The translations under genes and the position numbers were made by a program. The notes beneath the pieces are model-generated. The model was not told the DNA's origin. It saw only the letters and a list, made by a program, of their open reading frames with translations, and ran no database searches. From the NCBI RefSeq assembly GCF_001592045.1, contig NZ_BCWB01000052.1, positions 1-38,606 of the forward strand: 38,606 bases of DNA. The letters are read 5' to 3'. Positions 1 to 38,606 of this stretch are shown here, one piece after another. Position 1 is the first letter of the stretch; every line of letters starts with the position of its first letter. The DNA comes from Thermobifida fusca NBRC 14071 = JCM 3263. Lineage in GTDB: Bacteria > Actinomycetota > Actinomycetes > Streptosporangiales > Streptosporangiaceae.

Positions 1-2
1 TG

Positions 3-116
3 CGCCGGTGGGGCGGAACAGCTGAAGACCCTGTCGGCGGGACGGTGCCCGCAGCAGCCCGGGAACGGATCGCAGTCTCCCTGGACGTGCTGCGCGCCCT
101 CCCCAGCCTGCAGTAA
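3..116 (+). CDS. C-terminal fragment of an unidentified protein (cut by window edge)
   Basis: Frame 3 is open from the first bases and ends at TAA 114-116, giving 37 residues that finish in IAVSLDVLRALPSLQ. The codons are strongly GC3-biased, as in real genes here, while frame 2 stops at once. No domain can be named from this tail. It runs toward the TetR gene and ends before a large hairpin at 204-258. It may be only a chance open frame. Confidence 0.4.
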   Translation, partial: RRWGGTAEDPVGGTVPAAARERIAVSLDVLRALPSLQ

Positions 117-203
117 CCGCGGGACGCCCACAGGGGCAGCACTGGCACTGCCTGCCCGGATTCCCGCAGCGGTGAGCACTGCCCTCATCCTTCACCGCAC
201 AAG

Positions 204-258
204 GCGGCCCCGCGGGAGCGCATCCTCTACCCCAACACTGAACGCTCCCGGGGGCCGC
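204..258. terminator. Convergent-gene hairpin, candidate bidirectional terminator
   Basis: GCGGCCCC-G-CGGGAGCG (204-220) pairs with CGCTCCCGGGGGCCGC (243-258), giving a 16-bp GC-rich stem with one bulged base and a 22-nt loop. It sits between the end of the upstream plus-strand frame and the 3' end of the minus-strand TetR gene. There is no clear U tract, which is common in actinobacterial hairpin terminators. Confidence 0.5.
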
Positions 259-301
259 AGCAGAAACAAACCCAGCAAGCAGTGCCGCCGCGCCCTTTCC
301 G

Positions 302-910
302 CTAAGCCAGCGGCGACTCGGTGACCTCCCGGGTCAGACTCGCCATCACCAGGTCAGCCAAGTGGCGGTAGGCCTCGGCATCGTCGAGCCCCGTGGCCTC
401 TTTGATCGTGCCGTCCTGGATCCCCGTCATGACCCGGGCCACCGCAGCCCCCACAAAAGCAGCGTTGACCGGGCGCAGCACGCCAGCAGCCACCCCTTCG
501 GCGACCAGTTCCTGCACCCGCCGGGCCGCTACCAGCGTGTTCTCCTGGTAGACCTCGTTGGCGGGAGCGAACGCCGCCAAATCGGCGTAGAACTGCTCCG
601 ACACCGGCTCCAACTCTGCGGCGACTGCCTCCAAGTAGACCACGAGCCGCTTCTCGGGCGGCGCTTCGGCCACGCGGGCCTCGATGCGTTCGGCTGCCCT
701 CTTGAAATAGGAACGCACCGCGGCAACCACGATCTGCTCTTTGCTCGGCGCCACCAGATACAAGGTGCTCTTGGAGCAGCGCAGCCGTTCCGCCATGTCA
801 CTCACGCTGAAGCGCGCAAACCCCTCAGCGAGGAACAGGCGGCGCAGCCCGTCGAGGAGCTCCTCGCGGCGCGCACGGGTCTTCTCCGACAACCTCTGGA
901 GGGCAGGCAT
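302..910 (-). CDS. TetR/AcrR-family transcriptional regulator
   Basis: This 202-residue protein has a typical TetR length. The N-terminal helix-turn-helix covers roughly residues 10-55 (RREELLDGLRRLFLAEGF, then FSVSDMAERLRCSKSTLYL). An all-helical ligand-binding domain follows. I chose the ATG at 910 because the longer open frame upstream runs through the divergent promoter and into the acyl-CoA dehydrogenase. TetR proteins are usually ligand-released repressors, and the palindromes at 941-982 between the two genes are the obvious operator. The ligand is probably an acyl-CoA or fatty acid, given the neighbour (inference). One oddity is that the usual TetR signature (STLYxHF) reads STLYLVAPSKEQ. 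Confidence 0.88.
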   Translation of the reverse strand: MPALQRLSEKTRARREELLDGLRRLFLAEGFARFSVSDMAERLRCSKSTLYLVAPSKEQIVVAAVRSYFKRAAERIEARVAEAPPEKRLVVYLEAVAAELEPVSEQFYADLAAFAPANEVYQENTLVAARRVQELVAEGVAAGVLRPVNAAFVGAAVARVMTGIQDGTIKEATGLDDAEAYRHLADLVMASLTREVTESPLA

Positions 911-936
911 GGCCCCAGCGTACCGAGAGGCCCTCT

Positions 937-982
937 TGTTTTTCGAGTACTCAAAACAGTACTCTGGTACTCGAAATAGTAC
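937..982 (+). promoter_or_regulatory. Promoter and palindromic TetR operator for the acyl-CoA dehydrogenase
   Basis: TTTCGAGTAC (941-950) and GTACTCGAAA (967-976) form a perfect 10-bp inverted repeat. Further GTAC cores sit at 958-963 (AGTACT) and 978-982. A plausible plus-strand promoter lies across it: TTGTTT at 937-942 and TACTCT at 960-965, spaced 17 bp. A repressor bound to the palindrome would cover both promoter elements. It is the only intergenic DNA between the divergent TetR and dehydrogenase genes. Confidence 0.7.
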
Positions 983-994
983 GGGGGTGTGCTC

Positions 995-2170
995 ATGTCC
1001 GTCACACGCTTGATGCCGTCCCAAGAAACCGCAGACCTGGTCGAACTCGTCCGCGAAGTAGCGTCGCGGGAACTCGCACCACACGTCGCCGAAGCCGAAG
1101 AAACCGAACGCTTCCCCCGAGAAGCGTTCCGCACACTCGGCAAACTCGGCATCCTCGGCCTGCCCTACCCGGAGGAGTACGGCGGAGGAGGCCAACCCTA
1201 CGAGGTCTACCTACAAGTCCTTGAAGAAATCGGAGCAGTCTGGGCCTCCGTCGGCGTCGGCGTCAGCGTGCACGTACTCTCCTGCTACGCCCTCGCCGTC
1301 TACGGCACCGAAGCACAACGGCAACGGTGGCTTCCCGACCTCCTCAGCGGCGACCTGCTCGGCGCCTACTGCCTCTCCGAACCGCACGCCGGCTCCGACC
1401 CCGCCGCCATGACCACCCGTGCCCGACGCGACGGCGACCACTACATCCTCGACGGCGTGAAAGCGTGGATCACCCACGGCGGGCAAGCCGACTTCTACAC
1501 GGTTATGGCCCGCACCAGCGACGACCGCTCCCACGGCATCTCCTGTTTCCTCGTGCCCGCCGACACACCGGGCCTCAGCGCCGACCGCCCCGAACGGAAA
1601 ATGGGACTGACCGGGTCGCACACCACCATGCTGCGTTTCGACGGGGTGCGGATCCCCGCCCACCAACGCATCGGCGCCGAAGGCCAAGGACTGTCGATCG
1701 CCCTGTCTGCCCTCGATTCCGGACGGCTCGGTATCGCCGCTGTGGCCACCGGCCTCGCCCAGGCAGCGCTGGACACCGCCGTTGACTACGCGCGACAGCG
1801 CGAAGCCTTTGGCAAGCCCATCATCGAACACCAAGGGCTCGCGTTCCTGCTCGCTGACATGGCCGCCGCCGTGGAAACCGCCCGCGCCGCCACCTTGCGC
1901 GCGGCCCGCCTCAAAGACTGTGGCCTGCCCTACAGCACAGAAGCGTCCATCGCGAAACTCGTCGCCACCGACAACGCGATGCGGGTCACCACCGACGCAG
2001 TGCAAGTCCTCAGCGGCTACGGCTACACCCGTGACTTCCCTGTCGAACGCTACATGCGTGAGGCCAAAGTCATGCAGATCTTCGAAGGCACCAACCAGAT
2101 TCAGCGGATGATCATCGGCCGGCACCTTGCCCGCGGCGCCACGGGAAGCACGGTCGTGGTCGCTAGCTGA
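995..2170 (+). CDS. Acyl-CoA dehydrogenase
   Basis: This FAD enzyme oxidises acyl-CoA to trans-2-enoyl-CoA and passes electrons to ETF. The 391 residues match the family. The first signature is CLSEPHAGSD (about residues 126-135). The second is the C-terminal GYGYTRDFPVERYMREAK followed by MQIFEGTNQIQR, whose Glu (about 364) is the usual catalytic base. The flavin-binding FGKPIIEHQ segment is present. ATG 995 is preferred over in-frame GTG 989 because the GGGGG at 983-987 sits 7 nt before the ATG but only 1 nt before the GTG. TetR lies divergent upstream and an enoyl-CoA hydratase relative lies convergent downstream, which suggests fatty-acid or branched-acyl catabolism. Chain-length specificity cannot be read. 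Confidence 0.93.
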   Translation: MSVTRLMPSQETADLVELVREVASRELAPHVAEAEETERFPREAFRTLGKLGILGLPYPEEYGGGGQPYEVYLQVLEEIGAVWASVGVGVSVHVLSCYALAVYGTEAQRQRWLPDLLSGDLLGAYCLSEPHAGSDPAAMTTRARRDGDHYILDGVKAWITHGGQADFYTVMARTSDDRSHGISCFLVPADTPGLSADRPERKMGLTGSHTTMLRFDGVRIPAHQRIGAEGQGLSIALSALDSGRLGIAAVATGLAQAALDTAVDYARQREAFGKPIIEHQGLAFLLADMAAAVETARAATLRAARLKDCGLPYSTEASIAKLVATDNAMRVTTDAVQVLSGYGYTRDFPVERYMREAKVMQIFEGTNQIQRMIIGRHLARGATGSTVVVAS

Positions 2171-2192
2171 CCAAGCCAAGGAAAGAGAAAAC

Positions 2193-2224
2193 GGTGTGGG
2201 GCAGGCCACCCACTGCCCCACACC
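2193..2224. terminator. Bidirectional intrinsic terminator
   Basis: GGTGTGGGGCAG (2193-2204) pairs perfectly with CTGCCCCACACC (2213-2224), a 12-bp stem with an 8-nt loop. It has an A-rich left flank (gaaagagaaaa) and a T-rich right flank (ttacttcttc). It lies exactly between the convergent acyl-CoA dehydrogenase and enoyl-CoA hydratase genes and should end both transcripts. Confidence 0.85.
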
Positions 2225-2227
2225 TGC

Positions 2228-2998
2228 TTACTTCTTCTGCTTCTTCCGCGCCACAAACTCGGCGAGGAACTCCTGAAACCGCGGCGAATTCACCGAGGAC
2301 GCCTGCGCCCACGACTCGAACTCCAACACCGTGGCAAGGTCGGCGGTCTCTGCCATGCGCACGGCCCGCTTCATGTCTTTAACGAGGCCAGGATCACGCT
2401 GGGCGTAGCGGCGGGCCATGGCCAGCGCCTCAGTAACCGGATCCTCCACCAGCCGGGTAACCAAACCAGCGCGGAACGCCTCCTCCGCATCAATCCGCTC
2501 CGCGTCCAGCAAAGTCGCCAACGCCCGGTGCCCGCCCAACCGACGGGTAAGGAACCAACTGCAGCCGCCGCCCGGATGCAGTCCCATCTCAGCAAACGTG
2601 ATCGCGAACTTTGCCTGTGGGCCTGCTACAACAATGTCGCAGGCCATCGCAATGTTCACCCCGGCACCGACAGCAATACCGCCCACCGCAGCGATTGTGG
2701 GAATCGTCAGGTCGGCAATACTAAGAAAACTCGCGTACACCTGCTTCAACTCGTCACGGATCACCGCAGGTGGACGCGTGGGATCTCCAAACAGACTGGT
2801 AACATCAGCGCCCGCGCAAAACGCCCGACCCGCACCACTAACCACCAGGGCACGCGCGTCCTCATCGGCTGCAACCGCGCGAACCGCCTCAGCCAGCTCG
2901 GCGAGCATCGGCCGATCAAGCGCGTTAAGCCGCTGCGGCGCATTGAGGACGATGTGCCGCACCGGGCCATCCGACTCAAACCTGACGAACTCCCCCAT
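2228..2998 (-). CDS. Enoyl-CoA hydratase/isomerase (crotonase) family protein
   Basis: The protein has 256 residues. ATG 2998 is preferred because GGAGGAG lies just upstream on the minus strand. Crotonase-fold features are visible: AFCAGADVTSL (about 59-69) forms one half of the oxyanion hole, and GGIAVGAGVNIAMACDIV (about 106-123) forms the second. On alignment with mitochondrial enoyl-CoA hydratase, the two catalytic glutamates are replaced: Asn115 stands for the first and Phe135 for the second, although Glu137 lies two residues on. It may therefore be an isomerase or another crotonase activity rather than a hydratase. It converges on the acyl-CoA dehydrogenase and may work in the same pathway. 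Confidence 0.85.
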   Translation of the reverse strand: MGEFVRFESDGPVRHIVLNAPQRLNALDRPMLAELAEAVRAVAADEDARALVVSGAGRAFCAGADVTSLFGDPTRPPAVIRDELKQVYASFLSIADLTIPTIAAVGGIAVGAGVNIAMACDIVVAGPQAKFAITFAEMGLHPGGGCSWFLTRRLGGHRALATLLDAERIDAEEAFRAGLVTRLVEDPVTEALAMARRYAQRDPGLVKDMKRAVRMAETADLATVLEFESWAQASSVNSPRFQEFLAEFVARKKQKK

Positions 2999-3194
2999 CG
3001 CTCCTCCACGGTGTGTCGCCGCCGTCTCCCACGGCATGAAACCGCAGAGTAGCTATGCACACACCGTGATTGAGAAGCGCCCCCATTGGTGAGAATGACG
3101 CAGCTGCGTGGCTGCCTGCCCAAAGCGTCACGGGCGGAAGCCGGAGGCGCTCCCTCACCTGCATTTCCGGTCTATTCCTACGGTGGTGCTGGTC

Positions 3195-5492
3195 CTAGGT
3201 TCTGGCACCAGAAACGCGTTTCATCGATGAGGCCACATCGTCGACGGAGTAGCCGAACTGGTTAAGGCGTGTGCGAGCGGTCTCCACCTCCTTCTCGGTG
3301 AACAGCGAGGCAAACCGGGGCTCGCACACCACTGCTTCCACGGTCAGGTCGAGACGGCCGCGCTCCCACAGCGCTGAAAACCCGTCGGAGACCGTGGGCG
3401 CGTGCAGCAGGCGGCGTACCGTCTCCAACGGCCCCAGGTCCGCGATCATGCTCAACAGCTGGGAGGGGATGTATCCGGCCTCGTCGCGAGCCCGGTCGTA
3501 GAGCGAACGCAGCGCTACCCCCAACTCCCGCAGCAGCGGTTCATTTTCCTCCCTGGGCTGTTCTGCAACGGCTTTCTGTTCCACCAGCTGTTCCCCGGCC
3601 GCCTCTGCGTTCCGCCGTTTGACGTAGCCGAGCAGGGTATCCACCGAAGTGAACACTTCGTAGCCCAGTTCCTTCAACCGGGGAAGGTCAGCTTCCGCAG
3701 AATCCGACACCAACAGCACGGGGGAGCCTTGCCCGGCCTGCAGTCCATACGGCCAGAACGCTTCGGCGACCGCGAGTGTCCGCCCTGTCTGCGGATCAGG
3801 CACTTCGGTATCCCTGTCCGGGGCAGAGCAGCCTAGCCGCTGCAACTCGTTGATAAGATCGCGGACCTGCACGGCACGCGGATCGTCGGCATTTTCAACG
3901 ACCACACTGGCCGGGCGGAGCGGCAGTGCGTCCGTGCCGGCAGTTCCGTCCCGTAGTTCGGTGAGGAAACGCTGCGCTTCGCGTGCCAAGAGTTCGCGGC
4001 GCGCGGCAAAAAAGTCGCGCCACCGCTCTGCCCGCCACAGTTGCGGATCGGAAGGAATCCACTGCGAGGCGAGCACGCCCGGATGGGCGGCCTCCATCTC
4101 AGCTAGATAGTCCTCCGGTGGACGGTTACCGATCGCGCGGGCGCTCTCCTCCGACAGGAAGCAGAGGTTCGCATTCTCGGTAGCTTTACCACGGCCGCGC
4201 AGCAGCATGGTGGGAAAGATCTTGTGTTGTTGCAGGGAAAGCCCGCTATCGAGGTACTCCAAGCGCAGCGGTCTCCCGGTACGCAAATCACGGGCGTCGC
4301 CGACTCGAGTCAACAGGTACAGCAGCGGGTAGAAGCGGGATGCCGAGCTGCCTTCAAAGTCGTGCGGGCGCACTTCAAGCGACCCACCACGCCACCGCTC
4401 CAGCACGGTAATCAACCCTTCAACCCCACTGCGCTCGAGAACCTCAAAATCGCGCTGCATGATGGCTTCCATCGTGGCACTGTAACGTGCCCACAACGCG
4501 GAGTTGAGATACCAGTACAGGACTTTGTCACGATGGGCGCTGCTGTCAAAGGAGCCTCCGTTGAGGTCCAACAGGCGGACCACCACGATGACAGAGGACT
4601 TACTCTTCAACACCCTGTCGTGGTCCAAGCCCAGGCGCCCCGACAGTTCCTCTAAAAACGTGTCGGTGTGTGCGATCGTGCGTTCCAAGGCATCACGGAA
4701 CTGAGCAGCATCCACCCGGTTGAGAGCTTCAAAGGTGGTGCGGCCGGTTGCCACGGCTGTCGTAGCACGCAGCAGCCAATCGAAGGTAAAGCGAAATCCC
4801 TGCTCCCGCCACCGGTTAATGACCTCGCGCATCGTTCGACGCGCAACAGGCCACTGGGCACACACCTTAGCCAGCGCCAAATCGCCCTTGGACAGTTTGG
4901 TGCCGCCCGAGTTGACCCGGTTGAAAATGTCGACCACCTCGTCGACATCCTTATCCGCGCCGGTGATCTTCTCGTCGTAGAATTCACGTTCCGTGATCTG
5001 GTGCAGGCGGTTTAACCGATCCAGGTATTTGTTGAGCAGTTTAGGGGTATCGCTGAACTGCGCCACGTGGAAAGCCGGCCCCTGTTGGAACAGTTCGGTC
5101 ACGTTCACCCAGCGTGGATCCGAGGCCATTTTGGCCCGTGTGTAGAACTCGAAGACCTCGGTTTCCACGTTGAAGTACAGCCCGGTGAACGCCTTCGGGT
5201 CACCGTCAAAAAACGCGGGAGGACGCCCCCGGATCACGCCGTACAGGGAGGTGATGCGCTGCTGTCCGTCCAGCAGCATCAGGCGGATGCCCCCTCCTGT
5301 TGTGCCACCCCGGGTGGCCACATCGGTTGCCGCGGTCTCCCACAGCAGCAGGCTGCCCACCGGGTATCCCCGGTACAGGGACCGCATCAGCCCGCGCACC
5401 TGTTCACGGTTCCACACGTAACCGCGCTGGAATTCGGGAAGCACAATCGTTCCCGAATCAATCTGATCAAGCAATGTAGACAATTTGGCCAT
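3195..5492 (-). CDS. GmrSD-like type IV restriction protein (DUF262 + HNH/DUF1524-like), single chain
   Basis: This 765-residue protein opens with a DUF262 (ParB-like NTPase) domain: LPEFQRGYVW near 18-27, DGQQRITSL at 75-83 and FNRVNSGGTKLSKGDL near 190-205. A GmrD/DUF1524-like HNH region follows: QQHKIFP (421-427, His423), NANLCFL (440-446) and NRPPEDYL (456-463). The canonical HHIFP reads HKIFP here. Residues about 520-630 (FWPYGLQAGQGSPVLLVSD) and the tail about 650-760 are accessory modules I cannot name. GmrSD enzymes are NTP-dependent nucleases against modified (for example glucosylated 5hmC) phage DNA. The gene starts 31 bp after the helicase gene, so the two are probably co-transcribed, and it ends the minus-strand run that begins at drmA. 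Confidence 0.82.
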   Translation of the reverse strand: MAKLSTLLDQIDSGTIVLPEFQRGYVWNREQVRGLMRSLYRGYPVGSLLLWETAATDVATRGGTTGGGIRLMLLDGQQRITSLYGVIRGRPPAFFDGDPKAFTGLYFNVETEVFEFYTRAKMASDPRWVNVTELFQQGPAFHVAQFSDTPKLLNKYLDRLNRLHQITEREFYDEKITGADKDVDEVVDIFNRVNSGGTKLSKGDLALAKVCAQWPVARRTMREVINRWREQGFRFTFDWLLRATTAVATGRTTFEALNRVDAAQFRDALERTIAHTDTFLEELSGRLGLDHDRVLKSKSSVIVVVRLLDLNGGSFDSSAHRDKVLYWYLNSALWARYSATMEAIMQRDFEVLERSGVEGLITVLERWRGGSLEVRPHDFEGSSASRFYPLLYLLTRVGDARDLRTGRPLRLEYLDSGLSLQQHKIFPTMLLRGRGKATENANLCFLSEESARAIGNRPPEDYLAEMEAAHPGVLASQWIPSDPQLWRAERWRDFFAARRELLAREAQRFLTELRDGTAGTDALPLRPASVVVENADDPRAVQVRDLINELQRLGCSAPDRDTEVPDPQTGRTLAVAEAFWPYGLQAGQGSPVLLVSDSAEADLPRLKELGYEVFTSVDTLLGYVKRRNAEAAGEQLVEQKAVAEQPREENEPLLRELGVALRSLYDRARDEAGYIPSQLLSMIADLGPLETVRRLLHAPTVSDGFSALWERGRLDLTVEAVVCEPRFASLFTEKEVETARTRLNQFGYSVDDVASSMKRVSGART

Positions 5493-5523
5493 AAGGAACC
5501 TTTCTCACTGTTGTGGGGAAACC

Positions 5524-7614
5524 TCAAGAAAGCGCGGTAAGAAACGGGCTCGGCTCACGACTCCAGGTGACCAGGAGGCGCTCGCGGGCCCGCGTGCACG
5601 CCACAAACAGCAGGCAGCGTTCCTGTTGCAGTCCAACGCGGTGTGCGGCTTTGTCCTCGGATTCCGGGACAACCGCTTTGGGGGCAGGCAACTGTCCTTC
5701 ACTAACCCCGGCCACCACCATGCAGCGGAATTCCAGCCCTTTCATTCGGTGCATAGTGCCCACGGATACCGCACCGTCTTCAGGAAGTCCTCCGGAGAGT
5801 TCACGCACCGGGATCGACTCTGCGTTCAGCTTCTCGGCAACCTCTTTCACCAGCCGGTTGGAGCGCACGGCCACCCCGATCTCTTCGGGAGCCACCCCGC
5901 TGTCCATCCACTCCCGGACTGCAGCGGCGACAGCGCACAGCTCGTCTTCCCAACTGGTAAAGCCCTGAACGCTGGGTGGGTGTCCGTGGAGTTCGGATCG
6001 GCAGCCCGCGATCGACTCGACACCCCCGTCCATGTCGTCGATCCGCTCCCCACGCAGCAAGCCCAGGCTCCAGGCGAGGATTTCTGCGGTGGTGCGGTAG
6101 TTGATCCGCAGCCGAGTGGAGCGTCCCGCAATGTTGATGCCGACGTCGCGCAAAGTGACCCGGTGCTGGTAGATGCGCTGGTGGGTGTCGGCAGCGAAGA
6201 ACAAATCATTCGGGCCTTCGGGCACAGCGGCACGCAGTAGCCGCCATTTTTCCGGGCTGAGGTCTTGCGCCTCGTCCACCACGATGTGCCGATACGGTTT
6301 GTGGTCGCGTTCCGCGAGCAGCCGCGCCGCCTCCACGCACACGGTTTCGTACGTCCACAAGCCCTGCTCGCGCAGCGCGGATTCGAACTCCCAGATCGCC
6401 TGCCAGACGTGGGCACGCTGCTGGGAGCCGAGGGGCCGTCCCCGGCCAGTGCGTTTCGCGGCGAGATAGTCCTGTGCCGAACGCACTTGCTGGGCGATGA
6501 CGACCTGCCGCCACTCTTCAGCGAGAAACGCGGGCGTGAACGAAAGCCCCAGGTTGCGGATGATCGTGGACCACAGTTCGTGTTCTTGCTCCCCGGCCAG
6601 CATCCTCAGGGCGCCGTGCTCTTCGCGGACGACACGGTGGGCGAGCTGGTCGACGTGGGCGACGTCGATCCGGTCAACGAACTCGTCGTAGTCGTCCAAC
6701 AGCATCAAGCCTGCCCGCAGCGACTCGGCGAGTGTCGACGTGAACGTGGTGACAAGGACTTTTCCCTCCCCGTTACGGGCCAGGTGGCGGGCACGGTGCA
6801 GGGCGACCACAGTTTTCCCTGTGCCGGGCCCACCGGTAATCCGCGCCGGTCCCCGGTAGTGGGCCTCAACCACACTGCGCTGCACCGGGTGCAGGTAGAC
6901 CCGCCACAGCGCGAAGGGGTAAGCGAGCACTGCCAACAGCTCGTCAGGGCCGTCAACGAACACCACACGGTCGCGGCTGCGTTCGACTGCCGCGTCCAAG
7001 TCGTCGGGGTCAATCTGCTCGCCTGTGATATCGACGCAAAGCTCTTCCCACACCTCTTCGGGAGTGCAGCCTGCGGCGAGCGCGACCAAGACTTTCCACT
7101 GCACGGAAGGCAGGAAGCTTTCGGCGGCTTCCAGCTGGGATTCCTCGGTGAGGGCGCGGGCGAACGCCAGCGTCTGCCCGTCTATACCGAGGCGACGCAG
7201 GTCGTGATCGCTGACGTGGTCGAATAGCCGTTGTGGGGCATCTCGAGCGGTCTGTTCCAGGTGGGGCAGGGAGGCGTCGATCGCTTCCACGTCACGGATT
7301 TCGATGCGGCCGGTGGCCCCGTTGACGGTGGCAGTGCGGCGCTTCGCCCACGCGTAGGCGTCGTCATGCGGCAGGACTTTGAGCAGGGTGTAGGTGTCAC
7401 CTGACTCAGGGGCGAGGACGACGCCCCGCCAGAACTGGTCGATACGGATGGTGCGGAACCGGTCGTCACGGGCATTGGTGATTTTTTCGAGGTGGATTCC
7501 CGTGTGGCGGGCGTGCTCAAATTTCGTAAAGACTTCAGTGACCCGGTCTCGGACACTTTTCTCTAATTGTGCAAAGTCGAGGAGAAAGTCACGGTCAATC
7601 GCCAGAATCGCCAT
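5524..7614 (-). CDS. UvrD/PcrA-like SF1 helicase with RelE-like N-terminal domain
   Basis: The protein has 696 residues. Residues 1-90 look like a RelE/ParE-type fold (DRDFLLDFAQLEKSV, LEKITNARDDRFRTIRID), a known N-terminal cap of a class of UvrD-like helicases. The motor has Walker A GGPGTGKT (261-268), motif II DEAQD (447-451), DTHQRIYQHR (motif III), RINYRTT (motif IV) and C-terminal MHRMKGLEF and VACTRARERLLV (motifs V and VI), so the ATPase looks intact. ATG 7614 has AAGGAAA upstream. It lies 57 bp after the kinase gene and 31 bp before the GmrSD-like gene. The expected role is 3'-5' DNA unwinding for the neighbouring nuclease (inference). Confidence 0.88.
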   Translation of the reverse strand: MAILAIDRDFLLDFAQLEKSVRDRVTEVFTKFEHARHTGIHLEKITNARDDRFRTIRIDQFWRGVVLAPESGDTYTLLKVLPHDDAYAWAKRRTATVNGATGRIEIRDVEAIDASLPHLEQTARDAPQRLFDHVSDHDLRRLGIDGQTLAFARALTEESQLEAAESFLPSVQWKVLVALAAGCTPEEVWEELCVDITGEQIDPDDLDAAVERSRDRVVFVDGPDELLAVLAYPFALWRVYLHPVQRSVVEAHYRGPARITGGPGTGKTVVALHRARHLARNGEGKVLVTTFTSTLAESLRAGLMLLDDYDEFVDRIDVAHVDQLAHRVVREEHGALRMLAGEQEHELWSTIIRNLGLSFTPAFLAEEWRQVVIAQQVRSAQDYLAAKRTGRGRPLGSQQRAHVWQAIWEFESALREQGLWTYETVCVEAARLLAERDHKPYRHIVVDEAQDLSPEKWRLLRAAVPEGPNDLFFAADTHQRIYQHRVTLRDVGINIAGRSTRLRINYRTTAEILAWSLGLLRGERIDDMDGGVESIAGCRSELHGHPPSVQGFTSWEDELCAVAAAVREWMDSGVAPEEIGVAVRSNRLVKEVAEKLNAESIPVRELSGGLPEDGAVSVGTMHRMKGLEFRCMVVAGVSEGQLPAPKAVVPESEDKAAHRVGLQQERCLLFVACTRARERLLVTWSREPSPFLTALS

Positions 7615-7671
7615 TGAACTGTTTCCTTCCGTCCCACCCGTTATTCGACCGTATCGCGGTATTCGTACTTC

Positions 7672-9300
7672 TCAGGAAGACCGGTGCTGTTGTCCGAGGT
7701 TTTGTGTGGCCTGTTCTAGTAAGGCGCGGACTTTCACGGTCCGCGAGTGGAAGGGGCCGTATACCTGGGTGAGGTCGTTCAATAGGGAACGCAGCGTGTG
7801 GATGGCTTCCTCGTACTGTTGGGATTGCAGCTGCACGGTTCCTATGTCGCGACGCAGGTCGAGGATCCACGGATGGTGGAGACCACGAGTGTGTTGCCCG
7901 TCAGTGAGCAGCCGGTGCATCAACTCCAGTGCTTCCGTGGTGTCGCCGACGAGGGTGCGGCAGGTTGCCTCCCGTCTCCGGTAGTGGAACACCAGGTCTG
8001 CGTACGGGCCGTCCCGTTGGGCCAGGTCTGCGGCGAGCACAGCGAATTCGGATGCTGCTTCGTGGTAGTCGCCTTCGTTGAAAAGCATGTCGGCGAGGAA
8101 GCCGCGCAGGTCGATCACGTCGGAGTCAAGTGCGCCGAAGGCTTTCTCCGCGGTGCGGAGCGCGGATCTCACCACGTCGACGGCTTCACTCGTGCGGGAT
8201 TCCGCGAGGAGACGCTCCGCTTCCGCACGGTGTTCTTTTAGCACAACGCGGTCCACGCGAGTGTTTCCGGGCGCCGGCTGCGGGTCGGCAGGCGCAGGCC
8301 CCGACACGGCCTGGCGGGCAGCTTCTCCCGGGAAAGGTGTTCCGCCACGGCTCTCTGCAGGCGCAGCCGCAGCACCATCTACCCGGCTCACCACCGCCGC
8401 ATACATCCGGGTCGGCGCGCTACGGCCCGGTGGGTCCATCGCCCCGGTCAGCGGTACGAGACCGGTCGCGAACGGCAGGAGCCGCTCATAGACTTCCTGG
8501 GCGCTTCTCGGCCGGTCCTCAGGGTTCTTGGCGAGCAGGTGTAGTACCAGGTCGGCGAGCGGATCCGGTACTTCCGGCCGGTAGATGTGGAGTGGCGGCG
8601 GAGGTGCAGAAACCTGTTTGTTCATCGTGTCGTAGGACGTGGCCCCGGTGAACGGCAGCTGCCCGGCCAGCATCTGGTAGAGGGTGCAGCCGAGGGCGTA
8701 CAGGTCGCTGCGGGGACTGCTGATTCCGGACGCGATCTGCTCAGGAGCCATGTAGGCTGGGGTGCCGATCAGCTGCCCGGTACGGGTGATCTGGGAAAAG
8801 TCACTGAGGTCGAGAGCGACAGCTAACCCGAAGTCGAGGACTTTGACCGTGCCTTCCGGCTCCAGCATCACGTTGGAGGGTTTGAGGTCGCGGTGCACGA
8901 GAGAAGCGTGGTGGGCGGCGGTGAGCACTGCGCACACTTGCGCGGCAATCGCCGCAGCCCAGCCGATAGGCAGCGCGCCTTCTTCAGCGATCAGGTCGGA
9001 CACGGTGACACCGTGGATGCGTTGCATAACCAGGTAGGGCCGTCCCTCATGGGTGCCCTGGTCGAAGACGGCGGGCACCCCCGGGTGTTGTAGGCGGGCG
9101 GTGACGCGTGATTCGCGGAGGAACCGGCGCACCAGCTCCTCGTCGTGGACGCCGTCGGGGAATTTGAGGAATTTGACGGCCACCTCGCGTTTGAGGCGGG
9201 TGTCGTGTCCCTCCCACACTTCACCCATGCCGCCCGATGTCAGGGGACGCAGCTCGTAGCGGTCGTCCAGCACCATCACGGTTGGCAAGTCACCGCGCAT
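7672..9300 (-). CDS. Ser/Thr protein kinase with C-terminal TPR-like region
   Basis: The 542-residue protein has an N-terminal Hanks kinase domain (about 10-285): TSGGMGEVWEG glycine loop (21-31), Lys43 in VAVKF, HRDLKPSN (136-143), DFG (156-158) and APE (185-187). All catalytic residues are present. A proline/alanine-rich linker follows. The last 180 residues are helical repeats typical of TPRs (EAERLLAESRTSEAVDVVRS, YEEAIHTLRSLLNDLTQVYG). No membrane segment is visible, so it should be cytosolic. ATG 9300 is chosen over an upstream ORF start at 9324 because GAAGGAGA lies 6-7 nt ahead of it. It lies 177 bp after drmC, with room for its own promoter. It could sense infection or set the activity of the helicase/nuclease pair (inference). 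Confidence 0.87.
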   Translation of the reverse strand: MRGDLPTVMVLDDRYELRPLTSGGMGEVWEGHDTRLKREVAVKFLKFPDGVHDEELVRRFLRESRVTARLQHPGVPAVFDQGTHEGRPYLVMQRIHGVTVSDLIAEEGALPIGWAAAIAAQVCAVLTAAHHASLVHRDLKPSNVMLEPEGTVKVLDFGLAVALDLSDFSQITRTGQLIGTPAYMAPEQIASGISSPRSDLYALGCTLYQMLAGQLPFTGATSYDTMNKQVSAPPPPLHIYRPEVPDPLADLVLHLLAKNPEDRPRSAQEVYERLLPFATGLVPLTGAMDPPGRSAPTRMYAAVVSRVDGAAAAPAESRGGTPFPGEAARQAVSGPAPADPQPAPGNTRVDRVVLKEHRAEAERLLAESRTSEAVDVVRSALRTAEKAFGALDSDVIDLRGFLADMLFNEGDYHEAASEFAVLAADLAQRDGPYADLVFHYRRREATCRTLVGDTTEALELMHRLLTDGQHTRGLHHPWILDLRRDIGTVQLQSQQYEEAIHTLRSLLNDLTQVYGPFHSRTVKVRALLEQATQNLGQQHRSS

Positions 9301-9477
9301 TGAAATCTCCTTCACACCGGGCAACCACCGCAGCCTCGAACCTTGAAAGATCCGGTGAGGGGTGAGAAAGGACGGGAAGCAGCGGGGTTGGTCGACGGGA
9401 ACAGGCAGCGGACACCGGGGTGCGGGGAGACCGGCCGCAGTGCGCCCTCTCTCGGTGGGCGGTTCTTGTTTTCTCAG

Positions 9478-10239
9478 TCACGCGCGGCGACCTCCCCCAA
9501 GCGGTCGGAGCACACCGGAGGCTTGGAGCTGGTCGATGTGTTCGGCGACCCGCTGCGGCGCGGTGCCGCCCCGCACGAGCAGGCCCGCTTCAAGGTTGGT
9601 GCTCACCCCCGACTGGGTGAGGTTGGCACTGGACACCAGGAGTGTCCGGCGGTCGCCGACGGCGAGCTTGGCGTGCATTTTTCCGCGGCTCCCATGGCGT
9701 TGTTCGATCGGCCAATGCCACAGCCGCACCCCGTTGATCCCCGCGAACGCGGCGGCAGGCTCCACTTCCAAAGCGCCGTCCGCCCCGTGCAGGGTTTCCA
9801 CCACCACGGTGACCGCCACTCCGCGAGCCGCGGCCGCAGCCAGGGCGGCGCGCACCTCGTGGTGCGGCCGGGCCGAGTAGGTCATCAACCGCAGGTCCCG
9901 TTCAGCTTCGGCGATCACGTCGAGCAGGACTTGCGCGGTGGCGCGCACTGGCACCGCGTTGCTGGCGGGGCCGCTCCACACGGTTTCCACGCTGACCGTG
10001 GCGCGGCCCCGCCGCAGTCCTTCTGCCAGGCCTTTAAGGTAGGCGGCGGCTTCGTGGCGGGTGCCGCCGCTGTTGAGTGCGGCGAGCACGGCCGCGGCGG
10101 GCCCGTCGAACCGCCACCCGCGTTCGCTCAAGATCGCGTGGGCTGGCCATCCCGCCGCGATCCGAGTGGCGAGCACGTCCAACGCGTCAGCGCCGAGCTC
10201 GGTCGCGGCGGCAGCAGCAGCCTCGTGGAATTGGGTCAC
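9478..10239 (-). CDS. drmC: DISARM protein DrmC, phospholipase D-like
   Basis: This 253-residue PLD-superfamily protein carries one clear HKD motif, MHAKLAVGDRRTLLVSSANLT near the C-terminal third (HxK-x4-D followed by S/N). PLD-family DrmC is the third core DISARM subunit. Its exact role is unsettled, and it is the most dispensable core component in studied systems. It starts with GTG 10239, which overlaps the drmB stop in GTGA (10236-10239), so the two are translationally coupled. It is the last recognised drm gene; 177 bp separate it from the kinase. Confidence 0.9.
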   Translation of the reverse strand: MTQFHEAAAAAATELGADALDVLATRIAAGWPAHAILSERGWRFDGPAAAVLAALNSGGTRHEAAAYLKGLAEGLRRGRATVSVETVWSGPASNAVPVRATAQVLLDVIAEAERDLRLMTYSARPHHEVRAALAAAAARGVAVTVVVETLHGADGALEVEPAAAFAGINGVRLWHWPIEQRHGSRGKMHAKLAVGDRRTLLVSSANLTQSGVSTNLEAGLLVRGGTAPQRVAEHIDQLQASGVLRPLGGGRRA

Positions 10240-12134
10240 GGCAGTTCTTTGAAGAGTGCCAGCGCGGGGTCGTCGATGGGCACCACGAATCGGCGGTCTA
10301 GGAACCGGTTACCGCGTTCGCACGTGGTTTCCGACACGAACAGGCACACGTGGCAGGCCGCGCCATGCAGAAAGTCGGCGGCGTGCGGCTGCGGGAGTCG
10401 TTCTTTGCACAGCGGGTCGGAGGAGCAGCGGGTAGCGTCGCGCAGTGCTTTGCGTACCAGCAACACCAGCCGGTCGGGTTCGGCTTGGGATACGAGCCCG
10501 CCGAGGGTGCCTTCCGAGTCGGGTGCCGCCGTGGAGATGAGGATGCCACCGCGTGGGTCGTCTTCAGTTCCGGCGTAGATGCGTTCCGACAGGCTCGCCG
10601 AGCTATACCCGCAGTCCAGCGCGATCGTACGGATCAGCAGGTGGGACAGGGTGTGCAGAGCGATGTATCGAGCTCCCGGCCAGTTCCGCATCTCGTCGAA
10701 CGGTCCTTTGATCCGGTCGGAGTAGCGATTGCGCCGGTATTGGGCGTAGGCCGCGCGGTGGAGGCGCATCGCCTCAGAGTCACGGACCCGCTGTTCCCAT
10801 TCGGCGAGCAGGTCGTCGGGCACGCGCAGGAAGATGCCTTCGCCGCGTACTTCGCTGGCAGGCACCCACGTGGTTTCTTCCCGGCTCAATGGGGCCCGGG
10901 TCACCAGCCCTGGGTCTTCCGGGTCGGGGGCGTCCAGCCGGGTGAAGCCGACGAGGGCCCGCACCTGGCGTAGCCGTTCCACCTGGGCCACGTCGCAGAA
11001 GATCTCTTTGAGCGGGGTGGGCACTCCTGCCGGGTCGCGGCGCAGCGCAAAGTCGAGTTCCGGGTCGGGGGCGGGAATAGAGGACAGGGTTTCCCATTCG
11101 GGGGTGAGCAGGTCCACGTGGTCGTCCTCCTCGTCTTGTTCCCCGTCCTGGGTTTTACGGGCCCGCACGCGTTCCACCGCGGCAGCGAGTTCGTTGTCGT
11201 CCCACTTGTCGAACACCCGAAACGCGGGAACGTTGTCCCGAGCATAGGGGTACATGGCCGGGGCCAGGGGTTCGATCTGCTTCCAGTGCTGTTCGACAAG
11301 GTCGTCGAGGTCGCTGCGGGGGCTTCGGGGAAGCGACAGCACGGACAGGGTGTGTGCGAACCACTGGTTGGAGGAGCCCACCACGAGCACGCGGGCCCGC
11401 TGGTCGCAGCCGTTCTCTTCGAATACGTCCAAGTGCGGGTGGCGGCCTCGGCAGTTCGGCAGGGTGGTGCCGTCGTCGCCTAGCGCGTCACGGATGTTGC
11501 GCTGGGTTTCACAGCTCAAACATTTGAGGTTGACGTTGACGCCAATGTTGCCGCCCCGGTCTTCCATCTGCATCCGCGGGTGAGTGCTTCCTGTCGGGCA
11601 CGGCTGTCCGCGGTGGACGAACTCCCGGTAGGGGAAGTCGTCGAGGTGGCCTGCGGTGCAGGCGAGCATGAACCGGGTGGGCACCGCAAGCGGTTTGCGG
11701 CTTTTCTTCTTGCCGCAGCGCTCGTGGTAGAAGCGGGCGTCGTGCGGGCGGTTCGACTGGTCGTTTTCGAACAGGAAGGTTTTGCTTGCCAGGGGGGCGA
11801 GTTCGTTGCAGGCGGTGCAGCGCAGCCACGTGGGGAAGGGAATCGTGGGCACCCCTACCCGGTCTGCCAGGCTGTTGCTGGCCCCGTCGTCGTCAACCCA
11901 CGGCGCGGGACGCAGCTCTTTGACGTGACGGTTGTTGAGGATTTTCTGGACGGCGGCGAGCAGGCGGGGTTCGTCGATGGGCTGGTGGTTGGGGACGTTG
12001 TCGTACCGCCACCGGTCCAAGCCGCTGACCAGCACCGAGAAGTTGGGCAGGTCAACGAGGGCGCCCACGCCCGTGGTGAACATCAGGTGGCTGGGCCGGA
12101 CTGTGCCGACTTTGCGACGGTACTGGTCGTTCAC
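10236..12134 (-). CDS. drmB: DISARM protein DrmB (DUF1998)
   Basis: The 632-residue protein has the DUF1998 layout. The N-terminus TVRPSHLMFTTGVGALVDLP is typical of DrmB. Zinc-ligand cysteine pairs follow (RCTACNEL; ERCGKKK; FMLACTAGHLDDFPY; LKCLSCET). The C-terminal DUF1998 core has ALDCGYSSASLSERIY and a cysteine cluster (RCSSDPLCKE, GAACHVCLFVSETTCERGN). DrmB forms a complex with the DrmA helicase and is required for DISARM. The GTG start at 12134 overlaps the drmA stop by 4 bp (GTGA), and its own stop overlaps drmC, so the three core genes form a tightly coupled unit. Confidence 0.94.
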   Translation of the reverse strand: MNDQYRRKVGTVRPSHLMFTTGVGALVDLPNFSVLVSGLDRWRYDNVPNHQPIDEPRLLAAVQKILNNRHVKELRPAPWVDDDGASNSLADRVGVPTIPFPTWLRCTACNELAPLASKTFLFENDQSNRPHDARFYHERCGKKKSRKPLAVPTRFMLACTAGHLDDFPYREFVHRGQPCPTGSTHPRMQMEDRGGNIGVNVNLKCLSCETQRNIRDALGDDGTTLPNCRGRHPHLDVFEENGCDQRARVLVVGSSNQWFAHTLSVLSLPRSPRSDLDDLVEQHWKQIEPLAPAMYPYARDNVPAFRVFDKWDDNELAAAVERVRARKTQDGEQDEEDDHVDLLTPEWETLSSIPAPDPELDFALRRDPAGVPTPLKEIFCDVAQVERLRQVRALVGFTRLDAPDPEDPGLVTRAPLSREETTWVPASEVRGEGIFLRVPDDLLAEWEQRVRDSEAMRLHRAAYAQYRRNRYSDRIKGPFDEMRNWPGARYIALHTLSHLLIRTIALDCGYSSASLSERIYAGTEDDPRGGILISTAAPDSEGTLGGLVSQAEPDRLVLLVRKALRDATRCSSDPLCKERLPQPHAADFLHGAACHVCLFVSETTCERGNRFLDRRFVVPIDDPALALFKELP

Positions 12135-15100
12135 TGCTGCACCTCCTCACTGGTTCCTTCCTCGCCGGGAGTGTGGCCGCTGGACGGGGCGAACGACCAT
12201 TCGGGTGCCCCGTGGGTTTCGTGGTAGACCCCGCCACTGGCGGGAACCAGCAGGTTGATTTCGGTTTCGGTTTCCCGCATCGACATGCCGACCGTGGTGT
12301 CGTCCCACGGACCGGCGCCTGCTTTGGTGAGCAGCCCTTTCAACCGCTGTTTCTGGAAGATGCCGGAGCTGTAGCCCAGCCGGGATTCCCCGGTTTTCTC
12401 CCGCTGCCAGATGTCCCGTAGCCGCTGGATGCGTTCAGCCAGGTATTCGCGTCCGCGGGGCCCGCCGACCCGTTCGGCGCGAGCCAGCATCCGCTCGATA
12501 ATCCGCTGCACGTCGGGACTGTCCCAGTCCACGTCGTGGGCGTCGCCTTCCCGCGAATAGTCTTCGACGGTGTTACGTACGGCTGCGACGAACGCGCCGG
12601 TGGCGCCCCGGTCGAGGGCGCGGCGGGTGAACGGGGTGACGCTGAGCGCTTCCACCTGCCGGTAGAAGGTGGCGTGGTAGTGCTCGAAGTCCTCGTAGTG
12701 GGCCAGGTCTCGGGGCCGGGACCAGTTGTAGAGGGTGAGTACCAGTCCGGGCCGGGCCGGGTCGCGCCCCACACGGGAGGACGCCTGAATGTATTCGGCG
12801 GTGTTCTTCGGCTGCCCGACAACCATCATCAACCCGAACCGGGACACATCCACGCCGACTTGGAGCATGGAGGTGGCGAGGACCACGTCCACGGGCAGGC
12901 GCCCGGTCCGCTGCCGTTCATTGGTGCGCCGAGCAATCGGGTGCAGCGGCAGGTCCTGCCGCGCCTTCCTCTTGCCGTGGCGGGCGATGACGTCCCGAAG
13001 GTGGGCGGTGACGGCTTTGCGGCGTTCCGTGGTGTCCAGTTCCGGGTCGAAGCCGATCTCCAAGTGTTTCAGTACTTCACTGATGTCACCGGAGGAGATG
13101 CGCGAGGTCAGTTCTTGGATGGTGAGCAGGGTGGCGGCGCCGACGAGCCGCTGTGAGATGCCGGGCCGCCTGCTGTACCGCACGCGGGTGACCACGTCGT
13201 CGTCGAGGTAGCGGCGCATGCCTGCGAGTTCCCGGGTGGCGTTGAAGTAGCCGACTAGGGTCATGTAAGGGTCGGCGGCCGCGCCGTACCGGTCGAACAT
13301 GGTCTGCCCCGCGAGCAGCAGGATTTCCGCGATCCGGATTTCAGCGGCTTTCAACCGGGTGCCGTGCGCGCACACCCCCAGGTAGCGGCGCCCGGGCGTG
13401 GCTTCGGTGACGGGCATTTGCCGGGAGAAGAACGTGTCGGTCACGTCGGTAACCTGGGGCGGGAAGATTTCCAGGTCGCGGGCGAACACTCCGCGCACTT
13501 GGGCGGCGGCGCGTTTCGTGGTGGCCGTGGACGCCACGATCTTCGGTCCGGTCGCGGTGCCGTTCGGGGTGATCCACGTGCACAGTTCGTCCACAGCGGA
13601 TTCGAACAGGCCGACTGTGGTGCCAAGCGCACCGGAGATGAGGTGCAGCTCGTCTTGGATGATGAGGTCCGGGGGACGCAGCCGCACCACGGGGCGGCTG
13701 GTCACCGCGGGCAGGCTGCCTTTCTTGTTGTGGCGGGGCCCGCATCCGGTTTTCTCATCAAGGTCCTCGTGCCGGTAGCCGTGCCGGGGACAGTACTCTT
13801 TGACCCGGCCAAACAGCATTCCCGCGTAGCCTTTCCACGGGAGCTGCGCCAGCTTGTCCACGGTGGCGATGACGAGACTGGGCAGCAGCCGGTAGATCTC
13901 CTCGTCCACGGTGAGGATCGGCAGTCCTTCGTCGGAGAGTCTCCGCGAGAATGGGCACGCGTCAGCGCCTTCGCTGTTGCCGCAGAACAGGTGGATCCGC
14001 CGGAGTTCTTCGTCGGGGTGTAGGTCGCGGTAAGCGTGCAGTTCGGTGCCGCACCACGGGCAGGTGACAGTCTGCAGCACGTTGGCGCGCCGCCCGCTGC
14101 CGGAGTCGCGGGCCTCGGTGATCTGCTCCCGGGCTTCGGTGAACCAGTTGGGGGACACCCCGGTGCCGACCCACAGGCCGATCCGGAACGGTTCGGTGCC
14201 CCACGTGTCGGGGTCTTCCGCGCGCAGCAGTTCAGCTGCGCACACGAGCGCCGCGGCCCGCTGGAACTGCTGGGCGGTGAGCAGCCGCAGCGTGTAGCGC
14301 ATGAGCACGGCCACGCCGCTCCTGCCGTCGCGTGCCGTCTCCCCAGTGCCGACAACGCCTTGGAGTCTGCGGATGGCGAAGGTGAACGCGGTAAGCCCCA
14401 GGTAAGCCTCGGTCTTACCGCCACCGGTGGGGAAGAACAGCAGGTCGACGACTCCGTCGGCGAAGGTGCGCTCTGGGTGGTCGATGTCGGCGATCGCGGG
14501 CAGGTTCAGCAGGATGAACGCCAGTTGGAAGGGGCGCCACGACGCGGCGGACGGGCCGCGTTCCCGGACTTTCCGTGCGGCTTCGTGGTAGCTGATGGAC
14601 GGGTCGCGGCGGAGCCGGGCGATTTCGGTGTGCCGCCGCTGCGCAGCCATGGCCCGGTTGGCGAATTGGAACGCGCGTAGCGCGTCCTCGTGTCCGGGCA
14701 CGGTCGGGTCGGTGAGCAGGTCGATTCCGGCGCGGATTCGCTGCGCGACACGGCGGGCCCGGAACACGGCTCCTTTGGCTGCTGCGGCGAGGCGCGGGGG
14801 AAGCTGGGGGATTTCAGCGGCGCGCTCGTCAAGCCATGTTTCGTACCCGTCGGCGAGGGGCGCTAGTCCGGTGCGCAGCGTGTCGGTGTCGGCTTCAGCG
14901 AGAGCGTCCATGGACAGCAGCGTGCCGGCGAGTGGGGTGCCTTGGTCGGCGAGGGCGACGGTGGCGGGCACGTCGTAGCTGGGCAGCCAGGTGGTCCGCA
15001 GGAGGCGGGCGCGCCGCAGTTCGGGCACGGTTTCGGCGTGCACGGCGACGTTGCGTCCTGCGGCGTATTTGAGCTGATTGCGGTAGAGAAGCCGCAGGTG

Positions 15101-15931
15101 CAGTTCTTCGGGGTCGTCCAGGTGGGGGGCGTCCTCCGTGAGCGGGTCGTCGATGGGGAGGAACACCGGGGAGTCGCCGTCGAGCGCGGTGACGGTGAGC
15201 TCGGTTTGGAACAGCCACGCCGTTTCGAGTGCGGTGTCCGGTTCGCGCTGGTTGTTGACGAGGAAGATCTCGACGGTGCGGGTTTCCCCGTGGGGGCGGA
15301 CCGAGACGGACAGGTAGACGCAGGAGCTGTCCGGGTTGACAGCGGTTAGGCCGATCCGCTGGTCGGGTGCGCCGTCGAGGCGGATCTCTTTGGTGAAGTC
15401 TCGGGGCACGCGTGCCCAGATGGTACGGGAGCGGCCTTCTTCGTCTTCGGTTTTCTCCCGGGTGTATTCGCCCCATCGGGCGGTGACGACGAGGACGTCG
15501 GTGTCGGCGGCTACCCGGCAGGACAGGCCCATGGAGGAGGCCCACAGGCGGCCGAGGGGTTGCGCGGGCAGGATTTCGGGGAGTTCCGCGTTTTCTTCTC
15601 CTTGGGTTTCGCCAGCCACACCGGTGGAGGTGTCGAGGGGGAGGGCGGCGTCGCCTTTCTGCGAGGCGTGGTGGCGGGGGCCGAGCATGCCCACGAGGTA
15701 GCGGTCGCGGGGACCGCGTGCCTTGGGTTCGAAGCGTTCGTGTTCGCCGTCCCATGGGCCGAGCAGGTCGCGTTCGATAAGCCGTTGGAAGGCATCCCGC
15801 ACCTGGAAGGAGGTGGCGTGGGCGAATGGTTGCGGCTGGTCGAGCAGGTCAGCCGGATTGGACGGCTTGTCGGAGGAGACGTCGAGCGAGGTCTGCTCTC
15901 CATACGGATGGGGAAAGAGCACGTCGGACAT
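12131..15931 (-). CDS. drmA: DISARM helicase DrmA
   Basis: This 1266-residue SF2 helicase has Walker A GGGKT at 503-507 (Lys506) and a DELH box at 760-763. KIVASTATTKRAA (motif III) and a C-terminal RecA half with LATSMLQVGVDVSRFG and QASSRVGRD (about 1030-1060) follow. Cysteine pairs in TCPWCGTELHAY and LFCGNSEGADACPF suggest a zinc site between motifs I and II. DrmA with DrmB binds and translocates on incoming DNA and is the restriction engine of DISARM. ATG 15931 is preceded by a modest AAGGGA. A promoter candidate sits at 15981-16009. Its natural upstream neighbours, drmMI and drmD, lie about 5 kb away beyond an inserted regulatory block. Confidence 0.95.
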   Translation of the reverse strand: MSDVLFPHPYGEQTSLDVSSDKPSNPADLLDQPQPFAHATSFQVRDAFQRLIERDLLGPWDGEHERFEPKARGPRDRYLVGMLGPRHHASQKGDAALPLDTSTGVAGETQGEENAELPEILPAQPLGRLWASSMGLSCRVAADTDVLVVTARWGEYTREKTEDEEGRSRTIWARVPRDFTKEIRLDGAPDQRIGLTAVNPDSSCVYLSVSVRPHGETRTVEIFLVNNQREPDTALETAWLFQTELTVTALDGDSPVFLPIDDPLTEDAPHLDDPEELHLRLLYRNQLKYAAGRNVAVHAETVPELRRARLLRTTWLPSYDVPATVALADQGTPLAGTLLSMDALAEADTDTLRTGLAPLADGYETWLDERAAEIPQLPPRLAAAAKGAVFRARRVAQRIRAGIDLLTDPTVPGHEDALRAFQFANRAMAAQRRHTEIARLRRDPSISYHEAARKVRERGPSAASWRPFQLAFILLNLPAIADIDHPERTFADGVVDLLFFPTGGGKTEAYLGLTAFTFAIRRLQGVVGTGETARDGRSGVAVLMRYTLRLLTAQQFQRAAALVCAAELLRAEDPDTWGTEPFRIGLWVGTGVSPNWFTEAREQITEARDSGSGRRANVLQTVTCPWCGTELHAYRDLHPDEELRRIHLFCGNSEGADACPFSRRLSDEGLPILTVDEEIYRLLPSLVIATVDKLAQLPWKGYAGMLFGRVKEYCPRHGYRHEDLDEKTGCGPRHNKKGSLPAVTSRPVVRLRPPDLIIQDELHLISGALGTTVGLFESAVDELCTWITPNGTATGPKIVASTATTKRAAAQVRGVFARDLEIFPPQVTDVTDTFFSRQMPVTEATPGRRYLGVCAHGTRLKAAEIRIAEILLLAGQTMFDRYGAAADPYMTLVGYFNATRELAGMRRYLDDDVVTRVRYSRRPGISQRLVGAATLLTIQELTSRISSGDISEVLKHLEIGFDPELDTTERRKAVTAHLRDVIARHGKRKARQDLPLHPIARRTNERQRTGRLPVDVVLATSMLQVGVDVSRFGLMMVVGQPKNTAEYIQASSRVGRDPARPGLVLTLYNWSRPRDLAHYEDFEHYHATFYRQVEALSVTPFTRRALDRGATGAFVAAVRNTVEDYSREGDAHDVDWDSPDVQRIIERMLARAERVGGPRGREYLAERIQRLRDIWQREKTGESRLGYSSGIFQKQRLKGLLTKAGAGPWDDTTVGMSMRETETEINLLVPASGGVYHETHGAPEWSFAPSSGHTPGEEGTSEEVQQ

Positions 15932-17167
15932 GCGAAACCCAAAGTCCCTTCACTCACGCAAGGGGAAGGCAGGTGGCTCTAACATAAGGTGAACTTCGTG
16001 AATAGTCCACCCCAGAGACAATATTGTTAACTTTGCCAACACGCAACGCGTTGTTCTAGAGAGGACGCGGAACGTGTCAGACGCGCGACAAGCCACAGCT
16101 GGACAGGCGAACCGCGACCGACCCAACACCGCCGCTACCGTTTGCCACTGTGTTTTCGCTGCCCATATACAGCGCTGCAGCGTGACGGTAGATAATCTGT
16201 GACTATAGGGCCAATCACGGCTCTATCACAAAAAATTCTCCTATCAGAAAAAGAGAATGGAGCTCATCCTCTCCGGCACGGCTGAGAATTCAGGCTCAAA
16301 GGGATGTGCTAGCGCCTCCCTCGCCGGCATAGGGGAGCTCGTCGAGCAGGCCGCGCAGCTTACCAGATGACCTGGTCACACTGGAGAATCCTCTTCCTGG
16401 AGAGACCACAGCCCTCCAGCAGTCCACGGTGTTGCACAGAGCCTTCCAGCGCCACCAGACAGGACGGTCAACCAGCAGGAATCGCCACGGCAAGCGCGGT
16501 TTTCGGTCCGCACAGTAACCCGGTTTTCATCGGTTATTCAGTGTTTTCCACTCCACCACAAAACGCTTCATTCGGACACAATCCAAACTGATCTTATTGC
16601 ATTAAGTAGCAACAGACACGGATATTCTGGGCGAGGTGAAAGGGCGGGAGAGCTTCCCCACGTAGCAGCCGGGCGGGAAGGGCTGGCCGAGGTGTCTGCG
16701 AGAGCCAACAGTTCTCTCGGGTCTCCCGGCGGTCGTGTCGTTCTGCGTCTCGATGCGTTCGAATGCGTCATCGACCATGCCAGCACGTCGCCAGGGGAAC
16801 AGCAAGTCACTGCTTTACTGACGGAGTGTTCCTTCGGTGGATTCGTCGGCAATCCCAGGAGACGGCCCCAGCGAAAAGCTAGTTCTGGCAAGCCGCTCCC
16901 TGTCTGTACCGTTCCTGAAGACACGGTCATCCAGAGACCTTTCCGGGATGTATACGTGCCCTCAGAGCAGATCCCTACGTTCGTCCGCTTGCGCAGGTCT
17001 AGGGAACTTTCTAGCTCACAGCGCACTTCCTCGAGTTAACAAGTGGACTAGAGGGTTCGTTAGACGTGAGCTAGGACGCTCTTCCGCAACAGCCACTAGC
17101 CGACGCCTGGTCTCTCGAGCTCTTCCTCACACCCTGAATCGCCTGCCCTCCGACACAGGGGAGGCTG
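15932..17167. other. Non-coding, partly AT-rich stretch upstream of drmA
   Basis: Apart from the drmA promoter I see no gene here. All frames are short and unlike protein families. The longest, on the minus strand at 16568-17026 and the plus strand at 16692-17039, overlap each other and show no domain, no ribosome binding site and no periodic GC3 signal. Base composition changes repeatedly, with A/T runs near 16200-16260. It reads as decayed DNA left by insertions between the two halves of the DISARM locus. Confidence 0.5.
15981..16009 (-). promoter_or_regulatory. Candidate promoter for drmA-drmB-drmC
   Basis: On the minus strand a -35 TGGACT (16004-16009) and a -10 TATGTT (15981-15986) are spaced exactly 17 bp, about 50 nt before the drmA ATG. 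Just upstream lie two palindromes, ACAATATTGT (16018-16027) and GTTAAC (16026-16031), which could be an operator. A separate promoter is expected because drmA is no longer contiguous with drmMI. Confidence 0.5.
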
Positions 17168-17380
17168 TTAGGCCTTCACCGGATTAGCCTGCCTATAGGT
17201 AGGACTGGGGTGTTCGCCATCCTCGACTTTCCTGACGATCCGCCCGTGGTGTATCTGGAGCACTCCTTAGCCACGCTTCCTGAAAGACCTCGCGGAAATC
17301 GAGCACTACGTGGCAGTGTTCGACCGCCTTCAGACACAGGTGTTGCGCGTGCAGGGCTCACGAGCGCGGCTGGGGAGTCC
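17168..17380 (+). pseudogene. Frameshifted remnant of an XRE-DUF5753 regulator
   Basis: From about 17195 a frame reads TGVFAILDFPDDPPVVYLEH, the hallmark end of DUF5753. The intact regulator at 18666 has TGAFTILEFAEDPTVVYLE at the same point. About 17268-17282 the homology jumps one frame to RFLKDLAEIEHYVAVFDRL, matching the final DUF5753 helix (EEVRRHEDRFNRL in the intact copy). No helix-turn-helix half can be found upstream. This is a 5'-truncated, frameshifted relic on the same strand as the intact copy, evidence that such modules have come and gone at this site. Confidence 0.72.
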
Positions 17381-17594
17381 TCCTTGCACGGAAGGAACCA
17401 CCCATCCTCAACCTGAACACCCGGTCTTCCACGAAATCCAGCCACTCCACTGCCTACAGCCAAGGCAGTAGGGAGGTGGTTGAAACGCCCCTCGCAGAGT
17501 CGTGTGCGACTCCCACGTCTAGAGAAAACGTGCTCAGGGCTGAGGTAGAGGCAGCCCTGAGCACGCAGGTAGGGAATAGAAGGTTGGCCTGGGA

Positions 17595-18011
17595 TCAGCT
17601 GTTGTCCCAGGTGAGGTGGGCGTAGACGCCGTGGTGTCGGGGGGCGAGGGTGCCCCATGTGGTGGCGAGCTGCTCCACCAGAGACAAACCACGCCCGTGC
17701 TCGGCCAGCAGGTCCTCAGGTTTGATCGCGTGCGGGAGGGTGCCCCGGGTGCGGGAAGCAAGGGTACGTACCTCGGTGCGCACCCCATGGGTGTCCATGT
17801 TCACCGTCACATGGAAGGTGTGGCCGGGCTCGCTGGAGCGGGTGCGGCAGATGGCGTTGGTGGCCAGCTCTGAGACGATCAGCACGGCCCGGTCCCCCAC
17901 CTCATCAGGCGCCGTCGTCTACGGATACAACCGGATCGCACCAGCAACAAACCGACGCGCCACGGCGACGCTTGCCGGAATGCCGGGGAATGCGGTGGCG
18001 GCCAGGGTCAT
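17595..18011 (-). pseudogene. RsbW-like HATPase anti-sigma/regulatory kinase, interrupted by an in-frame amber codon
   Basis: Read from ATG 18011, the frame gives TLAATAFPGIPASVAVARRF and VAGAIRLYP (30 residues in all), then TAG (17919-17921). It continues in the same frame for 107 more residues: N-box VLIVSELATNAI, then AEHGRGLSLVEQLATTWG (G2 box). Both halves match the standard ~140-residue actinobacterial HATPase_c family, so the stop interrupts one gene. A shorter 101-residue product could start at an ATG at 17900 but would lack the first helix and strand. The start overlaps the stop of the upstream small gene (ATGA, 18008-18011). It may be a real pseudogene, a sequencing error or a readthrough site. 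A glycine expected in the G1 region (EVRT here) is also missing. Confidence 0.75.
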
Positions 18012-18439
18012 TGCGCTACCCCATCCAACGTCCGGGTGGGGGTGCGGGTGCACACCTGTTGGCCGTAGTAGCCGCGCACCGGATGGGGTGGTTCGTAGGT
18101 GCCGAGGATGTGGTCGAGCAGGTCGAGGTCATCCACGGCCACGGTGTGGCCGGTGACACGGTTACGCGCGGTATACGGGCAGGGGGAGTGGTGCTCATAG
18201 GTGATGGCCCACAAAGCTGAGTACTGCTCAGCGCAGGCAGCAAAGTCCGCATAGTTCGGGATCTGGGGTGGGATCACCCGCGCCTGCCACCGCGAAGACG
18301 ACTCAGGCTCAGACATGGCTCGCCGAGGGCGGGGTGTCTGGAGGACGGGGCGCTGAGCGGGGGCAGGGGGCATGACCAAGGCCACCCCGCACAGTAACAG
18401 GCAAACGATCAGGACGCGCAGAGCGCGCAGAACGCTCAT
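18008..18439 (-). CDS. Small membrane-anchored or secreted protein of unknown function
   Basis: The 143-residue product starts at ATG 18439, chosen because GTGGAGG lies 7 nt upstream. Residues about 4-24 (VLRALRVLIVCLLLCGVALV) are one hydrophobic helix after a basic residue, either a signal peptide or an anchor. The rest is soluble, with ADFAACAEQYSALWAITYEH and cysteines in CPYTA and QVCTRT. I recognise no family. Its stop overlaps the start of the HATPase gene by 4 bp, so the two were one transcription unit, divergent from the XRE regulator. Confidence 0.6.
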   Translation of the reverse strand: MSVLRALRVLIVCLLLCGVALVMPPAPAQRPVLQTPRPRRAMSEPESSSRWQARVIPPQIPNYADFAACAEQYSALWAITYEHHSPCPYTARNRVTGHTVAVDDLDLLDHILGTYEPPHPVRGYYGQQVCTRTPTRTLDGVAQ

Positions 18440-18525
18440 GTAGGCCTCCACAGGGAGTTGCGCCGGCTGGGGATCCGGCGCGCATCTTGGGTACACGCCT
18501 ATGCTGACTCATCACAAATGAATTT

Positions 18526-18649
18526 GCAATGCCAATGTTTAAAGTAGCAGAACGATTTTTTTCGTGCAGCCCTTGATGATATTGACAGCAAGTGAAATGT
18601 CCTGGTCAGAACCGACAAGCGTAGGATCAGAACTGAATCGCAATGCCAA
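18526..18649. promoter_or_regulatory. Divergent regulatory region with paired GCAATGCCAA direct repeats
   Basis: The 226-bp gap between the divergent small membrane gene and the XRE gene carries two near-identical elements: TGAATTTGCAATGCCAA (18519-18535) and TGAATCGCAATGCCAA (18634-18649), sharing a 10-bp core. The second sits just before the XRE ribosome binding site. A consensus -35, TTGACA, lies at 18582-18587, without a convincing -10. The placement suggests binding sites for the XRE protein itself (inference). Confidence 0.5.
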
Positions 18650-18665
18650 CCAGCAGAGGAGTGAC

Positions 18666-19490
18666 GTGGCGGGCAGTCCTACCGTGCGCCGTAAGCGCCT
18701 GTCACGGCGCCTCAGAGAGCTGCGTGAAGCGCGAGGCCTCACCTCAGAGGAGGTCACTCGGCGGGCTGGATTCTCACGCGGCAAGTTGACCCGCATGGAA
18801 CGGGATGAGTGGACCCGTCCCAACCCGGCAGATATTGAGACACTGCTGGATATCTACAAGGTCACTGACCCAGATGAACGGGAAGAGCTCCTCACGCTAG
18901 CCCGTCAAGCCAGACAACGCGGCTGGTGGGTGAGCTACTCCGATGCGTTAGGACGCGGCGCCTACGTCGGCTTAGAGGCTGAGGCAACTCGTATCCGCAC
19001 GGTAGAGCTGATGCTTGTTCCCGGCCTGCTCCAAACGGAGGACTACATCCGGGCGGTACTCCACGGCGATGACATCACCGCCCCCGAAGAAGTCGACCGA
19101 CGTGTTGAGGCCCGACTGCTGCGCCAGCAGATCCTCACACGAGCAGACTCTCCTACGCTGCACGTGATCATCGACGAGTCGGTACTGCGAAAGATCACGC
19201 CACCTTTGCGGCACCAGATGCAGCGACTGCTTGACCTCCAGGAGCCTCACCGCCTCCAGGTGCTCCCGGACCGAATCGGCCCACACGCAGCAGCCACCGG
19301 GGCGTTCACCATCCTGGAGTTCGCTGAAGATCCGACTGTCGTCTATCTAGAGACGACCGATAGTTCACTGATTCTCGAGGAACCAGAAGAAGTCCGCCGA
19401 CACGAGGACCGGTTCAACCGCCTGTGCACCACAGCACTGCCACCCGACGAGTCACGTGAACTCATCCAGCGTCGACTGGACGACCTGTAA
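18666..19490 (+). CDS. XRE-family regulator with DUF5753 domain
   Basis: From GTG 18666 (AGAGGA at 18655-18660) the protein is 274 residues, the family's normal size. An HTH_XRE domain occupies about residues 12-65 (SRRLRELREARGLTSEEVTR, FSRGKLTRMER). The C-terminal DUF5753 follows: LVPGLLQTEDYIRAVLHG and GAFTILEFAEDPTVVYLE. The longer frame from 18564 lacks a ribosome site and is unlike the family. These regulators pair with DUF397 proteins (WhiJ/BldB-like, XRE-DUF397 systems) that affect development and secondary metabolism and behave partly like toxin-antitoxin pairs. Here the gene lies inside the split DISARM locus, opposite in direction to it, with its DUF397 partner 5 bp downstream. Confidence 0.9.
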   Translation: MAGSPTVRRKRLSRRLRELREARGLTSEEVTRRAGFSRGKLTRMERDEWTRPNPADIETLLDIYKVTDPDEREELLTLARQARQRGWWVSYSDALGRGAYVGLEAEATRIRTVELMLVPGLLQTEDYIRAVLHGDDITAPEEVDRRVEARLLRQQILTRADSPTLHVIIDESVLRKITPPLRHQMQRLLDLQEPHRLQVLPDRIGPHAAATGAFTILEFAEDPTVVYLETTDSSLILEEPEEVRRHEDRFNRLCTTALPPDESRELIQRRLDDL

Positions 19491-19495
19491 GGACT

Positions 19496-19693
19496 ATGCC
19501 CATGATGCGCTTCCAGCTCCAATTCCGTAAGTCCTCGTACTCTGGAGCCCGCCACGAGAACTGTGTCGAAGTCGCCGACCTCCCCGGCGCCGCCGCTGTC
19601 CGAGACTCACAGCACCCAGAAGCGGGACACCTCATCTTCCCCGCCGCTGAGTGGCAAGCTTTTCTCAACGCGGTGAAACACGGCCTTATTTGA
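19496..19693 (+). CDS. DUF397 domain protein, partner of the XRE regulator
   Basis: The 65-residue protein is the length of a single DUF397 domain. The motif is complete: FRKSSYSGARHENCVEVADL (about 10-29), then AAVRDSQHPEAG, then HLIFPAAEWQAFL. It starts 5 bp after the XRE stop, with AAGGA overlapping that end. DUF397 proteins occur almost only in actinomycetes next to XRE-DUF5753 genes. The pair is probably co-transcribed and the small protein likely modulates its partner (inference). Confidence 0.92.
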   Translation: MPMMRFQLQFRKSSYSGARHENCVEVADLPGAAAVRDSQHPEAGHLIFPAAEWQAFLNAVKHGLI

Positions 19694-19732
19694 CCATGTC
19701 TCTAACCGTGGAGGTCTCGCCCACGCTCACGG

Positions 19733-19766
19733 GGGCCTTCTTCCACCGCTGCTTCTGAGAAGGCCC
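19733..19766 (+). terminator. Candidate terminator after the XRE-DUF397 pair
   Basis: GGGCCTTCT (19733-19741) pairs with AGAAGGCCC (19758-19766), a 9-bp stem with a 16-nt loop, 40 bp after the DUF397 stop. There is no T tract, so it is only a candidate. Confidence 0.45.
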
Positions 19767-20875
19767 GCACCAGTGTGGTGAGGAAGGGGCGGAAAAGCCA
19801 GTGCGGACCTTGTCGGTGAGATGGTCTGTTACAACAGGTTAGGGTCGCTTCCAGGAGGGATGGCAGCACGCCGCCATGCCTAAGAAGCCAAATCAACGCC
19901 GACTAACCAGACACCATGGGAATCGCGCACGGTCGGCTCGTCGAAGGCAACCAGCCATCCACTGCCGCTGAGTTCTCTTTCTTGACCGTGCAGAACAAGT
20001 GATTCGATGGTTGCGCGACGAAGGCATTGTGCGCACAGTCAGCATGGAGTGTGCCAGCGCCTTGTACCCGCTGCACCTGAGCCCACACACCAGCCAGGGA
20101 GGGCATAGCTTAAATAGTCAAGGTGGAAGCGGCGCCCATGCTCCCCAGAGCAATCCTCGGAACAAACACCGGGACTTTGAACACCAGTCGACGCCGCCCC
20201 TCGGGCCTCTATACCACCAGAAGAACTACCCATACCGGCTATCTGCGGGCTGGATTCCTACGACCTCACCAGAACATGTCGGTATTGGCAGAGCCACTGC
20301 CGCTTCCAACGCCCTCCACACGGCCGCCTCCCCATCGGCAGGCAGGCCACCTACAGGCGTGAACACGTCAAACTCCGCTACGCCGACCATTAGGAGGCCG
20401 AAGCTCTAGGCCACCGAAAACTCAACCATGTTTGGAGAAACCACTATGTGGAGAAGTGAGCAAGGACCTCTATGCTACTCCGAGTTCATCCCCCATTCCA
20501 CCATACGATAACTAGCAATCATAAGTGGCGTCCCAAAAATAGCCACTTCTGACCCCTGAACACCACGGCAGACAAGTGAGGCGCTAACGAGCGACAGTCT
20601 AACTAGCACACCAGTTAAAACAACGACCGCATGAAACCACGCATAATTTCATCCACCCTGACACGCGATATTTCATTCCTTCCTTTTTAACAACCCGACC
20701 AAAAGCCTCACCCTGGACATTTCAGAATATCTCACACCGATCTACACATCCCCTTCAGAGAAATTCGCGCAACGCTAATCGAATTTGATAGACTAATTCC
20801 TGATATATTCCCCCACCTAACCCTTTTCTAAAGAATGGGCATCAAGACACGTGGGTAGCCACTACAGGGATGAGA
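19767..20875. other. Non-coding, increasingly AT-rich stretch downstream of drmMI
   Basis: No convincing gene is seen. On the minus strand, 19903-20106 encodes a short frame with HLFCTVKKENSAAV that faintly resembles the HYLFTVKxNQP stretch of ISAs1-type DDE transposases, possibly a relic. At 20475-20648 on the minus strand an open frame without a start codon would give a hydrophobic peptide (VVVLTGVLVRLSLVSASLVC). From about 20400 to 20875 composition drops well below the window average, with runs such as TTTAATTCGA-like A/T tracts, and all frames are broken. This is probably remnant DNA of the block inserted into the DISARM locus. Confidence 0.45.
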
Positions 20876-23800
20876 TCAATCGAAGAGAGTGTCGGATGAG
20901 ACACACTTGCTTTTCTTGTCGTGCAAGCCCTGAGCAACCTCTTCGGCATAGCGCTCATGGTTCAACTCGAGCAAGCTGTCCAAGATTTCGCGTTGAGCTG
21001 CTGGACCGATGGTATAGCGAAGCTCTTTCCTGCCAACTTTGTGGAATCCGTGGTCGAGTCCCCCCACTGCCTTGAGACGATCCTCCCATCCGTAAGCGCG
21101 GATAACAGCCTCGTCGATAGCCTTGTGAATGCGACGCAGTTCTTCGATGTCGTCATCGGTGCAGTCGGGATCGAAAACCAGGTTGTAAGTCTTAGTAAGT
21201 CCAGCCTGGCGAGAGAGCATCACACCACGGCGGAAAATGTCCAGACGGGAGCCGAGCTCGCGTAGTTCCTCAGTGAGTTCAGGGAGGGGGAAAGTCTCAA
21301 AAACGTCGGAAGGGGTATAGCGGGGATCAGCCCGCATCGATGAACCACGAGCCTTAACCCACCAGTAGTGCGGCGCGCTTGACAGCAAAGCCAACATGGC
21401 AGTGTCATTAGTGGCGAAGATGCCCAACATATGAGAAAACACTTGCCCTGTCGGCACCATGGCTGGCATTACGGTCTTACTCACAAGAGCAATTACGACA
21501 ACTTTATCAAGATTCTCGTTTTTTATCTTCCTAAGAAGAGCCGGGCGCCTTTCTGCATACCTCCACCAATAATCTCTATGTGATTTCCTATTTTTCTTGA
21601 TCCGCTCAGGTTTCACCGATTCTTTGACTTTATTATAACATTCTATATATTTCCTTGCCTCAAATTCAGGCCAGTCATGAAAGTTAATAACCCAACGACT
21701 CGCCGAGCAGTCCGGATTTTCATTCAGGTCCCGCCCATTAAGATAGGGAAACAGTACGTCTTTGTTTCGTGGATCTTTCTGAATAAGTTCTCTTGCACGC
21801 TCTGGGGCCATCGTAAACCCCGTGCCCAAAATAATGCTTCCCTGGAAAGAAACGTTTTTGTTTTCAACCAAGCGTTTCGGGACTCCACTCACCCTGGAAG
21901 CAGGATCAAGCGAAGACGTGATGCCTGAAACTTCCCGGCCATCCAAAATTCTCTTAACTTTATCCGAGAGACGAGATCTACTTCCCCAGATCGCGCAGTA
22001 ATCTAGGGAGGCACTCTTTGACGGCCACGGTTCACTCTTAATAGCTCGTCGTATAGTCACACCATCGGCGACGATTTGATCCAGCCCAACTTCTCGGGTG
22101 TCTCCCTGCGCCAGCGTGTTGGTAGCCAACAGGCCAGTCTGGCCTTTGCCACTGATGACATCATGGGCTCGTAGTGTGAAATAGGCAACGAGGTCCGCGC
22201 TTCCCCGAGTACCGCGGCCTATGCCCTGGACCAGATATTCACGGTAAGCGGTTCCCAAGGAGCCGGTGATTTTTTGCCCGCCCAAGAAAGGTGGGTTTCC
22301 GATCACTGCATCGAACCCGCCTTTCTCAAACACCTCCGGGAACACCAGCGGCCAGTGCACGGGCTTCCTCTTGAAAGCTCCCTCAGGCCAGTCTGTCTCC
22401 AACCACTCTCGGATCTTGCTACGGGCCTCAGCTTCGGCGGTGTCGAGACGGCGAGCAAGATCGGCGGCGGCACGGGATCCTTCTCGCAGACCGCTGTCTT
22501 TCTCTTTGGCGTTGGCTAGCGTCGCCCCCACACACAAATCTGCGAGGAGTTTCACCCGACCGGTCCGCAGCTCCGCATCTGCCAGCAGGGACCGCTTGCG
22601 GTGCAGCGCTTCTACCGATCTCCCCTCAATAGCGGCAAGAGCCCGCCGTTCTTTCGCGACGTCTGCGATGAGCTCCCGAATACCTGCGGTGAAGTCCACG
22701 AGAGCCCGCTCTTTGTGAATCCTCCGGCCCTTCTTCGGGTCCATGTGCATGTACTCGACCTGCTCCAGGGACGTGATCCCAAGCAGGGAGTCGCCCGCCA
22801 CCAACCGGTCGTCAAGAAAAGTGAACGGCCGATGCGGGTCCATGGACACCAGCCACAGCGACAGCTTCGCCATCTCCACGGCCATCGGGTTGATGTCCAC
22901 CCCGTACAGGCAGTGCTCAATGACCTGCCGCCGCGCTTCGATAACCACCGGATCCTCGTCGGCCCCCAGCCCGCCGTCCAAGGGCACATAGTTGCGGACC
23001 CGTTCGTCGCCCTCGGCAATCCACGCCTCGATGAGCCGATCACCCAGATACCGGGCTGCTGCCACGAGGAACGCTGCCGACCCCATGGCAATGTCCGCGA
23101 CCTTCAACTCCAAGATCTTGGCGCTCGACTTGAGCTTCCACTCGTCACGGTTCGCGGTCTGCAACGGTCCCGGCTCGTACACCAAGGGCTCCAGCGCGCC
23201 CTCGACGATTTGTTCCGCGAGGGAACGCGGCGTGTAGTGCGTGCCCGTGTTCTGCCGCAGCGGTGACTCGGTGACATACAGCTCTCCTGGCAGCACCACC
23301 ATGGGCAGGCCACGCAGGTCGGTGCGGAGAATCCCGTAGAACGGCAGCAGCCGTTCCGTCAACGGATAATCGCCTTCCGTCACTGCGAGCAGCTTCTTGC
23401 GGGCCTCTTCCTTGTCCTCGCCCGACAGCGGTGCCAGCCTCTTAGCCACGGCCCGCGGCGAACCGATCCCAGACTTCTTGTACGTGTCCGACACCGCCTT
23501 CGCCAGCCCTTCCACATCGGAATGCCGGGCAGCCAAGGCCTCCAGGTCGGCGAGCCGCACCTCCTCTTCCTCGCCTTCCTTACCAATCAGGCCCACCACG
23601 ACGTCGTCGGCGCGGAACCCATCGAACGCCAGCAGGCCCTCGTACACGTAGCCGATCTGCTCCACGTCCAAAGTGCGGAACGACAGCTTGCGTCGCTCCC
23701 GCGACTTGCCTTTACCAATCTCGACGTACTGGACCGCGCGGAGCATGTGCAGCACCGTGCGGTCGTCGATGTGCAGCGGCAGCCACGCGAACCGGTCCGG

Positions 23801-24934
23801 GTCGAACAGCGACCCGTCGTGCGCGGTCATGCGCAGCCTCGGATGGTCCACCCCACGGTAGGCGGCGTTAAACACGGCGAGCAGCCGGTGCCAGGCCGTG
23901 TACGTGTTCTCCAGCTCCTCTTCGAGGCCTTCCTTCACCCGCTGCTCTAGTTCGGCACAGAGGCGTCCCACCGAATACGCCGTGGCATACAGCTCGTTGT
24001 CGGACGGGAGCAGCTTCCGCTCCTCGGCGAACAGCAGAAACACGATGCGCATCATCACGGTCACCGCGCCCTCGTACACCTCGTGCGCGGAAACGTGCGA
24101 CAGGTCGGGTTCGCCGCGTTGGCGGGCCCACGTGTCGGCGCGACCGATCGCCGCAACCAGCAGCTCCACGGCCCGGCGAACCTGAACTCCGAGGGCATCG
24201 GTGATCTCCTCCTGGGAGTCCAAGCTCTTGCGCAGCAGCGGCACCAGCTGCTCCTCGTCGGGCACGCTGAAGAAACGGCGGCGGCCCAGCAGTGAATAGA
24301 ACGCGCGCACCACAACCCGCTCGGCGGCCTCCGGCCAGGCGACCGCGTCAAACACGGCCGTCGTGGTCACCCCGCCGCGCGGTGCCCACACCAGCACCCA
24401 CCAGCGTCCGTCCGTAGCCAAACCCAGTTCCACACCGTGGTGGCGACACAACTGCGCGAGCCGGTCCACGGGGGTCGCCGACCACTGCTCCCCCTTGATC
24501 CGGGCCATGGGAGACGTGTTCGGCGGGCACACCACGCCGAGAAGCCGCACTGTGTCCGGTTTCGTGTCCTCACCCGGCTCCACCAGGGCGAACGACGGGG
24601 TGACCGTGGTGTCGTGCTCCGGTACGTCCATGGCGAGAGCAGCCACTTCGTCCGCGTCCGTGCGGTACTGCTCCCCCCACTCGAGCAGGCCGCTGAGCAC
24701 GAAGTCGATCCAGCCGCGCTGACCCGTCTCCGGGTCAGCCTGCCAGTCGGCGTGGGCCCGGCGCAGCCTAGCCACCTGCTCCTTATCCAGTGCTTCCAAG
24801 TCCGGCCACGCTTCGCGAAGGACGGGAAGCGACAGGAACGGGCCGCTCACCTCGATCAACGACAACCAGTCCCGGTGCTGCTGGGCACGATCCGGGGCGG
24901 AACGGCGGGGCCGGCGGGAACGAGGGGAACTCAT
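20876..24934 (-). CDS. drmMI: DISARM class 1 adenine methyltransferase DrmMI
   Basis: This 1352-residue Eco57I-like N6-adenine methylase has GTHYTPRSLAEQIV before the catalytic core. The SAM motif I is DIAMGSAAFL (Asp614; the family usually has DxAxGSGxFL, so one glycine is alanine). Catalytic motif IV NPPF is at 880-883. A C-terminal target-recognition region and a helical tail follow. In DISARM it marks host DNA as self. ATG 24934 overlaps the drmD stop (ATGA, 24931-24934). The part encoding about residues 950-1170 (21430-22080) is clearly lower in GC, with AT-ending codons and A/T runs, unlike the rest of the gene. This suggests a transferred recognition module. The next drm gene, drmA, lies 4.9 kb downstream. 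Confidence 0.94.
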   Translation of the reverse strand: MSSPRSRRPRRSAPDRAQQHRDWLSLIEVSGPFLSLPVLREAWPDLEALDKEQVARLRRAHADWQADPETGQRGWIDFVLSGLLEWGEQYRTDADEVAALAMDVPEHDTTVTPSFALVEPGEDTKPDTVRLLGVVCPPNTSPMARIKGEQWSATPVDRLAQLCRHHGVELGLATDGRWWVLVWAPRGGVTTTAVFDAVAWPEAAERVVVRAFYSLLGRRRFFSVPDEEQLVPLLRKSLDSQEEITDALGVQVRRAVELLVAAIGRADTWARQRGEPDLSHVSAHEVYEGAVTVMMRIVFLLFAEERKLLPSDNELYATAYSVGRLCAELEQRVKEGLEEELENTYTAWHRLLAVFNAAYRGVDHPRLRMTAHDGSLFDPDRFAWLPLHIDDRTVLHMLRAVQYVEIGKGKSRERRKLSFRTLDVEQIGYVYEGLLAFDGFRADDVVVGLIGKEGEEEEVRLADLEALAARHSDVEGLAKAVSDTYKKSGIGSPRAVAKRLAPLSGEDKEEARKKLLAVTEGDYPLTERLLPFYGILRTDLRGLPMVVLPGELYVTESPLRQNTGTHYTPRSLAEQIVEGALEPLVYEPGPLQTANRDEWKLKSSAKILELKVADIAMGSAAFLVAAARYLGDRLIEAWIAEGDERVRNYVPLDGGLGADEDPVVIEARRQVIEHCLYGVDINPMAVEMAKLSLWLVSMDPHRPFTFLDDRLVAGDSLLGITSLEQVEYMHMDPKKGRRIHKERALVDFTAGIRELIADVAKERRALAAIEGRSVEALHRKRSLLADAELRTGRVKLLADLCVGATLANAKEKDSGLREGSRAAADLARRLDTAEAEARSKIREWLETDWPEGAFKRKPVHWPLVFPEVFEKGGFDAVIGNPPFLGGQKITGSLGTAYREYLVQGIGRGTRGSADLVAYFTLRAHDVISGKGQTGLLATNTLAQGDTREVGLDQIVADGVTIRRAIKSEPWPSKSASLDYCAIWGSRSRLSDKVKRILDGREVSGITSSLDPASRVSGVPKRLVENKNVSFQGSIILGTGFTMAPERARELIQKDPRNKDVLFPYLNGRDLNENPDCSASRWVINFHDWPEFEARKYIECYNKVKESVKPERIKKNRKSHRDYWWRYAERRPALLRKIKNENLDKVVVIALVSKTVMPAMVPTGQVFSHMLGIFATNDTAMLALLSSAPHYWWVKARGSSMRADPRYTPSDVFETFPLPELTEELRELGSRLDIFRRGVMLSRQAGLTKTYNLVFDPDCTDDDIEELRRIHKAIDEAVIRAYGWEDRLKAVGGLDHGFHKVGRKELRYTIGPAAQREILDSLLELNHERYAEEVAQGLHDKKSKCVSSDTLFD

Positions 24935-27900
24935 CGGACAGCCTCCCGGCTCGGAATCACGAACACCACGGCGACAGGGAACAAGTGCGATTCTCGGCTG
25001 CTGTAGCGGGCGTCAATCGCGGCTAGTTCCCGCTCCCGCTCGGCAGCGAGACTGTCGAGGCGGCGCTGCCAGTTGCGGCGGTCGCGTCGGTACTGCTCCA
25101 GCTCCTCTTTGGACTTTTCAACATCGGCCCGGCTGAACAGGGCATCCTCATCGTCTTCGGCGAGCGCAGCGCGCAGGGTTGCAGAAAACTGGTCGAGGGC
25201 AGAGACCACGCGGGCGCGCTCCTCGGCGGCACGCTGTTCCAACTGGCGGTTCAAAGACTCTTCGCGGGTTTTCTTCCGCCAGGTGACCGCCGACATGAGA
25301 CCGTCGGAGATCTTCGGCCACCGCTGGGCGACCCGTCTCCACACCACATCCGAGGCGGGGCGGCCCGTGGTGAGCGCGCAGTCCAGGAAACCGCCGAGCA
25401 CGCCCAGGTTCTCCAAGCGGCGGAACCGGCCGTGTTCCGGCGCCCACCCGCCCGCATACAGCACTTCTTCGTGCAGGCGGATCCCGTCGGCACCCACCAC
25501 CACGAACCGTGAGAACGCGCCGACCAGCACATCCTCGAGGTCCGGGGCGTCGCTGACCACGGCTGTTACCCGGCGCAGCCCCACCCGGTCGTTGGACACA
25601 GCCGCACGCAACAGCCGAGTGGACATCGCCACTAGCGGATGGTTGAGGTGTGCGAGCACCACGTCGTCGCGGCCCCGCGCTACCTCCGGGTCGAACGTCA
25701 CCGGAAGCTGGCGGGGCTCGCCCTTGTCCGAAGGCAGCTTCTCGATCAGCCCTTCGGTGGCGCGCACCCACGAGCCCGTGAGCGTGGGCACGTCGTACAG
25801 GCCTTCGGCGCACTCCTTCTCATCCACGTGGGGGGTGAGGTGCTGCTGGTTAGCGAGCGCTAGCGCGGTATCCACCACCCGCTTAATCCGGTCCGGGGTC
25901 AATCCCAGCTCATTGACGGTGGTATTCACCTTCTCGCGGAGCCTGCGCACCTGGTCACGGACATTGGAATCGGACGGCAGTCGCTCCTTGCGGGCCCCCG
26001 CATTCTCCACGTCCACGTCCGTGTCTTGGCCGAGCATGCGTCGTTGTACCGCGTCCGCGAGCACCGCATTGACCTGGCCCAGGTCCTCCTCCATGCGGGC
26101 CACTTTCGTCGCCACCCGGGACAAGAATTCCAGGTCGGCTTCATAGGAGTCGACAGTGCCCTGCCAGCCTGCCCCCACGAAATGCCACACCTCGGGGGTT
26201 TTGGTCTGACCGTAGCGGTCGATCCGGCCGATGCGCTGCTCCAGCTTGTTTGGGTTGAACGGGATGTCGTAGTTGACCAGCCGGTGGCAGTGGCGTTGCA
26301 GGTCGATCCCCTCACCGGCGGCGTCGGTGGCGATCAGGATGCGCACCGGGTGCTCGGACGGGTGCTTCTGGAACGCCAACCGCACCTGTTCGCGTTCGCT
26401 CGGGCTCATGCTGCCGTGCAGCACGGCCACCCGGTCGCCGCTCATCCCCTCCTGGCCGAGCAGGCCCACCAGCCAGTTGAGAGTGTCGCGGTACTCGGTG
26501 AACACCACGACCCGTTCGTTCGTCCAATGCCGGTCGGGTCGGCACACCGACTTCAGATAGTTGATCAGTTCGCGGGCTTTCGCGTCCGCGGCGGCCTCGT
26601 GGCTGATCGCCCACTGCAGCATCCGCTCCAGTAAAGCGGTCTCGTCGTCGTCCGGATCCGGCTGCATGGGGCGGGCCCGGTCCAGCGCGTCGTCCTCGGC
26701 CTCCGCCAACTGTTCGTCGTCATAGGTGGCGACGTCGTCGAAGAAACCCTCCATCCACTCGGGGACTTCGTCCCCCACCATGGCAGAGCCGGAGCGGTTC
26801 TTGAGTGTGTCCAAGTAGACGGAGACCGTGTGCGCGAACGCTGCCGGACTGGAAAACAGCCGCTTCTTCAGCAGCAGGGTGACCAGGTCGGTTGCTTTGC
26901 GTCCCCGGCGGGACGTGATCTTGGCGCGGCGCAGTTCCGCGAACCGAGTGAGCAGGCCGTGGATCTCGCGCTCGCTCTCCGGGTAGACCACCGGGATCGC
27001 TTTCGCCTCCCGGTGCAGGAAACGCGGGTTGCCGTCCGTGTCGACAATGTCGGCCTTCAAGCGGCGCACCACTGTTTCGCGCACCGCTGTCTTATCGGGT
27101 GCCACGCCGCGGGCGAACCGCTGGTTGTCGAGGATCTCCAAAAGCGCGGTGAACGAGGCCTGGTAGCCGTTGTGCGGGGTCGCCGACAAAAACAAGCGGT
27201 GCGTGAAATGCGGGGCGAGGCGGCGGATCAGTTTGGTCTGCTGCGAGTCGACCGCATACACCTGTTTGGGGGCAGCTGGGGCCACGTGGTGGGCCTCGTC
27301 CAAGATCAGCAGGTCGAAAGTGCGTGGATAGCTGGGACCGTCGTGGGGGAGCACCTCGTTAAGGAGCCGCTGGGCTTTTGCGCCGCGCAACCACGGCAGG
27401 CTGACGATCGTCAACGGGTACACATTGAACGGGTTGGCGGCGCTTCCGAAGTCGCGGCGCACTCGGGCGCAGCGTTCCGAGTCGACGATGGTGAAGTCCA
27501 GGCCAAACTTCTCGAACATTTCGTCCCGCCACTTCACGGTGAGGCCCGCGGGGCAGACGATCATGATGCGTTTTGCACGGTGCCGCAACAGCAGCTCCTG
27601 GGCGACCAGGCCCGCCTCAATGGTCTTGCCGAGGCCCACGTCGTCGGCGAGCAGCAGGTTCACGCGGGGTGCGGACACGGCACGCGCCACCGGTTCCAGC
27701 TGGTAGTCCTCGATCGTCACTCCGGAGCGGAATGGAGCCTGAAGCAGCCGCACGTCAGCCGAGGTCACCGCGGACCAGCGCACCGCATCAAGGAACGCGG
27801 CGAGCCGTTCCGGGGGGTCGAAACCGGCAGTGGCGGACACCTCTGGCAGGGATCCGGTTGGAAGAACCCGGCGTCCTGGTTCGAGTTCCCAGATCACCTC

Positions 27901-28050
27901 CAAGGTCTCGCCGAACCGGCCATCTTCAACGCTTTGTAGGGAGACCAAAGTGGCCTGTCCTGCTGGTTCGACCTGGCTGACCACCCACTTCTGCCCACGA
28001 ACCGCTACTAGGGCCTGAGGGGTAGGCATGGCCTCGGTTGTGCTCGCCAT
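24931..28050 (-). CDS. drmD: DISARM class 1 SNF2-family helicase DrmD
   Basis: The protein has 1039 residues from ATG 28050. It has AGGAA about 6-10 nt upstream; the alternative ATG 28029 is 7 codons in, and the ORF extension to 28152 runs through the promoter. SNF2 motifs are complete: Walker A DDVGLGKT (Lys142), DEAH (251-254), LFLSATPHNG, and in the second RecA half ILIATDAAGEGIDLQ and EQRIGRIDRYGQ. The C-terminal third is rich in charged coiled-coil segments (SREESLNRQLEQRAAEERAR). DrmD defines class 1 DISARM together with DrmMI. It is the first gene of the minus-strand defence run and is coupled to drmMI by a 4-bp overlap. Confidence 0.94.
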   Translation of the reverse strand: MASTTEAMPTPQALVAVRGQKWVVSQVEPAGQATLVSLQSVEDGRFGETLEVIWELEPGRRVLPTGSLPEVSATAGFDPPERLAAFLDAVRWSAVTSADVRLLQAPFRSGVTIEDYQLEPVARAVSAPRVNLLLADDVGLGKTIEAGLVAQELLLRHRAKRIMIVCPAGLTVKWRDEMFEKFGLDFTIVDSERCARVRRDFGSAANPFNVYPLTIVSLPWLRGAKAQRLLNEVLPHDGPSYPRTFDLLILDEAHHVAPAAPKQVYAVDSQQTKLIRRLAPHFTHRLFLSATPHNGYQASFTALLEILDNQRFARGVAPDKTAVRETVVRRLKADIVDTDGNPRFLHREAKAIPVVYPESEREIHGLLTRFAELRRAKITSRRGRKATDLVTLLLKKRLFSSPAAFAHTVSVYLDTLKNRSGSAMVGDEVPEWMEGFFDDVATYDDEQLAEAEDDALDRARPMQPDPDDDETALLERMLQWAISHEAAADAKARELINYLKSVCRPDRHWTNERVVVFTEYRDTLNWLVGLLGQEGMSGDRVAVLHGSMSPSEREQVRLAFQKHPSEHPVRILIATDAAGEGIDLQRHCHRLVNYDIPFNPNKLEQRIGRIDRYGQTKTPEVWHFVGAGWQGTVDSYEADLEFLSRVATKVARMEEDLGQVNAVLADAVQRRMLGQDTDVDVENAGARKERLPSDSNVRDQVRRLREKVNTTVNELGLTPDRIKRVVDTALALANQQHLTPHVDEKECAEGLYDVPTLTGSWVRATEGLIEKLPSDKGEPRQLPVTFDPEVARGRDDVVLAHLNHPLVAMSTRLLRAAVSNDRVGLRRVTAVVSDAPDLEDVLVGAFSRFVVVGADGIRLHEEVLYAGGWAPEHGRFRRLENLGVLGGFLDCALTTGRPASDVVWRRVAQRWPKISDGLMSAVTWRKKTREESLNRQLEQRAAEERARVVSALDQFSATLRAALAEDDEDALFSRADVEKSKEELEQYRRDRRNWQRRLDSLAAERERELAAIDARYSSRESHLFPVAVVFVIPSREAVR

Positions 28051-28103
28051 GGGGGTTCCTCTGGTCGGACGGACGGTCACAAGCGCGTTTCTAAGGTAAA
28101 GGC

Positions 28104-28156
28104 AACAGTGTGAGCTGTTAATACGTGACACTAAATCGTTAGCTGAGTTCACTCAA
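28104..28156 (-). promoter_or_regulatory. Candidate drmD promoter with downstream inverted repeat
   Basis: On the minus strand a -35 TTGAGT (28151-28156) and a -10 TAGTGT (28128-28133) are spaced exactly 17 bp, about 78 nt before ATG 28050. Downstream of the -10, around and after the expected start of transcription, AACAG-tgtgag-CTGTT (28104-28119) forms a 5-bp-arm inverted repeat that could be an operator or leader element. Confidence 0.55.
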
Positions 28157-28945
28157 TACTAGGAGTGCGCTGAAAATTGCCACGATTCGGCACGTAAATC
28201 CCTAAAAGAGTCGAAGGCAGAGTGCTCCACCGCCACAGACACGCCGCCGCGCCCGTGGACGCCCGACCCGCCCCTGCCAGGAGCTCACCGACCTACCCTT
28301 GTGGGAGCACGGAAAGATCAGCGACTTCCTCCTCGGCACCGCCGAAGTTAGTGAGAAAATCACAGCTTAAGAGGCGTTCCTACTCCACGTGAACCAAGCG
28401 CTCAGAGTGGAAGTAGTGCCCCACCTGCAGCTGAGAGCTACCGAGGAACCGCGCTGCCGCTCAAGACAGCCCCCTTGCCGAAAAGCCCACCGGGCTCTTC
28501 CCTCCCCACACAAATCCCCCAATACTCGGTGCGCCGTGATACGGGTGTCGCATCGTCTCTCGCAGCACTGCTCACTGATCTGGCCTCGCGTACAAAGGTG
28601 GACTCTGGTCGACGCCAGTAGACTCGCAAACCTCGTACAGGGACTCGCGCCTGAGGTGGTTGAGAACTAACCAGGCCGCACTTACCACAGCTGACACCGA
28701 AACGGCCCGCAGCAACAGTCCGGGCCGCCGTGCACGCCACAGTCTTCAAAGAGAGAGCCAGCGGCTGACCCCTGCCACCTCTACCTCCACAAGCTGCGGA
28801 CAAAGCTTATTTAATCCCCGCACTAGCATCCTCTGGGCCGCGTCATCACCTCACCAAAACCGCGGGCCGCTTTCGGACTCCTGCACGGGGACGCCGCGGG
28901 ACATTGAGCCCGCAGCACACCGCCCACACCCCGGATCGTCGCTGG
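28157..28945. other. Intergenic region between drmD and the FAD oxidoreductase, with an orphan gene tail
   Basis: No complete gene is visible. One plus-strand frame is open from 28206 to TAA 28368-28370, with no ATG and no ribosome site. Its last 29 residues (ELTDLPLWEHGKISDFLLGT, then AEVSEKITA) look like a true protein end, so this may be the 3' stub of a lost gene. The frames at 28389-28670 (plus) and 28438-28803 (minus) overlap each other and match nothing I know. Confidence 0.45.
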
Positions 28946-30343
28946 TCATGCGGGTTTAATGTTGGGGTTACGGTGGAACACGTTCTCCGGGTCGTATTGT
29001 GCTTTCACCTGGGCCAGGCGGCGATAGTTATCCCAGCCACCGAACCCAGACACCATACGGTGCTCCCCCTCCTCGCCAGCAGCGCTGAGGTAAACCGCTC
29101 CCGTGGCCCACGGGCTCATCTCCGCACGCGCACTCTGCACCCACTGGACCACCCGGTCGTCGTCCGCGGCATCCTGCCACACCCCAAACGGGTACACTCC
29201 CCACGCGGCATACCGCCACGGGATTGGATAGTCCGTCAACGCTCGCGACACGGTGCCGCCCTGCGGGACCAGCAGGTACTGCGATGGCGACGGTGTGGGC
29301 ATTCTTCCCGCCCCCGCGCAATACCGGTCCACGGCCTCATCCGGCAGCGCGGTCATATGCTCTGCCGACCAGTAGCTTCGATAGCCGGGTGGGCTATCAA
29401 GCATGCACTGCAAATCGGCGTAGGCCATCTCCGCAGACATTTCCGCCACGTGACCGGCCTCCCGCATCGGCTGCAGGTCACGCGCCACCTCTTCCGGATC
29501 CCGCCCGGTGTGGATGAGCAACACGGCACACGCCAGCCGTCCCACCAGCCAGAGAGGCACGAACTCCTCCGACAGTGCGGTCAGGTACATCAACGCACCG
29601 CACACGTCATCCGTGGACGCCCCCATAAACTCCCGGTAGGCGCGCACCACGTCCGGCCCAGACTCGGCATCCCACAACAACAAAGACACGTTGACCGACG
29701 GCAGTTCGTGCAGGCGCAGCGTCATCGACGTCACCACACCGAAATTTCCCCCGCCGCCGTGCAGCGCCCAGAACAGTTCCGGGTGCTCATTCGGGGACGC
29801 GCGCACCAGCTCACCGTCAGCGGTCACCAGTTCCGCGGAGAGCAAGTTGTCGCACGCCAACCCGAACTTGCGGTCCAGCCAGCCACTGCCGCCGCTGAGC
29901 ACCAGCCCGCACACCCCGATCGTGGACACCCGACCCCCTGTGGTGGCTAAACCATACGGTTGGGCAGCGCGGTCCAGGTGCCCCGTCGTGGCTCCCCCGC
30001 TCACCTGCGCGTTCGCCTCTTCCGGGTTGACGGTCACCTCGTTCATACGCCGCAGGTCGATGACGATTCCGCCATCGGTGAGCGCCTCACCGCCCACCCC
30101 GTGGCCGCCGCCGCGAACCGCGATCTCCAAGTCGTGCTCGCGGCCGAACCTGATCGCCTGGATCACGTCGTCCACCGTCTCGCACTGGGCGATCAGTCGA
30201 GGACGCAGGTCAACAAGAGGGTTGACCACGGTTCTGGCCTGTTCATAGCCGGAGTCTTCAGGTTCCAAAACCTGTCCGGAGAGCTGGGAGCGGAATTCCG
30301 TGACCGCGGTACCGGTCAGTGTGGTGCTGTTGAGCTGAGCCAT
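28946..30343 (-). CDS. BBE-type FAD-linked oxidoreductase
   Basis: The 465-residue protein starts at ATG 30343, chosen because GGGAGG lies 5-6 nt upstream. It has a PCMH-type FAD domain: RGGGHGVGG (77-85), where His81 is the usual covalent flavin anchor, and GVCGLVLSGGSGWLDRKFGL (about 144-163). Cys145 is near where bicovalent members attach the flavin, but whether it does so here is unknown. The C-terminal BBE segment ends in YDPENVFHRNPNIKP. Such enzymes oxidise sugars, alkaloids or polyketide intermediates; the substrate cannot be read. No signal peptide is seen. It converges on no neighbour and ends at the gene-poor region before drmD. Confidence 0.88.
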   Translation of the reverse strand: MAQLNSTTLTGTAVTEFRSQLSGQVLEPEDSGYEQARTVVNPLVDLRPRLIAQCETVDDVIQAIRFGREHDLEIAVRGGGHGVGGEALTDGGIVIDLRRMNEVTVNPEEANAQVSGGATTGHLDRAAQPYGLATTGGRVSTIGVCGLVLSGGSGWLDRKFGLACDNLLSAELVTADGELVRASPNEHPELFWALHGGGGNFGVVTSMTLRLHELPSVNVSLLLWDAESGPDVVRAYREFMGASTDDVCGALMYLTALSEEFVPLWLVGRLACAVLLIHTGRDPEEVARDLQPMREAGHVAEMSAEMAYADLQCMLDSPPGYRSYWSAEHMTALPDEAVDRYCAGAGRMPTPSPSQYLLVPQGGTVSRALTDYPIPWRYAAWGVYPFGVWQDAADDDRVVQWVQSARAEMSPWATGAVYLSAAGEEGEHRMVSGFGGWDNYRRLAQVKAQYDPENVFHRNPNIKPA

Positions 30344-30564
30344 AGGGACCTCCCCGTCGGATACGGGCCGGACCGGGGTGGTCGGGCCCCGGCCTGCGGC
30401 GACCCGGTCAGGCCACCGTCCTGGTTTGGACCCGCTCACCTGCGAGCCTAGGAGGCCCCACGCACGCTTCCCACCTTCTTTTGGTGATACTTCGTCAAGT
30501 CATTTTTGAGAAAACTACATGTAATCAACATCCCACACTCAGTATTCACATCAGGAAAAACAAG

Positions 30565-30598
30565 GGGCCGCACCCTAGGGGATTGCGGGGTGCGGCCC
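30565..30598 (-). terminator. Rho-independent terminator of the permease gene
   Basis: GGGCCGCACCC (30565-30575) pairs with GGGTGCGGCCC (30588-30598), an 11-bp perfect stem with a 12-nt loop. On the minus strand it is followed by CCTTGTTTTT (complement of 30555-30564). It starts 15 bp after the permease stop. Confidence 0.85.
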
Positions 30599-30612
30599 TA
30601 GCAGCCCGTCGC

Positions 30613-32121
30613 TTACAAGGTTGTCTCCGGGGATGCGGGACGACGCTGGTGAATCTGTTCAATCACCGTGTCCCGGGCGGGAACGAACCGCGGCCCCTCG
30701 GGGCCGAACACGCCGCGCGGTTCCGGGAACAGCAGCAGCATGACCGGGTAGACGAGGGCAGCGGCGAGCAACGTCACCGGCAGGCTAATGTCAATGCCCC
30801 CGGCAGCGTTCGCGAACGGTCCCACGATGATCGACGTGTTGGCGAACAGCAGCCCGGCGATAGCCGCAACCAGCCACGCCGCCCCGGCCCGCCAGTTCAC
30901 GCCGCGCGTGAACCAGTAGGCGCCGCCCTTCTCGCCGCGGTTGAACACCTGCAAGTCATCGACCAGGTAGTAGCCGCGCCGGACCACATACCCGATCATG
31001 AGGATCACCATCCACGGCGACGTCAACAAGACAATCAAAATGGCGAAGGCGCTCAGTGCCTCAACCATGTTGATGACGAAGCTGCCCACGAAGATCAACA
31101 CGAGCGCGAGCGTGCCCACTACTGCGGTTCCCTGCACCCGGTTCAGTCGGGGGACCAGCGAACTGAAGTCAAGCCCCGTACCGTAGAGCGCGGTCGTACC
31201 GGTTGACAGGCCGCCGATGAGGGCCACAGCGATCAGCGGCAGCGCATACCACAGGGGCGACACCACCGCCAGACCGGTCACATAGTTGTTCGGGTCGGCA
31301 ACCAACGTAGCCGTGCTCGCACCGAACAGGAACGGCACCAGCGTGGCCACCTGGGCGAGGAACGGTGCGGCCAGCAGCGACCGGGTGCTGTAGCTGGCGG
31401 GAATGTAGCGTGCCCAGTCGCCGAGGAACCCGCCGAAAGAAATCGGGTTGGCCATAACGGTGAGCACCGCCAGAATCCACGTCGGCCAGAAGCTGCCGAG
31501 AATATAGGAGCCGGTGCCCGCGAACGACGGATCGAAGATGCCGCCGTAGGCCACCACGCCGAGCAGCATGATGACCGTGCATGCGATCACCGCCACCTTG
31601 TTGATCAGCAGCATGAACTGATAGCCGTAGATGCATACCGTGAACACCGCCACCGCGATGACCCCGTAGGAGGCGGCTTGCAGCGCGTCTCCGCCGTCAA
31701 AGCCGAGCCGCAGCGCGAGACCGACGATCGCGTCACCGCTCCCCCACACTGACAGGGAGAAGAAGGTAACGGCGGTAAGAAGGGAGAGGAACGATCCCAG
31801 GGCTCGGCCGACTACGCCGAAGTGTGCTCCCGACGAGACCGCGTTGTTGGTGCGAGTCCGTGGTGCGAACAATGCCATGGGGGCAAGGATGAGCGCACCA
31901 ACGACAACACCGGTGACAATGGCTGTCACCGAAGCCCAGAAACTCAACCCGAACGCCACCGGCAGGGTGCCCAAAATGATGGTCGCGAACGTGTTCGCGC
32001 CTCCGAACGTCAACCGGAACAAGTCCAACGGGCGTGACGTCTGGGCCTCCACCGGGATCGGAGCGATCCCGTAGCTTTCGATCTTCGTGACCGGTTCAGG
32101 CGCAAGACGGGATGCGGACAT
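30613..32121 (-). CDS. NCS1-family permease (cytosine/purine/allantoin type)
   Basis: The 502-residue membrane protein starts at ATG 32121 (GGGAGG 5-6 nt upstream). Its N-terminus has the family hallmark: IESYGIAPIPVEAQTSRP then LFRLTFGGANTFATIILGTL. About 12 hydrophobic helices follow. NCS1 transporters import nucleobases, hydantoins, allantoin or related compounds with Na+ or H+. The neighbouring ureohydrolase and PucR regulator suggest a nitrogen-rich substrate, perhaps a guanidino or purine-derived compound (inference). It is downstream of the ureohydrolase, but a terminator hairpin lies between them. Confidence 0.9.
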   Translation of the reverse strand: MSASRLAPEPVTKIESYGIAPIPVEAQTSRPLDLFRLTFGGANTFATIILGTLPVAFGLSFWASVTAIVTGVVVGALILAPMALFAPRTRTNNAVSSGAHFGVVGRALGSFLSLLTAVTFFSLSVWGSGDAIVGLALRLGFDGGDALQAASYGVIAVAVFTVCIYGYQFMLLINKVAVIACTVIMLLGVVAYGGIFDPSFAGTGSYILGSFWPTWILAVLTVMANPISFGGFLGDWARYIPASYSTRSLLAAPFLAQVATLVPFLFGASTATLVADPNNYVTGLAVVSPLWYALPLIAVALIGGLSTGTTALYGTGLDFSSLVPRLNRVQGTAVVGTLALVLIFVGSFVINMVEALSAFAILIVLLTSPWMVILMIGYVVRRGYYLVDDLQVFNRGEKGGAYWFTRGVNWRAGAAWLVAAIAGLLFANTSIIVGPFANAAGGIDISLPVTLLAAALVYPVMLLLFPEPRGVFGPEGPRFVPARDTVIEQIHQRRPASPETTL

Positions 32122-32180
32122 AGTGCCTCCCAACAAGGGGGAAACCAGCATGGCTGCTGGGTGCGGGGGTGAAGAAGAAA

Positions 32181-32212
32181 ACCGGGACGCGGCGGCACTG
32201 GCACGTCCCGGT
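32181..32212 (-). terminator. Intrinsic terminator or attenuator after the ureohydrolase gene
   Basis: ACCGGGACG (32181-32189) pairs with CGTCCCGGT (32204-32212), a 9-bp perfect stem with a 14-nt loop. On the minus strand TTTTCTTCTTC follows. It lies 9 bp beyond the ureohydrolase stop and 60 bp before the permease ATG, so it should cut or reduce read-through into the permease gene. Confidence 0.75.
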
Positions 32213-32221
32213 ATCTGTGGC

Positions 32222-33175
32222 CTAGCGGTCCTTCTTCGCGGTCAACGCGAGAAGGGACACCAAGTCGTAGGCGACGTGGGCGGCCGCGGTCGCCGTGATC
32301 TGCGCGTGGTCGTATGCGGGGGAAACCTCCACCACGTCGGCCCCCACCAGGTTGCAGGAGGCCAGCCCACGCAGCAGCTCCAACAGTTCCCGGCTGGTCA
32401 GGCCGCCCGCCTCCGGGGTGCCGGTGCCGGGAGCGTGCGCCGGGTCGAGGACGTCGATGTCCACGGACACGTATAGCGGCCGGTTCCCGATCCGCTGCCG
32501 CACCATGTCAGCGATCTCGTCCACCCCGCGGCGCATCACGTCCGCGGCGGTGACGATACCGAAACCGAACCGGCGGTCGTCCTCCAAGTCCTTCTTGCCG
32601 TAGAGGGGGCCGCGGATCCCCACGTGGGTGAGGGCTTCCGTGTCGAGAATCCCCTCCTCCACGGCACGGCGGAACGGGGTGCCGTGCGTGTAAGGCGCAC
32701 CGAAATAGGTGTCCCACGTGTCCAAATGGGCGTCGAAGTGCAGGAGCGCCACCGGCCCGTGCACCCGGTGCACGGCGCGGAGCAGCGGCAACGCGATCGT
32801 GTGGTCTCCACCCAAAGTCACCAAGCGAGTACCCTGAGACAACAACTCGCTGGCTGAGGCTTCGACCGTTGCAATGGCCTCCTTGATCGCGAACGGGTTG
32901 ACCGCGATGTCACCGCCGTCGGCCACCTGGACTTCAGCGAACGGGGACACATCCAACCCCGGGTTGTAGGGGCGCAGCAGCCGACTAGCCTCACGGATAG
33001 CAGCAGGACCGAACCGGGCGCCGGGACGGTAGGACACACCGCTGTCGAACGGGATACCGACCACGGCGATATCGGTCTTGGCTACCTCATCGGTGCGGGG
33101 CAGTCGGGCAAAAGTCGCCGGACCAGCAAACCGGGGAACCAAGCTGGAGTCGGTGGGACCGATCGGTGTGCTCAC
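32222..33175 (-). CDS. Ureohydrolase, agmatinase or guanidinobutyrase-like
   Basis: The 317-residue Mn2+ hydrolase cleaves urea from a guanidino substrate. All six metal ligands are present: GGDH (Asp124, His125), FDAHLD (Asp148, His150, Asp152) and [18 protein letters not shown] (Asp239, Asp241). The segment [20 protein letters not shown] is shared by agmatinases and guanidinobutyrases, so the exact substrate is open. GTG 33175 is preferred to GTG 33196 because GGGAAGG lies between them at a workable distance. A PucR regulator is divergent upstream and an NCS1 permease is downstream. Together they resemble an uptake, hydrolysis and control unit for a guanidino nitrogen source. Confidence 0.88.
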
Positions 33176-33298
33176 GGGATTACCGCCTTCCCTCACTGTC
33201 GTGATCGGCTAACACGGCGCGGAACATGCGGTCCTCGATCCGCTAAAGGCACAGGTCAAGGCCTCAAACACCATAGACTCGAAAGAAACTCCGCACAG

Positions 33299-34906
33299 AT
33301 GGACGCCCCGCACACCTCTTGTGCCGCACCTGGACGAAGCAGCCACTTGTCTCCCGCACCTTTCCGTGACGGCGTCTCCGACGCCCAAACCGTGCCGCTC
33401 CGCACGATCCTCGCCCGCCGTGACCTCGCCTTGGAACCCCTTGTTCCCGCGGCCCCGGACGCGCACGTTCGATGGGCCACAGTCAGCGAACTCCTCGACC
33501 CCGCCCCCTACCTCAAAGGCGGGGAACTCCTCCTCACCGCAGGGACCAACCTGCCCACCGACCCTGAAGCACTCGACCGGTACGTGACCGCCCTCGTCTC
33601 CGCACAGGTCACCGCGCTCGGCTTCGGCGTCACCCCCGTCCACGACGCAGTACCCGACACGCTCGTGGCACGCTGCCGCGCCCACGGGCTCCCCCTCCTG
33701 CTCGTTCCACGTGAAACACCGTTCGTCGCCGTCAGCCAAGCCGTCGGTGAAGAACTCGAACGGCTCCGCCTCGCCGGCCAGCGCAGATTCACCGCCGCGG
33801 GACGCTCCCTCACCAAAGCCGCAATCGGCGCCACCCCGGTCCAAGAACTCCTCACCACGCTCAGCGCCGCACTCGGCTGCTGGACCCAGCTTCTCGGCAC
33901 CCGCCCTCTCGGCCAAGTCGGACGCGTCCCCCCACTCCCCGACGAAGCCCACGAACTCATCCGCAAAGTCCGCACGCCAGGCGGCCCCCTCAGCGCCAAA
34001 CTCTGGATCCCCCCCGACGAAGTCGTCCTGCACGCCATCGGCGACCAAGCCCGCGACCGGACCGTGCTCCTCCTCGGCCGCCCCAAACCCTTGGACAGCA
34101 CCGACCGCGCCATCCTCGGCATCGCCGTCGCCCTACTCGGCCTGCTCTCCCGCGCCCAACCCGCCGTCGTCGACGACGCAAGCCGACTCGCCACCCGGCT
34201 CCTCCTCACCGGAGCCACCCCCGACACGACCGTCCTCCGGCTTCTGCCCGCCCTCCTCACCGGAGACGAACCAGCCCCCACCGCCTACCGGGTCCTCCAC
34301 GCCCGCTGGACCCGCCCCAGCTCCCAGCCCACCCCCTCCCCCACGCTGTTCCGCACCCGCCTCGTCGACGACACCAGCACCCCCGTGCGCGCCATCCTCG
34401 CCGACCAAGGCACCCACCACGCCCACCTGGAACTCCTCGACAACCTGCACGCCGCCGGATGGCTCGCCGCACTCAGCCGCCCCGTGCCCGGCAGCGCACT
34501 CGCCGACGCCGACCAAGAAGCCGCGATGCTTCTCATCCGCGCCCACGCCACCGGCCGCCCCCTCCTGCCCGAAACCCAGCCCGACCCCCTCGAAACCCTC
34601 CTCGAAACCGACGAAGCCCGCGCCGCAGCCCGCACCCTCCTCGGCCCGCTCGCCGGAAACGACAGCACCTCCCGCACCCTGCGCACCACCCTCCGCGCCT
34701 GGCTCGCCCACCACGGCAGCTGGGACCGGACCGCCGCCGACCTCGGCGCCCACCGCAACAGCGTCCGCTACCGCATCAGCCGCATCGAACGCGACCTCGG
34801 CATCGACCTGTCCGACCCGGAACAGCGAATGCGCATGTGGTTTGCGCTGTCCCGATTCCCCGACGACACCCCCACCCACCCGACACAAAGGGACATATCA
34901 CGATGA
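33299..34906 (+). CDS. PucR-family transcriptional regulator
   Basis: The ORF is 535 residues from ATG 33299. An N-terminal PucR domain begins at VPLRTILARRDLALEPLVP and continues through GGELLLTAG. A C-terminal helix-turn-helix (HTH_30) lies at AWLAHHGSWDRTAADLGAHR, NSVRYRISRIERDLGIDLSD. The start is uncertain: the first 31 residues are not family-like and the ribosome site is weak, so GTG 33392, just at VPLRTIL, is a good alternative. PucR-type proteins control nitrogen and purine catabolic genes; the divergent ureohydrolase and permease are the natural targets. Codon use is extremely rich in C at third positions. Confidence 0.88.
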   Translation: MDAPHTSCAAPGRSSHLSPAPFRDGVSDAQTVPLRTILARRDLALEPLVPAAPDAHVRWATVSELLDPAPYLKGGELLLTAGTNLPTDPEALDRYVTALVSAQVTALGFGVTPVHDAVPDTLVARCRAHGLPLLLVPRETPFVAVSQAVGEELERLRLAGQRRFTAAGRSLTKAAIGATPVQELLTTLSAALGCWTQLLGTRPLGQVGRVPPLPDEAHELIRKVRTPGGPLSAKLWIPPDEVVLHAIGDQARDRTVLLLGRPKPLDSTDRAILGIAVALLGLLSRAQPAVVDDASRLATRLLLTGATPDTTVLRLLPALLTGDEPAPTAYRVLHARWTRPSSQPTPSPTLFRTRLVDDTSTPVRAILADQGTHHAHLELLDNLHAAGWLAALSRPVPGSALADADQEAAMLLIRAHATGRPLLPETQPDPLETLLETDEARAAARTLLGPLAGNDSTSRTLRTTLRAWLAHHGSWDRTAADLGAHRNSVRYRISRIERDLGIDLSDPEQRMRMWFALSRFPDDTPTHPTQRDISR

Positions 34907-34946
34907 GGTGAAAGAAATTCACCGCCATCGTGGGGAAGAAAGGTTC

Positions 34947-35006
34947 TTGACATAATGCTGTGTGGGCACGATCGTGGCGGTCAGCGCGGTTACGGCGAGG
35001 AGGGAA
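34947..35006 (+). promoter_or_regulatory. Promoter -35 box and ribosome binding site that set the kinase start
   Basis: A perfect TTGACA lies at 34947-34952; the -10 is not obvious (GATCGT at 34970-34975 with 17-bp spacing). GAGGAGGG at 34997-35004 sits just before TTG 35007. The alternative GTG at 34962 would fall inside the core promoter and has no Shine-Dalgarno sequence, so TTG 35007 is the better start. Confidence 0.5.
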
Positions 35007-37235
35007 TTGATAGAGCCGTTGCAGCCCGGCGACCCCGGGCGGATCGGTCCCTACCGGCTCGTCAGCCGACTAGGCGCGGGAGGAATGGGGCAGGTATTCC
35101 TCGCCCGCTCCCCTGGAGGGCGACCGGTAGTGGTCAAAGTCATCCTGCCCGAATACGCCAACGACGACGAATACCGCATTCGTTTCGCGCGTGAAGTCGA
35201 AGCTGCCCGCCGCGTCGGCGGCTTCCACACCGCCCAAGTCATCGACGCCGACCCCACCGCCGACCCGCCGTGGATGGCCACCGCCTACATCCCCGGCCCC
35301 TCCCTGCGGAAAGCCGTCACCGAACGCGGCCCCCTCTACGGAAACAACCTGCGCACCCTCGCTGCCGGACTCGTCGAAGGCCTCGCCGCCATCCACGCGT
35401 GCGGCCTCGTCCACCGCGACTTCAAACCCAGCAACATCGTCCTCGCCGCCGACGGCCCCCGTGTCATCGACTTCGGCGTCGCCCGCCCCCTCGACAGCAG
35501 CGTCATGACCCAAAGCGGCGCCGTCATCGGCACCCTCGCCTACATGTCCCCCGAACAAACCGACGGCAGCCAAGTCGGGCCCGCCAGCGACGTGTTCTCC
35601 CTCGGCACCGTGCTCGCCTTCGCCGCCACCGGACGGTCCCCGTTCATGGCCGACTCCATCGGCGAAATCATCGCGCGCATCTCCGGACCGCCTCCCGAAC
35701 TCCCCGAACTCCCCGACGACCTGCGGGAACTCGTCTACGCATGCTGGGAGCAGAACCCTGACTTGCGGCCCACCACGGCCGAACTCCTCGCCCAGCTCAG
35801 CACCGACCACACCGGCGACGACTGGCCCCCGCCCCACTTGAGCGACCTGATCGGCTCAATGCTCCCACTCGGGGCAACCACCTCCCCCAACCCGTCGCTC
35901 GCCATCGAACCGCCACCCCCCTCCCACGGCCCCCCGCGGCCGTCCGAACCGCTGCCCGACCCCGGGGACGACGCCGACGAACCCTCTGCGGAGAAACCCA
36001 GTCGGACCCTTCCGGAACCGGAGCCGCCGGAACTGGAAGAAAAACCCATCCAGGTCATCCACGAACCGGAACGCCCTGCACCCACCCCGCCCCGCCCCCG
36101 CGAACCCGCCAGAGGGGCGATAAAACCGAAAAATCCCCGCCCGGCAGCGCCCCAACCCCCCTGGTCCCCGCCCCGGGTCCAGCCACCCCGGTGGAAACAA
36201 CTCATCACGAAGAAACCCGTGGCCGGCATCCTCACCGCAGTCGCCACGGCCGGCCTCGTCGTGTCCTTCCTCGTCTGGCAGTGGACACTCCCCGAGACCC
36301 CGCTGCGCCCCGACAGCAGCACCGCCCCCTCAGAGTCCGCTGACCCGCACGAACTCAACGAGCCTCGCATCCTCACCACCGACCGGGAAGCGGTTGCCGT
36401 CGCATTCAGCCCCGGCGGATCCCTCCTCGCCGGCGGCAGCGGCGACAAACTCATCCACGTGTGGGACGTGGCAAGCGGCGACGAACTCCACACCCTGGAA
36501 GGCCACACCGACTGGGTGCGTGCCGTCGCGTTCAGCCCCGACGGCGCCCTCCTCGCCAGCGGCAGCGACGACGCCACCGTGCGGCTGTGGGACGTGGCCG
36601 CCGCAGAAGAACGAGCCGTTTTCGAAGGACACACCCACTACGTGCTGGACATCGCGTTCAGCCCCGACGGCTCGATGGTGGCCAGCGGTAGCAGAGACGG
36701 CACCGCCCGGCTGTGGAACGTCGCCACCGGGACAGAACACGCCGTCCTCAAAGGGCACACCGACTACGTCTACGCTGTCGCGTTCAGCCCCGACGGCTCG
36801 ATGGTGGCCAGCGGCAGCAGAGACGGCACCATCCGCCTGTGGGATGTCGCCACCGGAAAAGAACGCGACGTGCTGCAAGCACCCGCCGAGAATGTCGTCT
36901 CCCTCGCGTTCAGCCCCGACGGGAGCATGCTCGTCCACGGCAGCGACAGCACCGTCCACCTGTGGGACGTAGCCAGCGGCGAAGCACTGCACACCTTCGA
37001 AGGCCACACCGACTGGGTGCGTGCTGTCGCGTTCAGCCCCGACGGCGCCCTCCTCGCCAGCGGCAGCGACGACCGCACCATCCGCCTGTGGGATGTCGCC
37101 GCCCAGGAAGAACACACAACCCTGGAAGGGCACACCGAGCCCGTCCACTCCGTAGCCTTCCACCCGGAAGGGACCACGCTAGCCAGCGCAAGCGAAGACG
37201 GCACTATCCGTATCTGGCCCATCGCCACGGAATAA
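35007..37235 (+). CDS. Membrane Ser/Thr protein kinase with seven-blade WD40 domain
   Basis: The 742-residue protein starts at TTG 35007; from GTG 34962 it would be 757. The N-terminal kinase domain (about 15-265) has LGAGGMGQVF, Lys44 (VVVKVI), HRDFKPSN (Asp138), DFG (155-157) and SPEQ, all intact. A proline-rich linker of about 130 residues follows. One hydrophobic helix (about 404-422, AGILTAVATAGLVVSFLVW) anchors it. Seven WD40 repeats (about 458-742), each ending in a W-D-x-like motif (IHVWDV, VRLWDV, ARLWNV, IRLWDV, VHLWDV, IRLWDV, IRIWPI), form a closed propeller outside the membrane if the kinase is cytosolic. The expected role is sensing a ligand and signalling inward (inference). 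It follows the PucR gene by 100 bp. Confidence 0.9.
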   Translation: MIEPLQPGDPGRIGPYRLVSRLGAGGMGQVFLARSPGGRPVVVKVILPEYANDDEYRIRFAREVEAARRVGGFHTAQVIDADPTADPPWMATAYIPGPSLRKAVTERGPLYGNNLRTLAAGLVEGLAAIHACGLVHRDFKPSNIVLAADGPRVIDFGVARPLDSSVMTQSGAVIGTLAYMSPEQTDGSQVGPASDVFSLGTVLAFAATGRSPFMADSIGEIIARISGPPPELPELPDDLRELVYACWEQNPDLRPTTAELLAQLSTDHTGDDWPPPHLSDLIGSMLPLGATTSPNPSLAIEPPPPSHGPPRPSEPLPDPGDDADEPSAEKPSRTLPEPEPPELEEKPIQVIHEPERPAPTPPRPREPARGAIKPKNPRPAAPQPPWSPPRVQPPRWKQLITKKPVAGILTAVATAGLVVSFLVWQWTLPETPLRPDSSTAPSESADPHELNEPRILTTDREAVAVAFSPGGSLLAGGSGDKLIHVWDVASGDELHTLEGHTDWVRAVAFSPDGALLASGSDDATVRLWDVAAAEERAVFEGHTHYVLDIAFSPDGSMVASGSRDGTARLWNVATGTEHAVLKGHTDYVYAVAFSPDGSMVASGSRDGTIRLWDVATGKERDVLQAPAENVVSLAFSPDGSMLVHGSDSTVHLWDVASGEALHTFEGHTDWVRAVAFSPDGALLASGSDDRTIRLWDVAAQEEHTTLEGHTEPVHSVAFHPEGTTLASASEDGTIRIWPIATE
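36501..37072 (+). repeat. Near-identical internal DNA repeats in the WD40 region
   Basis: The 71-bp blocks 36501-36571 (repeat 2) and 37002-37072 (repeat 6) differ at a single base. The 53-bp blocks 36652-36704 (repeat 3) and 36778-36830 (repeat 4) also differ at a single base. Protein similarity alone would not keep synonymous sites so alike, so recent duplication or gene conversion between blades is likely. Confidence 0.8.
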
Positions 37236-37543
37236 CCCCGCGCCTGCTCCTCCCCAGTCTGGCACTCTGTCAGCCCGGTTTTCTGTCCCGGCCCTCGGAA
37301 CTGGCAGGGAAACACTCTGGTGCCCGAGTCCTCGACAGGCCCCTCTCTACTGAGGAGAGCACACCTCAAGACAGTTCAGTTCGGTGTGTCTGTTCCCGTC
37401 AGGCAGAGCGGTGCACCACGACGAGAGAGTCGACCGCGGTCCGCGGCCCCTCCTCCGTAGCGACCTCACGGGTCACATATCCGGCGCGCTCCACCTGGAC
37501 CGCGAACAGCATCCGCGCTGAAGAAACTGCGCAAGGCAGTCGC
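37236..37543. other. Intergenic region before the CRISPR array (possible leader)
   Basis: These 308 bases lie between the WD40 kinase stop and the first CRISPR repeat. No plus-strand gene is seen. The stretch next to repeat 1 is GC-rich rather than the A/T-rich sequence many leaders have, and no promoter is convincing. A weak hairpin CTCTC-tactgag-GAGAG lies near 37344-37361. A short minus-strand frame is listed separately. Confidence 0.4.
37399..37512 (-). CDS. Possible 37-residue ORF next to the CRISPR array
   Basis: ATG 37512 to TGA 37399-37401 gives a product starting MLFAVQVERAGYVTREVATE and ending DSLVVVHRSA. Codons are strongly GC3-biased, which is the only support. No ribosome binding site is visible and the peptide matches no family I know. 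It may be the end of an older gene truncated by array growth, or chance. Confidence 0.22.
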   Translation of the reverse strand: MLFAVQVERAGYVTREVATEEGPRTAVDSLVVVHRSA

Positions 37544-38566
37544 GTTGCTGCCCCTCTTAGGGGCGATGAGGAACCACCGGGGCAGCCTCCGGCATCATCG
37601 TCGTCGACATGTTGCTGCCCCTCTTAGGGGCGATGAGGAACCTGGCACATCAACCGGGCCCCCTCCTCCGCGTTGCTGCCCCTCTTAGGGGCGATGAGGA
37701 ACCGGGTTCGGGCCGCGGATGCGCGGCATACCACTCGGGTTGCTGCCCCTCTTAGGGGCGATGAGGAACCACGAGTCATGTGGGAAGCCTTCGGCCGCAT
37801 CTGGTTGCTGCCCCTCTTAGGGGCGATGAGGAACCCGGGTGCGGCGGAGATAGTCCGCGTAGGCCTCACGTTGCTGCCCCTCTTAGGGGCGATGAGGAAC
37901 ACGTTCCCTACCGTTAGGAGGAGCGTGTGAACAAGTTGCTGCCCCTCTTAGGGGCGATGAGGAACGCGGCGACCTGAGCGGCTCCTGCGACGCCTACGAC
38001 CTGTTGCTGCCCCTCTTAGGGGCGATGAGGAACACGTGTCGCAGACGTTCAGTCATGGCCACTAGTCGGTTGCTGCCCCTCTTAGGGGCGATGAGGAACC
38101 TTGAGAGTCAGCATGTCCTCATGCGCAGGCCAGCGGTTGCTGCCCCTCTTAGGGGCGATGAGGAACTCTGCGGCCTCAGCGTCCGGAGCAGGACCGCGGA
38201 CGATGTTGCTGCCCCTCTTAGGGGCGATGAGGAACCGGCCCGTGGCGACTAGAGGGCCGCGGCCAATCACTGTTGCTGCCCCTCTTAGGGGCGATGAGGA
38301 ACCCGCTGCCCTCGTTGCCACCCGCTGGCTCTCGCGTTGCTGCCCCTCTTAGGGGCGATGAGGAACTGATGACCAGCGGCCCTCTCTCGCGCTGGCGGTG
38401 ACGTTGCTGCCCCTCTTAGGGGCGATGAGGAACACCGGTTTTCTGGTCGCGTTGTGCTATCCGGGTAGTTGCTGCCCCTCTTAGGGGCGATGAGGAACTC
38501 GTCTCCTCCACCAAGAACATCAAGGTGGAGATCATGTTGCTGCCCCTCTTAGGGGCGATGAGGAAC
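37544..38566 (+). CRISPR. CRISPR array: 16 identical 31-nt repeats, 15 unique spacers
   Basis: The repeat begins GTTGCTGCCCCTC and ends GGCGATGAGGAAC, with no variant among the 16 copies. Repeats start at 37544, 37611, 37672, 37739, 37804, 37870, 37935, 38003, 38069, 38136, 38205, 38272, 38336, 38403, 38468 and 38536. Spacers are 30-38 nt and all differ. Repeat bases 7-12 (GCCCCT) pair with 16-21 (AGGGGC) around a CTT loop, a stem suited to Cas6 cleavage, leaving a TGAGGAAC 5' tag; the plus strand is therefore the likely crRNA strand. After the last repeat 40 bases remain (38567-38606), so the array may continue. Repeat and spacer lengths do not fit type I-E (28-29 nt with 32-33 nt). No cas gene lies in the window, so the type is open. 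Confidence 0.97.
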
Positions 38567-38606
38567 GCGCTCGGCCTCGCCGCCTAACCCCCAGCCAAAC
38601 ACAAAG

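Follow-up and report, generated by a model that had tools for sequence, protein, structure and literature searches.

DISARM class 1 is defined in PADLOC as the combination of DrmA, DrmB, DrmC, DrmD and DrmMI (PMC9252829), and DrmC has been reported to be dispensable in DISARM (PMC9142583). A helicase of the RelE-UvrD type has already been described as the ArmD protein of ARMADA (PMC12458937, a preprint). In BrxU, the H475A substitution was reported to abolish both cleavage and protection while leaving the ATPase activity (PMC8565348).

The window analysed here, meaning the whole stretch of DNA at its full length, comprises positions 1 to 38,606 of contig NZ_BCWB01000052.1 of Thermobifida fusca NBRC 14071 = JCM 3263 (GCF_001592045.1). 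We consider it somewhat probable that its locus represents a distinct actinobacterial class 1 DISARM lineage, in which a kinase is a stable sixth member, together with an ArmD-DUF262 pair shared with ARMADA, the DUF262 protein acting as an NTP switch; gene content, order, strand, motifs and recurrence are the directly established part of this reading.

The DISARM core

All eight minus-strand ORFs of the locus (ORF list) are free of internal stops. Two of them, drmD (24931..28152), encoding an SNF2-family helicase of 1073 aa from GTG (PADLOC DrmD, E=0; Pfam SNF2/Helicase_C), and drmMI (20876..24934), encoding a type IIG-like N6-adenine methyltransferase of 1352 aa with an NPPF motif (PADLOC DrmMI, E=0), overlap by 4 bp. 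Both GTG 28152 and ATG 28050, the latter being the one taken in the earlier note, are possible starts of drmD. In PADLOC, the drmD product was matched by a DrmA-labelled profile (PDLC02572) at 1448 bits versus 1428 bits for the DrmD profile PDLC02621; the drmD call was retained because the next-ranked matches are DrmD and the Pfam match is SNF2. The remaining core genes are drmA (12131..15931; DISARM class 1 YprA-type helicase, 1266 aa; PADLOC DrmA, 8e-295), drmB (10236..12134; MZB-domain protein, 632 aa; PADLOC DrmB, 7e-70; Pfam MZB) and drmC (9478..10239; PLD-domain protein, 253 aa; PADLOC DrmC, 2e-100; Pfam PLDc_2). With each of DrmA, DrmB, DrmC, DrmD and DrmMI matched by its PADLOC model and no internal stop in any of the ORFs, the claim of an earlier note on this DNA that the five class 1 genes are present and intact was confirmed. 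DrmE, which is prohibited in PADLOC type I, was not among the matches listed for the eight proteins (the best 25 for five of them).

The five drm genes occupy 18.7 kb of the minus strand, in the order drmD-drmMI / drmA-drmB-drmC. Their earlier description as a complete class 1 island holds for the gene set but not for contiguity, as the genes form two halves separated by 4944 bp between drmMI and drmA (15932..20875; ORF list, Pfam and gap table). This interruption contains an XRE/DUF5753 gene in divergent orientation (18564-19490, plus strand) and a DUF397 gene (19496-19693, plus strand), both identified from the ORF list and Pfam. The corresponding gap in T. cellulosilytica is about 11.4 kb.

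A kinase behind drmC

The gene following drmC (7672..9324, minus strand, with an ATG at 9300) encodes a Ser/Thr kinase with a TPR tail (Pfam Pkinase, 8e-44), the catalytic motifs HRD and DFG of which are intact (catalytic residue Asp146). Residues 18-290 match the PADLOC profile PD-T4-6 (E=3e-94), and the TPR tail lies outside this match. As had been noted earlier, the kinase, helicase and DUF262 genes follow drmC on the same strand, with gaps of 177 bp (drmC/kinase), 57 bp (kinase/helicase) and 31 bp (helicase/DUF262), the first being counted from the kinase ATG and amounting to 153 bp from an upstream TTG. A promoter/terminator scan of 9200-9600, using the sigma-70 consensus only, returned 0 sites.

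Scoring of the best three to four DrmB candidates per genome in 297 genomes of the order yielded at least 45 close-type drmB loci, and in 43 of 45 a kinase match was found at most 10 kb from drmB; absence of the kinase from the other two was confirmed by sequence inspection. Three genomes (G236, G100 and G252) stand outside these counts, having only short drmB fragments (at least 57% identity) and no kinase among the matches listed on the drmB-fragment contig; their inclusion would give 43/48. In other orders, the kinase accompanies six of eight close-type DISARM loci, two being without it, and in the named set it is missing from 3 of 16 DISARM loci, one of which ends at a contig end. In this actinobacterial class 1 DISARM lineage, drmC is almost always followed by the TPR-tailed Ser/Thr kinase.

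It might alternatively be supposed that DISARM, a methyltransferase-kinase pair and a helicase-DUF262 pair are independent systems that travel together as neighbours in defence islands. In line with this, among 20 fetched kinase loci without the DISARM core, HmaA adjoins the kinase in five and a methyltransferase in nine; mycobacteria carry the helicase-DUF262 pair behind ARMADA-like operons as well; and in four loci the DISARM core is reduced to drmD/drmC or drmC fragments while the downstream genes are retained. However, direct reading placed the kinase on the drm strand, in the same order as in the window, in 45 of 49 DISARM loci, and the alignment-derived gap before it spans −13 to 269 bp for 36 of these loci and 0.7-2.1 kb for the other nine. 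In addition, the kinase, present in 43 of 45 loci of one lineage, was found in none of the 12 divergent DISARM loci fetched, which also lack the helicase and DUF262. We therefore regard fully independent systems as rather unlikely, although the downstream genes may act alone without DISARM, because they are kept in the four loci with a deleted core.

A single clade of DISARM-linked kinases was not supported, as the kinase tree, from which matches under 480 residues were left out, has 12 label changes versus 20.8 in shuffles. The tree is compatible with an old kinase-DISARM link, which may have been followed by repeated loss of DISARM. The kinase tail family is common, with matches in at least 122 of the 297 genomes. 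An N6 methyltransferase gene often lies between drmC and the kinase in related loci; it is not present in the window.

Recurrence and separability of the extension

A DUF262 gene was found at most 30 kb from drmB in at least 28 of the 45 close-type loci of the 297 genomes (Fisher p=1e-16 for the association with drmB at the genome level, uncorrected for kinship). These counts are lower bounds, since at most three to four DUF262 candidates were scored per genome, and partial matches (e.g., in G083, G279, G017, G043 and G067) were left out. Of the confirmed relatives in genome contigs, the best 80 were followed, with about 400 beyond these. In a set of 49 DISARM loci, enriched for DUF262 by design, the kinase, helicase and DUF262 genes all follow drmC in 20. 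The proposed tie of the extension to DISARM was borne out by these loci, the contrary case being that the triplet is never next to DISARM elsewhere, and chance adjacency to drmC is ruled out by the recurrence counts in the 297 genomes.

The three genes do not constitute a single inseparable triplet, which is ruled out by their separate occurrence: the helicase occurs without DUF262 in 8 of the 49 loci (at least one of which ends at a contig end) and DUF262 without the helicase in 5, and combinations of kinase with methyltransferase and of helicase with DUF262 were also found without DISARM. The three-gene extension described in the earlier note thus recurs behind drmC but is not one unit.

The RelE-UvrD helicase and the DUF262 protein

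The helicase gene (5524..7614, minus strand) encodes an ArmD-type UvrD/GajB-like protein of 696 aa (Pfam UvrD, 1e-20) with intact Walker A and DEAQD motifs. An E. coli ARMADA-type operon, with neighbouring genes consistent with the ARMADA order, has at its ArmD position a helicase 38% identical to this protein over the full length; K267/D447 of the window protein align with ArmD K266/D454. The RelE-like cap attributed to it received no Pfam match at 0.001, but is predicted by an AlphaFold2 model (pLDDT 84). In Foldseek, RelE/YoeB/YafQ-type toxins take the first 19 places among the PDB matches of this model, the lowest E value being 3e-3 and thus not under 0.001. Alignment and model together identify the helicase as a homologue of ArmD over its full length, with a predicted RelE-fold N-terminus.

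This predicted fold and the listing of the PD-T4-6 kinase family as a defence gene in PADLOC would be consistent with an abortive arm, in which failure of DISARM would trigger a toxic effector, either the RelE-type domain (as an RNase) or the kinase. However, E. coli ARMADA, which depends on ArmD, reportedly works without killing the cells, lysis being seen at the highest MOIs (PMC12458937), and we hold such an arm to be highly improbable.

The last gene (3195..5492, minus strand) encodes a DUF262 (GmrSD_N) NTPase of 765 aa (Pfam GmrSD_N, 1e-29) with a degenerate HNH motif and extra C-terminal regions. Its NTPase motif DGQQR is intact and is kept in 46 of 46 relatives. The motif HKIFP at residues 423-427 corresponds to HH[I/V]FP in most relatives, and the window protein does not have the GmrSD/BrxU pattern [D/H]H-[I/V]-[F/Y]-P with its first two residues complete. 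Its earlier designation as a DUF262/HNH protein stands as to GmrSD_N and the presence of an HNH motif; the motif is, however, degenerate, and no DUF1524/HNH domain was detected in Pfam at 0.001. In a tree of the DUF262 proteins built without L072 and L073, which belong to a different subfamily, the second HNH histidine is replaced in a clade of 8 of 46 proteins (the window and seven others; support 99/99) and kept by the other 38 order-level relatives; it is missing in other DUF262 lineages too. The T. cellulosilytica relative has an intact HH motif. Conservation of the HNH region, the most conserved region in 18 intact relatives (0.82), is 0.71 in the His-less clade, while the NTPase region shows no drop (0.75 to 0.78). 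The C-terminal half gave weak matches in Foldseek, the best being Cas9 HNH domains (E=0.088), and no fold was named for the last ~230 residues. Residues 520-630 might be a Vsr-like region.

The earlier note had proposed a division of labour, with DISARM directed against unmodified DNA and DUF262, as a GmrSD/BrxU-type nuclease, against modified DNA. The domain family is indeed shared with BrxU (PDB 7P9K, profile E=8e-26), the BREX-BrxU island is reported as a real precedent (PMC8565348), and this reading may hold for the 38 relatives with the second HNH histidine. In the window protein, however, the equivalent of H475, which is essential in BrxU, is Lys (an equivalence taken from the motif pattern, as the HNH motifs are out of register in the profile alignment), and conserved acidic residues of the further C-terminal region are also altered. 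The proposed division is thus very unlikely here. The best reading is that the DUF262 part would be an NTP switch and not a type IV nuclease, because the HNH histidine is gone.

Proposed mechanism and significance

In the proposed mechanism, DrmMI would mark self DNA, and unmarked invading DNA would be loaded by DrmAB and DrmD. The kinase may gate this machinery via phosphorylation of a protein belonging to DISARM or to the phage response. The RelE-UvrD helicase could provide a second motor loading at ends or ssDNA, and the DUF262 protein could serve its neighbours as a sensor or switch driven by NTP. More tentatively, class 1 DISARM of this lineage might be kinase-gated, so that a definition by five genes would overlook a conserved sixth part, and DISARM and ARMADA might exchange ArmD-DUF262 as a plug-in, the DUF262 member of which, related to type IV nucleases, would have turned several times into a nuclease-dead NTPase regulator.

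A kinase constant across the whole DISARM lineage offers a direct handle on DISARM regulation and bears on the questions of its self/non-self control and effector. The ArmD-DUF262 module ties DISARM to ARMADA via accessory parts, beyond the common helicase/methylase core. That the nuclease-site histidine has been lost repeatedly within a family of type IV restriction proteins indicates that the family name alone is insufficient to call DUF262 neighbours "type IV restriction".

How does the locus compare with known systems?

MADS is the Mad1-8 set, which includes a methylase (Mad2) and a kinase (Mad6). It was ruled out, as the matches are those of the kinase to mad6 (1e-66, family level) and, weakly, of the helicase to mad8 (4.5e-6; both PADLOC), and no methylase lies beside the kinase. 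Hma loci share the kinase family of the window, directly before HmaA (an SNF2 helicase), and two of them (L073 and L231) have a HEC-05 DUF262 gene nearby; they differ in having HmaA/HmaC in place of the drm genes. The BREX and BrxU island (PMC8565348) resembles the locus in the reported idea of island composition, whereas the window has DISARM in place of BREX and the nuclease motif is not conserved. As in GmrSD/BrxU type IV systems (PDB 7P9K), a single-chain DUF262 protein with an intact DGQQR motif adjoins a methylation-based defence system, but the HNH histidine is replaced by Lys and long additional C-terminal regions are present. With ARMADA type II, as described in the preprint (PMC12458937), the window shares the RelE-UvrD helicase, a full-length ArmD homologue; the ARMADA-type fused YprA helicase is absent, and DrmA/DrmB/DrmC are found instead, the YprA-type gene being DrmA (PADLOC). 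The accessible main text of that preprint makes no mention of a kinase or DUF262. The closest system is DISARM class 1, the drmD-drmMI-drmA-drmB-drmC genes of which are all in the window with order and strand kept, and from which the locus differs by an insertion of 4.9 kb that separates drmMI from drmA, the stable extra kinase, and the appended ArmD and DUF262 genes.

Gene content and layout of the island

The window is one entire contig (C52) of the 3.64-Mb genome. Its island consists of eight intact genes, drmD through the DUF262 gene, which run from 28152 down to 3195 on the minus strand. The first five were named DrmD, DrmMI, DrmA, DrmB and DrmC by PADLOC profiles, and the last three were identified with Pfam as a TPR-tailed Ser/Thr kinase, a helicase of the UvrD type and a DUF262 protein. 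For DrmD, a DrmA-labelled PADLOC profile scores slightly above the DrmD profile, and the Pfam assignment is SNF2. The intergenic gaps of 177, 57 and 31 bp reported in the earlier note from drmC onward were found to be correct. That note did not mention the 4944 bp between drmMI and drmA (15932-20875), where Pfam identifies genes for an XRE/DUF5753 protein and a DUF397 protein on the opposite (plus) strand. DISARM of T. cellulosilytica is split at this point too, its halves lying about 11.4 kb apart as worked out from match positions; the split region there shares a stretch of about 700 bp with the window, 73-75% similar and in inverted orientation. In G130, a third Thermobifida genome, drmD and drmMI were not found within 20 kb upstream of drmA. 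A WD40-repeat kinase near the other end of the contig (34962-37235) apparently bears no relation to the island.

The kinase as a property of one DISARM lineage

DrmB, the DUF262 protein and the C-terminal 201 residues of the kinase were used as queries against 297 genomes of the host's order, Streptosporangiales. Counting drmB at 57% identity or more, and leaving out three genomes with short fragments only, 45 loci were obtained (drmB full length in 44 and divided by contig ends in one), and in 43 of them the same contig has a kinase match no more than 10 kb away. The two exceptions are genome G114, with two drmC matches, and genome G125, whose contig ends just past drmC. The kinase tail family is itself common, being matched in 122 of the 297 genomes. 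A DUF262 gene lies within 30 kb of drmB in 28/45 cases and, conversely, 28 of the 46 full-length DUF262 genes lie within 30 kb of such a drmB; both genes occur in 28 genomes (drmB in 45, DUF262 in 44, n=297; Fisher p = 1e-16, uncorrected for kinship).

Forty-nine DISARM loci were read in sequence, a set enriched in DUF262 by design: 23 were reached via DUF262, 16 via drmB of the order and 8 via drmB of other orders, and Prauserella alba and the window complete it. Of these loci, 48 contain drmC, 45 the kinase, 28 a methyltransferase, 28 the helicase and 25 DUF262. The kinase is on the drm strand in all 45 loci that bear it; 36 of them have an alignment gap of -13 to 269 bp in front of the kinase, and nine a gap of 0.7-2.1 kb. 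The extension that the earlier note described after drmC does recur with DISARM elsewhere, kinase, helicase and DUF262 standing together in 20 loci of this DUF262-enriched set. Outside the order, eight loci of the same close type from a class-level sample of 394 genomes contain the kinase in six cases, all from one family, the helicase after the kinase in five (one broken) and DUF262 in none. L199, one of the two of these loci without the kinase, shows on the far side of drmA a helicase match that is partial and more distant. No above-threshold match for kinase, helicase or DUF262 was detected in 12 fetched loci of divergent DISARM (drmB 43-47% identical; eight from other orders and four from this one, one being cut 2.8 kb past drmB). 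Because the kinase is frequent in close-type loci and without a match in the 12 divergent ones, it is a property of one DISARM lineage and not of DISARM generally.

Four genomes retain downstream genes after loss of the DISARM core. In G087 and G088 a deletion, with breakpoints that differ between the two, reaches from within drmD to within drmC; in G029 and G176 just an end of drmC survives. The methyltransferase and kinase persist in all four, and the helicase and DUF262 in three. Since extension genes remain after core loss, this argues either that the extension is of some value without DISARM or that the core was deleted recently.

The methyltransferase between drmC and the kinase

In the 28 loci mentioned, drmC is separated from the kinase by the gene of an N6 DNA methyltransferase (about 640 residues; Pfam N6_Mtase, 6e-24; PADLOC MTase_I and, more weakly, mad2); the window has none at this junction, and drmC adjoins the kinase. 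Among 20 fetched kinase loci without a DISARM core, of which one (L223) has no kinase above threshold, the methyltransferase was found beside the kinase in nine and HmaA in five (one partial). Because these pairings are seen without the DISARM core and beside HmaA, methyltransferase and kinase look like a separate module that joins DISARM as well as Hma. On a 70-row kinase tree, the kinases linked to DISARM are clustered without forming one clade (12 label changes vs 20.8 in shuffles), a pattern with which an old kinase-DISARM link followed by repeated DISARM loss would be compatible.

The same kinase family directly precedes HmaA in five Hma-like loci (L073, L212, L213, L214 and L216), and in L213 and L216 an N6 methyltransferase stands in front. 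Five further loci (L221, L222, L225, L229 and L230) hold methyltransferase-kinase pairs with no DISARM or HmaA match in 20 kb, L222 having a HEC-07 match nearby; here the pair is possibly a stand-alone two-gene defence unit.

An ArmD-like helicase paired with DUF262

ArmD is described in the 2025 ARMADA preprint (PMC12458937) as a GajB-like UvrD helicase with an N-terminally fused RelE-like domain. Its gene comes last in ARMADA type II; the protein is essential in E. coli, and K266A inactivates it. An E. coli plasmid operon encodes, at the ArmD position, a helicase with which the window helicase shares 38% identity from end to end. Ahead of it in that operon stand, in order, a helicase annotated as DEAD/DEAH-box, a methylase of the type IIG/DrmMI-like kind and a DruE-like helicase of 2113 residues, an arrangement that fits ARMADA type II. 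K266 and D454 of the E. coli protein fall exactly at the ArmD positions reported there as mutated (PMC12458937), and their window counterparts are K267 and D447. The N-terminal 240 residues adopt a RelE fold in an AlphaFold2 model (pLDDT 84), and their first 19 Foldseek matches in the PDB are toxins of the RelE/YoeB/YafQ type, the best at E=3e-3 with probability 1.00 and none below E 0.001. Judged from alignment and model, the window helicase is ArmD-like, with a predicted RelE-fold N-terminus. The same genome encodes two further RelE-UvrD (ArmD-like) helicases on contig C39 (locus L039), at about 2465-4219 and 7239-9359, which are 40-44% identical to the window helicase in the main matches; no DISARM match was found within the 20 kb read around them.

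Of at least 478 confirmed relatives of the DUF262 gene, the best 80 make up a named set; in 44 of these the helicase N-terminus is matched at the same locus, usually directly upstream. Sixteen of the 80 have DISARM genes beside DUF262 within 10-kb flanks, among them loci of Prauserella, Antrihabitans, Amycolatopsis and a Micromonosporaceae genome; within these flanks the kinase was not seen after drmC in three of the 16, one being a contig that ends about 1.2 kb on. Five loci from Mycolicibacterium, Aldersonia and Mycobacterium (L115, L123, L127, L135 and L140) show the order gene end, DpdE/DrmD-like helicase, DrmMI-like methylase, helicase and DUF262. The leading gene end of L115, cut by the locus edge, matches the DruE C-terminus; the PADLOC assignments cover L115 and, of L127, the methylase alone. 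By gene content these five look like ARMADA operons plus DUF262. The helicase-DUF262 pair is a module common to DISARM and ARMADA-like loci; the ARMADA main text (PMC12458937) mentions neither the kinase nor DUF262.

In L105 (Rhodococcus) and L143 (Nocardia), helicase-DUF262 lies beside divergent drmD and drmMI, 41-44% identical and on the opposite strand. A protein of about 2000 residues (cluster c14) was observed between kinase and helicase in L059 and L082 and upstream of the helicase in L047, where the copy gives only a trace AAA match in Pfam.

Probable loss of the nuclease site in the DUF262 protein

The only PDB match of the window DUF262 protein at E 0.01 is BrxU (7P9K). For the BrxU motif DHIYP, PMC8565348 reports that D474A or H475A each abolishes DNA cleavage and phage resistance, and not ATP hydrolysis. 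Equivalence to this motif was set by pattern because the profile alignment is out of register at the HNH motif. The second His of the equivalent [H/R]H[I/V]FP motif is kept in 38 of 46 full-length relatives from the order; the window has HKIFP and seven other copies have HN, HT, HM or QT. These eight form one clade (99/99 support), whose sister, the T. cellulosilytica copy, has an intact motif. The NTPase motif DGQQR is retained in 46/46. Among the 18 intact relatives in the same larger clade as the eight, conservation is highest in the HNH part, at a mean identity of 0.82; this falls to 0.71 for the eight replaced copies, whereas the NTPase part shows no fall (0.75 and 0.78, respectively). 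A further C-terminal region of the window protein has altered conserved acidic residues, with WPDG changed to WPYG and LELDP to LVSDS. In the named set, drawn partly from the same genomes, the second His is replaced in 24/80 (HE, HY, HF, HN, HR, HT, HM, QE, QT), so its loss probably arose in several lineages.

The earlier note had cast this protein as a GmrSD-type arm against modified DNA. With Lys in place of the second HNH His, the window protein is probably not a nuclease, and that reading was not borne out. DUF262 proteins lacking a DUF1524 nuclease domain are covered in a review (PMC10952713): Menshen, Dazbog and PD-T4-2.

Ten Nocardia loci (L149, L152-L158, L160 and L162) have a DUF262 relative with HYLFP or HFLFP in place of the HNH motif, in a conserved neighbourhood where no helicase was found, and are perhaps an offshoot with a different role. 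Residues ~645-755 of DUF262 are matched alone elsewhere in the order (e.g. G154, G261 and G067); on these matches, the segment is a mobile domain.

Proposed mechanism and comparison with known systems

DrmAB is activated by unmethylated DNA, according to PMC9142583. In the mechanism proposed here, self DNA would be marked by DrmMI, and unmarked DNA would be engaged by DrmAB together with DrmD. Pgl defence includes a kinase, and by analogy the island's kinase may gate this engagement. The RelE-UvrD helicase could supply an additional, second DNA motor, for which the DUF262 NTPase would act as a switch.

The DISARM core of the window is ordinary. Searches of the literature, covering main texts other than that of Ofir 2018, returned neither a DISARM lineage in which a kinase is a stable member nor an ArmD-DUF262 module common to DISARM and ARMADA. 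For the idea of such an island composition, the BREX-BrxU island provides a precedent.
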